Shown here: positions 1 to 64,000 of the stretch, one piece after another
Position numbering within the stretch: position 1 is the stretch's first letter
How the letters are laid out: each line of letters starts with the position of its first letter
Source of the DNA: Planctomycetota bacterium
GTDB lineage: Bacteria > Planctomycetota > PLA2
Direction of reading: 5' to 3'
DNA length: 64,000 nucleotides
Assembly (NCBI GenBank): GCA_021776735.1
Contig: JAJFFH010000006.1
Coordinates: 1 to 64,000 of the forward strand
Position numbers and translations under genes: made by a program
The notes under the pieces: model-generated
What the model was told of the DNA's origin: nothing
The model's input: the letters and a program-made list of their open reading frames with translations, nothing else
Databases searched by the model: none

Positions 1-413
1 AGCGCCTCGTCAAGGACGAAGACGACCACGAGGACGTCACGCTCAAGCATGCCGGCTCTCCGCGAGTCGTCCGCTGGGCCATGCGCAAGGCGGAGCTCGC
101 CGACGGTACGCGCCCGTTCCGGCCGGTCTCGCCGCCGCGCAGCGTCGAGACCGCCGTCGCCGACGCCAAACGCAAGATGGGCAAGTTGACGGGACTGTTC
201 AAGCGCAAGACAAAGGACGCCTGGAAAGTGCTGCGCGCGGGCCTGCTCCGCCTGCTCGCGGGCTGCAAGCACTACGAAATCGGTCTGAGAACCGACCGCC
301 ACGAGGCCACGATTTCGCGCGACATCCGCGACCACCTCGCGCTGCTCAAGACACAGCCCAACTACGCCCAGCTCGCCGCGCAAGTCGCACACTCGGCCCT
401 CGCCGCTTCGTAG
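1..413 (+). CDS. C-terminal part of an HTH-like protein (partial)
   Basis: The frame is open from the left window edge to a TAG at 411-413, so the start lies outside. The visible part is rich in Lys and Arg. It ends in a segment around 235-345 (LLRLLAGCKHYEIG, then RHEATISRDIRDHLALL) that looks like a helix-turn-helix of the kind seen at the end of DnaA or of some IS200/RAYT-type proteins. An internal ATG at 81 is less likely to be the start because the frame is already coding-like before it. The identity is not established. Confidence 0.5.
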   Translation, partial: RLVKDEDDHEDVTLKHAGSPRVVRWAMRKAELADGTRPFRPVSPPRSVETAVADAKRKMGKLTGLFKRKTKDAWKVLRAGLLRLLAGCKHYEIGLRTDRHEATISRDIRDHLALLKTQPNYAQLAAQVAHSALAAS

Positions 414-650
414 CCGAACCGAACCGAGCGCCACCCCTCACACGAGCACCCGGCCGCAGACGAACTCCGCCGCCACCACATCCGAACGCCATCAATCGGA
501 TTTGGCGCGACCGCAACCGCGGGTTCGGCCTCGAAACGCCGCCCGCCTCCCGCGCGCCCCGAACGTTGCCCATCGACCGCCCCTATCGACTCCTCTGCCG
601 CCCCAACAACGGCAGAATTCCCTGGCTCCGTACCGGCGGGCCGGTCGGGC
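414..650. other. intergenic, nothing recognised
   Basis: This gap lies between a rightward and a leftward gene, so it should carry the transcription ends of both. No clear hairpin with a T-run and no copy of the interspersed motif was seen. Confidence 0.5.
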
Positions 651-1592
651 TCAGTCGCTGCTGCTGTCGGTCGGGTCTTCGGAGGTGCCGGTCATCGCGC
701 GGGCATCGACATAGCGGGCGCGGATGCCGAGCAGTTTCAGGTATTCCCAGCGCGCCGGCAAGAAGCGCCAGAAGCACGCCAGCGCCGTGCCGCGGCCGAA
801 CATCACGCGGTGGAGGCCGTGCAGCGCCGCCGCTAGGAGACCGAGGGTCGGCAGTATTGTCGGCAAGCCGATCAGCAGCCACCAGCGCACGCTGTCGAGC
901 GGTAGGTGATTCCAGGTTGTCAGGATTGTGAGGCCGAGCGCAAGCAGCACTCCGAGCAGCAGCACGCGCGTGGCCAGGATGGGGAGCGTCCAGTTGCGGG
1001 CTACGGCGTTCGTGAAGGCGTACTTGAGTCCGACGCGCAGGTCCTGGCGGAACTTGGCGCGGCGATCCTTGCCTCGGAGTTGCTTTTTTATCTGGAGCTC
1101 GTGGGCCAGCGGCTTGTTGTCCTCAAGCCGGTCGTAGAGGTACTCGCCGAAGGGGTCGGCGTACCGGTCGATGAACTCGGCAGCCGTTTCGTAGCCCTCC
1201 ACGGGCACGCCGGCGTACTGCGCGCCGAGCGACGTCTTGCGCCGGCGCAGGCTCTCGGCGGTCATCGGCAGCCAGTGCAGCTTGGCCGCGCATGGCTCGA
1301 ACAGGTGCAGCGGCTGGTCCGTTTCGCCTTCTGCCTGCTCCTGGGCCAATAGCTGACCGTAACCGACGAGCCGGTTCCGACTCTCGCAGAGATAGATCAC
1401 GAACCAGAGGCCCACCGCGAACGACATCGCCAGAAGCGTGCCCGTGATCCAGGCGTCCGTACTTTTCAAGATGATGTAGGGCGTCACCGCAAGCGCGAGT
1501 GCCGCGCCGATCGTGATGCGCGTGATGCGTGCTTCGATCACCCGTGCGGCGCTTTGCGTGTCGCGGTACTCCCGCTCGGCGGTTCGGATCAT
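651..1592 (-). CDS. multi-pass membrane protein, unknown function
   Basis: This 313-residue protein has four likely membrane helices in two pairs, at about residues 26-45 and 50-70, then 205-228 and 238-260. A charged cytoplasmic-type region of about 130 residues lies between the pairs. The tail is acidic and Ser/Thr-rich. I do not recognise a family. Its ATG overlaps the stop of the upstream ABC-F gene (ATGA, four bases), so the two are probably co-transcribed and translationally coupled. That coupling hints at a shared job with the ABC-F protein but does not define it. Confidence 0.75.
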   Translation of the reverse strand: MIRTAEREYRDTQSAARVIEARITRITIGAALALAVTPYIILKSTDAWITGTLLAMSFAVGLWFVIYLCESRNRLVGYGQLLAQEQAEGETDQPLHLFEPCAAKLHWLPMTAESLRRRKTSLGAQYAGVPVEGYETAAEFIDRYADPFGEYLYDRLEDNKPLAHELQIKKQLRGKDRRAKFRQDLRVGLKYAFTNAVARNWTLPILATRVLLLGVLLALGLTILTTWNHLPLDSVRWWLLIGLPTILPTLGLLAAALHGLHRVMFGRGTALACFWRFLPARWEYLKLLGIRARYVDARAMTGTSEDPTDSSSD

Positions 1593-3301
1593 GCTTCGCC
1601 CTTTTTATCCAATTCGCTCGTGGATTGCTCCAGTTCCTGCCAGCGGGCGTACAGGGTCTCGACGGTCGCGGCCAGGTTGGCGCGCCGGGTCACGAGGTCG
1701 CGGACGCTTTTCTTGTGGCTCTGGGCGAGCTCATGGTCGAGGGCGGCGAGTTCCCGCTCGTGCTTGGCGATCTGGTCCGGGAGCCCGTCCAGCTCCTGTC
1801 GCTCGCGATAGCTGAGCTTTTTGGCGCGGCTTCGCGAAGATCGCCGTCCGTCTGCTTTTTTCTTTTTGGGCTTCTTCTCCCGGGGGAGGGCGTCGAGGAG
1901 CTCCGACACGCTGCCGGGATGCTGGATCACGTGGCCCTCGCCGTCCAGAAACAGGATGCGATCCGCGACGCGGTCCAGAAACCAGCGGTCGTGGCTGACC
2001 ACCACGGTTGTGCCGGGAAACGCGAGTAGCGCCTCCTCGAGCGCGCGCAGGGTTTCGAGGTCGAGGTCGTTCGTCGGTTCGTCGAGGGCGAGGACGTTGC
2101 CGCCCTGCAGCAAGAGCCGCGCGAGCAGAATGCGGTTGCGCTCGCCGCCGCTCAGTTGGCCGACCGGGACCGGGAACATCTCTTTCGCGAACAAGAACCG
2201 CGCGAGGAACGCTTCGATCCGCACGGGCTTGCCGGCGAGATGGACCCACTCGCTGCCACCCGCGACGGCCTCCAGGACCGTGTCGCGTGGGTTGAGCTGC
2301 TCGCGCGCCTGATCCACATACGCGACCTGGACGCGGTTGCCGAGCGCGACACGGCCCGCGTCGGGCTCCAGCAGGCCGAGACAGATCTTGAGCAGTGTCG
2401 TTTTGCCCGCGCCGTTCTTGCCGACGATGCCGACGCACTCGCGACGGCCGATTTCGAGGTCGAGGTTTTCGAACAGGACGCGGTCGCCGTAGCGCTTGCT
2501 CACGCCCTCGATCTCCACGACCTTTTTGCCGAGCGGCGGGCCGGACGGAATCTGCAGCGCCACGCTTCCGGGCCGGTCCTCGCGGCGTCCGCCTTCGAGC
2601 GTCTCGTAGCGCGTGATCCGCGCCTTCGCCTTCGTCGCGCGTCCCTGGGGTCCGCGCTGCATCCACTCGCGCTCGCGGCGCAACAGGTTCACGCGCGACG
2701 TTTCCGCCTTGCGCTCGGTGTTCATCCGCTGCGCGCGCTTCTCCAGGAACTCGGTGTAGCCGCCGTCGTAGTTGTAGAGTTTGCCGCGGTCGAGCTCGAT
2801 GATGCGGTTGGCGACGCGGTCGAGGAAGTACCGGTCGTGCGTGACCATGATGATCGTGCGCCGCGCGAGTTCGCGTTCGAGCCAGGTGATGACGATGGCG
2901 TCGAGGTGGTTCGTCGGCTCGTCGAGCAAGAGCAGGTCTGCGTCCTGGGCCAGGACATGTGCCAGCGCCACGCGCCGTTTCTCGCCGCCGGAGTGGCCGC
3001 CGCGCGCGTCGAGCTTGCTGCGAAAAACCTGCTCCTGGTGGCTCGGCTCGTCCGGCGGCGCCTCCGGCTCCTGCTCCAGATGCGCGACCCGCACGTGCTT
3101 GCGCCCCAAGACATCGCCGTCCGTATGCTCCATCGTGCCCGCAATCACCCGCAAAAGGGTGCTCTTGCCGGCCCCGTTGCGGCCGACGACGGCAATCCGG
3201 TCGCCCGCCTGCACGGTAAGGGACACCCCGCAGAGGATGTCTTTGTCCGCGACGGACAACGCGATGTCTTTCAGGGTCAGGAGCGCCACGCGCGATATCA
3301 T
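1589..3301 (-). CDS. uup: ABC-F family ATPase, Uup-like
   Basis: Soluble ATPase with two ABC domains and no membrane part, the hallmark of ABC-F proteins that act on the ribosome or, for Uup, on replication and repair intermediates. Walker A motifs are GRNGAGKST (about residue 39) and GKNGAGKTT in the second half. Signatures are HSGGEKRR and LSGGERNR, and the Walker B parts read LLLLDEPTNHLD and VLALDEPTNDLD. The linker carries RRGPQGRATKAKARI, a typical Uup stretch. The C terminus (from about residue 480) is basic then coiled-coil, also Uup-like. 570 residues is slightly short for the family. An in-frame GTG at 3289 would give an N terminus closer to family members. The start lies only six bases from the divergent start at 3308. 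Confidence 0.88.
   Translation of the reverse strand: MISRVALLTLKDIALSVADKDILCGVSLTVQAGDRIAVVGRNGAGKSTLLRVIAGTMEHTDGDVLGRKHVRVAHLEQEPEAPPDEPSHQEQVFRSKLDARGGHSGGEKRRVALAHVLAQDADLLLLDEPTNHLDAIVITWLERELARRTIIMVTHDRYFLDRVANRIIELDRGKLYNYDGGYTEFLEKRAQRMNTERKAETSRVNLLRREREWMQRGPQGRATKAKARITRYETLEGGRREDRPGSVALQIPSGPPLGKKVVEIEGVSKRYGDRVLFENLDLEIGRRECVGIVGKNGAGKTTLLKICLGLLEPDAGRVALGNRVQVAYVDQAREQLNPRDTVLEAVAGGSEWVHLAGKPVRIEAFLARFLFAKEMFPVPVGQLSGGERNRILLARLLLQGGNVLALDEPTNDLDLETLRALEEALLAFPGTTVVVSHDRWFLDRVADRILFLDGEGHVIQHPGSVSELLDALPREKKPKKKKADGRRSSRSRAKKLSYRERQELDGLPDQIAKHERELAALDHELAQSHKKSVRDLVTRRANLAATVETLYARWQELEQSTSELDKKGEA
1838..1851 (-). repeat. interspersed motif copy 1
   Basis: Core GGACGGCGAT is exact, inside the ABC-F C-terminal coding region. 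In motif orientation it is preceded by six A's and GC, a flank shared with the copies at 38237 and 44993. Confidence 0.8.
3111..3124 (-). repeat. interspersed motif copy 2
   Basis: Perfect 14-mer within the ABC-F gene. It forms an exact 16-bp inverted repeat (3110-3125) with copy 3 (3379-3394) across the divergent start region. Confidence 0.85.
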
Positions 3302-3307
3302 CCACGC

Positions 3308-4609
3308 ATGCGCTACCTACTCGCCCTGGGCCTTGTGTTTGCCGCTGTTCCTGTTCGTGCCGATCCGGATGGGAAGCGTACGGACGGCGATGTCCTGTAC
3401 ATCGGGCTGAACGGGCAGGGGGCCGAGGAGTGGTACCGCGTGAAGGACGGCGCGACGGTTGTGCGTGTGCCGGGCGGGACGTATCTGCGGCGGCCGTACG
3501 AGGGTGGGACGGCCTCGCGCAAGGCGCAGCCGTTCGACGTCGCGTCGTTTTTTATCGACAAGTACGAGGTGACCAACGCGCAGTTCGCGCGGTTCCTGGA
3601 CACCGTGAAGGATTCGGCGGGGCTTGTTGATGTGTCGGTGCCCGGGCTCGAGCGGACGGCGGCGGGTTGGCGCGCCGCGCGCGGGCGCGAACGTTACCCC
3701 GTGACCGCGGCGACCGGCCACGGTGCGCTCGCGTTTGCCAAGTGGGCCGGCGGCGGGATTCCGACGCCCGCGCAGTGGGAGAAGGCGGCGGGCGGACCGA
3801 AGGGGCAAACGTATCCGTGGGGGTCGGCGGCGCCAGACAAGACGCGGGCGAACTTCGCCGTGCACGGCAAGCTCGGGGGGGCGCACGCGGTGGGATCGCA
3901 CCCGGCCGGGGTGTCGCCGTACGGCGTGCACGACATGGCGGGCAACGTGTACGACCGCGCGATGATGCGCGGCGTGCCGGTCATGGTGAAGGGCGGTTCG
4001 TGGCTGTCGCCGCATCCGCTCAACCTGCGCGTGTCCGACATGTGCGTGCAGCCGATGGCGGTCGCCGAAAAGAGCGTCGGCTTTCGCTGCGTGATGGCCG
4101 ACCCGGAGCCGGACAGAAAGACCAGGAAGGCGCGCGCGAAACAGCCGGGGCTCAAATTGGTGCGCAGCTGGGACGCCGCGGTGAAGCAGGCCCGCGAGCG
4201 CCGGGTGCCGATCTTTTTGTCGCTCCAATTCGACACCTGCGGCCAGTGCGACCGCACGCGCGCACAGCTCTTTCGCGACCCGCGCTTTGTCGCGTACTGC
4301 AACAAGCACGTCGTCGTGGTCATCGGCCACAAGGCGGCCCCGCAGGTCGGCGTCGAAGACCACGAAGAAAACGACGACGGCAGTTGCCCGCTCTATCCGG
4401 GCCTCGATTGCGTCGATCACCACGAGGTTTTTCCGCAAGGTCTCAACGTCGTGAAGCGCTTCTCGGTCTCGCCCGGCAACTTTGTCCTCCATCCGGACAC
4501 GAAAGCCATCCTGGTCGGCGAACGCACGCTCCCGAAGTGGGGCCTGGACGTCGCGAAGTATCTGGCCGCGTTCGAAAAGGCGCGAGCAGCAGTCAAGACA
4601 AGGAAGTAG
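3308..4609 (+). CDS. exported SUMF1/formylglycine-enzyme-type protein with C-terminal thioredoxin-like domain
   Basis: This protein of 433 residues begins with a signal peptide (MRYLLALGLVFAAVPVRA). Residues about 50-265 match the FGE-sulfatase (SUMF1) fold: VPGGTYLRRP, FFIDKYEVTNAQF, YPVTAATGHGALAFAKWAGGGIPTPAQWEKAA, YPWG, HDMAGNVYD, VKGGSW and VGFRCV. In this family the fold either makes formylglycine on sulfatases or serves as a binding scaffold. Residues about 280-380 look like a thioredoxin fold with CGQC near residue 311. A single chain with both parts suggests redox-linked protein modification in the periplasm, but that is inference. The ATG at 3308 is needed for the signal peptide and lies six bases from the divergent ABC-F start. 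Confidence 0.8.
   Translation: MRYLLALGLVFAAVPVRADPDGKRTDGDVLYIGLNGQGAEEWYRVKDGATVVRVPGGTYLRRPYEGGTASRKAQPFDVASFFIDKYEVTNAQFARFLDTVKDSAGLVDVSVPGLERTAAGWRAARGRERYPVTAATGHGALAFAKWAGGGIPTPAQWEKAAGGPKGQTYPWGSAAPDKTRANFAVHGKLGGAHAVGSHPAGVSPYGVHDMAGNVYDRAMMRGVPVMVKGGSWLSPHPLNLRVSDMCVQPMAVAEKSVGFRCVMADPEPDRKTRKARAKQPGLKLVRSWDAAVKQARERRVPIFLSLQFDTCGQCDRTRAQLFRDPRFVAYCNKHVVVVIGHKAAPQVGVEDHEENDDGSCPLYPGLDCVDHHEVFPQGLNVVKRFSVSPGNFVLHPDTKAILVGERTLPKWGLDVAKYLAAFEKARAAVKTRK
3380..3393 (+). repeat. interspersed motif copy 3
   Basis: Perfect 14-mer preceded by GAAGCGT. It encodes RTDGDV just after the signal peptide of the SUMF1-type protein. Confidence 0.85.
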
Positions 4610-4645
4610 TGGTCGGGGCGTTTGCGGAGAGTCCGACGATCCGAT

Positions 4646-4878
4646 TCTTCACCACGAAGTGCACGAAGGTCACGAAGAATGAGTCCGATGAGCAGACCGA
4701 TCTGATTGGGTGGCGGCAGCGAATCCGAACTCACTTCATACCTTCGTGTTCTTCGTGCCCTTCGTGGTAATTCTCGTTCTTCGTGGTTCTGAACGCGTAC
4801 GTTCGGCTCGAGTTCGTGTGGCTACTGGCACCTTGAGGCCTGAGTTTTCACCACGAAGTACACGAAGGGCACGAAGGC
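4646..4878. repeat. CACGAAG array, inverted, between convergent genes
   Basis: Three blocks of the heptamer-like unit CACGAAG(n) lie here: forward at 4651-4676, reverse-complement at 4741-4767 (with a further reverse unit to about 4788), and forward at 4851-4877. The reverse block and the last forward block can pair over about 27 bases with few mismatches, giving a long hairpin between two convergent genes. Arrays of this type are common between genes in planctomycetes and other environmental bacteria. A bidirectional terminator role is inference. Confidence 0.7.
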
Positions 4879-4891
4879 ATGAGGAGGATGA

Positions 4892-7800
4892 TCAGATGTC
4901 AGGCATCGCTCGCTCGCGGGCCGCACGCAGGTCCAGTTTGCCGGTGCCCAGCAGGGGGATTTCTTCGACCTTGATGAAGGCGTCTTCTCGGGGGAGATAG
5001 AGATTGGGCAGGCCGGCTTCGGCCATTGCGGTGAGGAGTTCCGGGATGTTCGCATCGGTGATGGTGTGCAGCACCGCCAGCCGTTCGCCCTTGCGCGCGT
5101 CGGGGATGCCTACGACGACAAAGCGGCGCTGCGGCGACGGGTCGTCCTTGGCATGCGCTTCGTGCAGGGCGTCTTCGACCGCGCCGTGCGAGACCATTTC
5201 GCCGCCGATCTTGGAGAAACGGCTCAAGCGGTCCGTGATCTTGATGTAGCCGTTTTCGTCCACGAGGGCGATGTCGCCCGTGATGTACCAGCCGTCGCGA
5301 AACGCCGCTGCGGTCAGGTCGGGGCGGTCGAGATAGCCGTGCATGACGTTGGGACCGCGCACCAGCAGGAGGCCCGGGGTGTTCGGCGGAAGTTCGTCGC
5401 CGGTGTCCGGATCGATGACGCGGACGGTCACGCCCGGCAGCGGCGGTCCCACGAATCCGCGCCGCGAACCGGGTTGATAGACGCCGGGCGCGCGATGGGG
5501 CGGGATGCTGGCGGCGATGACGGGAGCGCACTCGGTCGCGCCGTAACCTTCCAGCGGGCGAATACCGAACTGCTCCTCGAAGGCCTCGCACAGGGCGCCG
5601 GGCAGCTTCTCCGCGCCCGCGAGCACAAGCCGCAGCGAACCGAACCGATCCGGCGGGATGCGGCGCAGGTAGAGCTGCAAGAACGTCGGCGTGGCGAGCA
5701 GCCACGTGAGCCGGTGCTTTTCGACCAGGCGGCCGATCGCGGGTGCATCGACGGGGTTTACGTGAAACACGATCGGCATGCCGCGCACCAGCGCGAACCA
5801 GAGCGACAGCGTGCCGAACGAGTGAAACAGCGGCAGGATGCCGAGCAGCCGGTCGTCCGGCTCGGGACGAAAGACCTGCGCGACGGCTTCGATGTTGCTG
5901 TCGAGATTGAAGTGGGTGAGCGGCACGCCCTTGGGCTCGCCCGTGCTCCCGCTGCTGAACACGATTGTCGCGACCGAGTCGGGCCCGGCTGTCCGGCGCG
6001 CCCCGCAATAGCGTTCCAGCAACCGCTTGGGCGCAAACAGCGCGACCAGCGCGGCGCCGAGTTTCTGCCGCCAGGAAAACGAGAGATCTTCGAGGAACAT
6101 CGCCGTCCCGCCTTCGCGCTCCGCGCTTCGGCGCGGGCAGGCCCGTTTGCTGTCCAGCTCGAGGTTCGCTCCTTCCAGAAACCTGCGGCTGGTGAGGATC
6201 GTTTCGAGTCCGGCCTGACGTGCGGCGGAATCCATGGCGGCGCGTCCCGCGATGTAGTTGAGGTTGACGCTCTCGTTGCCGCACAGTGCCGCGGCGAGGT
6301 TGGCGGCGGCGCCCGCGACGGACGGCGGGAGGAGGATGCCGCGCGGGCGCACGCGTCGCGCAAGCAGAATCGCCATCACGAGCAGGCCGAGTCGAGAACA
6401 GGTCGTGGTGGCGTCGGCGGCGGCGAGGCGCCACGGCGCACGGCGGACGCGCTTGACAAACGAGCGGTGCAGCGACGGGCGGGTGCTCTTGCGCGCGAGC
6501 CAGGCTTCTTGGCCGAGTTCTTCGATGCGTCGGCGGAGTTCCGCGACGGGAGTGTTGGGGGGGGCGGGGGCGCCGAACGAGACGGTGATCGGGTACGGGA
6601 TCGACTCCGGAAGCTTGCGCAGGAAGCGGCCGCGCGAGAACGAGAACAGCGAACCCCAGACGCGGTCGAGGTGGACGGGGACGATGACCGCGCGGCGGCC
6701 CTTCGCGATGCGTTCGAGTCCGCGCCGGAACGGATTGGTCTGGCCCGTGCGCGTGATTTGCCCTTCCGGGAAGACGCAGACGACTTCGCCCGCGTCGAGG
6801 TGTTCACCGGCGTCGCGCAGCGCGCGCAGGATTTCCTTCGTGCCGCCGGTGCTCGAGACCGGGATCGCGCCGACCATGCGCGCGAGAGGCCGGATCCACC
6901 ACCGGCGATACTGTTCCTCCTCGATGAGAAAGCGGATCGGCCGGTCAATTGCGGCCATCAGGAACAGGCCATCCACGAACGACATATGGTTGGGCGCGAG
7001 CAGCACGCCGCCCGTTTCGGGCACGTTGACGCGGCCGCGCACATTGAGGCGGTAGATCGTGTGCGTGTACAGGAACACGCACAGGCGCAAGAACGCTTCG
7101 GGAAGAAGCGTGAGCGCCCAGACGGTGCCGAGGAGCGTGGCGAGGCCGGCGCCGACAAAGATCGCGCGCGACGAGTAGTCGAACAGCGCCATGCCGCCGC
7201 CCGCGAGGGCGCCAAGCAGTGTTCCGGTGAAGACGAAGACGTTCGACAGCGCGATGACCGACCCGCGTCGGTCCGCGGGTGCCTTCCACTGGATCAGCGC
7301 GTCGAGCGGCACGACTAAAAAACCGCTGGCGACGCCCGCGAGTCCGAGCAGGATGAGGGTGAACGCGAGGCCGGGCGCGAACGCGCCGAGAGCGAGCACC
7401 GAACCGGCAAGCCCGAGTGCGCCGAGCGGAATAAGCCCGACCTCGACCTTGCCCGCGGACAGGCGTCCGGCGATGAGGCTGCCGAGTCCGACGCCGACGC
7501 CGTACACGCCGAGCGGCGCGCCTGCCCACCGTTCGCCGAGGCGCAGCACCTGTTCGGAATAGACGAGAAGGTTTTGGCCGAGCAGGCTCGCGATCGCCCA
7601 GAAGAACGTCGAGCCGAGGACGGCGAGCCACAGCGTCCGGTCGGCGCGCAGCGTGCGCCATGCGGCGCGCACGGTCGCGACTACCGGCTGCGGCGCGGCG
7701 GCGGGCGGCGTTTCTTCAATGCGCCGCGCGAACCCGAGACCGATCAGCGCCAGCAGCGCGAGCACGGCGGCGGCGGGTGCCGGACCGACTGCGGTCAGCA

Positions 7801-8284
7801 GCGGCGGCGCCAGCGCGGTGCCCAGGATGATCGCCAAAAACGTCCAGAAACCGAGCGCGCCGTTGGCCGAAGACAGGCGCGCATGCGGCACGATTTCCGG
7901 CAGGATGCCGTACTTCGCCGGACCGAACACGGCACTCTGCACGCCCATCAGCGCCAGCACGACGAGCGGACCTGCGTTCGCGCCCACGGCGAGCAAAAGA
8001 GCCCCGCACCCCATCAAAACAACTTCGGCGATCTTCGTACCGACGATCACGGACCGCTTGGAGAACCGGTCGGCCCACGCGCCCGCGGGCAGCGAAAACA
8101 GCGCTAGCGGCAGCGTGAACGCGACCAGCGCGGCCATCTTCTGGAACTGCGACGCGGCCTCGGCGCCGTCCCCGGTCGGCAGCAGGCGCGCCCACAAGAC
8201 GATCACGAACAACTTCCAGGCGTTGTCGTTGAACGCCCCAAAGAACTGGGCCGCCAGCAGGTTGCGCAGGGATCGGGTCGTCAC
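4892..8284 (-). CDS. MFS transporter / PlsC acyltransferase / acyl-ACP synthetase fusion (LplT-Aas type)
   Basis: One chain of 1130 residues. Residues 1-400 are a 12-helix MFS transporter of the LplT kind (lysophospholipid flipping). Residues about 415-600 are a PlsC acyltransferase with the catalytic NHMSFVD (HX4D) near residue 432 and FPEGQITRTG. From about 620 to the end is an AMP-forming ligase with SSGSTGEPKG near residue 780, EGYGATECAP, and the late ITGDIALVDENGYIKITDR and lysine motifs. In E. coli LplT and Aas are two proteins that import lyso-phosphatidylethanolamine and re-acylate it at the inner membrane, so the fusion would do uptake and repair in one polypeptide. It is convergent with the SUMF1-type gene and divergent from the TPR cluster. 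Confidence 0.9.
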   Translation of the reverse strand: MTTRSLRNLLAAQFFGAFNDNAWKLFVIVLWARLLPTGDGAEAASQFQKMAALVAFTLPLALFSLPAGAWADRFSKRSVIVGTKIAEVVLMGCGALLLAVGANAGPLVVLALMGVQSAVFGPAKYGILPEIVPHARLSSANGALGFWTFLAIILGTALAPPLLTAVGPAPAAAVLALLALIGLGFARRIEETPPAAAPQPVVATVRAAWRTLRADRTLWLAVLGSTFFWAIASLLGQNLLVYSEQVLRLGERWAGAPLGVYGVGVGLGSLIAGRLSAGKVEVGLIPLGALGLAGSVLALGAFAPGLAFTLILLGLAGVASGFLVVPLDALIQWKAPADRRGSVIALSNVFVFTGTLLGALAGGGMALFDYSSRAIFVGAGLATLLGTVWALTLLPEAFLRLCVFLYTHTIYRLNVRGRVNVPETGGVLLAPNHMSFVDGLFLMAAIDRPIRFLIEEEQYRRWWIRPLARMVGAIPVSSTGGTKEILRALRDAGEHLDAGEVVCVFPEGQITRTGQTNPFRRGLERIAKGRRAVIVPVHLDRVWGSLFSFSRGRFLRKLPESIPYPITVSFGAPAPPNTPVAELRRRIEELGQEAWLARKSTRPSLHRSFVKRVRRAPWRLAAADATTTCSRLGLLVMAILLARRVRPRGILLPPSVAGAAANLAAALCGNESVNLNYIAGRAAMDSAARQAGLETILTSRRFLEGANLELDSKRACPRRSAEREGGTAMFLEDLSFSWRQKLGAALVALFAPKRLLERYCGARRTAGPDSVATIVFSSGSTGEPKGVPLTHFNLDSNIEAVAQVFRPEPDDRLLGILPLFHSFGTLSLWFALVRGMPIVFHVNPVDAPAIGRLVEKHRLTWLLATPTFLQLYLRRIPPDRFGSLRLVLAGAEKLPGALCEAFEEQFGIRPLEGYGATECAPVIAASIPPHRAPGVYQPGSRRGFVGPPLPGVTVRVIDPDTGDELPPNTPGLLLVRGPNVMHGYLDRPDLTAAAFRDGWYITGDIALVDENGYIKITDRLSRFSKIGGEMVSHGAVEDALHEAHAKDDPSPQRRFVVVGIPDARKGERLAVLHTITDANIPELLTAMAEAGLPNLYLPREDAFIKVEEIPLLGTGKLDLRAARERAMPDI
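6097..6110 (-). repeat. interspersed motif copy 4, possibly split
   Basis: The core is exact, encoding TAMF on the minus strand. About 34 bases away on its 5' side (6128-6154) lies CAGCAAACGG, the usual upstream flank, as if an insert separated flank and core. Confidence 0.7.
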
Positions 8285-8350
8285 AAAAAGAGGCTACCGC
8301 CAAAAAAATCGACCGCCCACTCACTTCCCCGAATCGACACAATAGGCCAC
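8285..8350. promoter_or_regulatory. divergent intergenic region
   Basis: These 66 bases separate the start of the LplT-Aas fusion (minus) from the first TPR paralogue (plus), so promoters for both should lie here or overlap the starts. The segment includes a run of six A's. No confident -35/-10 pair was identified. Confidence 0.4.
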
Positions 8351-10189
8351 ATGAATCGAAGAGGAGGCAGCAAACGGACGGCGATGTTTCTGGCGGCACT
8401 CGTGGCCGGAGCGATGCTGGTTTCCCGCCTGCAAGCGGACGAGAACGTCGCGGCCGTCGAGAAGGAGGTGCGCGCGTTTCTCAAAGAGGCGGAGAAGGGC
8501 GAACTTGCCGATGTGCTCGATCTTGATGCGATCGCGCGCACGATCGAGAAGCTGGCCGGTCGGGATGTCGCTCCCTACGCGGTGGTCCGTGCGGCGCTCG
8601 AACAAAAGCTCGCGCGAGCCGAGGTGCTTCTTGTTCTCAAGGGGCTGAAGACACGACGCGTCGAGGTGATGGGTACCGACGATGCCATCGTGATCGCTGA
8701 CGTCCGCGTTCCTTTCTTGGACGCGTGGGTGCGCCAGCGACTTGCCGTGCACAAGACTCCGCGCGGCTGGCGCATACAGGACTTCGGAGAACTCGCCCTT
8801 GGCCTCAGCCTTGTCGAGTTCATGGAAACAGCCCTTCACGCCGTGGCCAGGGGCGAGAACGGAGTCTTAGCCACACTCGCGGTGATCAAGGAGCTGATTC
8901 ACGGATTCGATCAGCTCGATGCGGAAGAAGCATCGGTTCGGCTCAAGTCCGTTGCCCACCACGCGCTGCCGCGCCGGCTCGATGCGATTCGGCACGGCTT
9001 TACTTCGTTGGTTCAGGTCGGCGCTGACGAACTCGACGATGCACTGGCGAGCGCGGATCGTGCGCTCGCGCTCGTGCCGGATCTTCCGATTGCCCTTCAG
9101 GCAAAGGCCATGGCGCTGGTCGAGCTCGGTCGGGCCGGCGAAGCGTTGCCGATCCTGGCTCGGCACCGAAAGACGTTTGGCGACAGCGCGGATGCTCGCG
9201 AGACCGAAGTGAGCGCCCTGATCCAGCTCAAGCGCCACGCGGAGGCGAAGACCGTCTGCCTGGCCGGGCTGGCCGAGGAGACGCGTCCTTGGTTGGTTGC
9301 TCGGTATGCGAAGCTTCTGCCGACCGAGTCCAAGGCGCTCATTCTTCCGTACTTCGACAAGCTGGGACCGCCGGGGGATGCCTTGATCGAGTGCGGCGAG
9401 GAGTTCGGCGAGCTCGATGAATGGCAGGCCCTGGAACTCGTTTGTGCGCATGCCCGCAAGACGATTCCGGACCATCCGGATGTCGCCTACTACGACGCTC
9501 TCGCGAAGTGGGCCACCGGGCGTGCGACGGAGGCGGCAAAACTGGTCTATCCCGCGATCGAACGTGCCCCGGCGGACGAACGCGACGCGTTCGTGGAGCT
9601 GTACCTCGACGTCATGCACGAGCTCGAAAAGGGGCTCTCCGGCTACCGGCGGCTCGCGGACCGGGATCGCGGATTCGGGTTCGCGTGTTTGGCCCGGACC
9701 CTGTACGACGACGACAAGTACGACGATCTCAAGAAACTCGTGAATAGGCGCCGCGGAGAGACCAAGGATCTTGACCTTGTCCTGATCTGGGAAGCCGAAA
9801 TCCTCTGGCGCAACGACAAGAATGCGGAGCTGATTCCCTTCCTGCGAAGACACGCCGCTGCGATGGCGCGAGTCGAGGGGGAGGAGAGCTGGATGCCCAA
9901 CGACCGGCTTGTCCGCGCCCTGATCAGATTGAAGAAGCTGGACGAGGCTGTGCGGGAGGCGAAGCGCATCGCCGCGGCGGGTGACGAAGCGTACTACCTC
10001 GTCATGGCGTACGCCGCGTCCGGCCGTACAGCGGAGGCCATCCACGCATTCCGTCGTGCCGTAGCAGCCCACCAGCCGGACGACCTGTACACGGACGAGG
10101 ACATGGGCCCGCTCCTCCGCAAGCCGGCATACAAGGAGCTGCACAAGAAGTACCCGCCCCCGTCGATCAAGGACGACGAGAAGAAGTAA
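8351..10189 (+). CDS. exported TPR-like protein, paralogue 1
   Basis: This protein of 612 residues starts with a basic segment and a hydrophobic helix (about residues 12-29), probably a signal peptide ending near LQADE. Residues about 30-165 form a mixed alpha/beta domain of unknown type. From about 210 onward helix-turn-helix repeats of TPR character follow (for example ALASADRALALVPDLPIALQ then AKAMALVELGRAGEALPIL). The C-terminal signature reads GPLLRKPAYKELHKKYPPP and recurs in both following genes. Function is unknown. It is the first of three tandem copies, five bases from the next. The N-terminal KRTAMF is encoded by the interspersed motif. Confidence 0.8.
   Translation: MNRRGGSKRTAMFLAALVAGAMLVSRLQADENVAAVEKEVRAFLKEAEKGELADVLDLDAIARTIEKLAGRDVAPYAVVRAALEQKLARAEVLLVLKGLKTRRVEVMGTDDAIVIADVRVPFLDAWVRQRLAVHKTPRGWRIQDFGELALGLSLVEFMETALHAVARGENGVLATLAVIKELIHGFDQLDAEEASVRLKSVAHHALPRRLDAIRHGFTSLVQVGADELDDALASADRALALVPDLPIALQAKAMALVELGRAGEALPILARHRKTFGDSADARETEVSALIQLKRHAEAKTVCLAGLAEETRPWLVARYAKLLPTESKALILPYFDKLGPPGDALIECGEEFGELDEWQALELVCAHARKTIPDHPDVAYYDALAKWATGRATEAAKLVYPAIERAPADERDAFVELYLDVMHELEKGLSGYRRLADRDRGFGFACLARTLYDDDKYDDLKKLVNRRRGETKDLDLVLIWEAEILWRNDKNAELIPFLRRHAAAMARVEGEESWMPNDRLVRALIRLKKLDEAVREAKRIAAAGDEAYYLVMAYAASGRTAEAIHAFRRAVAAHQPDDLYTDEDMGPLLRKPAYKELHKKYPPPSIKDDEKK
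8374..8387 (+). repeat. interspersed motif copy 5
   Basis: Perfect core with the full flanks CAGCAA and TTC, at codons 9-13 of TPR paralogue 1. The motif ATG (8384) is in frame and could itself serve as a start. Confidence 0.85.
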
Positions 10190-10194
10190 TTGCC

Positions 10195-12054
10195 ATGGAC
10201 CGAAGACGAGGCAGCAAACCGACGGCGATGTTTCTCGTGGCGCTGGCGTTGTTGGCCGGTGCGTGCGAAAAGGCGAAACCCGGGAAGACGAGGTCCGCCC
10301 GTGTCGCCGGCTCGCGCCATGTGACCGAGGACGTGCAGACGTTCTTGACGCGCGCGACCGATCTCGAATTCGAAGACATCCTGGACACCAAGGCCGTCGA
10401 AGAGGCCGCCCGGAGGAGAGCCGGGCTGAGCCTGGGTGCCACGCTAGACGCCTGGGAGTTCATTGAAAGCCAGCGGCCGCGCTGGATCATGCACTATCCA
10501 CGCTTGAAAGGAATGCGTGTTCGTCGCATCCAGCGCAAGGGAACGGATCGGGCCGTGGCTGTCGTCGATGTCTGGACGTGCAAGGGAGATCGGTGGCGGT
10601 ACCGCTTGGAGCTGGCGTGGACGACATTCAGGTGGCGGGTGTCGGATTTTGGGGCACTTACCAACGGGATGAGTGCCGTGGAGACGGTAGCCGGGCTGCT
10701 TCGTGCGGCGGCGGCCGAAAGGGACGGAGTCGTTCGCGCCATCGTCGTACTCGGCGAGCTGCTCCACGCCTACCCCGGCCTCGACAAGTCCGAGCAGATG
10801 CTGAGTGCCATGGCGAATCAGTCGCTGCCGCGTCGCTTCAACGCGCAGCGTCACGCCATAGCGGCTTTGATACGGTTCGGCAAGGGGAACAGTGCGGCCG
10901 CGCTCGTCGCGGCGGACCGGGCCTTGGCCCTTGATCCGGGATTGCCTTTGGCGCTCCTGGCGAAGGCTTCCATCCTGCTGGACCTGCAACGACCCGCCGA
11001 GGTGCTTCCTGTTGTTGCGGCGCATCGCGCACGGTTCGGTGACGGTGCCGATGCGCGCGAGGTCGAGGTCGAGGCTCTGCTTGCGCTGAACCGGCCGGAA
11101 GAGGCCCTGAACGCGTGCCGGGCGGGGCTGGCCGACGAGAACATGCCGTGGCTCATCGCGCAGTTGGCGATGCTGCTGGGTCCGGACAAGAAGGACACGA
11201 TCCTGCCGCATCTCGAGAAGCTTGATCCGTCGTCCGGCGCGTTTCGCGAGTTGGGCGAATTGCTCGCGGACTACGAGGAGTGGGACGCGCTGGAGATGGC
11301 GTGTCTCCACCTTCGGAAGAAGGTTCCGAATCACCCGCGCGTTGCCTACTACGAGGCGCTTGCGAAGCTGTATACCACTCGGCCGGAGGAGGCAGAAAAA
11401 ACCGCGTTTCTCGCTATCACAGACGCTTCGGGGACCGATCGGCGAGCGCTCGTGGGCCTCTACATCGATGCGACGTATCGCGAAGGGCACGGTCTTGCCG
11501 GATACGCGAAACTCGCGGATCGGGATCGAGCGCACGGCTTCGCCTATGCGGCGCAGGCTTTGTACGCGGCCGACGAGTATGTCCAGCTCCGGGAACTTGT
11601 GAACAAGCGACGCACGGAGACTAGGAATCTCGACCTCGTACTCCTTTGGGAGACGGAACTCCTGTGGCACGCGGGCGGCAAGGACGCCGAGGTCGTGGCC
11701 TTTGTCCGCAAACATGCCGATCAGCTCAAGCGCGTGAAGGATGAGGCCCGCTGGATCCCCGGCGACAGACTCATCCGATCCCTGGTTCGCCTGAACAAAC
11801 TCGACGAGGCCGAATGGGAAGCGCGGCGCTTCTATGGCACCCACAAGGACCCCTACCTCATCATCCTGGTCTGCGCTTCCGCCGGCAAGACCGGCGACGC
11901 GATCCACGGATTCCACAAGGCGCTCGCCGGCGGCTACGCGCCCGCGGACCTCTACAACGACATCGACGTGGGCCCGCTCCTCCGCAGGCCGGCGTACAAG
12001 GATCTGCACAAGAAGTATCCGCCGCCGCCGATTGAGGACGACGGGAAGAAGTAA
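10195..12054 (+). CDS. exported TPR-like protein, paralogue 2 (possible lipoprotein)
   Basis: This 619-residue protein is homologous along its length to its two neighbours and ends in GPLLRRPAYKDLHKKYPPP. The N terminus has a basic start (MDRRRGSKPTAM), a hydrophobic helix and then LLAGACEK. The Cys fits a loose lipobox, so this copy may be lipid-anchored while paralogues 1 and 3 have no such Cys. The TPR part again spans about residues 210-600. The five-base spacing from paralogue 1 suggests one transcript. Confidence 0.8.
   Translation: MDRRRGSKPTAMFLVALALLAGACEKAKPGKTRSARVAGSRHVTEDVQTFLTRATDLEFEDILDTKAVEEAARRRAGLSLGATLDAWEFIESQRPRWIMHYPRLKGMRVRRIQRKGTDRAVAVVDVWTCKGDRWRYRLELAWTTFRWRVSDFGALTNGMSAVETVAGLLRAAAAERDGVVRAIVVLGELLHAYPGLDKSEQMLSAMANQSLPRRFNAQRHAIAALIRFGKGNSAAALVAADRALALDPGLPLALLAKASILLDLQRPAEVLPVVAAHRARFGDGADAREVEVEALLALNRPEEALNACRAGLADENMPWLIAQLAMLLGPDKKDTILPHLEKLDPSSGAFRELGELLADYEEWDALEMACLHLRKKVPNHPRVAYYEALAKLYTTRPEEAEKTAFLAITDASGTDRRALVGLYIDATYREGHGLAGYAKLADRDRAHGFAYAAQALYAADEYVQLRELVNKRRTETRNLDLVLLWETELLWHAGGKDAEVVAFVRKHADQLKRVKDEARWIPGDRLIRSLVRLNKLDEAEWEARRFYGTHKDPYLIILVCASAGKTGDAIHGFHKALAGGYAPADLYNDIDVGPLLRRPAYKDLHKKYPPPPIEDDGKK
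10218..10231 (+). repeat. interspersed motif copy 6
   Basis: One change in the core (ACCGACGGCGATGT), same position in the signal peptide as in paralogue 1, with flanks GCAGCAA and TTC preserved. Confidence 0.75.
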
Positions 12055-12093
12055 CCCTGCGCGACAAGGACAAGGTCTGACACAATAGGAATC

Positions 12094-13935
12094 ATGCATC
12101 GGAGAGGACGAAGAGGACGTAGCACCCGGCTTGCCGTCCTCGCGATCCTGGCGACTTTGATCGGGTCGTGGCCGGCGATGGCCGAAGACAAGGACACGGC
12201 GGCTACCTCGGAGGTGCTCGCGTTTCTCGAGCGTGCCTCGCGCGGATCCTTGGCCGACGCCGTCGATGCTACGGCGATTGCGGAATCCGTTGCGCGGAGA
12301 GCCGGCGTCAAGCGCGCCGATGTGCAACCTCTCGTCGCGTTGATTCGGACGGCCCTGACTCGGGAGACCGATCTGGATCTCGATGGGTTTCGGATCCGAG
12401 CCGTGCGCCGCATTGGCGCCGGCTTGTGTGAAGTCGTGGGCGACAGCGGCACAGGCGACGACTGGGTCCGCTTTCGTCTCACGGTCCGTAGGAAGGCCGG
12501 CCGTTGGCGCATCGTGGAGTACCGTGACATGTCGGGCTCCATCGGGCTGCTCGACGCATTGGTGCTCGGTGTCACTGCGGCGCGGCAAGGCGATCGCGAT
12601 GTGGTTCGGGCCGTCTCCGCGATGATGCGGGTTCGCGACGCCGATGTCGACGCGGAGTCCAAGGAGCTGATCGCGATCATGGAAGAGGTCGCCGAGGTCA
12701 AGCTCCCGGTGCGTTTCGATGCCGCTCGCCACATCGTTGTCGCGATGCTCAAGAACGAGGACGACCCGAAGGGTGCCCTGGCGAGTGCCAACCGTGCGCT
12801 CGAACTGCAACCCGGCCTCCCCTACGCGCTGCTCATCAAGGCGTCGGTCCTGACCGATCTCGAACGCCCGGCCGAAGCCCTGCCGCTTTGCGCCCAGCAC
12901 CGCAAGGCGATTGGTGACAATGCCGCCGCGCGTGCGTTCGAGGTAGACGCGCTAGGTGCGCTCGATCGACTCGAGGAGGCCAAGGCCGCCTGCGTCGCCG
13001 GGCTGGACGAGGAGGTGCGTCCGGACCTCGTCGCACGCTATGCGACTCTCCTCCCCGAGGATGGGAAAGCGGGCATCGTTCCGTTTCTCGTCGAACTCGG
13101 ACCGCCGGGCGATGTTCTGGGCGAGCTGTGTGATGCGCTTACCGAGCGAGATCAGTGGCGTGCGGTCGAGATCGTATGCGCGCGTGCGCGTCTCAGGATT
13201 CCCGACCATTCCGACGTGGCCTACTACGACGCGCTTGCCAAGCTGGGGACGGACCGGGCAGAGGTGGCGGCGCGGATCGTGTATCCGGCCATCGCCACCG
13301 CACCTGAGGACGGGCGCCCGTTGTTTGTGGAACTCTATCTCGACGCGATGCTGTTGCAGGACAAGGGGCTCGCCGCGTATGGCCGCCTGGCGGCGCAGGA
13401 TCGCCAAGCCGGATTCGCGTATCTGGCGAGAGAGCTGTGGAATGAGGATCGGTACGACGAATTGCGCACTCTGGCGCGGCGCCATCGGACGGAAACGAGA
13501 GAGTTGGGACTCATCCTCGTCTGGGAGACCGAGCTTCTCTGGAACGACGACAAGATGGCCGAACTCGTTGCTTTCGTCCGCAAGCATAGGGTCGCCCTGG
13601 CCCGCGTCGAGGGCGACGACGCCTGGATGCCGAACGATCGACTGCTGCGTGCGTTGCTGGAGCTGAAGCGAATCGGAGAGGCCGTCCGGGAGGCGGAGCG
13701 AATTGCGGCCGCGGAAGAGGATTCGTTTTATCTGGTGATGGTGTACGCCGCGGCGGGGCGGACGGAAGACGCGATACGTTGTTTTCGCGAGGCGATCGCC
13801 AACAACGGCCATGACCCGGAAGATCTGTTCGAGGACTCCGTTATCGGCCCGCTCCTCCGCAAGCCGGCATTCAAGGAACTGCACAAGAAGTACCCGCCGC
13901 CGCCGATCAAGTCCGACGAAGAAGAGGACGGGTAG
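12094..13935 (+). CDS. exported TPR-like protein, paralogue 3
   Basis: This 613-residue protein has a signal peptide of about 30 residues ending in SWPAMAED. Mid and C-terminal parts align with paralogues 1 and 2, including NRALELQPGLPYALLIKAS and the end GPLLRKPAFKELHKKYPPP with an acidic tail. Unlike its two upstream relatives its N-terminal coding region lacks the interspersed motif, which shows that the motif is not required for the signal peptide. It lies 39 bases after paralogue 2. Function is unknown; a periplasmic scaffold is a reasonable guess from the TPR fold. Confidence 0.8.
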   Translation: MHRRGRRGRSTRLAVLAILATLIGSWPAMAEDKDTAATSEVLAFLERASRGSLADAVDATAIAESVARRAGVKRADVQPLVALIRTALTRETDLDLDGFRIRAVRRIGAGLCEVVGDSGTGDDWVRFRLTVRRKAGRWRIVEYRDMSGSIGLLDALVLGVTAARQGDRDVVRAVSAMMRVRDADVDAESKELIAIMEEVAEVKLPVRFDAARHIVVAMLKNEDDPKGALASANRALELQPGLPYALLIKASVLTDLERPAEALPLCAQHRKAIGDNAAARAFEVDALGALDRLEEAKAACVAGLDEEVRPDLVARYATLLPEDGKAGIVPFLVELGPPGDVLGELCDALTERDQWRAVEIVCARARLRIPDHSDVAYYDALAKLGTDRAEVAARIVYPAIATAPEDGRPLFVELYLDAMLLQDKGLAAYGRLAAQDRQAGFAYLARELWNEDRYDELRTLARRHRTETRELGLILVWETELLWNDDKMAELVAFVRKHRVALARVEGDDAWMPNDRLLRALLELKRIGEAVREAERIAAAEEDSFYLVMVYAAAGRTEDAIRCFREAIANNGHDPEDLFEDSVIGPLLRKPAFKELHKKYPPPPIKSDEEEDG

Positions 13936-13964
13936 GTCCGCCAGGCCGCGATCCGGCGGGTACC

Positions 13965-15302
13965 ATGTCGGGCATGCGTACCGGGCTCTTTCTGCTTGCT
14001 CTTTGCTCGTTCCTGATCGCCGAAGAGGCGGACCTCAAAAAGACCATCGATTCGTTTTGTGAGCCGCTTGTTGCGAGCGGGCGCGTGGTCGGCATGAGCA
14101 TCGCCGTCCGTTCCGGTGGCAAGGTCTACTTTCGCGGCTACGGACGCTTCACGAAGGACTCGAAGCGTGTGCCGGACCAAGACAGCATCTACGAGATCGG
14201 ATCGATCTCGAAGGTGTTTACCGGCGTGCTGCTCGCCTCGCTCGTGCACGAGGGAAAGCTCAAGGTCGATGATCCGATCACGGCGCACCTGCCGGGTCCG
14301 GCGCCGAAAAGGATTACGCTGCGCCATCTCTCGACGCACCGCTCCGGCTTGCCACGTCTGCCCAGCAACATCAAGCCGGACAATCCGAACCAGCCGTACA
14401 GCGGTTACGACGCGGAGCCCCTCTACGCGTTCCTAAAGGGCGTGAAGGTGGCGTCGTCGCCGGCGCCGTATGCCTACAGCAATCTCGGGGCGGGACTGCT
14501 CGGGCACATCGTCGCGCGCAAGGCGGGCATGAGCTACGAGGATCTGATGATCGCGCGCATCGCCAAGCCGTTGAAGATGACCTCGACGGCGCTCACGCTC
14601 ACCGACGAACAAAAAAAACGTCTCGTGCCCGGTCATCTAGCGGGGGGCGTGAAGGTGCCGAGCTGGCCTTGGAAAGACTCGGCGCTTGCCGGCGCCGGTG
14701 CGATTCGTTCCACGACGCGCGACATGATGAAGTTCGCCGAGGCGCAGTTCGGCAACGATCCGGTCCAGGCGCTCGCGCGCAAGGTCCATACGACGAACCC
14801 GCCGAAAATGGGGCTGGGGTGGCACTACGGGCAGTTCGACGCGATCTGGCACAACGGCCAGACGGGCGGCTACAAGTCCTATCTCGCGATCGATCTCAAA
14901 GACAAGATGGTCGTTGTCGTCTTGGCCAACACCACGGCAGCTGAAGTCGATCAGCTCGCGAACATGCTGTTCTTGCGGCTCAAGGGGCAACCGATCAAGC
15001 CGCTGGAACTCAAGCCCGAGCGCAAGGTCGCAGCGGCGATCTTGAAGCGTTACGTGGGCACATACGCGATTGTTCCGCAGTTCAAGGCGACCGTGCGCGT
15101 CGAGAACGGCGGGCTGGTCGTGCAGTGGACGAACCAGCCGAGCCTGCCGGTGTTTTCGGACTCCGACACCGAGTTTCGCTACCGCGCGGTGAAGGCCCGG
15201 ATCGAGTTCCATGTCGGCGCCGACGGCAAGACGACAGGGCTGACGCTGCATCAAAACGGGCGCGCGATGAAGGCCCCCAAGGAAGCCGCGCCCAGTGATT
15301 GA
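13965..15302 (+). CDS. exported serine hydrolase, class C beta-lactamase fold
   Basis: This 445-residue protein carries the beta-lactamase/DD-peptidase/EstB fold. After a short signal peptide it shows the nucleophile motif SISK (in YEIGSISKVFTGVLLA, about residue 80), the Tyr motif YSN (PYAYSNLGAG) and the third motif as HNGQTGG (HxG type). Members act as esterases, D-amino acid peptidases or beta-lactamases, and the substrate cannot be told from sequence. A second in-frame ATG at 13974 is an equally good start. The stop overlaps the GTG of the next gene by eight bases, so the two are likely coupled. Confidence 0.85.
   Translation: MSGMRTGLFLLALCSFLIAEEADLKKTIDSFCEPLVASGRVVGMSIAVRSGGKVYFRGYGRFTKDSKRVPDQDSIYEIGSISKVFTGVLLASLVHEGKLKVDDPITAHLPGPAPKRITLRHLSTHRSGLPRLPSNIKPDNPNQPYSGYDAEPLYAFLKGVKVASSPAPYAYSNLGAGLLGHIVARKAGMSYEDLMIARIAKPLKMTSTALTLTDEQKKRLVPGHLAGGVKVPSWPWKDSALAGAGAIRSTTRDMMKFAEAQFGNDPVQALARKVHTTNPPKMGLGWHYGQFDAIWHNGQTGGYKSYLAIDLKDKMVVVVLANTTAAEVDQLANMLFLRLKGQPIKPLELKPERKVAAAILKRYVGTYAIVPQFKATVRVENGGLVVQWTNQPSLPVFSDSDTEFRYRAVKARIEFHVGADGKTTGLTLHQNGRAMKAPKEAAPSD
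14098..14111 (-). repeat. interspersed motif copy 7
   Basis: Exact core within the serine hydrolase gene, read on the plus strand as SIAVRS. Confidence 0.8.
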
Positions 15303-16029
15303 TCACGAAACCCACGGAGACATCGCCGTCCTTCGGCTGTCCCATGGCAAGGTCAGTGCGCTGGATACGGAACTGTGCCACGCATTGACCGTGGCGCTCG
15401 ACGACGTCCGGGATGCCGCCGCCCTCGTGCTCACCGGCACAGGTTCGACGTTTTCCGCGGGCGTCGATCTGTTCCGGGTCGTACGCGGCGGCACGGCGTA
15501 CGTCGCATCGTTCTTCCCCGCCCTCGTGCGCTGCTTTCGCGCGTTGTTCGAGTTCCCGCGCCCCGCGATCGGCGCCGCGAACGGCCACGCCGTCGCCGGC
15601 GGCTCGGTCCTGATCAACGCGTGCGACCGGCGACTCGGCACCACGGGCCGCCACGGCATCCCCGAACTCGTCGTCGGCGTCGCGTTCCCGTGCGTCGCCC
15701 TCGAAATCATGCGCTGCGCGGTGCCGCACGGCGCGTTCCAGGAACTCGTCCTGACCGGGACGATCGTCGATGCGGCGCAAGCCGAGCAACGCGGTCTCCT
15801 CGATGCGGTCGTCGATTCCGACACATTGCTCGAACACGCCCTGGCCGAGGCGGCGCCCCTCGCCGCGCAACCGCGCGCGGCCTTCGAGCGCGTCAAGCGC
15901 GACCTGCGTGCACCCTTTCAACGCACGATCGATGAGGCCGATGACGGCGAAGTACTCGCCATCTGGTCAAGCGAGGAAACCCACGCCGCAATCAGCGCGT
16001 ACCTGGACCGCACGGTCCCCAAGAAGTGA
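15295..16029 (+). CDS. enoyl-CoA hydratase/isomerase family protein
   Basis: This 244-residue protein has the crotonase fold: TGTGSTFSAGVDLFRV supplies the first oxyanion-hole segment and AANGHAVAGGSVLINACDRRL the second. IPELVVGVAFPCVALEIMR and VLTGTIVDAAQAEQRGLLDAVV are typical of later family motifs. It would act on acyl-CoA thioesters in the cytoplasm. The usual catalytic Glu positions are not obvious, so the exact reaction is open. The GTG start at 15295 overlaps the end of the hydrolase gene. The partner itself is exported, so coupling here says little about a shared pathway. Confidence 0.8.
   Translation: MIDHETHGDIAVLRLSHGKVSALDTELCHALTVALDDVRDAAALVLTGTGSTFSAGVDLFRVVRGGTAYVASFFPALVRCFRALFEFPRPAIGAANGHAVAGGSVLINACDRRLGTTGRHGIPELVVGVAFPCVALEIMRCAVPHGAFQELVLTGTIVDAAQAEQRGLLDAVVDSDTLLEHALAEAAPLAAQPRAAFERVKRDLRAPFQRTIDEADDGEVLAIWSSEETHAAISAYLDRTVPKK
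15320..15333 (-). repeat. interspersed motif copy 8
   Basis: Exact core at codons 9-13 of the enoyl-CoA hydratase-like gene, read as DIAVLR. Confidence 0.8.
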
Positions 16030-16051
16030 AGCCACACACTGAAAACAGCAA

Positions 16052-16065
16052 ACGGACGGCGACAT
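16052..16065 (+). repeat. interspersed motif copy 9
   Basis: Intergenic, 23 bases after the hydratase stop. One change (GAC for GAT), full flank CAGCAA present. A short hairpin CCCGC-TGC-GCGGG follows at 16076-16088. Confidence 0.75.
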
Positions 16066-16194
16066 TCCTGAACCCCCGCTGCGCGGGTATTCAGTAGAGC
16101 GTGATTCGCGGTCTTGGTTCAGCACTGGGCTCGTCGTGTTTTCGCAGGATCCGTGCGCGCGCATGTCCGCGGGCCGTCCGTCGGGCACAGGGGG

Positions 16195-19100
16195 TCAGTG
16201 CACTTGGTTCCACGCGGTCATGATGGCCTGGTGCAGCGGGACGTTGCGGACCATCGACTCTCGATCGCTTTTTGGGGCGTGCTCGCGCAGGAACTCGAGC
16301 AGGCGGTGTGCTTCGCGGAGATGTACATCGCCGTCCGTTCGTTGCCACATCCGGTAGCGCGCCTCCATCTCCACTTCGTGATCGATGTGGCCCTGGTGCT
16401 TCTCGAGAACAGCGGCGGCGGCGGCGGCGTGCGTTTTTCCGCCGGGCAGCCGTGCGCGTTCTGTGGTGGCGAACACCGTGACGTTGGGGGCATCGAGTTC
16501 GTGGGCGAGCGCCAGTGCTTCGTCGAGGTGGCTTGTCGCATTGTCAGGGTTTCCGCCGGTGGCCTCGATTTGGCCCAGGACGACGAGTGCGATCGCCAGG
16601 TTGTGCTTGGCTCCCAGCTCGCGCTGGATCGCGACGCTCTGGGCGATGGCCTCGCGCGCCCGATCCGGACGCCCATCGATCTTGGCGAGCTGGGCGATGC
16701 GGGCCAGGACCTCGCCCTCCTGGCGCCGACTTCCGATGTTGCGGGCGCCTGCCAGGCACTCGTCAAGCTGAGTGCGCGCGTCTTCCAGACGGCCGAGGCG
16801 CACGAGGTCGGTGGCCAGCTTGCCGATGGCTCTGGATTCTGCTTTCTTGTCCCCGATCTCGCGCGTGAGGGCCCTGGTTTTCTGGAAGTAGCCGCGCGCC
16901 TCTTCGAGACGTCCGGCGTCCGAGAGAATCGAGCCGAGGTTTCCCGTCGCGTAGGCCGCGGCGCGCCGGTTTCCGATCTCGCGGGCCAGCGCGAGTGTTT
17001 GCTCGTACTGCGCGCGCGCCTCCGCGAGTCGTCCCGTGTTTTGGAAGACGATGCCCAGGTTGCCGGTGGCGTTGAGTTCACTGAATCGATCGCCGGTCTC
17101 GCGCGCCAGCGCAAGAGCGTTCTCGAAGTGCTCCCGTGCCTCCTTGCCGCGCCCCAGATTCCACGCCACGAGGCCTACGCTGATGGTCGCCTCGGTCTCC
17201 CACTTCTTGTCGCCACGCTCGCGTGCCATGGCAAGGCTCGCCCTGAACTGCGTCTGGGCCTCGTCGTAGCGGCCGAGATTGCGAAGCACGTGCGCCACGT
17301 TGTCCGCGGCTTTTCCCCGGAGCCTGACGTCGTCCGCGTCATGCGCGAGTGCGAGCGCTTCTTCATGCCACTTCAGCGCGGCAGTCAGATCCGACGTGGC
17401 TCGAGCGTGCATGCCGAGCGCGATCCGGACTCTGGCGCGCACCCCCGACTCCCCGCACTCGTCCGCCAGATGCCGCGCCTCATCCAGGGCGGCCCGCACG
17501 GTCTCGTGCTCGCCGCGCACGCGATGCAGCCGAGCCTTTCGGAGCAAGACATCCGCGCGCGCCGTGCTCTGCAGCAGGTCGGGCGTTTCGAGCGCCCGCG
17601 TCGATAGCTCGAACGCTTCCTCGTAGCGCGACGTCCGTTCGAGCGTGTCCAGCGCCGGGTCGAGATGGTCCCCGGCGTCGCGCGGCTCATTCCCGCGCAG
17701 GTAGTGTGACGCGAGGAACACCGCGTCTTCGCTCCCGCTTGCAGCGTCGCCGCGCGCGGCGTAGGCGTCGGCGATCAGCGTGTGGTACTCGGCGCGAAGA
17801 TCCGGCGGAAGATCCTGATAGAGGACCTCCTGAATCTGGTTCTGGTCGAATCGCGTGCTGCCTGCCTCGCCGTGGACGAGGCCGCGGCTGCGTTCGATCT
17901 CGGCAAGATGCTGGAGGATCCGAACCCGCTTTTGTTCCAGCACGGCGACGATGAGGGCGGGGTCGAACACCATTCCGATCACGGCGCCGACGTCCAGAAT
18001 CCTGCGCTGTTCATCCGGCAGTCCGCGCAGCCGGCCGTCAATCAGGTCACGGACCGCGGACGGCACGTCGATCTCTTCGATGAGTCCGGTCTGGACGTAT
18101 CTGCCGTCGGGTTCGCGCCGGAGAAACTTGTCCTCGGCCAGCCCCCGGATCATTTCGAACACGAAGAGAGGCACGCCGTCCGACTTCCTGGCGATCTTTG
18201 CGCCCAGCGTCTCGGCGAGCGTCTCGTTCTTGAAGGCGTCTTCGAGAAGCTCGAACACTTCGCGCGCGCCGAGACGATCCGCGAGGACTCGCTGGAAGTG
18301 GTGCAGTTGGCTGAACTCTTCGAGCCGCATGCCGGGTCGGGCCGTAAACAGGAGCAGGACGGACTCGCTCTCCGCGGCGCGCGCGAGTGCAAGAGCGAGA
18401 TCGCGGCTCTCCGCGGACGCGTGGTTCAGGTCCTCGACAATCCAGATCAGCGGCTCTTGTTCCGCCAACGCGCGCATGAGCTGCACGCAGGTGGCGGCGA
18501 GTGCGTCCCGCGGCAGCGGGTCGGCTCCGGTGGGCGGCCCCTCGTGCTTGAGGAGGGACGCGAACGCCGTCACAAGGGAGGGGGCGAGGGACAAGTGAGG
18601 CGCGAGCCGGCGGGCCAGATCCCGTTCGCCGAACTTCCCCACGATCGCGTCCGAGAGTGCGCCGAATCCACCCGACGGGGCGTAGGAGCCGTACAGCACG
18701 TTTCCGCTTGCGCCGTCCACTTCGCGCAGGAACGCATCGACGAGCCTTGTCTTGCCGATCCCGGGCTCGCCTTCGACAAGGATGGCGTTCCCCTCGCCGG
18801 CCTGTGCACGATCCCATGCGGCACGCAGCGCGCGCAGCTCCTTGGCGCGACCGTGGAGTCGAGTCTCCCGTCTCACGCGTATTTGTGGGACGTACGCCCT
18901 GGTCTCGTGTTCCTGCGACGCCTGCTCCGTCCACCACCGCGACGGTTCGCCCTGTTCGAGCACCGCGCGCAGCGCGTCGGCCGACTCGAACCGGTCCCCG
19001 GGGTTTTTCTCGAGCAGGCATGCGACCAGCGCCGAGAAAAAGGGCGTGGTGTCGCCGATGTCGGCAAGGCGCGGTGGAACAAACTCCGCATGCGCCCGGA

Positions 19101-19809
19101 TGAGCGCAGCCACGTCATTGCGAGGAAACGGGGCTTCGTGCGTGGCGAGTTCGTGCAGCATCACGCCGAGCGAGTAGAGGTCGACCGAGGTGCCGACTTC
19201 GTCGGACAAGAAGTGCTCGGGCGCCGCGTACAGTAGCGATCCCGCGAAGCAGCCCACCGTGGTGATCGCTACGGCCGCGTCCTGCACCTTCGCGACGCCG
19301 AGGTCCATGACGCGGATGTCATGGTCATCCGTGATCAGGATGTTTTCCGGCTTGATGTCCCGGTGCACGATGCCGTCGGCGTGGATGGCTGCAAGGCCGG
19401 CCGCGGCCTGGAGCGCGATCTCGCGCAACAACGTCTCCGGAATCGTGCCCAGTTCGTCGTGGAGCTCGCGCAGGCTCTTGCCCTCGACATACTCCATGAC
19501 GAGGAAGTGGTAGTGCTGCCCCTTGTGGACGATGGCGTCGGCGTCGTACGTGCGAACCACGTTGGCGTGCCGCACGCGCTTGCCCAATTCCGCTTCCTGC
19601 ACGAACCGCTTGAAGAAGCCCGGCGATTCCAAGAGCCGTTGATGGATTACCTTGAGCGCGACCTTCTCACCAGGTTTGAGGCCACCGTCGAGGCCGAAGC
19701 CGCCGGCCGTCACCTCCGCGAGGTAGACGCTCCCCATGCCACCCGAGCCCAGCTCGCCGTGGATCTCGTAGCCGCCAAGCTTCTCGCCGACCAGCGCGTC
19801 GTCAGGCAA
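16195..19809 (-). CDS. Ser/Thr protein kinase with AAA ATPase and TPR region
   Basis: This protein of 1204 residues has a Hanks-type kinase domain at residues 12-280: GELGSGGMGSVY, Lys in VALKVIH (about 53), HRDIKPENIL (149) and DLG in place of DFG (169). GRAKELRALRAAW and VEGEPGIGKTR (about 347) then mark a STAND/AAA module of the MalT/adenylate-cyclase-associated type. From about 690 to the end there are many TPRs with repeated GNLG...ARGYF patterns. No membrane helix is evident, so it is probably cytoplasmic. It likely phosphorylates partners in response to a ligand or protein sensed by the TPRs; the signal is unknown. The start is TTG at 19809, because a TAG lies four codons upstream and no ATG or GTG fits before the kinase motifs. 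Confidence 0.9.
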   Translation of the reverse strand: MPDDALVGEKLGGYEIHGELGSGGMGSVYLAEVTAGGFGLDGGLKPGEKVALKVIHQRLLESPGFFKRFVQEAELGKRVRHANVVRTYDADAIVHKGQHYHFLVMEYVEGKSLRELHDELGTIPETLLREIALQAAAGLAAIHADGIVHRDIKPENILITDDHDIRVMDLGVAKVQDAAVAITTVGCFAGSLLYAAPEHFLSDEVGTSVDLYSLGVMLHELATHEAPFPRNDVAALIRAHAEFVPPRLADIGDTTPFFSALVACLLEKNPGDRFESADALRAVLEQGEPSRWWTEQASQEHETRAYVPQIRVRRETRLHGRAKELRALRAAWDRAQAGEGNAILVEGEPGIGKTRLVDAFLREVDGASGNVLYGSYAPSGGFGALSDAIVGKFGERDLARRLAPHLSLAPSLVTAFASLLKHEGPPTGADPLPRDALAATCVQLMRALAEQEPLIWIVEDLNHASAESRDLALALARAAESESVLLLFTARPGMRLEEFSQLHHFQRVLADRLGAREVFELLEDAFKNETLAETLGAKIARKSDGVPLFVFEMIRGLAEDKFLRREPDGRYVQTGLIEEIDVPSAVRDLIDGRLRGLPDEQRRILDVGAVIGMVFDPALIVAVLEQKRVRILQHLAEIERSRGLVHGEAGSTRFDQNQIQEVLYQDLPPDLRAEYHTLIADAYAARGDAASGSEDAVFLASHYLRGNEPRDAGDHLDPALDTLERTSRYEEAFELSTRALETPDLLQSTARADVLLRKARLHRVRGEHETVRAALDEARHLADECGESGVRARVRIALGMHARATSDLTAALKWHEEALALAHDADDVRLRGKAADNVAHVLRNLGRYDEAQTQFRASLAMARERGDKKWETEATISVGLVAWNLGRGKEAREHFENALALARETGDRFSELNATGNLGIVFQNTGRLAEARAQYEQTLALAREIGNRRAAAYATGNLGSILSDAGRLEEARGYFQKTRALTREIGDKKAESRAIGKLATDLVRLGRLEDARTQLDECLAGARNIGSRRQEGEVLARIAQLAKIDGRPDRAREAIAQSVAIQRELGAKHNLAIALVVLGQIEATGGNPDNATSHLDEALALAHELDAPNVTVFATTERARLPGGKTHAAAAAAVLEKHQGHIDHEVEMEARYRMWQRTDGDVHLREAHRLLEFLREHAPKSDRESMVRNVPLHQAIMTAWNQVH
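16325..16338 (-). repeat. interspersed motif copy 10
   Basis: Perfect 14-mer near the 3' end of the kinase gene. Confidence 0.85.
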
Positions 19810-19836
19810 TGGGCGCCGATTCTAACGAAACCCGCG

Positions 19837-21771
<1,935 letters not shown>

Positions 21772-21791
21772 GCGCGCTATCCTATGACCCC

Positions 21792-22562
21792 GTGGAATCA
21801 GTGGAGCCGACGCGCCGATTCTCCAACCGGGCCACGGACTACGTTTCGTCACGCCCGGGGTATCCCGAAGCGGCATTTGAGGTAACGCTGACGGACGGCG
21901 ATGTCTTCGTCGCGGCCGATGTGGGGGCGGGCACCGGCATCTCCGCGCGGGCGCTGGCCGACCGCGGCGTGGATGTGTTTGCCGTCGAGCCCAATGCGGC
22001 GATGCGCGCGGTGGCGGCGCCGCATCCCCGCGTGCGCTGGATCTCCGCGCGCGCCGAGGCCACCGGACTGGCCACGGGCGGCGTCCAATTGGTCTTGTGC
22101 GCGCAGGCGTTTCACTGGTTCGATCGCCCGGCCGCGTTCGCCGAATTCGCGCGCATTCTTCGGCCCGCCGGGCGGCTGGCTCTGCTCTGGAACTACGCCG
22201 ATCCGGACGATCCGGACGATCCGGTCGCAGCGGGCTACAACGCGCTCGTCGGTCCGGCGCGCGAGACTATCCCGGCGTCCAGAAAGACCTCGCTCGGCGA
22301 TCCGTTCACGGGCCAGGATCTGTTTCGCGACGTGCGTCACGAGCAGTTTCAGCATGTGCAGGTGCTCGATCGCGCCGGGCTCATCGCGCGCGCGCTGAGC
22401 TCGTCGTTCTGCCCCAAAGAGGGCGAACTCCACCAGCGAATCGTGAACGGGTTGCACGAGCTGTTTGAAACGCACGCCGGCGCGGACGGCACGGTCCGTT
22501 TCGGGTACCGTACGACGCTATGGCTTGCGCGCTCCGCTTCTCTCTGGCACTCGCCCTGTTGA
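21792..22562 (+). CDS. class I SAM-dependent methyltransferase
   Basis: 256-residue protein with the nucleotide-binding motif ADVGAGTGISARAL (residues about 42-55), AVEPNAAMRA (acidic end of strand 2), VLCAQAFHWFD (motif post-II) and ILRPAGRLALLWNY. This matches the small-molecule methyltransferase group with an N-terminal SNRATDYVSSRPGYP. The acceptor is unknown. The start is GTG at 21792, 20 bases from the divergent ABC-F start. The last 43 bases overlap the start of the selenoprotein gene in another frame. Confidence 0.85.
   Translation: MESVEPTRRFSNRATDYVSSRPGYPEAAFEVTLTDGDVFVAADVGAGTGISARALADRGVDVFAVEPNAAMRAVAAPHPRVRWISARAEATGLATGGVQLVLCAQAFHWFDRPAAFAEFARILRPAGRLALLWNYADPDDPDDPVAAGYNALVGPARETIPASRKTSLGDPFTGQDLFRDVRHEQFQHVQVLDRAGLIARALSSSFCPKEGELHQRIVNGLHELFETHAGADGTVRFGYRTTLWLARSASLWHSPC
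21891..21904 (+). repeat. interspersed motif copy 11
   Basis: Perfect 14-mer at codons 34-38 of the methyltransferase, read as TDGDV. Confidence 0.85.
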
Positions 22563-23836
22563 CGACGCCGCTGCTTGCCGGGCCCGGTGTCGGCTACGGG
22601 CGCGGACAGATTCATCCCGACTTTCATCTGCCCAAGCTCGACAAGACGATGGGGCACCTGTCTGAGTTTCGCGGCAAGAAGGTCTTCCTGTTCAACTTCG
22701 CGTCGTGGTGAGCGGGGTGCCGACGCCAACTGCCCGTGTGGCAGAAACATCTACAGCCCTACATCGACCGCGGTTTCGTCGTCGCGATCGGCGTGGTGCA
22801 GGAACAGCACCCGGACCGCGCGAAGCTCTACAAGCAGTGGCGCCAGCTCGGCTGGACGATCTTTGTCGATTCGCTGAACGTGCTCGACCACAAGGTGGTT
22901 CCCATTCCGATGGGTCTTTCCATCAACGGCCACGTGCAGTTCCCGCGCCTGACGCGTGGCAACCTGAAGGCGTTCCTGGACAAGGACGAGCGGCTGGTCG
23001 ATACCCCGCGCCCGCGAGCGCCGCACGCCATGAAGGGCGACGAGTACTTCTACGCGAACAAGCCCGGGAGTCTCGACCGCGCAATCGCCTCGTACGGGAA
23101 GCAGAAAGACAACCGCCGCGCACGGTTTCGCCTCGGCGTCGCGCTACGCCGCCGGGCCGACTCCGCTGCCCGCAAGCCCGGCGACGCGCAGGCGGCCGCG
23201 ACTGCGTGGACTCAAGCGCTGGCCGCCGATCCGAACCAATACATCTGGCGCCGCCGGCTCCAGCAGTACGGTCCGCTGCTCGCCAAGCCGTACAACTTCT
23301 ACGGCTGGGTGAAACAGGCGCGGGCCGACATCAAGGCGCGCGGCGAGACGCCGATAGCGCTGAATCCGGAGCCGCGTGGCTCCGAGCTCATGCAGCGCGG
23401 TGGCAAGGTCGATGCGCCGCCGGCCAACAAGGATCCGCAGGGTCGCATTGCGCGGGACCCGGGGTTCGTGGCCGTCGATACCGTCGTGACCCCGGCCCGA
23501 GTGCGGCCCGGCCATGTCGCGCGCGTGCGCATGGTCATTACGATCGACAAGGCGTTTTGGAACAACGAAGCCGATCCGCTCACGCTGTTTGTCGATCGCG
23601 CGGGCGTGGAGGGCGTGTTCGTGCATCAGAACCCGAAGCCGGCCTCAACCCGCGAGACGCGCGTGCTGGAATTCGACGTCCCGATTCCCGCGGACGAAAA
23701 GCGAAAAAGCATCGCCGTCCTTGGCTATGTCCTGTTCAACCTGTGCGAAAAGGAAGGCGGCGTGTGCCGCCTGTTGCGGCTCGACGTCGGTGTGATGATC
23801 AAGGTAGACAAGAACGCGCCCGCGATCATGCGCTAA
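22520..23836 (+). CDS. exported thioredoxin-fold selenoprotein, UGA at 22709-22711 read as Sec
   Basis: The frame from ATG 22520 is interrupted only by TGA at codon 64 and then stays open to 23836 (438 residues if read through). Around the TGA the translation is FLFNFASW-U-AGCRRQLPVWQ. This is a redoxin active site in which the first Cys of CxxC is replaced by the UGA codon, and the rest of the thioredoxin fold follows on both sides. A signal peptide (MACALRFSLALALLTTPLLA) leads it. A hairpin with a GT-containing loop begins 19 bases after the UGA (separate entry). The C-terminal half has a TPR-like stretch (about residues 180-260) and a beta-rich end. A disabled pseudogene is the alternative, but frame and conservation are intact downstream for 375 codons. 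A separate start at 22736 would lack the active site. Confidence 0.85.
22730..22744 (+). promoter_or_regulatory. candidate bacterial SECIS hairpin
   Basis: CTGCC pairs perfectly with GGCAG around the loop CGTGT. The stem starts 19 bases after the TGA at 22709-22711, inside the reading frame. Bacterial SECIS elements sit just 3' of the Sec codon and carry a G-U in the apical loop, as seen here. A stem of only five pairs is minimal. Confidence 0.65.
23709..23722 (-). repeat. interspersed motif copy 12
   Basis: Exact core near the 3' end of the selenoprotein gene, read as SIAVL. Confidence 0.8.
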
Positions 23837-24795
23837 CGTTTCTTCGCGGTCACTTTGGCTTTGGTGGCCGTGGCGACGCGGCCTTCGTCGAGCCATTTCT
23901 TCGCGCGGGGGTCGCCTTTGACGTAGGCGTCGAACAGGGCGAGGCCCGCGTAGCGCACGACGTTTACGAAGTCCTCGTTTTTTTCGCGCTTCTTGCCGAA
24001 ACGGCGGGAGCCGGCGATGCCGCCGAAGTCGTGAGTCGCGCCGTCGATGAACGCGAGGTATTTGTTGCCGGGCGTGCTGCGCTCGTAGGCGGCGAGGCGC
24101 CACTGCGGTGTCTTTTTCTTGTCGCCGAACGGGTCGCCGTCCTTGGAGCCTGTGATGAGCAGCGCGGGGCGCTTCATGTCCGACCACGAATCTTCGCGGA
24201 GGAGTCCGCCGACGCCCTGCGGCGACACGAGCAGCAGGCACTTCGGACGCTTGTCGGTGTAGGTCTTCGCCTTGCGGAAGAGCCGGTACGTCTTGGTGCC
24301 GCCGACCAGCATCGTCGTGTGCGCGCCGAACGAGTGGCCGCCCATGCCGATGCGCTCCTTGTCGGGCTTCACGGGGAGTTTTTTGCCGATCGTGCCAAGT
24401 GACTCGATGAGAAACGAGACGTCGCCGGGACGGCTGGTCCACGCGCGAAAAGCCTTGATGCGCGACTGCATGCCGTTCTTGAGCGAGTCCGCGTGTGTCG
24501 GCTGGATCACGACGTAGCCGTGCGCGGCCCAGAACGCGGCGAGCGGCTGGTAGTTGTCCTTGCTGCCGTACATCCCGTGCGACCAGAGGATGACCGGCGC
24601 GCTGCCCTTGGCACGGGGACTGCCCGTCGGCATCGGGAAGGTGATCTTGAAAACGACGTCTCTTTGTCGCAGTTCGTCCCTGAGCGACATCTTGGCGATG
24701 ACACCGATCCTGTGCGATCCGGGGGCGGGGCGATAGGACGCCGGCTCGGCACGGATCGCCGTCGCGAGTGAGACGAGAGCCAAAAGGAGTTTCAT
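23833..24795 (-). CDS. exported alpha/beta hydrolase, dienelactone/PAF-acetylhydrolase-like
   Basis: 320-residue protein with a signal peptide (MKLLLALVSLATAIRA). It shows the oxyanion-side strand VILWSHGMYGSKDNYQPLAAFWAAHGYVV, the nucleophile elbow GHSFGAH (Ser at about residue 154), a late Asp in GSKDGDPFG and a His in GATHDFGG. This fits the platelet-activating-factor acetylhydrolase/chlorophyllase-like branch of alpha/beta hydrolases, and the ester substrate is unknown. It overlaps the end of the selenoprotein gene by four bases on the opposite strand (convergent). Confidence 0.8.
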   Translation of the reverse strand: MKLLLALVSLATAIRAEPASYRPAPGSHRIGVIAKMSLRDELRQRDVVFKITFPMPTGSPRAKGSAPVILWSHGMYGSKDNYQPLAAFWAAHGYVVIQPTHADSLKNGMQSRIKAFRAWTSRPGDVSFLIESLGTIGKKLPVKPDKERIGMGGHSFGAHTTMLVGGTKTYRLFRKAKTYTDKRPKCLLLVSPQGVGGLLREDSWSDMKRPALLITGSKDGDPFGDKKKTPQWRLAAYERSTPGNKYLAFIDGATHDFGGIAGSRRFGKKREKNEDFVNVVRYAGLALFDAYVKGDPRAKKWLDEGRVATATKAKVTAKKR

Positions 24796-24841
24796 GAGAT
24801 TGCAACCCGGCGATTCGCTGCAGGTTCCTTACCATACGGCC

Positions 24842-26554
24842 GTGATCACGCGCACGCCCGACATCCCGCTGCCCCGGTTCGATTTCGTGCCGGCCGGTTT
24901 CGATCCGGCCGACAAGCAGGCGCTGTCGGCGATCATCGATCTGCTGTTGGCCCTGCCCCTCGATTCGGCGGACGATCTCCGCTTCTTCGTGCACTCCTGG
25001 AGCGAGGTTGGCGCGCGCGTGGCCGGAGAGTGGGCACGGCGGCGCATCGCGATCTCGTGCGACACCGGCGACGAGGACATCCGCGAGGCGGACCGGTTTT
25101 TTCAGTCCGAGATCGCGCCCCACTGGGAGGCACTCGATCAGCGGCTGCGCGAGCAGTTCCTGGCATGTCCGCACGAGGTCGAGGAGTTCTCCGTGCTCGT
25201 GCGCAACGAGCGCGGCGCGGCGGCGCTCTACCGCGAAGAGAACACGAAGCTCAAGGCCGAAGAAGCGGAGAAGAAGAGCGCGTACACGCGGCGTTGTGGA
25301 TCGATCATGGTCGAGCTCGACGGCGAGACGATCACGCGTGCGCAGGCTGCCGTCCGCTTTCAGGATCCGGACCGCTCCGTGCGCGAGACGGCGTGGCGTG
25401 CGTACGCGGCTGCGATGAACAGTGCCGCGGACGACTTCGACGATATCTTCGACGCGCTCCTCGGTCTGCGCCACAAGATCGCGCGCAACGCGGGCCACGA
25501 CGACTTTGTCAGCTATCGTTTCGCCGAGCTGAAGCGCTTCGACTACGGGCCCGCGGAGTGCGAGGGCTTTCACGCCGCCGTCGAACGGGTCGTGGTGCCC
25601 GTCGTCCGTGAACTCAACGAGCGGCGGCGCGAGCGCCTCGGCGTCGAAACGCTGCGCCCCTGGGACGCGCAGGCACCGTTGTCGGACCACGCGCCGGCCC
25701 GGCTCTTTACGAATCAGGACGAGTACGTCGCGCTGGTCCAGCGGGTGCTGGAACGCATCGACCCGTCGTTTCAGGCCGACTTCGACATCCTCGTGCGCAA
25801 CGGCACGCTGGACCTGATGACGCGCCCCGACAAGGGACCGGGCGGTTTCAACTGCGCGGTCGAGGACATCGGCATCCCGTTCATCTTCTTCAGCGCCGCC
25901 GGCACGTGTGCTGACCTGCGCGTGCTGTTTCACGAGGCGGGCCACGCGTTTCATTCGCTGGCCGTTCGCGACCGGCCGGTGCTTGCCTACCGGCACGCGC
26001 CGATCGAATTCGCCGAGATCGCGAGCATGGCCATGGAGGAGTTCTCGTTCGAGAACCTCGAAGGGGTGCTGGAGCCCGAAGAACTTCGCGAAGCGCTGCT
26101 GCAACAAGACTCGTCCACGCTCAGCATGTTCACGACGATCGCCCGCGGCGACGCCCTCCAGACCTGGTTCTATAAAAACCCCGGCCACACCCGCGAAGAC
26201 CGCGCGGCCAAAAAACGCGAAGTCGACGAGCGATTCAACACCGGCGTCGACTGGAGTGGCTTGGAAGACATCGCCGTCCGTGGCTGGCAATGGCCTCCTC
26301 ATCCGTTCGTCCATCCGCTGTACTTCATCGAGTACGGCATCGCGCGCCTCGGCGCACTGAAGCTGGGCCGCCTCTACAACGACGATCCCGCCGCCGCGAT
26401 CGCCGGCTACCGGCGCGCCTTGGCGCTAGGCGGCTCCAAGTCGTTACCCGAACTCTTCACCGCCGCGGGCATAGACTTCGCCATGGACGAAGCCGCATTC
26501 AAGACCGTCGTCCCGCCGCTACGAGAGCGCATTAACGCCCTCATGGAAGGCTGA
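24842..26554 (+). CDS. M3 family oligoendopeptidase, paralogue A
   Basis: About 570 residues. The zinc site LFHEAGHAFHSL (HExxH) is near residue 363, followed by a downstream Glu in EIASMAMEEFSF, as in oligoendopeptidase F/thimet-type M3 enzymes that cut short peptides in the cytoplasm. The N-terminal two thirds are helical with NAGHDDFVSYRFAELKRFDYGP. The frame opens at ATG 24794, but that codon overlaps the start of the divergent hydrolase gene; GTG 24842 (VITRTPDIPLPRFDF) better matches paralogue B at 31883. The end of the gene carries an interspersed motif copy. Confidence 0.88.
   Translation: MITRTPDIPLPRFDFVPAGFDPADKQALSAIIDLLLALPLDSADDLRFFVHSWSEVGARVAGEWARRRIAISCDTGDEDIREADRFFQSEIAPHWEALDQRLREQFLACPHEVEEFSVLVRNERGAAALYREENTKLKAEEAEKKSAYTRRCGSIMVELDGETITRAQAAVRFQDPDRSVRETAWRAYAAAMNSAADDFDDIFDALLGLRHKIARNAGHDDFVSYRFAELKRFDYGPAECEGFHAAVERVVVPVVRELNERRRERLGVETLRPWDAQAPLSDHAPARLFTNQDEYVALVQRVLERIDPSFQADFDILVRNGTLDLMTRPDKGPGGFNCAVEDIGIPFIFFSAAGTCADLRVLFHEAGHAFHSLAVRDRPVLAYRHAPIEFAEIASMAMEEFSFENLEGVLEPEELREALLQQDSSTLSMFTTIARGDALQTWFYKNPGHTREDRAAKKREVDERFNTGVDWSGLEDIAVRGWQWPPHPFVHPLYFIEYGIARLGALKLGRLYNDDPAAAIAGYRRALALGGSKSLPELFTAAGIDFAMDEAAFKTVVPPLRERINALMEG
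26268..26281 (-). repeat. interspersed motif copy 13
   Basis: Perfect 14-mer near the 3' end of peptidase A, read as DIAVRG. It is inverted relative to degenerate copy 14 beyond the stop. Confidence 0.85.
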
Positions 26555-26572
26555 TGATCTCGGAGGAAGCGT

Positions 26573-26586
26573 ACGGACGGCCGTGT
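26573..26586 (+). repeat. interspersed motif copy 14, degenerate
   Basis: Intergenic, 19 bases after the peptidase A stop. The flank GAAGCGTACGGACGGC is intact, but the following GATG reads CGTG. Confidence 0.6.
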
Positions 26587-26634
26587 TTTCGAGTTCGGCG
26601 CCGCACCCATTAGCCTGGTCTGGTCACGGCGTGG

Positions 26635-27180
26635 TTACAGCCGTGACCCCCGTGCTTTGTCCAGCGCCTCGATGGCCTCGTAGATGAACTTCGTGTTCGT
26701 GGCGTTGAACCCCACGCGGTTTCCGATCGTCTTGTCGGCCCAGGCGCGGGCGCTTCCGCCGTCTTGATCGAACTCCTGTGACATCGCGGCCCAATCACAC
26801 ACCATCTCGATCAGATCGACTTCGGTCATGTCGTTGGGATCGTCGTGGAACTGATAGTGGTGTCGGTTTGTCGTTACGTGGTGCTCGATCGCAAGGCGGA
26901 CCTGTTCTTCGACTCCGGAGGGATACGCGAACGATTCGCCGTTTCGCCGGCAGCGGTGGAACTCCGTGAGCCAGACGTACGGTACGCGCTCGTTGGGTCC
27001 GAACTTCGAGGCATCATGGACCCTCGCACGTGCGAGGAGCTCGTCACCGTGGTCCGTTGTTTCCGCGAGCAGGGTCAAGTTCGCCGCAACCCGCGCGATG
27101 TGCTCGCGGGTTCGAACCTCGTAGGCGCGAATCATCTCCGCGGTCGGCTCGAGCGGATATTCAGCGTCGTGGTTCGTCAT
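26635..27180 (-). CDS. DUF5662-like protein, HD-type metal site
   Basis: 181-residue protein. ARVHDASKFGPNE (about residues 51-63) and AIEHHVTTNRHHYQF (about 96-110) place His and Asp residues as in small HD-like phosphohydrolases, and the overall pattern, including DLIEMVCDWAAMSQEF, matches DUF5662. The substrate is unknown. It is isolated between a peptidase gene and a small hypothetical gene, both within 100 bases. Confidence 0.7.
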   Translation of the reverse strand: MTNHDAEYPLEPTAEMIRAYEVRTREHIARVAANLTLLAETTDHGDELLARARVHDASKFGPNERVPYVWLTEFHRCRRNGESFAYPSGVEEQVRLAIEHHVTTNRHHYQFHDDPNDMTEVDLIEMVCDWAAMSQEFDQDGGSARAWADKTIGNRVGFNATNTKFIYEAIEALDKARGSRL

Positions 27181-27272
27181 GGAGGTTGGGCCGCTCCTGC
27201 GGCTCGTCCTTCCCGAGTCTATCGCATCCTCGATTTCGCCGAGGCCGTTCGTCGGTAGTAGCGCGCGGCTTG

Positions 27273-27737
27273 CTAGCCAGGCTCTTCGCCACGTCGGGCC
27301 CGTAGCTCGTTGAAGTGCCCGGGAAAGGTCACCAGCACGCCTGACACGCCGTCCTGCACCCGGCGGTTCGTCGATACGGTGTAGCGGGCGAGTAGTCGCT
27401 GGCCATCGTCGATGAGGATGCCCTCACACGGCGTGCCACGGGTCAACAGCGCATACGCCGCGAGTGCCGTGGCCTCGAGTTGGTAGGCACGCAGCCCAGC
27501 ATCGCCCCATGCCGTGCGAGTGGACAGGAGGAATCGATAGCGCGAGAAGTCGATGCCAAGGTCGTCCTCGTACTCGCACGTGTGAAGGGAGAGCTCAAGC
27601 TGGAGATAGCGAGAGTACAGATCCTCCGCGTTGCCCTCGTAGGGTTGTAGATCGACACCGAGGGTCGAACTCACCACGCGCCCGACTTCAACGAGGCTCC
27701 CGGGGGCATTGAACGCGAACTCGACGGTGTGACTCAT
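27273..27737 (-). CDS. hypothetical protein, 154 residues
   Basis: Not recognised. The protein is soluble and mixed alpha/beta, with many acidic residues and no motif. It lies in the same direction as DUF5662 downstream and DUF389 upstream, spaced 92 and 39 bases. Codon use looks normal for the window. The region between 27181 and 27272 shows nothing distinctive. Confidence 0.6.
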   Translation of the reverse strand: MSHTVEFAFNAPGSLVEVGRVVSSTLGVDLQPYEGNAEDLYSRYLQLELSLHTCEYEDDLGIDFSRYRFLLSTRTAWGDAGLRAYQLEATALAAYALLTRGTPCEGILIDDGQRLLARYTVSTNRRVQDGVSGVLVTFPGHFNELRARRGEEPG

Positions 27738-27776
27738 GCGTGCACTGTGCTCTCTCTTCGGTCCCGACCGGGCTCG

Positions 27777-28817
27777 TCAACCGCGTCCCAGCGCCACTAT
27801 CAGGACCAGCAGGACGAGTAGGACGCTCCAGGCGATGACGGCGCGGCGGCTGGCGCGTCTGGCCTTGTCTTTTTCCCACCAGGTTCTTGGGCTTACGCCG
27901 GTGCAGAGGAACGTGGCGACGGCGGCGAGGTTGACGCAGATGATGTTCATCGCGAGCAGCAGCAGGGCGCCGCCCGCCGGTCCGAACCGTCCCGCGCCGA
28001 CCATGAGGCCGGCGACGACGAGCGGCGGCATCAGCGACACCGCGACCATCACGCCCACGAGTCCGGCGGGGGCGCCGGCGGTGAACGCGAGTGCGCCTGC
28101 GCACCCCGCGGCGAGCGCGAGCACGACATCGGCGATCGAGGCGGCGGTACGCGACACGATCTCCGGGTTGTCTACGACCGGGAGCGCGAGTCCCAGGATC
28201 GTGGCGAAGGCAAAGGCGAGCAACAGTCCGGTCGCGTTGGTGCGCACCGACCGTTTGGCGAGTTCGCGATCGCCCAGGGTGGTTGCCAGCGCCAGCGCCA
28301 TGTTCGGGGCGAGCAGCGGGGCGATGACCATCGCGCCGATGATGACCGCTACGCTGCCGCGAAACAGGCCGATTGCGGCGACGATGGCCGCGAGGATCGT
28401 CATCGCGAGATAGTCCGTATCGACGCGCGTGCCGCTCTCAAGTGCGGCGAGGAGCTCCTCCCGACCGACGCGTACGGACGGCGATGCTTTCTTGGCGGAT
28501 TCGCCGTTGCCGTTCTCGATCGCTCCCGTGCTGTTCTTGTGCTCGTCCTCCGGCCCGGGTTCGGGTTCCTTCGGGCGCGGCAGGGTTGCGTGCACGTTGA
28601 GCAGCACGACGCGGAAGTCCTCGCGGCCGTGAAACTGACGCTCGAGCGCATCCATGACCGATTGTGCGTTGCCGGCATCGACAAGAACGCGCAGGACCAC
28701 GCGCTGGTCGTGCCCGGGCTCGGTCCAGACGTCGTGGACCTCGAGCCCGTCGAGCATCTTTCGCACGGCATCCTTGCGATCCGCGGGAACAAGAATGTGG
28801 ACAAGTCGGAGCGCCAT
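27777..28817 (-). CDS. DUF389 (TIGR00341-type) membrane protein
   Basis: 346-residue protein. Residues 1-85 are an ACT-like small domain (LVHILVPADRKDAVRKML, VVLRVLVDAGNAQSVMDAL), followed by an acidic linker. About six membrane helices from residue 135 include the family-typical AMVIAPLLAPNMALALA and MPPLVVAGLMVG. The family is widespread in bacteria but has no established biochemical function. Stop and start fit tightly between neighbours. Confidence 0.85.
   Translation of the reverse strand: MALRLVHILVPADRKDAVRKMLDGLEVHDVWTEPGHDQRVVLRVLVDAGNAQSVMDALERQFHGREDFRVVLLNVHATLPRPKEPEPGPEDEHKNSTGAIENGNGESAKKASPSVRVGREELLAALESGTRVDTDYLAMTILAAIVAAIGLFRGSVAVIIGAMVIAPLLAPNMALALATTLGDRELAKRSVRTNATGLLLAFAFATILGLALPVVDNPEIVSRTAASIADVVLALAAGCAGALAFTAGAPAGLVGVMVAVSLMPPLVVAGLMVGAGRFGPAGGALLLLAMNIICVNLAAVATFLCTGVSPRTWWEKDKARRASRRAVIAWSVLLVLLVLIVALGRG
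28474..28487 (+). repeat. interspersed motif copy 15
   Basis: Exact core with GCGT flank, antisense to the linker region of the DUF389 gene. Confidence 0.8.
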
Positions 28818-28838
28818 TTTGGTGGGAACGTCGCCGGA

Positions 28839-29705
28839 TCAGCGGTCGTCGTAGCCGTACGGATCGTCGTAGCCGTACGGAAGCTTCGGATAAGGCAGGC
28901 GATCCGCGGCGCGGATTTCGGGTAGGGCCACGGCGGTGCCGAAGTAGTCGATGTCGATCGTCTTCTGTTCGAGCGCGGCGAGGACGTGAATCAGATCCGC
29001 GGCGCGCGCGCGCCAGGAGTAACGGATTTCCGCGCGGATACGGCCGGGCTTTTGGGCGCGTGCCTGAAACCAGCCGGCGATGTCTTCGGCCTGGATCCAC
29101 TGCTTCTTGCGTCCGACGCGGAACTCCGCTTCCGTGGGAACGGTCATGGCGCGTGGCGGCTGGCCCCACGTGTGTTTGCGTTCTCCGGCAGGTCGGATCT
29201 CGATCCGGTAGCGTGGCGGCGGTTTTCCCTCGAAGACACGTTCCGACATGCCGCGAGCCCGCGGAAGCCAGCCGTGAACCGCGCCTCCTCCGGCGGTCGC
29301 GAACCAGACGCGTCGCACCTTGTGGGACGCGAGCTCCGCGAGCAGGAACTGCACATGCTGGACCGGAGCGTCGGGATGCACGCGCAGGAGAAAGTCGAGC
29401 TTGGACACCCGCGTTCGCGCCGACGTCAGTTCCAGAGGATGGTCCTTTGCGTGCTCGGTGACCGCGCGTTCGACCTCGGAGCCGAGATCCTTGAGGGACA
29501 GCGGCGTCGTGCCCGTATCGGCGCCGGCGCGCAGTTCGCCCTCGTCGCTGAGCGAGATCACAAAGGGCGGGGTTGTGAACTTGCGCTTCGGCGCATCGAC
29601 GTCGGGAAGTGTGGCGACCTTCCCCGACCCCCCGTTCGAGTCGGCGGCGTCTTTGGAGCAGGCCGTCAACAGCGGTAGGGCGAGGGCGAGCGACAGGATA
29701 CGCAT
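28839..29705 (-). CDS. ExbD/TolR-like lipoprotein
   Basis: With the start at ATG 29705, 288 residues. The signal MRILSLALALPLLTACSKD has a lipobox (LTAC), so it is probably a lipoprotein. Residues about 105-145 (FLLRVHPDAPVQHVQFLLAEL, VRRVWFATAGG) resemble the periplasmic fold of ExbD/TolR. Such detached ExbD-like proteins occur in planctomycetes. An alternative ATG at 29714 would place MCF before the signal. The C terminus ends in a tandem PYGYDD repeat from an 18-base duplication at 28845-28880. Six bases separate it from the cyclophilin gene's stop, so the two probably form one transcript. Confidence 0.65.
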   Translation of the reverse strand: MRILSLALALPLLTACSKDAADSNGGSGKVATLPDVDAPKRKFTTPPFVISLSDEGELRAGADTGTTPLSLKDLGSEVERAVTEHAKDHPLELTSARTRVSKLDFLLRVHPDAPVQHVQFLLAELASHKVRRVWFATAGGGAVHGWLPRARGMSERVFEGKPPPRYRIEIRPAGERKHTWGQPPRAMTVPTEAEFRVGRKKQWIQAEDIAGWFQARAQKPGRIRAEIRYSWRARAADLIHVLAALEQKTIDIDYFGTAVALPEIRAADRLPYPKLPYGYDDPYGYDDR

Positions 29706-29719
29706 GAAGCACATCGTAG

Positions 29720-31837
29720 CTATTTCACGATTTCGGCGCGCCGGATGATGTCGCCGACGCGGATGCGGTCGATCGTGTCCAGACCCTCGACCACGTTGCC
29801 GTAGCCGGTGTAGCGCTCGTTGAGCGGGCGATACGAGGTGTGCATGACAAAGATCTGGCAGCCCCCGTCGTCCTTGCGGCTCTTGGGCATGCCCAGCGCG
29901 CCGCGGACGTACGGCAGTGGACTGATCTCGTCGGGGACAAACCAGCCGGCGTGTCCGGCGCCGGTGCCGCTCGGGTCGCCGCCCTGGATCACGAAGTTCG
30001 GCACGACGCGGTGAAACCTCGTCTCGTTGTAGACCCCGGCGTGCGCCGCGAGAAACAGGCTGACTGCGTGCGCGGGAGCCACCTCGGCATCGACCGCGAC
30101 CGTGAACGAACCCGCGGACGTGCGGAACCGGATCTTGGGCGCATGCTCACGGATGTGTTGGGCCAGAATCGTGATTTCCCGTTCGTTGAGCCAGTCGCTT
30201 TCGCCCTTAAGCTCGATGCCGAACAGGGGTTCGGTGGGCCGCGGGAGTCCCTTGTAGTCGTTGCCGAGATCGCGGCCCCTCTTGAGCAGCACGCGCGCCT
30301 TGTCGCGGACGAACGCCGACGGGTCGGACTTCGCGGTCTTGTCGAGCCAGGCGGTCATCCGCTTTTTGGTCTTGTCGCCCAGCTTGAGCTTCTTGTCGCC
30401 GAGCAACTCGACGAAGCCCTCGATGAGCGCCAGGCGCGCGTCGATCGGCGTTGTGGCGCCTTCTTCGGCAAGAAAAAGCGCGTCGTCATATCTCTTGTCG
30501 AGCCGGCGCTTGACCACGAAGCCGATGACAGCGGCAACCACGCTCGGGTCATCCGATGCGAAGCTGACGTTCACGAGTTCGTCTACGTCGGATCCCTTGC
30601 GCTCGCCGAGGTTCTCGAACAGCGCGACCGTGGCGGTCGGGTGCGCGACTTCTGCGGCGATGAGCGCGTCCCCGAGCTTGCGGGCAAACAGGTGACACAA
30701 GACCTCGGCGCGCTCTCGCACAGCCGCGTCCGGGCCCCAGTTCAGGCTCTCGGCGATGCGCCAGGCCGAGAAGTCGCCGGTGCGCGCGACTTCGACCGCG
30801 AGCACGAACCGGAGCCGCACGTCGCGCTCCCTGGCGAACGCGTCCTGAAGCGGCGCGCGCTGTTTTTTCTGTCCGAGTGCCTCTGCCGCGAGTTGACGCA
30901 CTTTCGGATCCTTGTGACCCAGCGTGCGCGCGAGCGCCGCATCGACGTCTTTTCCCTCGCGTGGCGTGAGGATGCGCCAGATCAGGCCCTGCACGACGCG
31001 CGGATCGGGATCGTCGACGAGTCCGAGTAAAACGGGCCAGTCCTTCTTCGCGAGGCGCTTCGGGAGCAGCACGCCCATTGGGCGCAGTCCGGCCATGCGC
31101 TCCTCCGGGTCGCCGCTCGATAGCCGCGGCGTGAACGCCGCCGCAAGGGAGGCATCGCCGTCCCAGGGCTGTTGGTTCTTGGTTTTTTCAGCCCGCAGGC
31201 CATGGGCCATGAGCCAGCAGGCGAAGTCCGCCGCCGCGCGCACCTCGGGTTGTTTCGCGTCGAGATGGGCGATCGCCGCGACGAGATGGGCGTGGGCGCG
31301 CGCGCGTCCGAGACCGACCAGCGCCGCCTCGCGCACGTCGGCGGACGGATGGCCGAGGAGCGGCGCGAGGGCGGCGCCGGTGCGCGGATCGGGGCACCAG
31401 CCGAGCGCGGCGGCGGCGGTCGCGGCGAGGCTTGGGTCCTTTCCGTGGGCGACGATCGCCAGCGGCTCGTAGAGCGCCTTCGCGCGCGCGATGCCGGCGG
31501 CCCAGATCGCGAGGCGGCGTTGCGGTTCGGTCTTGTCCTTCACCAGCCTGGCCAGCAGCGTGTTCACGTCGGGGCGGTCGCCGATTCGGCCGAGGGCGCG
31601 GATCGCGAGGGAGCGGGCCAGCGCGTTCTGCCTTGGGGCGAGAAGCGGCGCGAGGTCCGCGGCCGGCCCGCGGCGCAGCTCGACGCGTAGCACGAGCGCG
31701 CGTGCCTCGAGCGCGCGTGCCTCGAGCGCGGCGTCTGGCTCGGCGCGCGCCAGCGGGACGGGGAGTGCCGCGAGGAGGACGAGCAGGAGTGCCGGCGGGA
31801 GCTGCGAGGTCTTGGAAAACTCGGCGTGGGAATGCAT
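29720..31837 (-). CDS. exported HEAT-repeat protein with C-terminal cyclophilin domain
   Basis: 705-residue protein with a signal peptide of about 33 residues (VLLAALPVPLARAEP). Residues about 55-520 form HEAT/PBS-lyase-type repeats (ARSLAIRALGRIGD, RRLAIWAAGIARA, VREAALVGLGRA). The last 160 residues are a peptidyl-prolyl cis-trans isomerase: YNETRFHRVVPNFVIQGGDPSGTG with the catalytic Arg, then GALGMP, FVMHTSYRPLNERYTGYGNVVEG. It probably helps folding in the periplasm, with the HEAT part as client or partner platform (inference). A 15-base tandem duplication near 31694-31723 gives ALEARALEAR at the mature N terminus. Confidence 0.85.
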   Translation of the reverse strand: MHSHAEFSKTSQLPPALLLVLLAALPVPLARAEPDAALEARALEARALVLRVELRRGPAADLAPLLAPRQNALARSLAIRALGRIGDRPDVNTLLARLVKDKTEPQRRLAIWAAGIARAKALYEPLAIVAHGKDPSLAATAAAALGWCPDPRTGAALAPLLGHPSADVREAALVGLGRARAHAHLVAAIAHLDAKQPEVRAAADFACWLMAHGLRAEKTKNQQPWDGDASLAAAFTPRLSSGDPEERMAGLRPMGVLLPKRLAKKDWPVLLGLVDDPDPRVVQGLIWRILTPREGKDVDAALARTLGHKDPKVRQLAAEALGQKKQRAPLQDAFARERDVRLRFVLAVEVARTGDFSAWRIAESLNWGPDAAVRERAEVLCHLFARKLGDALIAAEVAHPTATVALFENLGERKGSDVDELVNVSFASDDPSVVAAVIGFVVKRRLDKRYDDALFLAEEGATTPIDARLALIEGFVELLGDKKLKLGDKTKKRMTAWLDKTAKSDPSAFVRDKARVLLKRGRDLGNDYKGLPRPTEPLFGIELKGESDWLNEREITILAQHIREHAPKIRFRTSAGSFTVAVDAEVAPAHAVSLFLAAHAGVYNETRFHRVVPNFVIQGGDPSGTGAGHAGWFVPDEISPLPYVRGALGMPKSRKDDGGCQIFVMHTSYRPLNERYTGYGNVVEGLDTIDRIRVGDIIRRAEIVK
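31152..31165 (-). repeat. interspersed motif copy 16
   Basis: Exact core within the HEAT-repeat region of the cyclophilin fusion. The outer bases diverge (CCCA). Confidence 0.7.
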
Positions 31838-31882
31838 CGCCCGGAATTGTAGCCGGGCGGTATGCTACGCGCCGTGGGTGCG

Positions 31883-33607
31883 ATGCAACTGACGACAAAT
31901 CCCGATATCGGTGCGCCGGTGCGGACGTTTCTGTGTGGCGAGTTCGAGGCGCTCGATCCGGCCGACATCGCGCAGATCGAGCGGGCGACCGAAGCGCTTT
32001 TGAAGCGCGACGTGAGTGGACTCGTGGAACTCGCGGCTTGGCTCGACGCCTGGGGCGAGCTGCGCAGTTCGGTTGCGGGTGCCCGAGCCCGCCGGACGAT
32101 CGCGTTCGATCGGGCGACGGCGCGCGACGACCTGCGCGAGAGCGCGCGCGAGTTCGACGTCGACGTGCTTCCGGTCTGGGACCGGTGTGAGGACAGGCTG
32201 CGGCGCCGCTATCTCCAGTCTCCGTACGCCGACGCGCTTGGTGCTGGGTACGCGGTGTTTCACCGCGACTGCGCCTCGACGGTGGAGTTGTTTCGGGACC
32301 AGAACGTCGCCCTGCAGGCGCGCGACCGCGAACTGGTCCAGGACTGGCGCCGCATCCAGGGCGGGATGGTGGTGTCGCTGGACGGCGAAGAGAAAACGAT
32401 GCAGCAGGTGGGACTGGTCCTGCGGCAGTCCGATCGCGACGCCCGTGAGCGAGCCTGGCGCCTGGCCGCGAAGCGGCGCATCGACGAACGCGAGCACATC
32501 GACGGGCAGATGGACGAGCTTGTGCGCCTGCGCCACGAGTGCGCGCGCAACGCGGGCCACGCCACGTACCTCGACTACCGGTTTGCGGACATGCTGCGGT
32601 TCGACTACGGGCCGGACGACTGTGTGCGATTCCATGACGCCGTCGAACGCATCGTGGCGCCCGTCACGCGCCGTTTCGGGGCGAAGCGCCGGGAGGCCTT
32701 GGGACTCGACGCGCTACGTCCCTGGGACGTGGCCGTGCCGCTCCGCTCGCAAGGCACGCTCTTCGACACCGAGGAGGAGCTGCTCGACCTTGCCCGGCGC
32801 CTGTTTTTCGCCGTCGACCCGTCGTTCGCCGCGGACTTCGACGTGCTTGAGCGCAACGGCATGCTCGATCTGATGTCGCGTCCGGGCAAGGCGCCGGGCG
32901 CGTACAACTACGGCATAGCGGACATCGACGTTCCGTTCATCTTCGGCAACGCCACCGGCGGCGCCGACGACCTGCGCACGCTGCTTCACGAGGGCGGACA
33001 TGCGTTTCACTCGCTCGCGTGCCGCGGCCAGCGCGTCGCGAGCTACCGGCGCGGCCCGCCCGAATTCAACGAAGTCGCCAGCATGGCCATGGAGCACCTG
33101 TGCCGGGACCGGTTCCACGAGGTTATGCCGGCTGAACTCGCGCGCGCGCTCGGCGCCGGGCACATCGAGCGCGTCCTCCAGGGGCTGACAGCGGTCGGCG
33201 TGATCGACAGCTTCCAACACTGGCTCTTCACCACGCCGGACGCCGATGCGTCCGCGCGCGCCGACAAGTGGGTCGAGTGCCAGCAACGCTTCAGCCCGGA
33301 CACGGACTGGAGCGGTCTCACGGAGGAGCGCCGCAACGCGTGGCAGCGCATCCCGCACCTCTTCTCGCACCCGGGCTACTTCATCGCCTACGGCATCGCC
33401 CAGATCGGCGCGCTTCAAGTCTGGCGCAACGCGCAAGAAGACCACGGCACGGCGGTCGCGCGATACCGGGAAGCACTCGCCCTCGGCGGCTCCCGCCCCC
33501 TCCCTGACCTGTTTCAGGCCGCGGGCGCCCGCTTTGCCATGGACGAAGAAGTCCTGAACGACCTCGTCCCGGCCCTGCTCGGCCAGCTCGACGCGTTCGA
33601 GGTCTGA
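31883..33607 (+). CDS. M3 family oligoendopeptidase, paralogue B
   Basis: About 574 residues, homologous to the protein at 24842-26554. Zinc motif LLHEGGHAFHSLAC near residue 368, then EVASMAMEHLC. Shared landmarks include NAGHATYLDYRFADMLRFDYGPDD and LDLMSRPGKAPGAYNYGI. The frame opens at ATG 31862; ATG 31883 (MQLTTNPDIGAP) gives the same N-terminal length as paralogue A. Two diverged copies 5.3 kb apart suggest an old duplication with different peptide preferences (inference). Confidence 0.87.
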   Translation: MQLTTNPDIGAPVRTFLCGEFEALDPADIAQIERATEALLKRDVSGLVELAAWLDAWGELRSSVAGARARRTIAFDRATARDDLRESAREFDVDVLPVWDRCEDRLRRRYLQSPYADALGAGYAVFHRDCASTVELFRDQNVALQARDRELVQDWRRIQGGMVVSLDGEEKTMQQVGLVLRQSDRDARERAWRLAAKRRIDEREHIDGQMDELVRLRHECARNAGHATYLDYRFADMLRFDYGPDDCVRFHDAVERIVAPVTRRFGAKRREALGLDALRPWDVAVPLRSQGTLFDTEEELLDLARRLFFAVDPSFAADFDVLERNGMLDLMSRPGKAPGAYNYGIADIDVPFIFGNATGGADDLRTLLHEGGHAFHSLACRGQRVASYRRGPPEFNEVASMAMEHLCRDRFHEVMPAELARALGAGHIERVLQGLTAVGVIDSFQHWLFTTPDADASARADKWVECQQRFSPDTDWSGLTEERRNAWQRIPHLFSHPGYFIAYGIAQIGALQVWRNAQEDHGTAVARYREALALGGSRPLPDLFQAAGARFAMDEEVLNDLVPALLGQLDAFEV

Positions 33608-33734
33608 GATTCCCGGAGAGAGGTTTGGGGAGGTGCCGGAACCCCTTTGCCGGTACCGACTTTAGCGTCCACGCCGCATAGCCGATCACTCATGGAATGC
33701 CGCCGCGATACCGCGCGCGGCCCTTGTTCATCCT

Positions 33735-35237
33735 ATGGCAGGGTCAACAGCCAAAGAAGAGCCCAGCGTGATCTCCCCCAGGATTCATTCCGAGTATGCG
33801 CGGGTGTTTTTGGGGTTGAAGAACGCCGGGATCGCGTGGTGCGTTCTGCGTCCGCTCGACGACCTGCCGGAGATCGAGAAGGACCTCGACCTGCTGGTTG
33901 ATCCCGACGCGCGTGCGGTGGTCCATGGACTGCTCGCCGGGTTGGGGTACCACGTCTATCTTCCGGAGCGCGCGAACCCCGGCAAGACCGCGTTCGTTCG
34001 TTGGACCGGAGAGCGCGCGGTCTATCTCGACGTGCACTTCGAGATCATCGCGCGCGGATTCGTGTATCACGACGCCGACGGCACACTTGCGCGCCGTGAG
34101 CAGCGCGGGGATCTGTTTCATCCGGCTCCCGCCGACCTGTACGTCGTCACGCTGCTGCACGACGTGCTCGGCAAGGAGCGGGTCCAGGCGAAGTACCACG
34201 AGTCCCTGCGCGCACTTGTCGTCACGTTCGACGGCAGCCCCGCGCAGACCGAGGTGCGTGCTCTGGGCGACCTCGTGCCGTCCGATGCCGAGGCGTTGGA
34301 ACGGTTGTTGGGCTCGTCCCTCGGGGCGGCTGATTCCGGCGCACCGGACTCCGGGGACGTTGAGGTGCAGGACCTGGCCGAGCGCATGCGGCGTCGCCTG
34401 GCCGGGAAAAAGCGGTTCCGGCGGTGGTGGTGGCGTGTCCGACTGCGTTTTCGGCGGCCCCTTCGCGGCTTTTCGATCGCGTTCCTCGGGCCGGACGGTG
34501 CGGGCAAGTCGACGACGATGGCCGCGTTCCAGGAGCTGGTCGAAGGCGAACTGCGCTGGCCGGTGGCGACGGAGTACATGGGGCCCTGGGGCCATGATCA
34601 CCTGGGCTTTACCACACGCGTGCGTTGCCGCGTGCCGGACACGTTCGGCGAGTTGCGAGCGGCCCGTCGCGAGCGGATTGCCGGAGGCTTTCGGCCGTCC
34701 CTGCGCCGCGCGTTCGCGCTGGAATGGCAACGCCGCCGCCGTGAACTCTCGAAGGACGAGGAGCAGGAACGGTTGCACCAGCGCGAAACGTCCTGGATGT
34801 GGATTTGCTTTCGCTTTGTGCGCGGGCATGTCCGCTACGGCGTCTTTTTGTCCGCGCTGTGGGTCGAGCTCTGGTGGCGCCATCTCAAGGTGAGACGCCG
34901 TGCACGGCGGGCCGCTGTCATCTGCGACCGCTACGTCTTCGACCTGCTCACCGGCGAGATGCACGAGATGACGCGTCGGTACCACTGGGCGCGCCGGCTG
35001 TTCTGTGCGCTGTTTCCCAAGCCGAACGTCACCGTCTACCTGTTCGAGGAGCCCGAGGTCCTGTGCGCCCGCAAGGACGACCTGGACCTTGCCACCATGC
35101 GGGAGATGCAGATACTTTACGAGTCGATGATGGCGCGGTGGGACTTCTCGCCGGTCCGCACCAACGTTCCTCCGCCGGAAGTGGCAAGGCGCGTGCTGGA
35201 CGAGACGTTCTCATGCCTGGTCGCACGAAGACGTTGA
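33735..35237 (+). CDS. nucleotidyltransferase-like / thymidylate-kinase-like fusion
   Basis: 500-residue protein. Residues about 20-150 resemble a nucleotidyltransferase-fold domain (VLRPLDDLPEIEKDLDLLVDPD with the Asp pair, VYLDVHFEI). Residues about 245-490 carry a P-loop (FLGPDGAGKSTTM), an ICDRYVFDLLTGE motif and a late LFEEPEVLCARKDD, as in thymidylate-kinase-like P-loop kinases. Proteins of this build are found in surface polysaccharide loci, where the substrate is unclear. Its TGA shares one base with the ATG of the next gene (TGATG), a sign of coupling. Confidence 0.75.
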   Translation: MAGSTAKEEPSVISPRIHSEYARVFLGLKNAGIAWCVLRPLDDLPEIEKDLDLLVDPDARAVVHGLLAGLGYHVYLPERANPGKTAFVRWTGERAVYLDVHFEIIARGFVYHDADGTLARREQRGDLFHPAPADLYVVTLLHDVLGKERVQAKYHESLRALVVTFDGSPAQTEVRALGDLVPSDAEALERLLGSSLGAADSGAPDSGDVEVQDLAERMRRRLAGKKRFRRWWWRVRLRFRRPLRGFSIAFLGPDGAGKSTTMAAFQELVEGELRWPVATEYMGPWGHDHLGFTTRVRCRVPDTFGELRAARRERIAGGFRPSLRRAFALEWQRRRRELSKDEEQERLHQRETSWMWICFRFVRGHVRYGVFLSALWVELWWRHLKVRRRARRAAVICDRYVFDLLTGEMHEMTRRYHWARRLFCALFPKPNVTVYLFEEPEVLCARKDDLDLATMREMQILYESMMARWDFSPVRTNVPPPEVARRVLDETFSCLVARRR

Positions 35238-36673
35238 TGAACACCGACAGATGGTGGACGCCGCTCCTGTCCGGGGATGACCCGACCGCAGCGTGGCGGC
35301 GGTACGTCTTCGAGCGTCGGGCCGCGTTCCAGGTGCTCTTGCCGTCGTCGGCGCGCGGTCGGCTGCTCTGTCTCATGTCCGGAGCGGTCCCGGTGGCGCT
35401 CGCGCGTTCGTGTCGCGAAGTGGTCGCAGTCGCGCGGGGGAGAGACGCCGAGGTGCTCGCCTCGCGCGGCGTGGACGGCCTCGAGGTTGTCACCGAATTG
35501 CCGCAGGCCGGGGCCTTCGACACCGTCGTCGCCGACTCGCCCGTTGATCTGGCGCGCATTCGGGCGCTGCTGCGGCCCGGCGGCTCGCTGTACCTCACCG
35601 GCGAGAACCGACTGCGTGGCTCCGGCCCGGGGACGGCCACGCTGGCCGGCTTTCGCCGCCGTCTGCGGCGCGCCGGATTCCCGGTCGTCCGCCCCTACAC
35701 GGATCTGACGGATGTGCGGGCGCTCAGCAGGCCGCGACGCTGGCTCAGCCGATTCTACGCATTCGTTGCCGGGACGCAGCAGGAGCCCGCATGGGCCGAC
35801 ACCCTGCTCCAGCGCGTCGTCGACGGTCCCGTCGATGGGTACCCGAACCTCATGAACAGCGGTTCCACCGCCGGCGGGGTCGTCATGATGGCGCCCGAGG
35901 CGGTCGTGCGCATACCGCTCGGGACCGAAGCGGAGCGGCGCGTGCGGCGCAACCAGCTCGGACTCGAGGCCGCCGCGGAACGTGGGATTCCGGCGCCGAA
36001 GGCCCTCGCTCTCGACGAGCTCGACGGCCTCGTGTACACCGTCGAGACGCGCGAGGCCGGCGAGCCGCTGAACGGCGACAAGGACGACGACGTGTTCGAC
36101 CTGCTCTTGAGTCTTCCGCGCGGGGGCGAGGCGAAGAACTGGTGGGCCGAGGAGGTCGCGCCCGCCTGGCAACGCGCCGCGGAGGTCTGGGGCTTGACCC
36201 CCGAGCTGCGCGCGTTCGCGAAACGGATTGCGGAGGCGGGCGCCGAGGCGGGTCGCGCCGGGAACAGCGTCTTGCCGCTCGGGTTCGTGCACGGCGACTT
36301 TCATCCCGGCAACGTGCTCTTGGGCGACAGCGGTCCGATCTTGATCGACTGGGACAACTGGCGCGAGTGCCACTTTGTCACGACCGACTTCGTCCACTTC
36401 CTTTGCCGTCGGCGCCTTTCCACCGGCGAGCCGGTCTCGCAGGCGCTGTGCGACTGGGTCGAGGACGGTCCGCGCGACGCGCAGGAGGCCGCGTGGACCA
36501 AGCGCTTCGAGCAGGCGCACGGACTCGCCCCGGGCTGGCGTGTCCTCGCCGCGGCGGCCTACTGGGCGCGTGAACTCGCCGCGCGCACGGGAACTCCGGC
36601 CGACCTCAACCGCAACTGGATCCGCCTCAACTTCGAGACCGTGGCGCCACGGCTCGCGCGCGCGCTCGGATAG
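35237..36673 (+). CDS. methyltransferase-like / aminoglycoside-phosphotransferase-type kinase fusion
   Basis: 478-residue protein. The first 150 residues have a degenerate Rossmann pattern (FDTVVADSPVDLARIRALLRPGGSLYLTGE) like a class I methyltransferase without a clear SAM glycine motif. The C-terminal 260 residues are an APH/choline-kinase fold with HGDFHPGNVLLG (catalytic Asp, about residue 351) and LIDWDNWRE (metal-binding Asp). The start at ATG 35237 overlaps the upstream stop by one base; an in-frame ATG at 35213 is possible. Together with the upstream kinase and the flippase it suggests modification of a glycan or lipid carrier. Confidence 0.72.
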   Translation: MNTDRWWTPLLSGDDPTAAWRRYVFERRAAFQVLLPSSARGRLLCLMSGAVPVALARSCREVVAVARGRDAEVLASRGVDGLEVVTELPQAGAFDTVVADSPVDLARIRALLRPGGSLYLTGENRLRGSGPGTATLAGFRRRLRRAGFPVVRPYTDLTDVRALSRPRRWLSRFYAFVAGTQQEPAWADTLLQRVVDGPVDGYPNLMNSGSTAGGVVMMAPEAVVRIPLGTEAERRVRRNQLGLEAAAERGIPAPKALALDELDGLVYTVETREAGEPLNGDKDDDVFDLLLSLPRGGEAKNWWAEEVAPAWQRAAEVWGLTPELRAFAKRIAEAGAEAGRAGNSVLPLGFVHGDFHPGNVLLGDSGPILIDWDNWRECHFVTTDFVHFLCRRRLSTGEPVSQALCDWVEDGPRDAQEAAWTKRFEQAHGLAPGWRVLAAAAYWARELAARTGTPADLNRNWIRLNFETVAPRLARALG

Positions 36674-36683
36674 CCGGCCGCGG

Positions 36684-38165
36684 CTAACCCGCTTCGGCTT
36701 GCGGGTCTTGACGCTTGCGATTGCGGAAGTTGTGGATCTGCTCGCGGATCGCCTGTTTTTGCGCCGGCGTGAAGCAGCCCGTGAACCACGCGGCGAACGG
36801 GTATGCGACACAGATCGCGAGACCTGTGACGATGCGTCCCACGCCCGGGTCGATGAGTCGGATGACGCCGTAACAGGCCAGCGACAGCGCCATGAGGCGC
36901 GCGACGTAGCCGTAGGGAATCGGGAACTTGTGTTCGCGGCGCGCGAGGATCGCGAGCGTGGTCATCTGCAGCGCCCACGTCGCCAGAGTCGCCCACGCCG
37001 CGCCCCAGTACGAGTAACGGGGAATGAGCAGGAAATTGAGCCCGATGTTGAACGCGGCGCAGCAGAGCGACACGGTCATGGCGACGCCGGACCGCTTCTT
37101 GATGAAGAGAAGCGTCTGGAAAAAGTCACCCATGATCCGGAGGACGTAGGCTCCGGCCACGATCGGTACGATCAGGGATGCGGGATGAAACGCGTCCGCG
37201 GCCATGATGCCGATGGCCTCGTCGATGAGGACGCACATGCCCGTCCACGCAAGAAACGCGAAAAAGAGCAGGTAGCGCAGCATGTTCGCGAAGCGGTCCT
37301 GCCAGCCCTCGGTACGCGCCTGCCCGTAGACCCGCGCGTTCCAGACCGCGAAGAATGGTTGGCCGACCACGAACACGATCAGGAACCCGAACTTGTACCC
37401 GAGGCTGTAGAGACCGACCTCGTGGGTTGAATGGAACGCGCGCAGGAAACCGCGGTCGGCGAAGTGCAGTGCGAACGTCGAGAGGCCGTGAAGGATCAGC
37501 GGCGCCGCGAACACCGCCATGCCGACGAGGATACGCCGATCGAGCCGCAGCCCGTTCTCGCGCATCATCAAGAACGACATGTAGATCGCCGAGAGCCCGG
37601 CGGTGATGATCTTGGCCGTCAGAAAGCCCCAGACGCCTTCCTTCAGGATGGCGACGTACCAGATGTTGAGCGCGAGGTTGACAGACAGGTTGGCGATCGA
37701 GAACAGGACGAAGTGGCGCGGCCGGTCCTTGAGCCGCAGGAACAGGAGCCCGACTTCGCGCGGGAACGAAAAGAAGACGACGAGGAACGTCACCTCCAGC
37801 ATGAGGCCGTAGTGCCGTTCACCCAGCACGATCTCGGCGATGTCGTCCGCGAAGATCCATCCGAGCAGGGAGACGACCGCGGTCACGGCGCCGCTGAACA
37901 GGAACGCGGTCGAGGCCACCTTGCGCTGGAACTCGGGGTCGTCCTGGTCCTGGTAGGTCCGCAGGAACGCGGAGCCGAGCGCCTGCACGCCGAGCGCGAT
38001 GGCGGAGATCTGGATCGTGAGCTCCAGCAGCTCGATGATCCCGTAGTCCGATGGCGACAGGAAGTTGGTGTAGATCGGAATCATCAGGAAACCGACCACA
38101 CGGGTCGCGACGTTTCCGATCAGGTAGAGCGATGCGCTCTTGAAAAAGGCCTTCCTCTGCACCAC
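36684..38165 (-). CDS. polysaccharide flippase (Wzx/MOP superfamily)
   Basis: 493-residue protein with 12 to 14 membrane helices. The N terminus FFKSASLYLIGNVATRVVGF and IPIYTNFLSPSDYGIIELL is the standard signature of O-antigen/exopolysaccharide flippases, which move lipid-linked glycans across the inner membrane. The C terminus is a basic cytoplasmic tail. It is convergent with the APH-type gene with ten bases between stops. No glycosyltransferase lies in the window, so the glycan genes must be elsewhere. Confidence 0.88.
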   Translation of the reverse strand: MVQRKAFFKSASLYLIGNVATRVVGFLMIPIYTNFLSPSDYGIIELLELTIQISAIALGVQALGSAFLRTYQDQDDPEFQRKVASTAFLFSGAVTAVVSLLGWIFADDIAEIVLGERHYGLMLEVTFLVVFFSFPREVGLLFLRLKDRPRHFVLFSIANLSVNLALNIWYVAILKEGVWGFLTAKIITAGLSAIYMSFLMMRENGLRLDRRILVGMAVFAAPLILHGLSTFALHFADRGFLRAFHSTHEVGLYSLGYKFGFLIVFVVGQPFFAVWNARVYGQARTEGWQDRFANMLRYLLFFAFLAWTGMCVLIDEAIGIMAADAFHPASLIVPIVAGAYVLRIMGDFFQTLLFIKKRSGVAMTVSLCCAAFNIGLNFLLIPRYSYWGAAWATLATWALQMTTLAILARREHKFPIPYGYVARLMALSLACYGVIRLIDPGVGRIVTGLAICVAYPFAAWFTGCFTPAQKQAIREQIHNFRNRKRQDPQAEAG

Positions 38166-38236
38166 GGGCTCCGCTCCCTATCTATCGACGCGGTGCGCCC
38201 GACTGCTCAAGACTTCCTCGGAAACATCGCCCCGAA

Positions 38237-38250
38237 ACATCGCCGTCGTG
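38237..38250 (-). repeat. interspersed motif copy 17
   Basis: One change in the core (CGACGGCGATGT). In motif orientation it is preceded by six A's and GC, and followed by TTCGGGGCGATGTTTCC, a partial second copy. Confidence 0.7.
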
Positions 38251-38267
38251 CAGCTTTTTTCGGATGA

Positions 38268-38299
38268 CCCTCCGAAAGTGGGGCCCTCCGAAAGTGGGG
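38268..38299. repeat. tandem 16-bp direct repeat
   Basis: CCCTCCGAAAGTGGGG occurs twice in direct succession (38268-38283, 38284-38299). Each unit is itself partly self-complementary (CCC...GGG). Confidence 0.85.
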
Positions 38300-38403
38300 A
38301 ATGGGGGGGCGGGGGCAGAAAATGCTCCCGCGACACGCGCAGAACCGCGTATGGATAGCCCGGGAAGCGCCGAAAAAGCGCCCCCCGGGGCGATAGGCCC
38401 GCA

Positions 38404-38454
38404 TCGACGGCGGAACCGTCGAGCCCGACCCGCATCGACGGCGTCAGCCGTCGA
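38404..38454. repeat. two tandem hairpin units
   Basis: TCGACGG-CGGAA-CCGTCGA (38404-38422) and TCGACGGC-GTCA-GCCGTCGA (38435-38454) share GCA before and GCC after. Perfect stems are seven and eight pairs. No T-run follows on either strand, so a simple intrinsic terminator is unlikely. Confidence 0.8.
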
Positions 38455-38473
38455 GCCAGATAACTAGACCCCG

Positions 38474-38848
38474 CTAGCTGGTGAAGATGTAGATGCCGCG
38501 ACCCGCCCGCTCGATGGGGTAGGGCTCGCTGACCAGCTTGCTCAGCAGCATGGATGCGTGGCCGCGCGTGAGCCTGAACTGCTTCACGACCTCGTTGGTG
38601 GTGAAGTGCTTTTTGCCCTTGCGCTTGCCAGCCCAGGCGATGACCTTGTCCGGCAGGCTGCCGGGGCGGGCGATCTTGTAGCCGTCCGGCGAATGGAAGC
38701 CGCCGGCGATCGGGGTCGCCCGTCCGTGGGTACGGGGGCCGCCCTCCGCAATCGAAGCGGGGGTCCCCAACTCGATGGTGAGTTCCTTGGTGTGCAGGAG
38801 GGTCTTGAGCAGATCCTCCGACATGGTGATGGTAATGGATGCCGTCAT
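38474..38848 (-). CDS. small protein with winged-helix-like C terminus
   Basis: 124-residue protein. The last 60 residues (KHFTTNEVVKQFRLTRGHASMLLSKLVSEPYPIERAGRGIYIF) look like a winged helix with the wing Arg-Gly, as in small transcription or TA-type regulators. The N-terminal part (MTASITITMSEDLL) may be a dimerisation strand. No toxin or partner gene is adjacent. It is transcribed towards the repeat-rich gap. Confidence 0.6.
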   Translation of the reverse strand: MTASITITMSEDLLKTLLHTKELTIELGTPASIAEGGPRTHGRATPIAGGFHSPDGYKIARPGSLPDKVIAWAGKRKGKKHFTTNEVVKQFRLTRGHASMLLSKLVSEPYPIERAGRGIYIFTS

Positions 38849-38894
38849 GCCGGAAGAGTAGCAAAGTTGGGGCGCTCAAGTTGAGCTATTGACC

Positions 38895-38947
38895 CGAAAA
38901 AACACAAAAAAATGCTCTGAAGGCACCCTGAGGCGCGTTCGGCGCGC
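38895..38947 (-). terminator. possible terminator after PEP carboxykinase
   Basis: On the minus strand a GCGCG-CCGAA-CGCGC hairpin (38933-38947) is followed about 20 bases later by T7 and T6 runs (38896-38912). The distance from stem to T-run is longer than in standard intrinsic terminators. Confidence 0.3.
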
Positions 38948-39003
38948 ATACGAACATCCGACGTGGATCTATTCGGGGCTGATTCCGGCTGGTAACCGGG
39001 ATG

Positions 39004-40587
<1,584 letters not shown>

Positions 40588-40707
40588 CTTGGACAGTTCC
40601 TTCCGTGACCGGACGCCCCAGCGAATTATGCGCCGAGTCAGGGCAAAAACCCATGAAACGATAGATCGGTTGGAGGGCGTCGCTGTCTGAAGTCGGACGG
40701 GAAGCTG

Positions 40708-40721
40708 ACGGACGGCGATTT
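40708..40721 (+). repeat. interspersed motif copy 19
   Basis: Exact core with GAAGCTG flank, intergenic, 50 bases before the TIR gene. With copy 20 in opposite orientation it brackets the TIR/SLOG pair. Confidence 0.8.
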
Positions 40722-40770
40722 CCGGGGGCGCGTTCCCGACGCCGCGCGCCCGGATAGACTTGGCAGTCTC

Positions 40771-43335
40771 TTGCCGCACGCGACCCACCACGTCTTTTTT
40801 TCGTATGCCCGCGCGGACAACCGCGATCCGGTGGACGACGCGGGCCGGGGCTGGGTCACGGCGTTTTTCGAGCGGCTCAAGGCGCGGCATGGGGACTACT
40901 CGGGCCATGATCTGCGTGTTTTCTTCGATCAGGAGGAGATCGAGGACGGTACGGATTGGCGCCATCGGCTCCAGCAGGGGCTCCGCACGTCGAACCTCTT
41001 CCTGGCGTTCTTGTCGGAAAACTACATCCGCTCGAAGAACTGCCGCTGGGAGTGGACGGAATACGTGCGCCGCGAACACACCCAGGCCCGCGGCGACGAC
41101 GGCATCGCCACCGTGTATTTCGTGACGGTACCGCCCATGCCGGCCGCCAAGACCGACGACCCGGACGGCATGGCTGCGCTCGAAGCCGACTTTCGCACCG
41201 ACAAAGAGATCGACCGGTGGCTGAACGAGGTGCAGGAAGACCTTCGCCGCCGCCAGCTCTACGCGGATACGAAGGCGACCGGCCCGCATCCGAAAGCAGC
41301 GTTCGACCTGCGCCCCTGGTACCGCAAGGGACCGGAGATCCTCGGCGAACTGGATGCCGCGGACCGCCTCGAGGCGCTGCGGGCGGATCCGAAGACCGAC
41401 GAGCACGACCTGTTGACCCTCGCGGACCGCCTGGAAGAACTCGACAAGCGTCTGGCGACAAGACTGGACCGCTGCCTGCTCGCAGACATGGCCCCGGGCA
41501 ACCTCGGTGGCTCGTACCCGCATTTTGTCGGCCGTCACCGCGAACTGCGCGAATTGCACCGCGCCCTGACGACGAAGCGGCGTGGACTCTTGACCGCGGC
41601 GCACGGCATGGGCGGCCAGGGCAAGACCGCCCTCGCGGTCCAGTACGCGTTCGCCTACGCGGAATTCTACGCAGCCGGCGGACGCTGGCTGGTCCCGTCG
41701 GAACGCAAGACGACGATGGCCGAGTGCCTCCTGGAACTCGCCCGCGATCCGGCGCTGAGTTTCGTCATCCCCGAAGAAGTCGCCGGGAACAACGAGCAAG
41801 CCGCGCGCTGGGTACTCCACCAACTCGACATTCGCACCAAGAACAACGCCGAGGCCATCCGCGACCAGCTCCGCACGCACGAGGACCGCCAAAGCGGCGA
41901 CGAGGCGCGCCTGCCGGACTTCGAACCGCGGTGCCTGATCATTCTGGACAACGTGGACCGGCCGGAACTTCTCGACGCGCAGCAGCTGGCCCTCTTGCCG
42001 GAAACGGAATGGCTGGAGGTCGTCGTCACGACCAGGCTCGATCCGCGCGACTTCGGCGCGGCAAGAGACGGCAAGCGAATGACGGCGATCCCGGTGGACT
42101 CGCTGCCGATCCGGGACGCCGTGGCGCTGTTGCGCGAGTTCCGCGAGTTCGAGTCGGACGAGGAAGAGGTCGCTGCGCAAGCCCTGGCCGAAGCGTTGGG
42201 CGGATACACCCTGGTCGAGGTCGTGGCCGCCTATCTGGCCGCCCACAAAGAAATCACCGCGGCCGATTTCCTGAAGCGCATGGAAGAAGAGGGCCTGACC
42301 GAAGCTGACACCTTGGCCGAGGACAAAAGAGTCGGCGCAGCCATCCGCCACCGGGAAAAACAGTTGGCCTTCGTCCTCGACCAGACCCTGGCCCTGCTGG
42401 AGGACGACCCGGCCGCTTTGACCGTCCTGAACCACGCCAGCTTGATGGCCCCGGACTTCCCCGTGACCAAGTGGCTAAAAAACATGGCCGCCAAGACCCA
42501 CCCGGAATTGGCAGAGCCCGCGAAACCGGGCCACCCGAATCGCTGGACCGAGGTGTGGCACCGCCTGGAGGGCCTACGCCTGCTGACGCCTGCCTCCGAC
42601 GACGAAACGGCGCGGGGTTCGGTACCGCGTTTGGCGAATCTGCACCGCATGGTTGCGGAGCACCTGTTCGAGCGGTTGGACGACGCCGAACGAGCGGCGT
42701 TCCTCGACTCCGTGGTCGCGGAACTCGACAACCGACAGTCGAGGTTCGAGCACTCGTGGCAACACGATGCGAACACGCATTGGCTCCTCCGTCCGCTGGA
42801 AGAGAACCTGCTGCACATCCTGCAACACCGCCCCAACAGCCATCGCCTGGCGCTGGGATGCGGGGTCGCGGCGCAGGCGCACATGACAATCGGCCAGCTC
42901 GCCAGCGCCGAGAAGCTACTCGCGGTGTTCGTTGATACGTTGGCACGGAACCGCAAGGACGATCTGAACAATAAGGGGATTGCCCGGCTGCACTCGGTAG
43001 CGCAGAACGAACGCGGCGCATTCCTCATGCGCAGGCGTCAACCCGGCGACGCGGAGAAGGCGCTGTCGTGCTTCCAGCGTTCGCTGGAGATTCGCGAGGA
43101 TCTGTACCGTTCAAACCCCGGTAGCGGTCAGGCCGCGCGCGACGTGTCCGTGTCGCACTTCAAGTTCTTTGGATTCCATCGATCGCAGGGCCGGGAAGCC
43201 GAGGCCGTCGAGCATCTCAGGGCGTGTTTTGCGATTCTCGACGGGTTCGCGCGTGCGGGGCGGCCTATGGATCCGGCGATGAGGCGGCTGCACGAGCAGT
43301 TAAGGCCTCTGTTTTCTTCTGACGCGGAGACGTAA
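40771..43335 (+). CDS. TIR-domain STAND NTPase with TPR-like C terminus
   Basis: 854-residue protein. Residues 1-115 are a TIR domain: HVFFSYARADN, LRVFFDQEEIEDGTDWRHRLQQGL and LAFLSENYIRSKNCRWEWTEY, with the Glu near 94 as the likely NADase residue. Residues about 250-560 are an NB-ARC-type module: FVGRHRELREL, P-loop HGMGGQGKTALA (about 278-289), Walker B CLIILDNVDRP, and VVTTRLDP. The rest is helical and TPR-like (AEKALSCFQRSLEIREDLYR). In bacteria such proteins act as sensors that switch on NAD-depleting TIR activity after phage infection; a role here is inference. The start is TTG at 40771 because no ATG or GTG precedes the TIR motif. Fifteen bases separate it from the SLOG-like gene. 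Confidence 0.85.
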   Translation: MPHATHHVFFSYARADNRDPVDDAGRGWVTAFFERLKARHGDYSGHDLRVFFDQEEIEDGTDWRHRLQQGLRTSNLFLAFLSENYIRSKNCRWEWTEYVRREHTQARGDDGIATVYFVTVPPMPAAKTDDPDGMAALEADFRTDKEIDRWLNEVQEDLRRRQLYADTKATGPHPKAAFDLRPWYRKGPEILGELDAADRLEALRADPKTDEHDLLTLADRLEELDKRLATRLDRCLLADMAPGNLGGSYPHFVGRHRELRELHRALTTKRRGLLTAAHGMGGQGKTALAVQYAFAYAEFYAAGGRWLVPSERKTTMAECLLELARDPALSFVIPEEVAGNNEQAARWVLHQLDIRTKNNAEAIRDQLRTHEDRQSGDEARLPDFEPRCLIILDNVDRPELLDAQQLALLPETEWLEVVVTTRLDPRDFGAARDGKRMTAIPVDSLPIRDAVALLREFREFESDEEEVAAQALAEALGGYTLVEVVAAYLAAHKEITAADFLKRMEEEGLTEADTLAEDKRVGAAIRHREKQLAFVLDQTLALLEDDPAALTVLNHASLMAPDFPVTKWLKNMAAKTHPELAEPAKPGHPNRWTEVWHRLEGLRLLTPASDDETARGSVPRLANLHRMVAEHLFERLDDAERAAFLDSVVAELDNRQSRFEHSWQHDANTHWLLRPLEENLLHILQHRPNSHRLALGCGVAAQAHMTIGQLASAEKLLAVFVDTLARNRKDDLNNKGIARLHSVAQNERGAFLMRRRQPGDAEKALSCFQRSLEIREDLYRSNPGSGQAARDVSVSHFKFFGFHRSQGREAEAVEHLRACFAILDGFARAGRPMDPAMRRLHEQLRPLFSSDAET

Positions 43336-43350
43336 GGTCGTGGATTCGCC

Positions 43351-44943
43351 ATGTCTGATTCTTCTACATCTGCCGATTCTCTTCCGCTCGTGGTTTCGCT
43401 TGGGTTTGCCGGGTCCCGGGAGTTTCTTTCTCGCGCGCCCGATCCCGACGGATTGCATGAGGCGGTCGGGGTGCATCTTGTCAAGCGGCTCGGCGAACTG
43501 CCGAGAGAGCTCAAGCTCGAGTCGCACCACTTTCTTTGTGGGATTTCGCAGATCGCGACCGGGGCGGACACCTTGTTCACCAAGGCCTGCAAGGAACTCA
43601 AGATCGCGCAGCGGATCTTCTTGCCGCAGGCTCGGGAGGAGTACCTCTTGGCAGACGGGTCGCGGGCGCCGGATTTTTCCGATGAAGAACGTGACGCCGC
43701 AGCAGAGCTCTTGAAGAGTCCGCACATCATTCAGGAGCGGGTCGTGACGCGCGCGTCGGGGCGGCATGATCGGTTCGAGGAGGTCAACCTCGAGATCGTG
43801 AACTCGAGCGACGTTGTTGTTTGTGTGTTGCGCGAGGAGTCGAATGACCGGCCCGGTGGAACCAGGGGTCTGCTCAATGCGGCGATACGGCGCGACATGC
43901 ATGCGCTCGAAATTCGGGTGGGGGTGAACGACGACGGAAGCCCGCGGTACACGGAGCAGTGGCACCACCCGACGGACAAGGACGGGAAACCGCTGCCGTT
44001 TGTTCCTCCGGCGCTGCCCAAGGAGATCGAGACCGCGACGCTCTCCTCTGCCGCCGCGACTTCGCCTTCGCCGGGCGTGCCCGCGGGCGTCGAGGAGTAC
44101 CTCAACGCCCTCAAGAAGGTCGGCAGCGGTCAGGCGAACCTCATTCGCAGGATCTTCGGCGTGCAGGCCATGGTCATCATTGGTGCGCACATGCTCGCGA
44201 CTCTCTGCGCGGTGCTCGCCCTGCTGGCTCATCACCACTGGGCACTCAAGCCGCTGCTCGGCGTCGAGCTCGGGCTCCTTGCCATCGGTGGTGGTGTGCA
44301 CCTGTGGTTGCACCATTCCCACGCCGTGCGTGTCTGGGCGATGACCCGCATCTCCGCCGAGGTCGCGCGTTCGGTCCGGCCGCTGCGGAACCTGCACGTG
44401 CAACTCGGCTACCTCTTTGCGCTTCCGTTTCCCCGTGTCCTCCGGTCCGTCTTGCGCACGGTCAACGTGCTTCACGTCGCCAGCACGCGAGCGCAAGAGC
44501 CGACCGAGACCATGATCGATGACTACGCCGCGGAGCGGCTCGACGGCAAGAACAGGCAGATCGAGTACTACACCAACAAGCTCAGGACCGCCGAGTTCCG
44601 GCTCGCCTGTTCGAAGACGGCGTTCTACGTTTTTACTGCCGGCGCGTTTCTCGCCACAGCGTGCAAGCTCGGTTTCACGCCGAGCCATGCCGCACTTTTC
44701 GGGACCATGGCGATCCTGCTTCCTGTCCTGGCCGTCGGCGCGCTGTCCCTGGCGGCATCATTCGATCTCGAAGCCCGCGTCCACACATTCACGGATATCA
44801 AGAGCCACCTCGATCGGGTTCGACCGCTGTTTGGTGACGGATGCACCGATTGCGAGTTCGCGTGCCTGGCCCTCGATACCGAGGCGGTTCTGCTGGGCGA
44901 AACGGCGAATTGGGCCTCGCGGCGCTCGTTTACGAGCGTGTAG
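43351..44943 (+). CDS. SLOG-like domain protein with four membrane helices
   Basis: 530-residue protein. Residues about 13-190 fit a Rossmann-like SLOG/LOG nucleotide-sensing fold: VSLGFAGSREF, FLCGISQIATGADTLFTKACKELKIAQRIFLP and NSSDVVVCVLREESNDRPGGTRGLLNAAIRR. Two helix pairs follow, at about 270-293 with 300-321 and about 421-440 with 446-470, as in SLATT/DUF4231-type effectors. Known SLOG-SLATT proteins are thought to sense a nucleotide and then disrupt the membrane. It follows the TIR-STAND gene after 15 bases and surely shares its transcript. Whether it senses the TIR product is the interesting open question. Confidence 0.75.
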   Translation: MSDSSTSADSLPLVVSLGFAGSREFLSRAPDPDGLHEAVGVHLVKRLGELPRELKLESHHFLCGISQIATGADTLFTKACKELKIAQRIFLPQAREEYLLADGSRAPDFSDEERDAAAELLKSPHIIQERVVTRASGRHDRFEEVNLEIVNSSDVVVCVLREESNDRPGGTRGLLNAAIRRDMHALEIRVGVNDDGSPRYTEQWHHPTDKDGKPLPFVPPALPKEIETATLSSAAATSPSPGVPAGVEEYLNALKKVGSGQANLIRRIFGVQAMVIIGAHMLATLCAVLALLAHHHWALKPLLGVELGLLAIGGGVHLWLHHSHAVRVWAMTRISAEVARSVRPLRNLHVQLGYLFALPFPRVLRSVLRTVNVLHVASTRAQEPTETMIDDYAAERLDGKNRQIEYYTNKLRTAEFRLACSKTAFYVFTAGAFLATACKLGFTPSHAALFGTMAILLPVLAVGALSLAASFDLEARVHTFTDIKSHLDRVRPLFGDGCTDCEFACLALDTEAVLLGETANWASRRSFTSV

Positions 44944-44985
44944 CGCCCCGCCGGCACTGTCGCACCCGCGCGCGACACTCATGGC

Positions 44986-46518
44986 GTGCGAAACATCGCC
45001 GTCCTGACGCTTTTTTCAGGGTTGTTCTCTCTCGGTGCTCTTGCGGGCGAGCGGGACGAGGCGTGGTGTCGCTTTCGCGGGCCTGCGCATGGGCGCGCGC
45101 ATGTCGCGGCTGGGCCGAAGCTCCCTCTGCGGCTCGATTGGCGGATTGATCTTTGGGCGAACGGGGATCTGTTTTCGCGCAAGAAGCCGTGGAACCACAA
45201 CGCGCCGCTCGGGATCGGTGTGGCCTGGCGTGTGGACGACCGCTACCTCTACGGGTTCGAGCAGGCGTTTTACACCCGGACCGGCCGCGACGTGGCGCTG
45301 TTTGATCGACGCACCGGCGCGCTCGTGCATCGATTCGTGCCGGACAAGGGGCAGCCGCTGGCCAACAAGAGGGCCGCGTCGATCCATGACGACCCCGGCT
45401 TTGGGCTCGGCGATGCGCCGCTGCTCTTTTTCGGCAACTTCTATGCAGGCCATCGCCTGCTCACCGTGCGTGAGGACAAGATCGTCGCGCTCGACGAAAG
45501 GGCGCTCAACGTGCGCATGGTCGGCCACACCTGTGAGGGCGCGCGCTGGCTCAAGGGCCGTTACTACCTGGACGGGGGCGGCGCGCCGATCAAGGAGAAG
45601 GCGTGGTACCGCTGGGGTTCGAATCTCTGCCGTTGGGCGCCGCGGGACAAGTCTCAAAAAAGGCAGGAGATCGATGTCGTCTTGCGCGACGTGTCCGTGC
45701 CGTGCACGGTGTGGAACGACCGCGACCTCGTCCTGTTCGTCCGCGGCGGGTTGACCGAGCCCACGGCGAACGGCGTGTTCGCCTGGCAGGAATACGTGCG
45801 CATCCGCGACGACCAAATCGTCGCGCGCCTGCGCGTGCGCCTGTTCGAGGACCGCCCGCCCGCGGGCCAACGCATCATCAACCTCGCGCGCAACGCGGTT
45901 CGCGCCATGGCAATCTCGCCGGACGGCAAGCTGCTGTACTGCCACGAACGGATCGACCACGCGCGCCAACAGTTCGTCGTGCGCCGCATGTCCGATTTCG
46001 AACTCGTCGGCAAGATTCCGCCCGCGCACCTGCCCCGCGTCCAAAACACCGGCTTCGCCGCGCAAACATGCCCGGAGCTGGGCATCGGCTTCGCGGTCGA
46101 CGCGGCACACTTCTATCTGCACCTGCGCGACCGGCTCGAACTGTGGACCCCCGACCTGAAGACGCGCCTCAAAAGCATCGCCGTCCGTCCGCGTACCCTG
46201 AATGCGGCTTCATCGTTCGCCATGAACCGCTACGACAAGAAGGGCGGCAACGCGTCGTACCCGGCGCGCGGCACGGAAAACACGATTGCGACCGACGGCG
46301 TGCGGCTGTACCTGACCACCGACACGACGCTGCAGGTGCACGATGCGAAGACCGGCAAGGAACTCTGGGTGCACGAGTTCGAGCGGCACGCGCTGCCGGC
46401 GCTGGGTGCGGAGGCCGGCTTGCCCGGGGATGTGATCGTGTGCCCGGACGCGGTCTACGTGGCGACACACAGAAACCAGTCGGTCCTCTTTCGCTTTGTA
46501 CCGGCGTCGGCGAAGTAG
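44986..46518 (+). CDS. exported PQQ-like beta-propeller protein
   Basis: 510-residue protein with a signal peptide (VRNIAVLTLFSGLFSLGALA, GTG start at 44986). Repeating four-strand blades such as VALFDRRTGALVHRF, RAMAISPDGKLLYC, IATDGVRLYLTTDTTLQVHDAKTGKELWVHEF and VIVCPDAVYVATHR fit a PQQ/WD-like propeller without visible PQQ-ligand residues. The ligand is unknown. Forty-two bases separate it from the SLOG-like gene, so read-through is possible, but a secreted propeller is not an expected part of that system. Confidence 0.7.
   Translation: MRNIAVLTLFSGLFSLGALAGERDEAWCRFRGPAHGRAHVAAGPKLPLRLDWRIDLWANGDLFSRKKPWNHNAPLGIGVAWRVDDRYLYGFEQAFYTRTGRDVALFDRRTGALVHRFVPDKGQPLANKRAASIHDDPGFGLGDAPLLFFGNFYAGHRLLTVREDKIVALDERALNVRMVGHTCEGARWLKGRYYLDGGGAPIKEKAWYRWGSNLCRWAPRDKSQKRQEIDVVLRDVSVPCTVWNDRDLVLFVRGGLTEPTANGVFAWQEYVRIRDDQIVARLRVRLFEDRPPAGQRIINLARNAVRAMAISPDGKLLYCHERIDHARQQFVVRRMSDFELVGKIPPAHLPRVQNTGFAAQTCPELGIGFAVDAAHFYLHLRDRLELWTPDLKTRLKSIAVRPRTLNAASSFAMNRYDKKGGNASYPARGTENTIATDGVRLYLTTDTTLQVHDAKTGKELWVHEFERHALPALGAEAGLPGDVIVCPDAVYVATHRNQSVLFRFVPASAK
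44993..45006 (-). repeat. interspersed motif copy 20
   Basis: Exact core at codons 3-7 of the propeller gene, read as NIAVL. In motif orientation it is preceded by six A's and GC. Confidence 0.8.
46175..46188 (-). repeat. interspersed motif copy 21
   Basis: Exact core near the 3' end of the propeller gene, read as SIAVRP. Forms a perfect 15-bp inverted repeat with copy 22. Confidence 0.85.
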
Positions 46519-46542
46519 CGGTCTTACATCGGAAGACAGCAA

Positions 46543-46556
46543 ACGGACGGCGATGC
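46543..46556 (+). repeat. interspersed motif copy 22
   Basis: Intergenic, 24 bases after the propeller stop, with the full CAGCAA flank and AGCATCGCCGTCCGT complementarity to copy 21. Confidence 0.85.
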
Positions 46557-46686
46557 TCAGACGTGCCCCGGAAAGCGCGCCGAAACGCGGCCCGCCGCGA
46601 CCGTTCTATCGAGCGCCGCAAAGCGCGCCCTCACTCAAACTCTCAGATTCTGCGCTTCTGCGTTTCTGCGGTAAAACGTCCCGGTC

Positions 46687-47472
46687 CTACTCGTTGCGCG
46701 CAAGGTAGGCCCGGATGCCCTTGACCTCGCGCGGCACGAAGAACACGTTCGGGTTGGCGAACATCTGTTCGGCCCAGCCGTCGCGGTTCGTGTGGACGTC
46801 GGCGTCGAACTCCGAGAACGGGTAGCGGGTGCCGAGGTATGTGAACCAGCCCTCGTAGCCCAGGTCGGTGAGGAAGCGGAAGGTCTTGACGAGATCGTCC
46901 TCGTAGAGCAGCGGCGTGGTCTCGGTCATGATGACCGGGCGGCAGCGGCGAATGGTCTCGACCCCGCCGCGGAGCACCGCGAGCTCGTGTTGCTCGACGT
47001 CGATCTTGATGAAGCCGACGTCGTCGTGGCCTTCCGCGTCGATCGTCGTGGCCTCGACGTCGAAGGTCATGATCTCCCGCGCGCCCGGAAAGTGCTGCGC
47101 GACGCTCGCCAGCTCGTGCTCCAGCCGGTCGCCGACGAAGGGGATCTTCAGTTCGAGGCGGCCCGGGGCGTCCGACATGGCCGCGTTGCGAACGTGCACG
47201 TCCGGCAGCGAGCGCTTCAGCCGCCTGGCGAGCTCCGGATTCGGCTCGTAGGCGTGGACCGCGGTCGCGTAGCGGCGCAGCATGTACGAGTACGTGCCGA
47301 TGTTGGCGCCGATGTCCAGCGCGCTGCGACCGCGCAGGACCACGTGCCGAAGCATCCGCAGCTCAGGCTCGCCGGTGAGCCAGTGGTCGAGGGCGTGAAG
47401 GCGGATCCGCAGGCGATCCGGAAGCATGTGGGCGAGACGGCTGCTCATAGTCATGGTGATTTCGTTGGACAA
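46687..47472 (-). CDS. FkbM family methyltransferase
   Basis: 261-residue protein. SAM motif SALDIGANIGTYSYML (about residues 48-63), acidic strand end AVHAYEPNPELARRL, and FIKIDVEQHELAVLRGG, the FkbM hallmark. These enzymes O-methylate glycans or small molecules. Several Met codons lie in the first ten residues (MSNEITMTMSS), so the exact start is open. The gene is convergent with the propeller gene and divergent from the MoxR-type gene. Confidence 0.87.
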   Translation of the reverse strand: MSNEITMTMSSRLAHMLPDRLRIRLHALDHWLTGEPELRMLRHVVLRGRSALDIGANIGTYSYMLRRYATAVHAYEPNPELARRLKRSLPDVHVRNAAMSDAPGRLELKIPFVGDRLEHELASVAQHFPGAREIMTFDVEATTIDAEGHDDVGFIKIDVEQHELAVLRGGVETIRRCRPVIMTETTPLLYEDDLVKTFRFLTDLGYEGWFTYLGTRYPFSEFDADVHTNRDGWAEQMFANPNVFFVPREVKGIRAYLARNE

Positions 47473-47555
47473 ACTCGGTTTACAGCGGTCGGTGTCGCGA
47501 ACCCCATGCCGAGAGCCCGACGCGTCCCCACGGGCGGATCATTTCGAGAAAACGT

Positions 47556-47569
47556 ACGGACGGCGATGT
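47556..47569 (+). repeat. interspersed motif copy 23
   Basis: Perfect 14-mer, intergenic, 77 bases upstream of the MoxR-type start. Confidence 0.85.
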
Positions 47570-47645
47570 CCCCGGAACCCTGCGCTTCGGCGCGGGCACG
47601 CCCGTGTGCTGCCGCTCGATTTTGGCCCGCCCCTACCATGTCGCG

Positions 47646-48494
47646 ATGGCTCGTTTTGAAGGAACCGACACTTACATCGCCGGCGAGGACCTCCAGGTCG
47701 CCGTCAACGCCGCCGTCGCGCTGGAGCGGCCGTTGCTCGTCAAGGGCGAACCCGGCACCGGCAAGACCGTGCTGGCGCACGAGGTCGCGCGCGCGCTCGG
47801 CCGTCCGCTGCTGACGTGGCACGTCAAGTCGACGACGAAGGCGCAGCAGGGGTTGTACGAGTACGACGCCGTCGCCCGCCTGCGCGACTCGCAGCTCGGG
47901 TCCGACAAGGTGCACGACATCGCGAACTACATCGTGCGCGGGCAGTTGTGGGACGCGTTCACCGCCGACGAGCCCGTCGTGTTACTCATCGACGAGATCG
48001 ACAAGGCCGACATCGAGTTTCCGAACGACCTGCTGCTCGAGCTCGACCGCATGGAGTTCTTCGTCTACGAGACCAAGGAGACCGTGCGCGCGCAGCACCG
48101 GCCGGCGGTCATCATCACGAGCAACAACGAAAAGGAACTGCCCGACGCGTTCTTGCGCCGTTGCTTCTTCCACTTCATCCGCTTCCCCGACGAGGCGATG
48201 ATGGCGTCGATCGTCCACGCGCACTTTCCGGATCTCAAAAAGAACCTGCTCAACGAGGCGCTCGGCATGTTCTACGGCTTGCGCGAGGTGCAGGGGCTCA
48301 AGAAGCCGCCGTCCACGTCCGAGCTGCTCGACTGGATTCGACTGCTCGTGATGGACGACGTCGCGCCGGACGAACTCAAGCGCGTGCGGGACCGGGAGCC
48401 GCCGCCCTACGTCGGCTCGCTCGTGAAGAACGAACAGGATCTGCGGCGTGTCGCGGAGCAGTTCGGCGGACGCCGGCCCAAGAGGAAGTGGTAG
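47646..48494 (+). CDS. MoxR/CoxD-type AAA+ ATPase
   Basis: 282-residue protein. Walker A GEPGTGKT (about residues 35-42), Walker B LLIDEIDKA (about 113), sensor-1 ITSNNEKELPDAFLRRC with the arginine finger. Small MoxR ATPases act as chaperones that insert metals or remodel partners, typically with a von Willebrand A protein encoded next door, as here. The ATG at 47646 (MARFEGTDTYIAGEDL) matches relatives; the frame opens 42 bases earlier at ATG 47604 without support. The CoxE-like partner starts 29 bases after the stop. Confidence 0.88.
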   Translation: MARFEGTDTYIAGEDLQVAVNAAVALERPLLVKGEPGTGKTVLAHEVARALGRPLLTWHVKSTTKAQQGLYEYDAVARLRDSQLGSDKVHDIANYIVRGQLWDAFTADEPVVLLIDEIDKADIEFPNDLLLELDRMEFFVYETKETVRAQHRPAVIITSNNEKELPDAFLRRCFFHFIRFPDEAMMASIVHAHFPDLKKNLLNEALGMFYGLREVQGLKKPPSTSELLDWIRLLVMDDVAPDELKRVRDREPPPYVGSLVKNEQDLRRVAEQFGGRRPKRKW

Positions 48495-48513
48495 CCCCAA
48501 CGGACGGAAGCGG

Positions 48514-48527
48514 ACGGACGGCGATGC
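48514..48527 (+). repeat. interspersed motif copy 24, carries a start codon
   Basis: Perfect core; the ATG of the motif (48524) is the start codon of the CoxE-like gene. Confidence 0.85.
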
Positions 48528-49699
48528 TCTCGGATTTGTTTTATCGGCTGCGCGGCGGGGGCGTTCCGGTTTCGCTCAAGGAGTACCTCGGGCTACTCGA
48601 GGCGCTGGACAAAGGCGCGGCAGGGCTGAGCGTCGAACGGTTCTACTACCTCACGCGCGCGTGTCTCGTGAAGACCGAGCGCCATCTCGATCGGTTCGAC
48701 CGCGTGTTCTCGAACTGGATCGAGGGGCTCGCCGCCGTCGAGGATCCGTTTCGTGCGATTCCCGAGGAGTGGCTGAAGAAGATGGGCGAGCGCTACCTCT
48801 CCGACGAGGAGAAGGCGCGCATCAAGGCGATGGGCGGCTGGAAGGAGCTGCTGGAAACGCTCAAGAAGCGCCTGGAAGAGCAAAAGGAGCGGCATCAGGG
48901 TGGCGGCAAGTGGATGGGCACCGGCGGGACGTCGCCGTTCGGCGCGTACGGCTACAACCCGATGGGGATTCGTGCGGGACAAGACGGCTCGCGTCACCGC
49001 CGCGCCGTCAAGGTCTGGGACCGCCGCGAGTTCTCGGACTTCGACGACACGATGGAGCTCGGCACGCGCAACATGAAGCTCGCGTTGCGCAAGCTGCGAC
49101 GCCTCACGCGCGAGGGCCACGAAGACGAGCTCGACCTCGACGGGACCGTTCGCGCGACCGCGCGCAACGCGGGGTTCGTCGATATCAAGATGCAGCCGTC
49201 GCGCGAGAACACGATCAAGCTGCTGCTGTTTCTCGATGTCGGCGGCTCGATGGATGACCACGTCCTGCGTGTCGAGCAGCTTTTTTCCGCGGCACGCGCC
49301 GAGTTCAAGCACCTGGAGCAGTTCTATTTTCACAACTGTCCGTACGAGAGCGTGTGGCGCAACAACCGCCGCCGCTTCGAGGAGACCGTTTCGATGCGCG
49401 AGGTGCTGCGCACCTACGGTTCGGACTACCGCCTCGTGATCGTCGGCGACGCCAGCATGAGCCCGTTCGAGATCACCGAGCCCGGCGGCTCCGTGGAGCA
49501 CTGGAACGAAGAGCCCGGCTACGTGTGGCTGGGCCGCCTGCTCGAAACGTGGGAGCGCGCGGTCTGGATCAACCCGGTTCCGCAAAAGCACTGGCACTGG
49601 ACCCCGAGCATCGACATGCTCCGCCAGCTCGTGGGCAATCGCATGGTCCCGCTGACGATGGACGGCCTGGACATCGCCGTCCGTACGCTTCGCGCCTGA
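48524..49699 (+). CDS. CoxE-like VWA domain protein
   Basis: 391-residue protein. The helical N terminus (LFYRLRGGGVPVSLKEYLGLLEAL) and the Gly-rich middle lead to a VWA fold with FLDVGGSMDDH near residue 236; this is the DxGxS form of the MIDAS metal site common in this CoxE-like group. It forms a unit with the MoxR-type ATPase upstream. In carbon monoxide dehydrogenase systems such pairs help build the metal centre, but no cox structural genes lie here, so the client is unknown. The start ATG lies inside an interspersed motif and the last codons (DIAVRTLRA) contain another in opposite orientation. Confidence 0.88.
   Translation: MLSDLFYRLRGGGVPVSLKEYLGLLEALDKGAAGLSVERFYYLTRACLVKTERHLDRFDRVFSNWIEGLAAVEDPFRAIPEEWLKKMGERYLSDEEKARIKAMGGWKELLETLKKRLEEQKERHQGGGKWMGTGGTSPFGAYGYNPMGIRAGQDGSRHRRAVKVWDRREFSDFDDTMELGTRNMKLALRKLRRLTREGHEDELDLDGTVRATARNAGFVDIKMQPSRENTIKLLLFLDVGGSMDDHVLRVEQLFSAARAEFKHLEQFYFHNCPYESVWRNNRRRFEETVSMREVLRTYGSDYRLVIVGDASMSPFEITEPGGSVEHWNEEPGYVWLGRLLETWERAVWINPVPQKHWHWTPSIDMLRQLVGNRMVPLTMDGLDIAVRTLRA
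49671..49684 (-). repeat. interspersed motif copy 25
   Basis: Perfect 14-mer within the last 30 bases of the CoxE-like gene, with flank GTACGCTTC that mirrors the GAAGCGTAC of copy 3. Confidence 0.85.
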
Positions 49700-49744
49700 T
49701 GGGCTCTCCGGCGGGGGAACGCCGCGGTCGGATAGTCTGACGGC

Positions 49745-50353
49745 ATGCGCCGCCTCCTCGGCCCGCTCGACATCTTGGTGATCGCCGTCGTGATTGCTGC
49801 CGGCATCATTGCAGCCGTCTCGCTCCTGCAGCCGGTGCGTCATGACTCTCGCGGTTTGGGATGCATCAACAACGTTCGCAATCTCGGCGGAATGCTTGTG
49901 GCGCATCGGCTAGACGACGGGTCGTCGCCCGGTCGCGGGCCCGCGATGCTGCTGCATTTCGTGCGGGCGCGGGAGATCGATCCAGAGTCCGAGGACCGGC
50001 TCAACATCCTGTTTTGTCCCGTGGACACGCGCGAGTCGCTTGACGCCGTCGGCGGAACTGCCGCGTATCGCGACCTCGATCTCACGCGCGCCGACTTGGG
50101 CCGCTTCACGTCGTACGCTGCACGGGATCCCGGCGCGCCGCGCTGTGCCGTGACGCCTGAGGGTCAGCCGCCGGTCGTGCTCTTGTGCGACGACTCGGAC
50201 GACCACCACGGCCATGCCATCGTCGTGGGCCTCTCGGACGGGAGAGCGCGCTGGTGGGACAAGGTCGATGAACTGAAGCTCAGCGACTCGACACGGATCG
50301 AGATCGGCCCCGACTCCGTCGTCCCGGCGCTCCGCTGCCTGCGCGCGGAGTAA
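49745..50353 (+). CDS. membrane-anchored prepilin-like protein, paralogue 1
   Basis: 202-residue protein with one N-terminal helix (residues about 8-29) and a globular part. Landmarks shared with the next two genes: CINNVRNLGGML, ILFCPVDTRESL, GRFTSYAARDPGAP, CDDSDDHHGHAIVVGLSDGRARWW and the end RCLRAE. The build recalls type II pseudopilin-like proteins of planctomycetes (DUF1559 group), but no prepilin cleavage site (GFTLIE type) is visible, so the name is tentative. Confidence 0.65.
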   Translation: MRRLLGPLDILVIAVVIAAGIIAAVSLLQPVRHDSRGLGCINNVRNLGGMLVAHRLDDGSSPGRGPAMLLHFVRAREIDPESEDRLNILFCPVDTRESLDAVGGTAAYRDLDLTRADLGRFTSYAARDPGAPRCAVTPEGQPPVVLLCDDSDDHHGHAIVVGLSDGRARWWDKVDELKLSDSTRIEIGPDSVVPALRCLRAE

Positions 50354-50367
50354 CGCGCGGCTTTACG

Positions 50368-50976
50368 ATGGCCGGTATGGCGCGTCGTCTCCTCCGCCCG
50401 ATCGATGTGGTGGCGGTCATCGTCGTGATCGTGATGGCCGTTTTTATGGCGGGCTCGCTTCATGGGGTGCACGGTCCCACGGGACAACGCTTGCACTGCG
50501 TCAACAACGTCCGCAACCTTGCGGGGCTTCTCGCCGCGGATCTTACCCGCACGGGACGGCTGCACGGTCGCGGACCCGCGATGCTGCTTTGGTTCGTGCA
50601 CGTCCGAGAGATCGATGCCGGCTCTGCGGATCGGTTGAGCACTCTTTTTTGTCCCGCCGATACGCGGGATTCGCTGCAGGCAGCCGGCGGGCCGACCGCG
50701 TTTCGCGATCTCGATCTCACCCGCGAGGACCTCGGCCGTTTCACGTCGTACGCCGGGCGCGATCCCGGCGCGCCCGGTTGCGCTGTTTCGCGCGATACCC
50801 AGCCTCCGGTGGTTCTTGTGAGCGACGACTCGGACGACCATCACGGCGCCGGCGTTGTCGTGGGCTTTTCGGACGGGAGTGCGCGCTTGTTGAGCTTGGA
50901 GCCGCCCGAGTCGCCGCGGATCGAAGTGGGCCCGGAATCGATCCTGCACCAATTGCGCTGCCTGCGCGCGGAATGA
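50368..50976 (+). CDS. membrane-anchored prepilin-like protein, paralogue 2
   Basis: 202-residue close relative of its upstream neighbour: LRPIDVVAVIVVIVMAVFMAG as anchor, then CVNNVRNLAGLL, TLFCPADTRDSL, GRFTSYAGRDPGAPGC, SDDSDDHHGAGVVVGFSDGSARLL and QLRCLRAE. Fourteen bases separate the two, so they are likely co-transcribed. An in-frame ATG at 50377 is an alternative start. Conserved Cys residues suggest a disulfide in the exported part. Confidence 0.65.
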   Translation: MAGMARRLLRPIDVVAVIVVIVMAVFMAGSLHGVHGPTGQRLHCVNNVRNLAGLLAADLTRTGRLHGRGPAMLLWFVHVREIDAGSADRLSTLFCPADTRDSLQAAGGPTAFRDLDLTREDLGRFTSYAGRDPGAPGCAVSRDTQPPVVLVSDDSDDHHGAGVVVGFSDGSARLLSLEPPESPRIEVGPESILHQLRCLRAE

Positions 50977-50988
50977 TGGCCGTATCGC

Positions 50989-51183
50989 CTATCGCGGCGG
51001 GCGCGTGGGTTCGGTCGGGGGAGCGAGGGGTGTGCGCGGTGGATTCGAAGCGGGATCGGATGTTGCGTGTTCGCGCGAGGTGTCGCCGGAACGGCTATCC
51101 GCACTCGTGCGATCGGCAGCCCGGCGCAAAGTCTCGTTGTGATCGAGCCACCAAAACAGCAGGCCGCCGGCGGCGAGGATCAA
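50989..51183 (-). CDS. possible small membrane protein
   Basis: TTG-started frame of 64 residues that begins with a hydrophobic helix (ILAAGGLLFWWL) followed by a polar, Pro-rich tail. It fills most of the gap between paralogues 2 and 3 on the opposite strand. The evidence is weak: a non-ATG start and no recognised relatives. Confidence 0.25.
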   Translation of the reverse strand: MILAAGGLLFWWLDHNETLRRAADRTSADSRSGDTSREHATSDPASNPPRTPLAPPTEPTRPPR

Positions 51184-51264
51184 GAGCGCTCAGCGCGCAC
51201 GCATGCCCGACAGATTACTCGCGGTGCGGCACCCGGTGCGGTGCCGATCTGCTAGGATCGTGAA

Positions 51265-51975
51265 ATGCGGCAGGGAAACGTAGCTCTCTTGGATGTTGCT
51301 GCGCTCGGGATGATCGCGGCGGTGCTTGCAGCGATCATCCTGGTCGTCGGTTGCTCCGGCGACGCGAGCGAATCCCAACCCAAAGAAAACGCCAAGCCCG
51401 AGACGCCGGACACGCCCGAAAAACGACCCGCCGCGCCGACGAGGAAGTCGCGCCTGGAATTCGAACGCGACAAATTGTTGTGCCTCAACAACCTGCGCAA
51501 TCTCGCCGGATTGATCGAGATGACCGGTGCCATGAGAGGCCGCTATCCGATGCTGTCGGGACCGAACCTGCTCCTGTACTTCGTAGTCAAGCAGGAGATC
51601 GACCCCAGGTCCGAGAAACGGCTCGAAACACTGTTTTGTCCCGGCGACGCGAAGGAGTCGCTCAAGAAGGCCGGTGGACGAGAGGCATACCAGTCCATTG
51701 ACCTGAAGACGGGCGGGCACGGTCACCTCACGTCGTACGCCGGGCGCGATCAACGCGACTTGAAGTCAGCGGCGAAACCCGGAGGTCGTGAAGTCGTCCT
51801 TGTGATCGATGACTCCGACGACCACCACGGCGGACGCGGTTTTGTCGTGGGGCTCATCGGTGGTGCCGCGAGGTGGTACGACAAGGTCGATCGTTGGAAG
51901 CTTGTCCGGGACGCCAAAGTGGTCGTCGGCCCCGACTCCAACGTCGAGGAACTCCGCCCGCTGCGCGCCGAATAG
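51265..51975 (+). CDS. membrane-anchored prepilin-like protein, paralogue 3
   Basis: 236-residue protein with the same landmarks as the two genes before it (CLNNLRNLAGLI, TLFCPGDAKESL, GHLTSYAGRDQRD, IDDSDDHHGGRGFVVGLIGGAARWYDKV, LRPLRAE). It differs in the N terminus: after the helix comes ILVVGCSGDASES, so it may be a lipoprotein, and then a 35-residue Pro/Lys/Glu linker. It is more diverged and set 288 bases away from paralogue 2. Confidence 0.65.
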   Translation: MRQGNVALLDVAALGMIAAVLAAIILVVGCSGDASESQPKENAKPETPDTPEKRPAAPTRKSRLEFERDKLLCLNNLRNLAGLIEMTGAMRGRYPMLSGPNLLLYFVVKQEIDPRSEKRLETLFCPGDAKESLKKAGGREAYQSIDLKTGGHGHLTSYAGRDQRDLKSAAKPGGREVVLVIDDSDDHHGGRGFVVGLIGGAARWYDKVDRWKLVRDAKVVVGPDSNVEELRPLRAE

Positions 51976-52271
51976 GCACCCGGCATCGCGGGGTGTCCGC
52001 GCGCCCCCCCCGCCTTGCGAGAAACATCGCCGTCCGTGTGCTCCCGTCGTGATTGCCCCGACCTCCACAACGCTCCGCGCCAGCCCCCGCGACCGACCCC
52101 CCCCCGGTCTCACCAGATCCTTCTGGCGACCCATACCCCGCATATGGTTGTGATTTTCTTCGTTACAAGACCATCCGTACGCGGCTTGCCCCGGCCCCAA
52201 GAGCGGCCGGTGGTTCGCCAGCGAGTGCGTTCGATCCACCCGACGCGTCCGACCGGGGGTACGATCCCAAC
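51976..52271. other. intergenic, C-rich, one motif copy
   Basis: The stretch has several runs of eight to nine C's (near 52006 and 52090) and motif copy 26. An open frame continues upstream from the C25-like gene to 52053 but shows no signal peptide there, so it is treated as non-coding. Confidence 0.5.
52024..52037 (-). repeat. interspersed motif copy 26
   Basis: Perfect 14-mer, intergenic, with GAGAA on one side and GTGCTC on the other, 49 bases after the stop of prepilin-like paralogue 3. Confidence 0.85.
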
Positions 52272-53789
52272 GTGCGTGCCGTAGCTCTTGTTTTTCTCGT
52301 TTGTCTCGTTGCGTCCGCGGGCGAGCCCGACCCGGTCCGCCGACCCGGCCCCAAGCCCAAGTCCGAACTCCGGCCGGTTTGGCTGGTGGTCGGGCCCCAG
52401 AATCTCGTGGTCGCGCTCAAGCCGCTGGCGGAGCTCCGCCAGAAGCAGGGCCTGGAGCCGGTGCTGGTCGCGGGTCGGGACGTCGTCGCTGCCGTCAAGC
52501 GACACCGGCCGGCGTTCCTTGTGATCGTGGGCGATCACGGCGATCCGGAGGCGGCGTGGCACATGCCCGCCAAGACCGCGCCCCTTTACCGGTGGCGCAA
52601 GGTGCAGCCGGCGACGTTTGCAACCGATGCGCTGTGGGCGGACTGCCCCGTCGGCCGCATCCCCGCGCGCACCGCGGCGCAAGTCGCGATCGTGGTCCAA
52701 AAGACCATCCGCTACGAGACGCGCCCGCCGCGTTTGGCCGACCTGCGCCTGCTCGGCTGGGCCGGCGCGCCCGGCTACGGCGGCGCCATCGACACCCTCG
52801 CGACGGGCATGTTCGTCAAGACCGTGCGCGACTACGCCCCGAAGTGGGCGGCCCCGTGGTTGTTGTCCGGCGACGCCAACGCCGACCTGTGCGGGTGGCC
52901 CCCGGCACAGCCCGCCCGTTTCGCCACCGAGATGGCGAAGGGCTCGTTTCTCACCGCTCTCGCCGCGCACGCCAACCACGCCGCCGTTTTTTCGATGAAG
53001 TTCCAGGGCCGCGGCATCTGGTTCACGGGCGGCGAAGTAAAGGGCACGGAGCCGGCGGCGCCGATGGTGCTGCTCGCCTGCAACTGCGGCGAGTTCGACG
53101 GCCGGCGGACCACGATCACCGAGCGGCTGCTGTTTCAACCCGGCGGCCCCGTAGCAGCCATCGGCGCGACGACCGAGTCCCATCCCCTGACGAACTTCTA
53201 CACCGGCGTCGCGATGCTGAAGGTGGCGGCGAAACGCAATCCGAAACAGCAAACGGGCCCGCCCGCGCCGGAGCTCCACATGAAGCCAAGGCGGGACGGC
53301 GCTGTCTTGCGGTTCGGCGCGTTCTGGCAGCGGACCCGGGATCTCGCGCAAAAAACCAGCATGCCGATGATCGAGTTCGCGCTCAAGGATGTCGAGGGGA
53401 AGCTCGACGCGCAGATCGACGTCAAAAAGCTGCGCCGTGACCAACAGCTCCTCTACGCGCTGCTCGGCGACCCGGCCCTGAAGATGCGCATGCCCCGCAA
53501 ACTGGACGCTGCGATCGAACGCAGGGACGGCGCGTGGCACTGGAAGATCAAGAAGCCCGCGGGCGCGACCGCATTGCATGTGGGCGTCAGCCATCCGGGC
53601 GGGGGCTACGGCGCCTCGCAAAATCCGAACAGTCCGAAGGGTCGCGGCGAGCGCCTGAACGCTGCGAACGGACAGTATGTGTTCCAGCCGATCAAGGGCG
53701 CCGGTTGGGACGGTTCGACCGAGGCGCGCGGAACCCTTCGTCTTGTCGCCGTCACCCCGGACGCCCTGTACGTCGCCACGTTTCGTTGA
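52272..53789 (+). CDS. exported C25-like (gingipain-type) peptidase
   Basis: 505-residue protein. A GTG start at 52272 gives the signal peptide VRAVALVFLVCLVASAGE. FLVIVGDHGDPEAAWH and the later LACNCGEFDGRRTTITERLLF resemble the caspase-like C25 core, in which a His (possibly in AAHANHAAVF) and the Cys of ACNC would be the dyad. GPVAAIGATTESHPLTNFY continues the fold. The C-terminal 80 residues may be a beta domain (TALHVGVSHPGGGYG). The stop shares one base with the ATG of the next gene (TGATG), so translation is probably coupled. Confidence 0.65.
   Translation: MRAVALVFLVCLVASAGEPDPVRRPGPKPKSELRPVWLVVGPQNLVVALKPLAELRQKQGLEPVLVAGRDVVAAVKRHRPAFLVIVGDHGDPEAAWHMPAKTAPLYRWRKVQPATFATDALWADCPVGRIPARTAAQVAIVVQKTIRYETRPPRLADLRLLGWAGAPGYGGAIDTLATGMFVKTVRDYAPKWAAPWLLSGDANADLCGWPPAQPARFATEMAKGSFLTALAAHANHAAVFSMKFQGRGIWFTGGEVKGTEPAAPMVLLACNCGEFDGRRTTITERLLFQPGGPVAAIGATTESHPLTNFYTGVAMLKVAAKRNPKQQTGPPAPELHMKPRRDGAVLRFGAFWQRTRDLAQKTSMPMIEFALKDVEGKLDAQIDVKKLRRDQQLLYALLGDPALKMRMPRKLDAAIERRDGAWHWKIKKPAGATALHVGVSHPGGGYGASQNPNSPKGRGERLNAANGQYVFQPIKGAGWDGSTEARGTLRLVAVTPDALYVATFR
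53292..53305 (+). repeat. interspersed motif copy 27, degenerate
   Basis: Two changes in the 14-mer, inside the C25-like gene (PRRDGAV). Confidence 0.5.
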
Positions 53790-56700
53790 TGCCCATGACG
53801 AAGCGGGCCGCGTTGTGGACCGGTGCCGCGATCGCGCTTGTCGCCGCCGTGCTCTGGTTTCTTGGAGCGGAGGACTCCTCGCGGCATGGATCGCGCACGG
53901 AGTCGGTGCCGGCGTCAGGAGCGACCGGAACTGCGGGCGGGCCGCCGTCGTCGCATCGCGACCTCGTCGTTTTCGAGGGAACGGTGCGAGCCGCGGGCAT
54001 GCCCGTCGGCGGGGCCCGCGTCGCGGTTCATGCGTATCCAGCCGACGCGGGCGATTCGTGGTTGCGGACGGCTCCGAGTCCCGACCCTATCGCCGGCGCG
54101 ACGACGCAGGCGGACGGCTCGTTCGAGATCGCCGCGGTGCGACACCGAGTTGTCGCGTTGTTCGTCTACGCCCGGGGGCGGGTACGGGGGATCGTGCGCC
54201 TGCTGGTTCCGAGGGGAGTGCGCGTCGTTCGCCACGACGTGGAGCTTGTCGCGGGCTTTCCCTTGCATGTGCGCGTCTTGTCCTCGGCTGGCAAACCCGA
54301 GCCGGGCGTCCCGCTACAAGTGCGCGAAACCGGCTGGTCGAGTCCGGCAGACGGTCTTGTGACGGCGGCGGGCCGGACGGATGTGCGGGGCGAAAAAGCG
54401 TGGGAGGCGCTGGAACCCGGGCCGCTCCGGCTGGACGTGGACGCCGGAAACGTGCGCCACACCGTGTACTTCTCGGTCCCCATGCACGGCACCCTGACCG
54501 TGCGCCTCGACGATTCCATGGCCCGGGTCGGCGGGCGGATCACGAGCGCGGGACAGCCGGTCACGAACGCCCGCGTAGAAGTGGCGACGCAGCGTGGGCC
54601 GGGGGCGATACGCCAGGCGATGGCGCGGGCGCACACCTCTGCGGACGGGCGCTTTTCGTTGTCGGTTCCCGCAGGACAGATGCAGACCGTTCGACTGATC
54701 CGGGGCGCGTCGGTCTACGACGCCGGGCTGGGCCACTTCGACCACGGCTTGCCGAGGCTGGAAGCGGGCAGCGCACACAGTGTCGAGTGGCCCTGGCCGG
54801 AAGGGGCCACCGTGCAGGGACGACTCGTGGTGCGTGGCGGCGGACTCTCGGCGTCCGGCGCGCGCGTTGTCCTGATGCAGGGGCGTTCTCGCCTGGCGGT
54901 GTCGGCGAGCGACGACGGCACGTTTCAGTTCTCGGACGTGCCGCCCGGGGAAGGCTATCGGCTGCGGGCCACGTGCACGCAGGGGCCGCCCGGTGTCGGA
55001 ATTCCCATCGCACTTTCCTTGCGCGCCGGCGAGCAGCGCCCGGTGTCGTTGGCCCTGCATCCCGCGGGCCGGGTCGAAGGGTACGTCGTGGGCTTCGGGC
55101 CGCCGTCCGATTTCTTGCTGGATCCGTCGGCCCCCTCGGTCCGGTTGGAGTCCGGCGCTTTCGGCACGTTTGCGGACGTCGATGGCTCGGGCCGGTTTGT
55201 CTTTTTGGCGGTTCCTGCGGGCGGGGCGGCGCTGCGTTACCGCGAGGCGCAGACGGACATCGTGGTTGTCGCCGGGCAGACGGTTGTGGCGACTCTCACG
55301 GGTCCGGCGCGCCGGTTGGTTCGCGGGGTGGTCCGCGACCCTTCGGGCATGCCAGTCCCGGACGCCTACGTTTCGATCGACTACTGGTCGAGGTGGGGGC
55401 CGCACTCACCGTGGCGCGGCGTCCGTACCGATCAAGAGGGCCGGTTTCAGCTCGACTTCGCGGATCCGCCGATTTGGGCCAGCGATGCGCAACGGTCCGA
55501 CTGGATGCTCGTCGTGGCGCACCCGGCCCATGTCGTGACCGTGCGCCGCGAGTTACCGGTTCCCAACTCCGGCGAGTCCGTCGAGGTGAACGTGCGTCTT
55601 CAATCCGGGCGTCCGTTCGACGGTCGCGTCGTTCGCCCGGACAAGGAGCCGGCGGCATACGCTCAGGTCGAGATCGTCGATGACGGCTGGCTGCTCGGAA
55701 CCGTGTCGGCGGATGCCCGTGGGCGGTTTCGTTTCCCGGTCGTGGGTGCGCCGTCGCCGGGCCTTCGCGCCTCGCACTCGTCCGGCGAGCTTCCGCGGCT
55801 GTCCGAATGGCACTCTCCGCCAGCGGCAAACCCAGTCGAACTGCACCTGGTGGCTCCGCTGCTTGTCGGTGGCCGGGTGGTGGACGCCGACGGGCGCGGC
55901 GTTTGCGGCGTGCAGGTGTCTCTGATGGTCGACGAGTGGCGCGATGGGGGCAGCGCGGAGTCCGGAGTGAACGGTTCGTTCCTGATCGTGGCGTACCACG
56001 ATCGCGAGTACGACATCGTGTTGATACCGGACACTTTCGCGGGCACCGGCGTCGTGCGCACGGCCGCGGGGCGCGTGCGCCCCGGCCGACTCGACCATGT
56101 GTTCCGGGTCGATCGCGGCGGGCAGGTGACGGGCACCGTGCGCGACGCAAGCGGTAGACCGCTGCCGCACGCCCTGGTTGTGGGCGCGTGGCGCGAGCCG
56201 GGCGATTCGTGGGCGACGTCACACACACGTGCACGGCCGCGGGTCTACACGGATCGGTTCGGGCGGTTCCGGCTGCGCGGTCTTGTCCCGGATGCCGTGG
56301 ACCTCATCGTGTTCGGGAGGCGCCACGCGGTCAAGGTGGTCAAGGGCGTTGCCGCCGGGTCACGGGACGTGGCCGTGCGGATCGAGAAGGGAGCGGTTCT
56401 GGCCGGGCAGATCCTTGATGCGAAGGCACGACCGCTGGGCGGGGCGGACATCGTCCTCAAGCCCGCCGAAAAGCAGATCAAGGTGGCACTTGAGTACATC
56501 GAGAAGGCGGGCGGCTCGGGGTGGGCTTATTCGGCGGCGGACGATCATCTTCAGGGCAAGACGGACGAAGCCGGCCGTTTTCGTTTCACGGAACTCCTGC
56601 CAGGGCGGTACCACGTGCGCGCGCATTGGTCGTGGTCTGGCCGGGACCAGCACCTGCTACCGAAACAGGCGTACGCCGCGGACGGCAAGCCGTTCGTGAC

Positions 56701-56992
56701 TCGCACGCGTCCGGCACTCTGCGTTTCCGGCCGGGTCCTCGACCAGAACGGCAGGGCGGTCTCATACCGATTCGACCACAAGTACCGGTCCGGTGCGCAT
56801 GTGGAGATCAAGGGCCATTCGGCCATGCGGCTCGTGACCAGCGCCGATTCGCGCGGCCTCTTCGCGATTTGCGGGCTCGAGCCGGGCGAGGTTGTCGTCC
56901 GTGCGGAAGCTGGCGACGACTACGAGCCGGTCGAGGTGCGCGTGACCGCCGGCACCAAGGGAATCGAGATTGTCCTGCACAAGCGAGAATAG
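53789..56992 (+). CDS. membrane-anchored protein of tandem carboxypeptidase-regulatory-like domains
   Basis: 1067-residue protein. One helix near the N terminus (AALWTGAAIALVAAVLWFLGA), then about ten beta-sandwich units. Each unit has a pattern like VEGTVRAAGMPVGGARV ... ADGSFEIAAV, or VTGTVRDASGRPLPHALVVGAW ... DRFGRFRLRGLVPDAVDLIVF. These are CarboxypepD_reg-like/transthyretin-type domains used as adhesive or stiff modules outside the cell. No enzyme motif is seen. An ATG at 53795 is an alternative start. The gene sits between a C25-like peptidase and a sigma factor with similar domains, which suggests one functional unit. Confidence 0.8.
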   Translation: MPMTKRAALWTGAAIALVAAVLWFLGAEDSSRHGSRTESVPASGATGTAGGPPSSHRDLVVFEGTVRAAGMPVGGARVAVHAYPADAGDSWLRTAPSPDPIAGATTQADGSFEIAAVRHRVVALFVYARGRVRGIVRLLVPRGVRVVRHDVELVAGFPLHVRVLSSAGKPEPGVPLQVRETGWSSPADGLVTAAGRTDVRGEKAWEALEPGPLRLDVDAGNVRHTVYFSVPMHGTLTVRLDDSMARVGGRITSAGQPVTNARVEVATQRGPGAIRQAMARAHTSADGRFSLSVPAGQMQTVRLIRGASVYDAGLGHFDHGLPRLEAGSAHSVEWPWPEGATVQGRLVVRGGGLSASGARVVLMQGRSRLAVSASDDGTFQFSDVPPGEGYRLRATCTQGPPGVGIPIALSLRAGEQRPVSLALHPAGRVEGYVVGFGPPSDFLLDPSAPSVRLESGAFGTFADVDGSGRFVFLAVPAGGAALRYREAQTDIVVVAGQTVVATLTGPARRLVRGVVRDPSGMPVPDAYVSIDYWSRWGPHSPWRGVRTDQEGRFQLDFADPPIWASDAQRSDWMLVVAHPAHVVTVRRELPVPNSGESVEVNVRLQSGRPFDGRVVRPDKEPAAYAQVEIVDDGWLLGTVSADARGRFRFPVVGAPSPGLRASHSSGELPRLSEWHSPPAANPVELHLVAPLLVGGRVVDADGRGVCGVQVSLMVDEWRDGGSAESGVNGSFLIVAYHDREYDIVLIPDTFAGTGVVRTAAGRVRPGRLDHVFRVDRGGQVTGTVRDASGRPLPHALVVGAWREPGDSWATSHTRARPRVYTDRFGRFRLRGLVPDAVDLIVFGRRHAVKVVKGVAAGSRDVAVRIEKGAVLAGQILDAKARPLGGADIVLKPAEKQIKVALEYIEKAGGSGWAYSAADDHLQGKTDEAGRFRFTELLPGRYHVRAHWSWSGRDQHLLPKQAYAADGKPFVTRTRPALCVSGRVLDQNGRAVSYRFDHKYRSGAHVEIKGHSAMRLVTSADSRGLFAICGLEPGEVVVRAEAGDDYEPVEVRVTAGTKGIEIVLHKRE

Positions 56993-57061
56993 CCGCGTCC
57001 GGTCCTGGATTCTGTACTTGTTTGACTTCGCACCGGGTACCACGGGGTTGTTCTTGTAGCC

Positions 57062-59659
57062 ATGGACAACGATCTCTACCGCCACGCCGGATTTCTGCGC
57101 ACGATTGCGCGCGCCCTGCTGCATGAGTTTCACGCCGCGGACGATGTTGTCCACGATGCCTACATGGACGTGTTGGCGCGCGGTGGACGATTCTCGCGGG
57201 CGTATCTCTCCGTAGCGGTCAAGCACAAGGCGCTCAAGTGGCTGCGGTCACGCAGGCGCGCAGTGGTCCGAGAGCGCCTCGTCGCACGGCCGGAGGCCAC
57301 GGTGCGCGGCGATCCCGGTGAACTTGCACGACAGGCCGAGCTGCAACGACAGGTCGCGCATGCCGTGGCCGGTCTCGAGCCCGCCTACCGTGACGTGTTG
57401 CTCTTGCGCTACTACCACGAACTCGCCCCGAGCGAGATCGCGAAGAGGACCGGCGAGCCGGTCGGAACGATCAAGACGCGTTTGCGGCGCGGCCTGAAGA
57501 CTCTGCGCCAGCGACTGGATACCGGGTCGGGTGGCGACACACGCCGGTGGGCCCGCGGTCTTGCCGCTGTCCTGCTTGTTCATGGACCCGCATCGACCAC
57601 GGTGGCCGCCGCCGGCGGACTCAAGGTCGCCGTGCTCGCGCTTCTCGCGGTCGCCGCCGGCTTTGCCCTCTGGTCTCCCCACGAGAGCCCGGCGAAAAAG
57701 GTGCCGCGAAGCGTTGCCAGCGAATTCACCGCGGCGCAGGCCGACATCGTTCCCGGAGCGCCGGGCGCTGCCGCGCAGCAAGACGAGCCTGAAGAACACA
57801 ACGGCGAGGCCGCCTCGGGTCCGCCGGTGATGCGTTGGAAGATCCAGGAGGGGGCGCACGGCATTCCCGCGCCGGGCACGAAACTCACACTGCTGTGGGA
57901 CCGATCCGGCCGCCCGCCGATGAAGGGTGCGCGCGCCTGGGTCGCCGGCGACCTGGTCGTCGCGAAAGGCATCGCCGAGGACGGCGGGAACGCCTTTGCG
58001 GTGACACCGGATCGGCGCGCTGCATGGATTCGGTGGAACCGTCGCGTGAAGCGCCCGAACCCCTGGGTCAACGAGGTCACGTTTTCTCCCCTGCGAAACG
58101 TCCGGGTGCGCGTCATGGAGCGCGGGGGCAAGCCGCTGGCGGGTGTGCTGGTCAAGGTCAGCCAGAACTACACGCCGCGCGACGAAGCGCGAACCGATGC
58201 GAACGGTGAAGTCGCATTCGGGCAGTTGTTTGGAACCCCCGCGGACATCCGTCTCGTGCCCGACCCGAAACTCGGCACGCGCCATCGGTGGCTCGGTACG
58301 GTTGATCTGCAGCGAGGTGACGGAGAGATTCGAGCCACCATCGAACCGCTCGAGGAATTCACGATCGACGTGCGTCACCCGGCGGGCGGCGGGTTTTCGT
58401 CTGCGCCGCGCGTTGACGTGTACCGCGCGATGCCGGTCGGCCTGAAGGTGGACGCGGATGCCGGACGGATCTCGTTTCGGGCGCGCCGTATTGCTGCGGG
58501 CCGGCCTCTGCGCGCCACCGTAGGGTTCGATGGCTTCGAGGCCGTGACGCTTGAGATCATGGGAGCCCAGGCGGTGTGCGAAGTCCCCGTCCCGGCGACA
58601 CTCGCGGGCACCGTGGTACCGCCGAAGGACGGCGACTACAAGCTCAAGATTGAGCGCCGGCGGGAAACCTCATGGAACGGCTGGCACGTGCGCGCTCGTC
58701 CCACCGAGAAGGGCGCAGCGCATCGCTTCGAGTTCACCGGTCCTCCGGGCGAGTACCGCCTGCGCGACGAACTGAGCGGTCGGCAGTCGGACCCGTTTGT
58801 CCTGCGGACCGGCGGACGCGTTGAACGACCGCCGTTCGACTTGAGCCATTGTGCGTGGGTGACCGGACGTGTCGAGCCCGCCCCGGAAAAAGCGATCCAG
58901 GCGACCCATGTCCGGGTGACGTTTGCCGACGAGCACGGCATCGCGGAGACACGCCGACATAGGGAGGGGTGGGTGCGGGAGGGGAGATTCCGTGTGCGCC
59001 TGCCCGGCGACCGTGTCGCGACGCTCCGGCTGGAGTCCCCTACGTGGGCGGCGGAGCCGGTCTCGGTCGTCGCGCCTAACGACGAAGTTGTGATCCGCGC
59101 TCATGCAGCCGGCGCGCGCGTCGAGTTCCGGCTCGTGTTCCCTGAATTGCCCGAAGCGTACGGCAAGCGGCTCAGCCGGACGTGCCCGAGCGCGCAACTG
59201 CGGAACAGCCGTCGAGTTGTCCAACGTCTCCTGAAGATCGACGCGAGCAATGGCCGGGCGTCCATCGTGGGGGTCGAGCCGGGCCGCTACCTCGAGATTC
59301 GGCTACACATCCAGGGGTGGCCCACCACGGTTCTGCGCGACGTTGTGATTCGGTTCGGCGACAACGATCTGGGTCGAGTCCCAGTGGCACGCGGCTCCCG
59401 GCTGCGCGTGAGGATCCGCGTGCCCGACGGTGAAGGGCCGCCGCGCATCGTGGTTGCCGCGTGGTCGATCGACGATCCCGGGAACGTGCGGCACGGCAAT
59501 CCCGGACACATGCCGGTGGTCACCCTCGGAGGTCTGGGGGCGGGGCGCTGGCGCGTGCGGGCGTATGTGATGCAAGCCAAGCGTTTCGGCTTCGAACGCG
59601 AGATCGAAGTCGATGGACAGACCGACGTCGAACTCGAATTCGACCTGCGAAATCGCTAG
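57062..59659 (+). CDS. membrane-tethered ECF sigma factor with extracytoplasmic repeat region
   Basis: 865-residue protein. Residues 1-65 fit sigma region 2 (DDVVHDAYMDVLARGG, RAYLSVAVKHKALKWLRSRRR) and residues 95-152 sigma region 4 (LEPAYRDVLLLRYYHELAPSEIAKRTGEPVGTIKTRLRRGL). One membrane helix follows at about 185-204 (LKVAVLALLAVAAGFALW), then about 650 residues of beta domains like those of the upstream gene (VRVRVMERGGKPLAGVLVKV). ECF factors with large C-terminal extensions are known from planctomycetes. The layout implies that sigma stays at the membrane until released or acts there; the mechanism is inference. No separate anti-sigma gene is adjacent. Confidence 0.85.
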   Translation: MDNDLYRHAGFLRTIARALLHEFHAADDVVHDAYMDVLARGGRFSRAYLSVAVKHKALKWLRSRRRAVVRERLVARPEATVRGDPGELARQAELQRQVAHAVAGLEPAYRDVLLLRYYHELAPSEIAKRTGEPVGTIKTRLRRGLKTLRQRLDTGSGGDTRRWARGLAAVLLVHGPASTTVAAAGGLKVAVLALLAVAAGFALWSPHESPAKKVPRSVASEFTAAQADIVPGAPGAAAQQDEPEEHNGEAASGPPVMRWKIQEGAHGIPAPGTKLTLLWDRSGRPPMKGARAWVAGDLVVAKGIAEDGGNAFAVTPDRRAAWIRWNRRVKRPNPWVNEVTFSPLRNVRVRVMERGGKPLAGVLVKVSQNYTPRDEARTDANGEVAFGQLFGTPADIRLVPDPKLGTRHRWLGTVDLQRGDGEIRATIEPLEEFTIDVRHPAGGGFSSAPRVDVYRAMPVGLKVDADAGRISFRARRIAAGRPLRATVGFDGFEAVTLEIMGAQAVCEVPVPATLAGTVVPPKDGDYKLKIERRRETSWNGWHVRARPTEKGAAHRFEFTGPPGEYRLRDELSGRQSDPFVLRTGGRVERPPFDLSHCAWVTGRVEPAPEKAIQATHVRVTFADEHGIAETRRHREGWVREGRFRVRLPGDRVATLRLESPTWAAEPVSVVAPNDEVVIRAHAAGARVEFRLVFPELPEAYGKRLSRTCPSAQLRNSRRVVQRLLKIDASNGRASIVGVEPGRYLEIRLHIQGWPTTVLRDVVIRFGDNDLGRVPVARGSRLRVRIRVPDGEGPPRIVVAAWSIDDPGNVRHGNPGHMPVVTLGGLGAGRWRVRAYVMQAKRFGFEREIEVDGQTDVELEFDLRNR

Positions 59660-59661
59660 CG

Positions 59662-60654
59662 CTAGCGTTTTCCGAAGTCGACGTCGGTGCCTTCCTCGTT
59701 GCGGTCCGTGGCCGGTGCGGGCGCCGGCGACAGCGCCGAGATGCGGTCGCGCAGCTCCGGGGTCATGTCGATCTCGGCGGCGGCGAGTGCCGGCTCGAGT
59801 TGTTTCACGTTGCGGGCGCCGAGCAGCGGCGCGGTCACTGCCGGGTGTCCGGCGACCCAGGCGATGGCGAGCGAGACCGGATGGTGTCCGAGTTCGCCGG
59901 CCAGGGCCGCGAACCGCTCCGCGACTTCGTAGTTTTGCGTCGCGCCGTAGCGCACCTTGTACATCGGGTTGTCCACGAGCCGTCCGGACTTCGGGGACAT
60001 CGCCGTCCCGTACTTTCCCGACAAGAATCCGCCCGCGAGCGGGCTGTAGGGGAATACCGCGAGGTTTTCCGTGCGAGCCAGCGGCAGGATCTCGCTCTCC
60101 GCCTGCCGCTTGAGCAGGTTGTACATGGGCTGCAGCGCGCAGAGCCGCGTCCAGCCGTGCGCCTCCGCGACGCCGAGCGCGCGCGCCGCCTGCCACGCCG
60201 CGAAGTTGCTTGCCGCGGGGTACAGCACCTTGCCCTGTTGCACGAGCCGCTCGACCGCGCGCAGCGTTTCCTGAAGCGGCGTGGCGTCGTCGAACCGGTG
60301 CAGAAAAAACACGTCGATGCGATCGGTGCGCAGCCGCCGCAGGCTGCCCTCGACCGCGCGCACCAGGTGGTACGCGCTCGTGCCGCGATCGTTGACGCCG
60401 TCGCCGGTCGGGAAATACGCCTTGGTCGTGAGCACGACGTCGTCGCGGCAATCCGCGATGAGCCCGCCCAGAATCTCCTCGGACCGGCCCCGGTTGTAGA
60501 CGTCCGCGCAGTCGAACAGGTTGATCCCGGCGTCCCGGCAACGCCCAAACAGCGCGGCACTTGTGGCCTCGTCGGCATTGCCACCAAACGGCATCGTGCC
60601 AAATCCGAGCCGCGAGACGCGCACGCCGGTCCCGCCCATGAACACATGTTCCAT
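59662..60654 (-). CDS. aldo/keto reductase
   Basis: 330-residue protein. TIM-barrel aldo/keto reductase with the tetrad visible: Asp and Tyr in FDCADVYNRGRSEEILG, Lys in VVLTTKAYFP, His in DVFFLHRFDD. AIAWVAGHPAVTAPLLGARNVKQLEPAL is the NADP-binding end. It reduces aldehydes or ketones with NADPH, and the natural substrate is unknown. It is convergent with the sigma factor gene with two bases between the stops. Confidence 0.9.
   Translation of the reverse strand: MEHVFMGGTGVRVSRLGFGTMPFGGNADEATSAALFGRCRDAGINLFDCADVYNRGRSEEILGGLIADCRDDVVLTTKAYFPTGDGVNDRGTSAYHLVRAVEGSLRRLRTDRIDVFFLHRFDDATPLQETLRAVERLVQQGKVLYPAASNFAAWQAARALGVAEAHGWTRLCALQPMYNLLKRQAESEILPLARTENLAVFPYSPLAGGFLSGKYGTAMSPKSGRLVDNPMYKVRYGATQNYEVAERFAALAGELGHHPVSLAIAWVAGHPAVTAPLLGARNVKQLEPALAAAEIDMTPELRDRISALSPAPAPATDRNEEGTDVDFGKR
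59997..60010 (-). repeat. interspersed motif copy 28
   Basis: Exact core in the aldo/keto reductase gene, with one extra C before GTAC of the flank. Confidence 0.75.
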
Positions 60655-60696
60655 GCCCGTAGGCTAACCTCTGATGGGATGCGTTTAGACAACTGC

Positions 60697-62235
60697 ATGA
60701 AGCGCAAAAAAGGCAAACGGACGGCGATGCTTCTTGCCCTGGCGGCGCTGATGGCGCCCGTGCACGCGGGCGACGACCGGCCCGCAGACCGCGGGGTCAA
60801 GGACCGGGCGCTCCAAGAGCAGATTCACGAAGCGATCGATCGCGGCGTCGCGTACCTGAAAAGCGTCCAGAAACCGAACGGCGCGTGGAGCCATCCCGGC
60901 CCCGCAGACGCGGCGGTTTCGTACAACAGCGGACTGACCGCGCTCGCGCTCTACGCGCTTTCCGCATCCGGGGTTCCCAAGGACGATCCCGCGATCCGGA
61001 AAGGTGTGGCCTGGGTCTTGTCCCATCGTGGTGCGTTTGCAGGCGATGGTCCGACGGCGACGTACTCCGCGTCGCTGCTTGTGCTGGCGCTGACACGCAT
61101 CGACGTCGATGTCTATCGGCGCGTCATCATCGAGTACGCCGACGCGCTGGCTGCCGGTGAACTCGGCGGTGGCATGTGGACCTACACCTACACCGGTTCG
61201 ATCACGACGGCGCGCGACCGGGCCGCGGGCCGCCCCGCCCTACGCCGATCGCCCCCTGACAACTCGAACACGCAGTTCGCGGTCCTTGCGCTGTGGGCGG
61301 CGCACTCTCTGGCCGGACACGACGTACCTGAGCGGACGTGGCGGCATGTGCACCGCCATTTCTTGAAAAAACAGCGCGACGGCGGCTGGCTGTATCGCCA
61401 GAGCGGCCGACCGACCGCCACCATGACGGCCGCGGGCATCGTGTCACTCATCTACGCGCACGCGGCACTCCACCCGGGCAAGGACGGCATCGCGCAGGCG
61501 CGACGGCTCCCCGAGGTGCGGCGCGCGCTCAAGACTTTGGGGCTCCACCGCGTCCGAGGCCGCGCGACAATGCGCGGGAGTTTCCTCGATTTCTATTGGA
61601 TGTATTCGCTCGAGCGCGTGGGCACGGTGGCGCGTCCCGGTGACCGGACCTGGTACGAGAGGGGCGCGCGCCGGCTTGTCGAGAATCAACACGAGGGTGG
61701 CTCGTGGCCGAAGCAGAGAAAGCTGATTCCCAAGGCGGTGGGCTTCGGGATCCTGCCGCCCGCCAAGAGCACGAAGTGGGAACCGGTTTACGAGACGTCG
61801 CTCGCGCTGCTCTTCTTGTCGCGGGCGACGTTTCCGCCCGTGCGCGGCGCGACGACGGAGAGCGGCGGCGAAGAGCAGGAGCGCTCGGCGACGACGACAA
61901 AAAAAGAAGCGTGGCCCGACGTGACAACCGCCGCCGGCTTGTCGCGCGCGTTCGGGCGCTATCACGAGGCGAAGCCCGCGGAGCGGCAAAAGATCGTGCC
62001 GCGCCTCGGTGCCGGCGGCGCGCGCGTGGTGCCATATGTCGTGCGCCGGCTCAAGGACCGCCGCCCGGCCGTTCGCGCGAGCGCGTTCGAGTTGCTGGGC
62101 CGGCTCGTGGCGAAGCGCTTCTTGTTCGATCCGCGGGCGTCCGCCGAAGAGCGCGCGATGATGCTGGCGCCGATCGAGAGCTACGCGATGACCGCAAAAC
62201 TGAGCTGGAACCTCAAGACGAGCCGGTTCGAGTAG
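60697..62235 (+). CDS. exported squalene-cyclase/prenyltransferase-fold repeat protein
   Basis: 512-residue protein with a signal peptide (AMLLALAALMAPVHAGDD). Alpha-alpha toroid repeats follow: AIDRGVAYLKSVQKPNGAWSHPG, VRKGVAWVLS-type helices, KKQRDGGWLYRQSG and RLVENQHEGGSWPKQ. These GGW/GSW repeats are typical of terpene cyclase-fold proteins widespread in planctomycetes. No DXDD cyclase motif is evident, so a non-enzymatic role is likely. The C terminus has a short HEAT-like end. ATG 60697 gives a basic start like that of the TPR paralogues; ATG 60679 and the motif ATG 60727 are alternatives. Confidence 0.75.
   Translation: MKRKKGKRTAMLLALAALMAPVHAGDDRPADRGVKDRALQEQIHEAIDRGVAYLKSVQKPNGAWSHPGPADAAVSYNSGLTALALYALSASGVPKDDPAIRKGVAWVLSHRGAFAGDGPTATYSASLLVLALTRIDVDVYRRVIIEYADALAAGELGGGMWTYTYTGSITTARDRAAGRPALRRSPPDNSNTQFAVLALWAAHSLAGHDVPERTWRHVHRHFLKKQRDGGWLYRQSGRPTATMTAAGIVSLIYAHAALHPGKDGIAQARRLPEVRRALKTLGLHRVRGRATMRGSFLDFYWMYSLERVGTVARPGDRTWYERGARRLVENQHEGGSWPKQRKLIPKAVGFGILPPAKSTKWEPVYETSLALLFLSRATFPPVRGATTESGGEEQERSATTTKKEAWPDVTTAAGLSRAFGRYHEAKPAERQKIVPRLGAGGARVVPYVVRRLKDRRPAVRASAFELLGRLVAKRFLFDPRASAEERAMMLAPIESYAMTAKLSWNLKTSRFE
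60717..60730 (+). repeat. interspersed motif copy 29
   Basis: Exact core with GGCAA flank at the start of the toroid protein, encoding KRTAM just as in TPR paralogue 1. Confidence 0.85.
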
Positions 62236-62238
62236 CAG

Positions 62239-62252
62239 ACATCGCCGTCCGT
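62239..62252 (-). repeat. interspersed motif copy 30
   Basis: Perfect 14-mer, left arm of the hairpin after the toroid gene. Confidence 0.85.
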
Positions 62253-62293
62253 TCCTGACGCCCGGGTGTCTGGCCTGACGGGGACAGCAGCGT

Positions 62294-62307
62294 ACGGACG
62301 GCGATGT
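62294..62307 (+). repeat. interspersed motif copy 31
   Basis: Perfect 14-mer, right arm of the hairpin, with flank CAGCAGCGT. Confidence 0.85.
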
Positions 62308-62344
62308 CTTTTCGGGCGGCATTCGCTTTGCGACAATGGGCGGT

Positions 62345-63925
62345 ATGCGACGCATCGCACTACTCCTTCCGCTGCTTGCTTCCCTCTCGCTTGCCGGACC
62401 CGCGCTCCAGATCGTGGGGGAACGCGACGATGTCGGGACGGTGCGGGGGATCGCCGCCATTGCCATCGGCGAGGGCTACCTGCCGTACTTTTTTACGCTG
62501 CGGCAGAAGGTGAGCGGGCACGTCCGGGTGATCAACCTCGACATGGGTACGCGCAGCGAGGGCAAGCTCCGCGGCAGCATTCCTGTCGGCATCGTGCGGC
62601 TCGGTGACGCGGTTGTGCTGGCGTCGGACGTGCGCGGCGAGATCACGTTTGCTTCGCATCGCTATTCCGGCGGGCGCCTCCGGCCGCGCCAGCTCGGGAG
62701 CGTAAACGTCGCCGGCGTGGCCGGTCATCGCGTGCTGCGCCTTACGGGGACGACGACATCGCCGGTCCTGATTAGCGCGACGCGGACCGGGCTCCGCATC
62801 GCCACGCCGCGTTCGCGCAAGGCCGCGGACGTCCAGGAACTGAAGCTCGGTGGCGTGGTCGCCGCCGTGACGCCGATCTACCGGACGTCGCGGGGGGTCA
62901 ACGCGATCGCGGGCGTCACGATGCAGGAAAAGGTGTTTCGCGCGGAGCTGCACAACGGTCGCTGGACGCTCGCGGCGTTGCGCCTGGCGAACTGCGGCGG
63001 GTTCAAGGCGCGCGCCGCAGTGGCGCTCGGTGGCCGCCTTGTTTTTGCCGGAACCTGGAGAGGGCGCGCCTCGCTGGCGGCCATCGACCTCGGGGCCATC
63101 CGGCGCGCCGGGCGCAACCCGCTGCGTCAGCTCATTCCTGTGCCCGTGTCCGCGTCGGTCGATCTCGGTGCGGGCGATGCTTCGCATCTTGCCGTTCTGG
63201 ACGGGTCCCATCTCGCCGTCGCCGGCACCAAGAGCGGGCGCGCGTGGGCCGCGGTTGTGAATGCCGACCGGGGTTTGCGGCTGACCCACGAGACCTTCAT
63301 GCGGGGCACGCGGATCGATGGACTGGCCGTCAACCCGGCGCGCAAGGGCTGGACGATGGCGGTCCAAAACGAACAGATGCGGCAGTACCTTCTGCGTCAC
63401 CCGCGCGACCCGGCGCTCCCGCGCAATTGGGATCCGTTCCCGCGTCAGGACCCGGAGCCCTACCCCGAGCCCGACAAGCCCGACAGGCCGGATCCCGGGC
63501 ACGGTCAGCCTCAGCCGGTGCCGCCGAGGCCCCAGCCCCAGCCCGTCCCGACCCCGGTGGATCCCGGTGACACGCGTCCGGTCGAAGCGCCCGGGCGCTT
63601 GCGCCTGGCGATCTTGCCGCGGGTCGCGGTAGACACGCGTGCGCGAATCGACACGCAGATCGTGCTGATCAACCTCGGTGCGCGGCGGGTGCGCGCGACC
63701 ATCCGGTTTGTCGGCAACAACGGAAGGGTCCTCACGTCGATAACGATGCGGTTGCGCGGTGGCGAGCGGCTCACGGTTTCCGCGCTCGAAAAGCTGAAGG
63801 CGGCGGGCGTCACGAGCTTCGACGGCTGGATCCGGATCGACGGCTGCTCGCGGCGCGACACCGTGATCGACGCGACCCGGACCTCCCGGGGAACCTCGGC
63901 CCCGCTAACCGTCCACTGGCGGTAG
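62345..63925 (+). CDS. exported beta-rich protein with Pro-rich linker
   Basis: 526-residue protein. Signal peptide MRRIALLLPLLASLSLAGPA from ATG 62345 (the frame opens at 62336). Residues about 20-350 are beta-rich and propeller-like (AAIAIGEGYLPYFFTLRQK, HLAVLDGSHLAVAGTKSGR). A Pro/Asp/Gln-rich linker spans about 365-415 (PYPEPDKPDRPDPGHG). The last 110 residues resemble an immunoglobulin-like domain (QIVLINLGARRVRATIRFVG). Function is unknown; a cell-surface position is likely. Confidence 0.7.
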   Translation: MRRIALLLPLLASLSLAGPALQIVGERDDVGTVRGIAAIAIGEGYLPYFFTLRQKVSGHVRVINLDMGTRSEGKLRGSIPVGIVRLGDAVVLASDVRGEITFASHRYSGGRLRPRQLGSVNVAGVAGHRVLRLTGTTTSPVLISATRTGLRIATPRSRKAADVQELKLGGVVAAVTPIYRTSRGVNAIAGVTMQEKVFRAELHNGRWTLAALRLANCGGFKARAAVALGGRLVFAGTWRGRASLAAIDLGAIRRAGRNPLRQLIPVPVSASVDLGAGDASHLAVLDGSHLAVAGTKSGRAWAAVVNADRGLRLTHETFMRGTRIDGLAVNPARKGWTMAVQNEQMRQYLLRHPRDPALPRNWDPFPRQDPEPYPEPDKPDRPDPGHGQPQPVPPRPQPQPVPTPVDPGDTRPVEAPGRLRLAILPRVAVDTRARIDTQIVLINLGARRVRATIRFVGNNGRVLTSITMRLRGGERLTVSALEKLKAAGVTSFDGWIRIDGCSRRDTVIDATRTSRGTSAPLTVHWR

Positions 63926-63942
63926 CCCGTAGAATCCTCGGC

Positions 63943-64000
63943 GTGAGCGAGAGAAACCTGGCTTCTAAGACGCCTCCGGCCGTCGTTCTAGCCTTCGGCC
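63943..64000 (+). CDS. start of a gene cut by the window end
   Basis: A GTG at 63943 opens a frame (VSERNLASKTPPAVVLAFG) that continues past the window. It lies 17 bases after the previous stop. The PPAVVLAFG segment looks like a first beta strand, but it is too short to name. Confidence 0.35.
   Translation, partial: MSERNLASKTPPAVVLAFG

What the first reader, a model, noticed from the sequence alone, without database searches (positions are those of the whole stretch)
1838..62307. A genome-interspersed motif, core GGACGGCGAT, resembling a DNA uptake sequence
The core occurs 26 times exactly in 64 kb, plus about five near copies. That is roughly one per 2 kb on both strands (14 plus, 17 minus). 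At about 67% G+C I estimate well under one exact hit by chance. The extended form is AGC-N2-3-ACGGACGGCGATGTTTC. About two thirds of copies lie in coding regions, in different frames and orientations (read as RTAMF, DGDV, SIAVR or DIAVR), so selection acts on the DNA, not the protein. About ten copies lie in or touch the small intergenic fraction, some as inverted pairs. This is the pattern of Neisseria/Pasteurellaceae uptake sequences. Alternatives are a nucleoid-protein site, a methylation site or a mobile mini-repeat.
Basis: partly seen in the sequence, partly recalled or inferred. Interest (0 to 1): 0.92.

Follow-up and report, generated by a model that had tools for sequence, protein, structure and literature searches.

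The report
Planctomycete genome-wide DNA-uptake-like tag
An uncultured planctomycete carries about 2,000 copies of one short DNA word scattered through its genes and the gaps between them, just as Neisseria and Haemophilus carry tags that mark their own DNA for uptake, which suggests a third, independently evolved self-DNA tag, although uptake itself is unproven.

Summary
GGACGGCGAT occurs 26 times in the window and 2,022 times in the 5.97 Mb genome (1,003/1,019 by strand; reversed control 6). ACGGACGGCGATG occurs 1,202 times (control 0), against 0-4 in 16 other genomes of the order. A long form is absent from about 85,000 other GTDB species.

Copies match the core almost perfectly: 190 exact flanked cores against 32 with one mismatch. 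They follow neither replication strand nor GC skew. They are 3.4-fold denser between genes, run in all six reading frames, avoid the ribosomal-protein/rpoBC operons and form inverted pairs. In 22 of 39 sites inside genes shared with a same-family genome the copy replaces sequence with no length change, and no motif-sized insertion was seen. That argues against a mobile mini-repeat.

The genome encodes ComEC, ComEA-like, DprA, PilB/PilT and 18 pilins. 16S probe sites place the phylum as Planctomycetota.

Best reading: a DNA-uptake-sequence-like tag, independent of Neisseria DUS and Pasteurellaceae USS, with two sub-forms (AGC-NN-AC-core and AGCC-AA-core). Uptake, receptor and recombination are untested, and only one genome carries the motif.

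The parts
1840..1849 (-). motif copy in CDS 1589-3301(-), ABC-F ATPase
3113..3122 (-). motif copy in CDS 1589-3301(-), read HTDGDV
3382..3391 (+). motif copy outside the main predicted CDS, AC form
6099..6108 (-). motif copy in CDS 4892-8284(-), read GTAMF
8376..8385 (+). motif copy at the N-terminus of CDS 8351-10189(+), read KRTAMFL; AGCAAAC-core-GTTTC
14100..14109 (-). motif copy in CDS 13965-15302(+), read SIAVR
15322..15331 (-). motif copy in CDS 15295-16029(+), read DIAVL; AGCCGAA-core
16327..16336 (-). motif copy in CDS 16195-19809(-), read RTDGDV
21893..21902 (+). motif copy in CDS 21792-22562(+), read LTDGDV
23711..23720 (-). motif copy in CDS 22736-23836(+), AA form AGCCAA-core
26270..26279 (-). 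motif copy in CDS 24794-26554(+), peptidase M3, read DIAVR
28476..28485 (+). motif copy in CDS 27777-28817(-), read ASPSVR
31154..31163 (-). motif copy in CDS 29720-31837(-), read DGDA
39910..39919 (-). motif copy in CDS 39004-42435(-), read DGDT
40710..40719 (+). motif copy in CDS 39004-42435(-), read IAVR
44995..45004 (-). motif copy at the N-terminus of CDS 44986-46518(+), read NIAVL
46177..46186 (-). motif copy in CDS 44986-46518(+), read SIAVR
46545..46554 (+). intergenic motif copy just after CDS 44986-46518, AGCAAAC-core
47558..47567 (+). intergenic motif copy upstream of CDS 47604-48494
48516..48525 (+). intergenic motif copy just after CDS 47604-48494, AGCGGAC-core
49673..49682 (-). 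motif copy outside the main predicted CDS, AGCGTAC-core
52026..52035 (-). intergenic motif copy, AGCACAC-core-GTTTC
59999..60008 (-). motif copy in CDS 59662-60654(-), read GTAM
60719..60728 (+). motif copy, either intergenic or at a signal-peptide-like N-terminus (MKRKKGKRTAMLL)
62241..62250 (-). left arm of an inverted motif pair (55 bp apart, stem MFE -42 kcal/mol)
62296..62305 (+). right arm of the inverted motif pair, AGCGTAC-core-GTCTT

Best explanation
The motif is a DNA-uptake-sequence-like self-DNA tag in an uncultured planctomycete. The recognised element is AGC-NN-AC-GGACGGCGAT-G-YYYY, or its variant AGCC-AA-GGACGGCGAT-G-YYYY. Inferred mechanism: a surface DNA receptor of the type IV pilus/competence machine, probably a minor pilin, binds the element on free double-stranded DNA; the pilus (PilB/PilT) pulls the DNA in, ComEA holds it, ComEC passes one strand, and DprA/RecA recombine it into the chromosome. 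DNA with the tag is taken up more often, so mutations that create a perfect tag are spread by recombination and broken ones are overwritten. Thousands of near-identical copies build up wherever protein function tolerates them. Shown here: abundance, sharpness, symmetry, placement by substitution rather than insertion, tolerance pattern, inverted pairs and a competence gene set. Inferred: recognition, uptake bias and recombination.
For: 2,022 copies, strand-equal, reversed control 6. 13-mer 1,202 against control 0 and 0-4 in 16 order mates. 190 exact flanked cores against 32 one-off (4.7-13 expected); Redfield 2006 (PMC1626085) names an excess of perfect over singly mismatched cores as the puzzling shared mark of USS and DUS. 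Density 0.84/kb noncoding and 0.25/kb coding (p 2.6e-18). CDS counts 186 against 23.7 after codon shuffle. At 22 of 39 sites in orthologs of G013 the motif replaces residues with no gap within 5 residues, e.g. RLRTDGDAIRAG against ALHAEEHAIREG. Density falls from about 0.25/kb in genes of 50-70% identity to 0.07/kb above 80% (70% split p 0.024), and the one 36 kb stretch with a single copy holds the ribosomal-protein, str and rpoBC operons. 14 of 15 close neighbours are inverted (p 0.001), as reported for DUS (PMC3630211). No link to GC-skew strand, 127 v 144, p 0.33. ComEC with its lactamase-type domain, ComEA-like HHH protein matching ComE operon protein 1, DprA, PilB/PilT, PilM and 18 pilins.
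Against: No uptake or transformation data. All 18 pilins have relatives in sister genomes that lack the motif, and the two positively charged minor pilins are about as charged in the motif-less G013, so no receptor is pinned. Those two pilins did not match ComP in the PDB. Competence genes occur in nearly all relatives without the motif. Only one genome carries it, so recombination and within-species variation cannot be measured. Genes shared with G013 do not carry more copies than the others (0.18 against 0.28/kb), so no core-genome bias is seen.
Confidence: 0.75

Rival explanations
1. Binding site of a chromosome-organising or nucleoid protein, or of another DNA-binding protein, kept by direct selection at about 2,000 sites.
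For: Sharp core with graded flanks and two spacing forms looks like a protein-recognition motif. Density is fairly even over contigs (variance/mean 1.35 per 20 kb).
Against: Redfield 2006 notes that regulatory-protein sites have a relaxed consensus, unlike this one. No strand rule is visible in the sampled 0.8 Mb. Relatives outside this genus lack it. The copies change protein sequence in many genes, a high cost for a structural site.
Confidence: 0.13
2. Mobile mini-repeat (RUP, REP or Rickettsia-palindrome-like) that inserted about 2,000 times.
For: Perfect copies outnumber one-off copies, which is also the mark of young mobile repeats. Some copies form inverted pairs. Gaps near motif sites are more common (17/39) than at random sites (16%).
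Against: Most of those gaps are at protein ends or 1-3 residues long; 22 of 39 sites are gap-free with the motif replacing existing residues. Similarity stops at about 23 bp and the flanks grade off. Nearly all copies have different flanks.
Confidence: 0.06
3. Chi-type recombination hotspot or KOPS-type FtsK-orienting sequence.
For: Over-represented non-palindromic word, genome-wide.
Against: No bias to the locally G-rich strand (127 v 144, p 0.33) although contigs have clear skew of either sign. Whole-genome strands are equal. At 10-16 bp it is longer than known Chi or KOPS (own knowledge).
Confidence: 0.02
4. Recognition site of a restriction-modification, BREX-like or other self-marking system, enriched because of methylation or repair (HIP1-like).
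For: Genome-wide abundance with a sharp core would fit a self mark.
Against: The 10-bp fixed core plus an upstream box at two spacings is longer than known methylase sites and is not palindromic (own knowledge for the site lengths). Such sites are usually not strongly enriched (own knowledge).
Confidence: 0.04

Closest known systems
Neisseriaceae DNA uptake sequence (DUS, ATGCCGTCTGAA and dialects)
   Same: About 2,000 copies (about 1,900 in N. meningitidis, PMC3630211), non-palindromic, 10-12 bp core, no orientation bias, many in CDS, intergenic inverted pairs, lineage-specific. The reverse complement ATCGCCGTCCGT happens to share GCCGTC with DUS.
   Different: Different word, which lacks the CTG of the DUS dialects (own knowledge); one copy per 3 kb, not per 1.2 kb; has a conserved upstream box and downstream pyrimidines, while Neisseria DUS has no flanking motifs; different phylum; no ComP relative found.
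Pasteurellaceae uptake signal sequence (USS, AAGTGCGGT)
   Same: Core plus weaker flanking segments, perfect copies outnumber one-off copies, no strand bias.
   Different: Unrelated sequence; the flanking box is upstream with two spacings rather than two A/T-rich segments downstream; different phylum.
Cyanobacterial HIP1 (GCGATCGC)
   Same: Short word at thousands of copies in coding DNA (own knowledge).
   Different: HIP1 is an 8-bp palindrome and is not tied to competence (own knowledge); this motif is asymmetric with flanking boxes.

Membership tests
DNA uptake sequence (DUS/USS) as a functional class | Hundreds to thousands of near-identical 9-12 bp copies spread through the chromosome | tested here: met
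   2,022 copies of the 10-mer, 1,202 of the 13-mer
DNA uptake sequence (DUS/USS) as a functional class | No orientation bias | tested here: met
   1,003 v 1,019 genome-wide; 127 v 144 on the G-rich strand
DNA uptake sequence (DUS/USS) as a functional class | Perfect cores outnumber singly mismatched cores | tested here: met
   190 v 32 flanked cores; the criterion is stated in PMC1626085. For the bare 10-mer the one-off count (316) is mostly background (217 scaled from G013).
DNA uptake sequence (DUS/USS) as a functional class | Present in coding and enriched in intergenic DNA, with inverted pairs | tested here: met
   0.25 v 0.84 per kb; 14 of 15 close pairs inverted
DNA uptake sequence (DUS/USS) as a functional class | Arises by substitution in permissive sites, not by insertion | tested here: met
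   22 of 39 sites gap-free against G013, the rest with mostly short or terminal gaps; low density in conserved genes
DNA uptake sequence (DUS/USS) as a functional class | Competence machinery encoded | tested here: met
   ComEC, ComEA-like, DprA, PilB/PilT, pilins
DNA uptake sequence (DUS/USS) as a functional class | Bias to core genome genes | tested here: inconclusive
   Genes shared with G013 have 0.18/kb against 0.28/kb in the rest; the rest set is small and relies on a crude gene call
DNA uptake sequence (DUS/USS) as a functional class | The motif raises DNA uptake or transformation | not testable with these tools
   Needs an uptake assay; the organism is known only from a draft assembly here
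Neisserial DUS with ComP receptor | DUS word of a known dialect and a ComP minor pilin | tested here: not met
   Different word; two minor-pilin candidates have no ComP match in the PDB
Pasteurellaceae USS | AAGTGCGGT or ACAAGCGGT core with 3' A/T segments | tested here: not met
   Core GGACGGCGAT with 5' AGC box and 3' pyrimidines
Chi/KOPS | Strand bias relative to replication | tested here: not met
Mobile mini-repeat | Copies interrupt sequence that is continuous in relatives | tested here: not met

The most novel reading that the evidence does not exclude
Sequence-specific DNA uptake evolved a third time, in Planctomycetota, through a receptor unrelated to ComP. It recognises one core with an upstream box at two alternative spacings, and it arose within a single genus-level lineage, so the birth of an uptake sequence could be followed by comparison with motif-free sister genera.
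Probability: 0.6. Interest if true: 0.88.

Novelty: new variant of a known kind. Interest (0 to 1): 0.8.

Why it matters
Uptake sequences are described for two proteobacterial families, thought to be convergent (PMC5031613). A third case in a distant phylum, with close motif-free relatives that share nearly all the competence genes, would make the origin and spread of such tags by molecular drive directly testable. It would also imply frequent natural transformation in a planctomycete. A full-text search for DNA uptake sequence with Planctomycetes found no paper (the library holds open-licence papers only).

Tried and rejected
Naming the organism through an ABC-F protein in genome contigs gave only distant hits; the phylum was inferred instead from 16S probe sites of the genome and its phylum mates. 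No motif-rich virus was found: 32 IMG/VR contigs with one copy of a 16-mer each, which looks like noise. Other uptake words in sister genomes: none at similar density in G013, G042, G116 or G100. A genome-specific pilin as receptor: none, all 18 have orthologs, and charge did not separate them. A terminator role for all inverted pairs: stems are strong but only one shows a clear T run by eye.
Full report
WHAT IS THERE. GGACGGCGAT occurs 26 times in the 64 kb window, against 0.69 expected from a third-order Markov model. The window lies in contig C46 of a 71-contig, 5.97 Mb draft assembly, which holds 1,003 forward and 1,019 reverse copies; the pattern read backwards, the tool's control, has 6. 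The 13-mer ACGGACGGCGATG has 589 + 613 copies and 0 controls. The feature is therefore genome-wide, about one copy per 3 kb.

WHOSE IT IS. 16S probe sites show the phylum to be Planctomycetota: an order mate matches PLA886 exactly, and other phylum members match PLA46 or EUB338-II exactly (probe sequences from own knowledge). The genome's own 16S is partial and has PLA46 with two mismatches, so the placement rests on the stated kinship plus these probes. It is the only held member of its genus.

WHERE ELSE IT OCCURS. In 392 genomes of the phylum the 11-mer is enriched only here: 1,628 copies against 4-15 in four same-family genomes and at most 91 anywhere else. All 16 other genomes held for the order have 0-4 copies of the 13-mer. 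The long form AGCRWACGGACGGCGATGTTTC is absent from the 84,980-species GTDB collection, from which the source genome may be left out. Sister genomes have no other word at similar density.

ANATOMY. Around the fixed 10-mer the flanks grade off over about 23 bp. In 352 distinct copies from about 1.07 Mb, 262 have AC before the core with an AGC box two bases further up (159 are AGCNNAC). Another 39 have AA before the core with the box one base closer (24 are exactly AGCCAA). Both forms are followed by G and a run of pyrimidines. The covariation between spacing and the base at -1 points to a structured recognition event. Exact cores with A[AC]..G flanks number 190; all 30 single-base variants together number 32, with 4.7 to 13 expected. 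Redfield and colleagues list this excess of perfect copies as a shared puzzling mark of USS and DUS (PMC1626085).

PLACEMENT. With a crude GC3-based gene call on 819 kb, 176 copies are in CDS, 91 outside and 4 at edges: 0.25 against 0.84 per kb. Shuffling synonymous codons inside each gene leaves 23.7 copies where 186 are seen (the 186 use all called ORFs, the 176 only those of 100 aa or more). All six frames are used, but DGD (73) and IAV (60) dominate. Spacing is near random (CV 0.98), and 14 of 15 pairs closer than 150 bp are inverted. Copies do not prefer the locally G-rich strand, 127 against 144.

SUBSTITUTION, NOT INSERTION. Contigs C59 and C20 are syntenic with C4 and C27 of G013, a same-family genome; the 201 reciprocal best hits have a median identity of 62%. 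Of 39 copies inside such genes, 22 have no gap within five residues and the motif simply replaces other residues, e.g. RLRTDGDAIRAG / ALHAEEHAIREG and GRTDGDVFGSV / ARLKGKTFATV. Gaps near the rest are more common than at random sites (44% against 16%) but are mostly at protein ends or 1-3 residues, so copies lie in variable places rather than being inserts. Density falls in conserved genes: 0.067/kb above 80% identity against about 0.25/kb at 50-70% (70% split p 0.024). The largest desert, 36 kb with one copy, holds the ribosomal-protein, str and rpoBC operons (operons recognised from the protein sequences).

MACHINERY. The genome encodes ComEC with its lactamase-type domain (C20:336697-337527), a ComEA-like HHH protein (C48:94108-94281) that matches ComE operon protein 1 in the PDB, DprA (C62), PilB- and PilT-type ATPases (C59, C42; family hits, PilB/PilT assignment inferred from size and neighbourhood), PilM and 18 N-methyl pilins. 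Sister genomes have nearly the same set, and every pilin has an ortholog there, so the receptor cannot be named.

INTERPRETATION. The pattern fits an uptake sequence that accumulates by biased uptake and recombination. It is not a DUS or USS by sequence and has no ComP relative found, so it is best described as a third, convergent, DUS-like system. Rivals are a chromosome-protein site (0.13), a mobile repeat (0.06), a modification site (0.04) and Chi/KOPS (0.02). What is missing is any functional test or a second genome of the species. The lack of visible core-gene bias and the presence of the same pilins in motif-free relatives are the main points against.

Noticed in passing
G013 loci L053-L057, L182-L192, L203-L212: The same-family genome G013 has its own over-represented 18-bp imperfect palindrome CAACATCTGACGATGTTG, about 28 copies in 690 kb; too rare and too palindromic for an uptake word, perhaps a regulator site or a REP-like repeat.
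   Followed up: partly
G000 loci, e.g. L033-L052: C-rich word CCCCCGCCCCC occurs 74 times in 1.07 Mb against 1.1 expected; G042 has CCCCCGGAGCCCC in a similar way.
   Followed up: no
window 39004-42435 (-): ORF of 1,143 aa whose C-terminal 526 residues are ATP-type phosphoenolpyruvate carboxykinase; the first 615 residues match nothing in NCBIfam, either a fusion or a wrong start.
   Followed up: no
window 57062-59659 (+): ECF sigma factor fused to a long C-terminal part with a carboxypeptidase regulatory-like domain.
   Followed up: no
window 47604-48494 (+): AAA ATPase similar to MadB of a methylation-associated defence system, well below the family cut-off.
   Followed up: no
G013: DprA was not found in G013 although ComEC and ComEA-like hits are present; it may be an assembly gap or a lost step in transformation.
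   Followed up: no

Follow-up and report, generated by a model that had tools for sequence, protein, structure and literature searches.

Three tandem genes of a planctomycete family that joins a predicted MlaC-like domain to a TPR arm

Three neighbouring open reading frames on one strand of a planctomycete contig, here named A, B and C, raise the question of what kind of envelope protein they encode and whether their products work together. They lie in a window of 64,000 nucleotides, the whole stretch of DNA analyzed here, and had originally been predicted to be exported TPR-like paralogues of 612-619 residues that form a periplasmic complex of three subunits. The three ORFs are in tandem as described (Table 1), separated by gaps of 5 bp (A to B) and 39 bp (B to C). 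Coding and paralogy are supported directly: over the full length B is 46% and C 49% identical to A, and B and C share 42%, identities too high for a chance likeness. A genome search found exactly these three family copies. Outside the C-terminal tail and a block shared by the heads of A and B, fourfold sites are only 38-40% identical, which together with the protein identity of 42-49% indicates that the duplications are old and that the copies have long been kept. The best explanation is that A, B and C arose by old duplications in place within a planctomycete family which elsewhere was found with one gene per locus; their partners or locations have probably come to differ.

Table 1. Features of the locus, in positions of the window.
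Feature	Position	Strand	Basis
GACACAATAGG, 4 bases 5' of the gene A ATG; possible promoter -10 region	8336..8346	+	word match; function putative
Gene A: MlaC-like + TPR protein, 612 aa, probably exported	8351..10189	+	ORF, paralogy, AF2 model (pLDDT 88.1)
Genome-wide DNA motif read in frame as KRTAMF, predicted signal peptide of gene A	8366..8391	+	motif search
Gene A MlaC-like (NTF2-type) domain, residues 27-168, predicted	8429..8854	+	domain model, Foldseek + VIA, profile-profile match
TPR solenoid of gene A (helices 208-600), with a TPR end-of-group-like segment at its end	8972..10150	+	Pfam TPR, NF047558 below cut-off, model
Gene B: paralogue, 619 aa, probable lipoprotein (Cys24)	10195..12054	+	ORF, paralogy, lipobox by eye
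Same DNA motif read as KPTAMF, gene B	10210..10235	+	motif search
Gene B MlaC-like domain, predicted	10264..10719	+	alignment A5
GACACAATAGG, 4 bases 5' of the gene C ATG	12079..12089	+	word match
Gene C: paralogue, 613 aa, predicted signal peptide without the motif	12094..13935	+	ORF, paralogy
Gene C MlaC-like domain, predicted	12169..12591	+	alignment A5

Export of the trio, as originally proposed, is suggested by the N-termini. Inspected by eye, the signal peptides of A and C look ordinary, and both proteins would probably be soluble in the periplasm; in B, Cys24 follows LLAGA, which we take to be an allowed but suboptimal lipobox, and the suspicion that the middle protein is a lipoprotein is probably right. 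In A and B a 26-base motif block holds an ATG which could serve as a start and which the gene caller picked; since C has no corresponding ATG and M-x-R-R is common to all three proteins, the upstream starts of A and B are preferred, though not proven. The word GACACAATAGG was matched twice in the window against 0.23 matches expected (2 of 100 shuffles reach two), and its positions ahead of A and C hint at separate promoters.

The TPR-like nature of the proteins is weak but real, and is supported at the level of models and profiles. TPR_14 and TPR_19 pass the Pfam cut-offs in A, with sub-threshold matches only in B and C, and the AF2 model of A contains an all-helical solenoid of about 400 of the 612 residues whose best structural matches are TPR structures. 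The tail GPLLR[KR]PA[YF]K[ED]LHKKYPPP, singled out earlier as an invariant C-terminal signature, is indeed common to A, B and C save for one S/P difference, but it is not unusual: versions of it are present in distant homologues, and it is no special tag since it lies in a TPR end-of-group segment. For this region (550-597, with the GPLLRKPAYKELHKKY tail) NF047558 (TPR_END_plus) gave 20.8 bits in C and 11.9 in A, both below its cut-off of 32 bits, and no listed match in B. The near-identity is moreover partly a matter of DNA, in that synonymous codons are also common to the tail in all pairs of genes, as they are to the A/B head block; this suggests gene conversion between the copies.

The N-terminal domain, of which it had been said only that it was of unknown type and shared by all three proteins, is indeed present in each and is now predicted to be NTF2-type, closest to MlaC/Ttg2D. 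The head of A modelled alone reached a pLDDT of 93.7. In a Foldseek search of the PDB with this model, ranks 1-11 were taken entirely by phospholipid-binding proteins of the MlaC/Ttg2D type, with E values from 7.5e-6 to 7.4e-3; the rmsd of the matches was large (6.6-12.0 Å), which counts against the MlaC reading. VIA returned ten MlaC-family entries with Z values of 8.3-10.7, the alignments covering 124-129 of 142 residues. Outside MlaC, the best NTF2 fold had Z 8.5 over 106 residues; eight of the MlaC entries differ from it by less than 1 in Z, and only 8dte and 11if stand clear.

A head-domain profile (A5) was built from 19 of the 21 family ORFs, excluding L054 (at a contig end, lacking the N-domain) and L119 (late start call, 74 residues), and was compared with a profile of 30 planctomycete MlaC sequences (29 of the 30 loci L154-L183, L158 having been lost, and one sequence from G013). 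The two matched over 128 columns with a probability of 83.8%, P 7.9e-6 and a score of 41.8, against at most 13.0 for 40 column-shuffled controls, 10.9 for the reversed one and at most 12.5 for five TPR slices. With the window's own sequences removed from A5 the match had P 2.9e-6, and the window trio alone reached just P 0.012. A single planctomycete MlaC sequence matched the domain profile weakly, with P 0.016; four unrelated proteins from the window gave 0.07-0.62, and five shuffles gave 0.15-0.76. MlaC was the Pfam family matched by most A5 members (3 of 19, best E 0.0056), but no member reaches the curated cut-off of 26 bits for PF05494 (L121 has 13.4 bits), and A, B and C gave no MlaC match in Pfam at E<=1. 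Among 276 called proteins the MlaC HMM found no significant family member (best E 0.68), PF05494 had no match in the genome carrying the trio, and among the matches listed in the phylum search with PF05494 none was at a family locus. The domain profile against PDB sequences gave eight MlaC-family rows among 30, which is suggestive only: Ttg2D (6hsy) had E 0.023, the others (11hy, 4fcz, 2qgu, 7vr6, 6gki, 5uwa and 8oj4) had E 0.28-1.6, and the same 30 rows include ribosomal S20 and de novo designs, three of them ranked better than the MlaC rows. A whole-protein search of PDB sequences found nothing significant.

The distribution of the family was addressed by a search of 392 genomes sampled from the phylum, which scored three candidates per genome, so that its count of 20 is a lower bound and copies cannot be counted from it. 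One genome (G344) was dropped, its match covering only TPR positions 235-425 in a locus with several large TPR ORFs; this leaves the family in 19 of the 392, the trio's own genome included. The fetched loci, with flanks of up to 10 kb, were therefore searched again in six frames (the gene caller, which is tuned for DNA of high G+C, had called nothing in L112 and L120). No tandem copy was found in these relative loci, each having one gene, and the two family genes of G279 are on different contigs; among the genomes searched, three in a row occur only in the genome studied here. A scan for contigs of close relatives with the trio gave 76 pattern matches and no relative, and a scan with A6 gave three named Planctomycetota MAG contigs. 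No neighbour cluster was widely shared among the relative loci, the widest being one ORF in three of them (L117, L118 and L119) and the rest pairs. Gene neighbourhood was rejected as a clue to function, the neighbours being mixed (e.g., thiolase, ArgRS, DAHP synthase and NUDIX).

Lipid movement across the planctomycete envelope is poorly known. The divergent neighbour of the trio (4892-8284) combines MFS, acyltransferase and AMP-binding domains, the known LplT-Aas set for phospholipid repair, which favours a lipid-binding role. The genome has two MlaD/MCE matches, on contigs C20 and C21, with none on the window's contig (C46), and linkage to mlaFED was not found. Within the order, MlaD occurs in two of six genomes with the family (this one and G010) and in five of 11 without it, so a partnership with MlaD is unsupported by co-occurrence. 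According to one survey, MlaA, MlaB and MlaC are found mostly in Proteobacteria (PMC10665443). Searches of the open-licence literature, which leaves most subscription papers outside, found no MlaC-TPR fusion protein (titles and abstract openings) and no TPR protein with an MlaC-like domain and a lipid link; for NTF2-like domains with TPRs in Planctomycetes they gave just a Streptomyces sigma-factor paper.

We read each protein, tentatively and at rather less than even confidence, as an envelope protein in which a TPR arm carries an MlaC-like head that possibly binds lipid. A signal peptide would export each protein to the envelope, and the MlaC-like NTF2-type domain would be followed by a TPR superhelix and a TPR capping segment; the arm may dock on an envelope partner protein, and the head may bind a hydrophobic ligand, most plausibly a phospholipid, or hold a membrane-derived substrate for the partner. 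Against ligand binding it counts that NTF2 folds are often plain binding or dimerisation modules. The head may instead have lost ligand binding and be an N-terminal cap, on a protein that acts in the periplasm purely as a TPR scaffold or adaptor and recruits an enzyme (a protease, peptidoglycan or secretion partner), a possibility to which we give the same weight. The size of the solenoid fits such a scaffold, as do the best full-length structural matches, which are generic TPR scaffolds and include the periplasmic CtpA-LbcA complex (8sxf) at rank 29 with TMq 0.34; no lipid genes are shared beside the relatives, and conservation above 90% is confined to two head positions, the W and the D of WRxxD, where more might be expected of a dedicated site. 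It is harder to reconcile with a scaffold that the head keeps its MlaC-type layout, colinear over about 125 residues, across a divergent family.

A single hetero-oligomeric complex of A, B and C in the periplasm, the core of the original prediction, we now consider unlikely. The tandem arrangement on one strand with short gaps and the retention of three diverged copies agree with it, but single homologues without tandem arrangement, a pattern named at the outset among those that would speak against it, are what was found in the relatives, and the possible separate promoters of A and C also argue against it. With no tandem in the fetched relative loci and no widely shared neighbour cluster, there is no support for a complex that needs all three subunits; an oligomer specific to this locus may exist, but nothing examined backs it. 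Redundant amplification without division of labour, with conversion keeping the copies partly homogeneous, would account for the shared synonymous codons, but the age of the duplications elsewhere in the genes makes it very improbable. Equally improbable is a tethered lipid-transfer family in which MlaC-like phospholipid-binding heads on TPR arms would serve MCE (MlaD) systems in planctomycetes lacking free MlaC, the three tandem versions here (soluble, lipoprotein, soluble) splitting the route between the inner and the outer membrane. A planctomycete family with an MlaC-like head on a TPR arm provides a concrete, testable candidate for lipid movement across this envelope, with a predicted fold for a domain which Pfam misses.

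The residues KRTAM in A and KPTAM in B, which C lacks as originally noticed, are coded by a 26-base block without mismatch to GGCAGCAAACSGACGGCGATGTTTCT; the block occurs again at 52020-52045 (-) with two mismatches, and 100 shuffles gave no match. It is a genome-wide motif read in frame, resembling a DNA-uptake sequence: GGACGGCGATG has 1,628 exact copies in this genome against 4 of a reversed control, and 4-27 in each of 16 relatives of the order, a strong over-representation unshared by relatives outside the lineage, as looked for in an uptake sequence. The motif has preferred reading frames and a weak excess at gene starts; here the caller began both A and B within the motif, and such start errors inflate the 'intergenic' class and deflate that of the 'first 90 bases'; inverted pairs are rare (2 in a 484 kb sample). 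No uptake sequence in Planctomycetes was found in the open-licence literature, most subscription papers lying outside it, and as a possible uptake sequence in this phylum the motif that encodes KRTAM may be of greater importance than the trio. Copy number, reading frames and gene-start features have been described for the uptake sequences of Neisseria and Pasteurellaceae (PMC2346458), which GGACGGCGATG resembles in copy number, preferred frames and, weakly, gene-start excess; it differs in its planctomycete host, unrelated motif, rare inverted pairs and putative uptake role.

Among known proteins, the C-terminal segment resembles TPR_END_plus, from which it differs in scoring below the cut-off and in the proline-rich extension of its tail. 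LbcA, the partner of CtpA, is likewise an envelope protein with a long TPR solenoid, a generic resemblance only; to our knowledge it does not carry an MlaC-like head. With MlaC/Ttg2D, the periplasmic phospholipid carrier of the Mla system, the family shares a predicted signal peptide, the predicted fold type, a significant profile-profile match and a W-[RK]-x-x-[DN] segment at the sheet end. Unlike MlaC, it has a head of about 140 residues, against 172-190 in solved MlaC chains, fused to its long TPR arm, stays below the Pfam cut-off, has no MlaD match on the contig of its locus here, and is at most predicted to bind lipid.

The three tandem genes A, B and C form a head-to-tail array in which all three ORFs lie on the plus strand of the window. 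The original prediction of adjacent paralogues holds: compared over the full length with the product of A, that of B shows 46% identity and that of C 49%. These are the only copies in their own 5.97 Mb genome, and they form a single clade (tree support 1.000) within which the order of duplication has a support of 0.222. The three proteins differ most in the N-terminal domain, here called the head (residues 27-168 of A); their identity rises in the TPR part and in the C-terminal signature, or tail. Each N-terminus carries an Arg/Lys-rich stretch followed by a hydrophobic segment; judged by eye, A and C resemble substrates of signal peptidase I, while the lipobox of B appears acceptable under the general lipobox rule, with Cys24 as its cysteine. 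An identical sequence, GACACAATAGG, is found at 8336-8346 and 12079-12089, in each case 4 bases 5' of the ATG of A and C, and could be the -10 element of leaderless transcripts.

Features of the window discussed in the text
Feature	Position	Strand	Description
Gene A	8351-10189	+	ORF, 612 aa
Gene B	10195-12054	+	ORF, 619 aa
Gene C	12094-13935	+	ORF, 613 aa
LplT-Aas-like fusion	4892-8284	-	1130 aa; MFS, acyltransferase and AMP-binding; divergent from A
Shared-codon tail, A	about 10105-10165	+	Excess of same synonymous codons
Shared-codon tail, B	about 11970-12030	+	Excess of same synonymous codons
Shared-codon tail, C	about 13845-13910	+	Excess of same synonymous codons
Motif copy in A (example)	8366-8391	+	DNA motif
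Motif copy in B (example)	10210-10235	+	DNA motif
Motif copy (example)	52020-52045	-	DNA motif

The head had been called an unknown domain, which is true as far as Pfam is concerned, since the heads of A, B and C match no family there; predicted fold and profile comparison, however, point to MlaC. Predicted alone, the head of A gave a model (mean pLDDT 93.7, pTM 0.86) with helices at 2-21, 26-29, 32-43, 50-64 and 128-140 and strands at 74-80, 85-94, 99-110 and 113-121. In a Foldseek search of the PDB, ranks 1-11 were all MlaC/Ttg2D-type phospholipid-binding proteins (E 7.5e-6 to 7.4e-3, TMq 0.44-0.58, rmsd 6.6-12.0 Å). With VIA-align, ten MlaC-family entries aligned over 124-129 of the 142 residues (Z 8.3-10.7, 3.1-4.2 Å) and the best other NTF2 fold reached Z 8.5 over 106 residues, a value that only the first two MlaC entries exceeded by more than 1 Z. 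MlaC was also the Pfam family with the most matches in an alignment of 19 head sequences (3/19, best E 0.0056). Compared with a profile built from 30 MlaC sequences of planctomycetes (29 retrieved in the phylum search and one from genome G013), this alignment matched over 128 columns with a probability of 83.8% (P 7.9e-6, score 41.8), against scores of at most 13.0 in 40 column-shuffled controls, 10.9 for reversed MlaC and at most 12.5 for five TPR slices. The match persisted when the window sequences were removed (P 2.9e-6) and for three relatives from the order alone (P 9.1e-6), and was weak for the window trio alone (P 0.012); the MlaC HMM found no significant match to any individual protein. 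By its predicted fold and profile match the head is thus a distant relative of MlaC, one that falls under the Pfam cut-off and hence is no member of that family.

The TPR-like nature of the remainder was confirmed in a full-length model built from eight sequences (mean pLDDT 88.1), where consecutive helices form a solenoid over residues 154-600; the known structures closest to the model are TPR superhelices of a generic kind (OGT, LGN, PilF, MamA). TPR domains also occur, together with Ser/Thr kinase and AAA_16 domains, in a 1204-aa ORF at 16195-19809 on the minus strand. Literature searches on MlaC, TPR, NTF2-like proteins and planctomycetes returned no description of this protein family; the trio and its family are real, and the protein is a combination of known parts.

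With their predicted export signal, an MlaC-like head joined to a TPR arm that carries an end cap, and no catalytic domain detected by Pfam, the proteins may act as envelope adaptors, the head binding a hydrophobic ligand or a partner. That the head binds a lipid or another hydrophobic ligand is plausible, if somewhat short of probable. Apart from the fold and profile match, this is favoured by the presence in the same genome of two MlaD/MCE matches with zero PF05494 matches, and by the neighbouring LplT-Aas-like fusion, which resembles a lipid-repair protein and is suggestive as an isolated case. A pure scaffold role is about equally plausible. Against lipid binding stand the observations that the family and MlaD were not seen to co-occur across the genomes of the order and that the contig of the trio has no MlaD match. 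Downstream of the trio, domain matching identified a beta-lactamase-type serine hydrolase. A published survey describes MlaABC as sparse and mainly proteobacterial (PMC10665443). Of the 392 genomes sampled across the phylum, 44 contained canonical MlaC (PF05494), 43 of them over the cut-off (e.g., G013, contig C110, locus L143; G114, contig C29), and these two genomes carry the TPR-fused family as well.

A protein search found no relative in four other genomes of the same taxonomic family, and a clear relative in five of 16 other genomes of the order, that of G015 being no more than a C-terminal fragment where a contig stops. In the phylum sample 20 of 392 genomes passed E 1e-15, or 19 including the trio's own once G344, a TPR-only match, was removed; as three candidates were scored per genome, this count is a lower bound and gives no copy numbers. 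When the fetched loci (up to 10 kb on each side) were searched in all six frames, 19 loci of relatives, from 18 genomes, each contained exactly one family ORF, the twentieth (L120, from G344) being left out of the count for its several large TPR ORFs. G279 carries two family genes on separate contigs, one of which begins at a contig end, and the relative in L111 is only 447 aa long by simple gene calling. Neighbouring genes were common to pairs of loci only, except for one ORF found in three, and the annotated neighbours were mutually unrelated. Next to the family gene of G013 (L053:6655-7416, minus strand) there is a sub-threshold LppM-domain match (24.3 bits, cut-off 27). With one gene per locus in the relatives, the proposed periplasmic complex of three subunits finds no support as a general property.

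The near-identity of the tail, described as invariant, is real and is partly a family feature and partly a DNA-level one. The tail falls within the region of the TPR end-of-group family of NCBIfam (NF047558; C scores 20.8 bits and A 11.9, cut-off 32), and distant relatives end alike, such as DEDAGGRLRGEAFTELHKQFPPP (L113) and DEDVGETLRGGPYKQLHATYPPP (L114). At tail sites with the same residue, the same codon was used in 16/20, 17/20 and 14/17 cases in the three pairs, compared with 0.45, 0.45 and 0.41 overall. The best 15-site windows of codon sharing lay at the tail in all three pairs (13-14/15, elsewhere at most 10/15), with permutation p values of 0.011, 0.0135 and 0.025 in tests that are not mutually independent. 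This excess of shared synonymous codons suggests that short-tract gene conversion, or else selection at the DNA level, adds to the likeness of the tails.

The codons of a 26-base block near the starts of A and B, read there as KRTAM or KPTAM, are also identical between the two genes. The block is no protein signature but a copy of a lineage-specific iterated DNA word lying within signal-peptide codons. With up to one mismatch, ACGGCGATGTTTCT is present in 247 genomic copies, compared with 1 for its reversed control, and its core, GGACGGCGATG, has 1,628 against 4, with only 4-27 in each of 16 relatives from the order. In a 484 kb sample with simple gene calls, GACGGCGATG occurred 149 times, at densities per kb of 0.98 between called genes (48 copies), 0.39 in the first 90 bases of genes (12) and 0.22 elsewhere (89); the first two classes are separated only approximately, as the gene caller often places starts inside the motif, those of A and B included. 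Its favoured reading frames give Asp-Gly-Asp and, on the reverse strand, Ile-Ala-Val, where signal-peptide-like starts with RNIAVL are found. No 11-base word of this kind was seen in a 400 kb sample of G001, a relative from the same taxonomic family. The pattern is similar to that of the DNA uptake sequences described in PMC2346458, where an uptake motif containing ATG likewise misleads the annotation of starts, and by this analogy the motif is a candidate DNA uptake sequence in a planctomycete.

Follow-up and report, generated by a model that had tools for sequence, protein, structure and literature searches.

A probable selenoprotein family with a ResA-like domain, a TPR-like middle part and a DsbD-N-related C-terminus

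The UGA-containing gene and its product

The window analysed here is a stretch of 64,000 nucleotides from a Planctomycetota bacterium (contig JAJFFH010000006.1 of assembly GCA_021776735.1). A gene for a putative selenoprotein is located at 22520-23836 on the plus strand, as are all of its parts described below. It has 438 codons including one UGA, ends with a TAA stop and is otherwise an open frame. The UGA, which would be read as selenocysteine 64 (22709-22711), is followed by 374 open codons and the TAA. A preliminary description of this DNA had placed an in-frame stop where the first redox Cys of a thioredoxin motif is expected, which direct reading confirmed; the open continuation that it reported is present as well, its length of 375 codons being one too many. 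The surrounding residues, FASW-U-AGCRR, form a thioredoxin-type active site whose first redox residue is Sec. Mechanical ORF calling splits the gene exactly as had been foreseen, into fragments at 22520-22711 (63 aa) and 22736-23836 (366 aa, GTG start). The G+C content of the codon positions is similar upstream and downstream of the TGA.

The start of the gene is overlapped by 43 bases by a methyltransferase-like ORF (21792-22562) and its stop by 4 bases by a convergent hydrolase-like gene (23833-24795). Elsewhere in the window, at 8351-13935, three tandem genes (612, 619, and 613 aa) with similar N-termini are apparently paralogues.

The full protein was modelled with a mean pLDDT of 93. Its hydrophobic N-terminus (22520-22582, boundary approximate; MACALRFSLALALLTTPLLAG), with a helix at residues 3-13 in the model, is a probable export signal. 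It is followed by a ResA/TlpA-type thioredoxin domain (residues about 29-150, 22604-22969), identified with Pfam, where AhpC-TSA (1.8e-10) and Redoxin (7.4e-8) match above their cut-offs, and with Foldseek, where the top matches are ResA with a TMt of about 0.75. Cys67 (22718-22720), the resolving cysteine of the UxxC motif, is invariant in the best 80 of 216 matching stretches described below, and so is Arg68 just past the UGA site. Pro128 (22901-22903) is Pro in 79 of the same 80 and, judged from the fold, would occupy the thioredoxin cis-proline position. The protein thus has the fold, the (C/U)xxC motif and the cis-Pro of ResA/TlpA-like proteins. A helical TPR-like middle part follows (residues about 172-273, 23033-23338); its helices are seen in the model, and of the best 80 of 216 members as many as 63 are matched by TPR models of Pfam. 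The C-terminus is a beta-sandwich (residues 299-438, 23414-23833; pLDDT 94) that hhalign relates to the N-terminal domain of DsbD. It carries a Cys-x6-Cys pair, Cys409 (23744-23746) and Cys416 (23765-23767), each of which is Cys in 77 of the best 80 of 216 members. The preliminary description had named a thioredoxin-fold selenoprotein; the fold was correct, and the TPR-like and DsbD-N-like parts had been missed.

Selenocysteine machinery, conservation of the UGA and the downstream hairpin

The genome (5.97 Mb, 93% complete) was searched for the genes of Sec insertion, named in the preliminary description as selA, selB, selC (tRNA-Sec) and selD, and all of them were found. selD, selA and selB lie adjacent on one contig (C20, 324296-328708). 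selA was located at C20:325383-326459, selB matched with 339 bits against a cut-off of 242, and selD (C20:324296-325216) with 362 bits. The tRNA-Sec scored 65.7 bits against the Rfam cut-off of 47, and ARAGORN independently calls a tRNA-SeC with the anticodon tca (UCA). The selD gene has its own in-frame TGA, giving the motif GG-U-AAK with the UGA at what we take to be the catalytic position of SelD; selD would therefore also be cut short by ordinary annotation. A reassignment of UGA to an ordinary amino acid throughout the genome, which would likewise let the frame run through the codon, has a negligible probability, since 14 of the 35 gene-like ORFs of the window and many homologues of the 22520-23836 gene stop at TGA and since the full Sec machinery is encoded.

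In 59 relatives a protein search detected homologues, complete or partial, with exactly one in-frame TGA in the part that holds the active site. The homologues can be aligned across their full length with 30-51% identity, and the motif FASWU.GCR is identical in all 16 homologues that were read in relatives. As an unbiased approach, a species-level genome collection was searched with a query restricted to the region downstream of the active site. This matched 216 stretches, of which the best 80 were kept and read. All 79 of these loci that cover the site have TGA and none has a Cys codon; 77 were read directly, L081 and L104 were added on inspection, and L086 starts past the site. Among 199 sampled Planctomycetota genomes the family was present in 24 (E below 1e-90), with TGA in 24/24. 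The alignment of homologues, by which the preliminary description had wanted to distinguish Cys from Sec in this column, hence shows UGA without exception. A selA match was found in 22 of the 24 family-bearing genomes versus 114 of the 175 others (p 0.009); the two family-bearing genomes lacking one, G005 and G158, are both incomplete assemblies.

The best 80 of 216 matches carry the labels Planctomycetota, Acidobacteriota, Gemmatimonadota, Verrucomicrobiota, Hydrogenedentota, Sumerlaeota, Poribacteria, Armatimonadota, Anaerolineae, Neomarinimicrobiota and Actinomycetota. By these matches the family appears widespread, the labels covering some ten bacterial phyla besides Planctomycetota; nearly all loci are from metagenome bins, and single phylum labels may therefore be wrong.

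Several other sequences were encountered in these searches. A stop-free match (L133; G035:C197:30012-30779) was rejected as a distant paralogue with the sequence FASWDNSR and no redox residues, which is probably catalytically dead. Plasmid records yielded only ordinary ResA/TlpA-type proteins. A Gemmataceae copy (L069:6001-7191) has a TAG five codons past the Sec UGA, which may reflect gene decay or faulty assembly; on the minus strand of the same locus a further frame with ASW-U-PYCQKQLVQLQ possibly encodes a second Sec-containing redoxin.

A single base separates the Cys codons (TGC/TGT) from TGA, and errors occur in such assemblies, so a mutated or misread Cys codon in this strain had to be considered. 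Such a pseudogene or sequencing error is very improbable: no homologue with Cys was found at this column among the best 80 of 216, the TGA recurs at every locus and in every family-bearing genome, the frame past it is intact with normal codon bias, and disabling mutations, which the preliminary description had named as a sign against its reading, are not present.

The UGA is followed after 18 nucleotides by the hairpin CTGCC-CGTGT-GGCAG (22730-22744), a candidate bSECIS apical hairpin with the arms CTGCC (22730-22734) and GGCAG (22740-22744) and the loop CGTGT (22735-22739). Sequence and loop, with its G followed by U, are as the preliminary description had given them. Published rules for bSECIS elements give a spacing of 16-37 nt, a loop of 3-9 nt with G as one of its first two bases and a stem of 4-16 bp (PMC13188914). 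The loop here starts 23 nt past the UGA and is 5 nt long, on a 5-bp stem, so that scoring the hairpin against these rules supports the bSECIS assignment, as does its covariation. A further bSECIS criterion is a minimum free energy that does not exceed -7.5 kcal/mol. The fold energy of this sequence is -13.7 kcal/mol for 48 nt (z = +0.25), that of the bare hairpin -6.0 to -7.1 kcal/mol. Since the fold energy of the single hairpin is not unusual, the hairpin alone is weak evidence, and selection on the RNA was therefore tested.

Codons were redrawn among their synonyms according to each gene's own usage in 2000 trials. The 5-bp stem is kept in 78 of 83 sequences, compared with 30.6 +/- 4.1 after randomisation (maximum 44 in 2000); with near-duplicates removed it is kept in 18 of 19 versus 6.9 +/- 2.0. 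The stem pair 23:33 joins the wobble base of a Val/Leu/Ile codon with position 1 of the codon that follows Trp and occurs as G-C, G-U, U-A, and A-U as well as C-G (L194), and thus in all four Watson-Crick types. The wobble base tracks its partner codon, which is His/Gln, Tyr, Asn, or Asp. Selection on the protein would offer no explanation for a silent base that follows its pairing partner. In the loop, the Pro-Val codons occur as CCC-GTG (29) or CCG-GTC (13) and never as CCC-GTC or CCG-GTG (p 4e-11, a value overstated because the sequences share ancestry). The same codons elsewhere in the same genes are unlinked and combine freely; this same-gene contrast and the thinned stem test are independent of that p value. 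The loop pair 22735:22738 is kept in 81 of 83 sequences and is the N1:N2 pair of the published bSECIS model. These patterns indicate that the hairpin is under selection at the RNA level. The remaining five of the 83 sequences belong to a URGC sub-clade and have a G-A mismatch in the usual stem register and an alternative longer stem. Members with U-R-G-C instead of U-A-G-C are L079, L094, L098, L100, L103, and L120.

The covariation also bears on the possibility that the UGA is a true stop and a protein of TPR and DsbD-N-like parts is made from an internal start, for which the GTG at 22736 is available. We regard this as most unlikely, since the 63 upstream codons remain in frame and can be aligned in every homologue, Cys67 and Arg68 directly past the UGA are invariant, and the synonymous covariation across the hairpin would be left unexplained. 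The conservation of the TGA and the covariation of synonymous sites show that the observed pattern is more than chance, and the comparisons make it nearly certain that the apparently broken gene is an intact selenoprotein gene.

Relation to known families

The window protein stays below the cut-off of every model in NCBIfam (June 2026). It comes closest to NF041054 (WAxxUGC_long), which it matches with 51.2 bits against a cut-off of 300; the motif is UAGC, not UGC, and the protein is not a member. Among the best 80 of 216 members the best E value for this model is 2.5e-26, in a partial match. NF041054, named 'ResA-like WAxxUGC motif-containing protein', probably corresponds to what reviews call the UGC-containing TlpA/Prx-like selenoprotein and, by sequence comparison, is a sister family of the one described here. 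In both, a ResA-like domain with Sec precedes a TPR-type region, and sisters of the NF041054 type in other Planctomycetota (L028, L134, L135) have WASWUGCR.HLPVWQ and the same post-UGA hairpin. They differ in the number of residues from Sec to Cys, one in NF041054 (UGC) and two in the window family (UAGC), and in the DsbD-N-like C-terminal domain, which the window family has and the NF041054 members read do not.

The more than 110 selenoprotein families listed in reviews include one given only as 'Redoxin family protein, UxxC' (PMC13188914; PMC9312934), with the records HEU0032618.1 (PMC13188914, Table 1) and MBA3499694.1 (PMC9312934). Compared by description only, the name, the motif class and the Redoxin match of this entry fit the window protein; no description of its architecture, distribution or SECIS was found in the two papers (PMC13188914; PMC9312934). 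The entry may be the family of the window protein, and the term "undescribed" used in the preliminary description is thus unproven. Literature text searches for the motif gave no match.

Compared with the ResA/TlpA/DsbE oxidoreductases, the first domain has the same fold and motif position; these proteins have Cys in place of Sec and do not contain the TPR and DsbD-N-like parts. In DsbD, too, a thioredoxin domain occurs together with an Ig-like domain that carries a pair of redox Cys. In the window protein the order of these domains is reversed, the TPR part replaces the membrane domain, and Sec replaces Cys.

The C-terminal domain and a possible mechanism

An hhalign comparison of the sandwich with 21 genuine DsbD_N sequences from related genomes gave a probability of 97.2 with both Cys aligned; the control with NPCBM-associated Ig-like domains gave 63.0 and covered no Cys. 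The Pfam model DsbD_N (PF11412) does not match the window protein and is touched by 5 of 56 members (best E 0.0052), and Foldseek with the C-terminal model returned general beta-sandwich matches and no DsbD N-domain in the top 50. The profile alignment suggests that the C-terminal domain is related to the DsbD N-terminal domain as a remote homologue with an aligned redox Cys pair.

The best explanation overall, which we hold with considerable confidence, is an exported Sec thioredoxin with a TPR-like middle part and a DsbD-alpha-like domain that may act as a relay. UGA codon 64 would be decoded as selenocysteine by SelB and tRNA-Sec, guided by the downstream stem-loop, and the product with its U-A-G-C active site would be exported, as predicted. 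Most likely, the target of Sec64 would be a disulfide, or some other oxidised group, in a periplasmic partner, and Cys67 would resolve the mixed selenenylsulfide. Cys409 and Cys416 could link the thioredoxin domain by electron transfer to a membrane reductase or a TPR-bound partner. We infer Sec insertion in the cell from sequence, and likewise infer export, the substrate and the direction in which electrons flow. The genome encodes a separate DsbD_N protein (C20:480410-480736), which is a possible partner of the selenoprotein. No conserved neighbour gene hinting at a substrate was found in the 54 loci compared.

The reading of the C-terminal domain as a built-in DsbD-alpha-like electron relay is, taken by itself, evenly balanced. 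The Cys409/Cys416 pair is lost only jointly, in L016, L025, and L026 (three of the best 80 of 216), and therefore a relay would not be universal. The protein might instead be a selenoprotein of the plain thioredoxin-type reductase or peroxidase kind, with the C-terminal Cys pair as a structural disulfide only. Joint loss of the pair fits this equally well, the three members without it still have Sec, and the similarity to DsbD_N is remote; against it stand the alignment of both Cys with the DsbD_N redox pair and the combination of a thioredoxin with a DsbD-alpha-like domain, which recalls DsbD. We take this alternative seriously and lean slightly away from it. The widest form of the relay reading, an undescribed, Sec-obligate family of soluble periplasmic relay proteins (selenol-thioredoxin, TPR and DsbD-alpha-like parts) in some ten phyla with no Cys form found, is put forward only tentatively.

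For many Sec proteins, Cys forms exist in related organisms. That no Cys form was found here among the best 80 of 216 matches suggests a function that needs selenium, and such a function may help to retain the Sec trait in these lineages. The bSECIS of the family is instructive in that the encoded residues (Leu...Gln or Val...His) change jointly with synonymous codons while the RNA pairs are kept. In hundreds of environmental genomes, annotation pipelines without a model for the family will split the gene at the codon of its catalytic residue.
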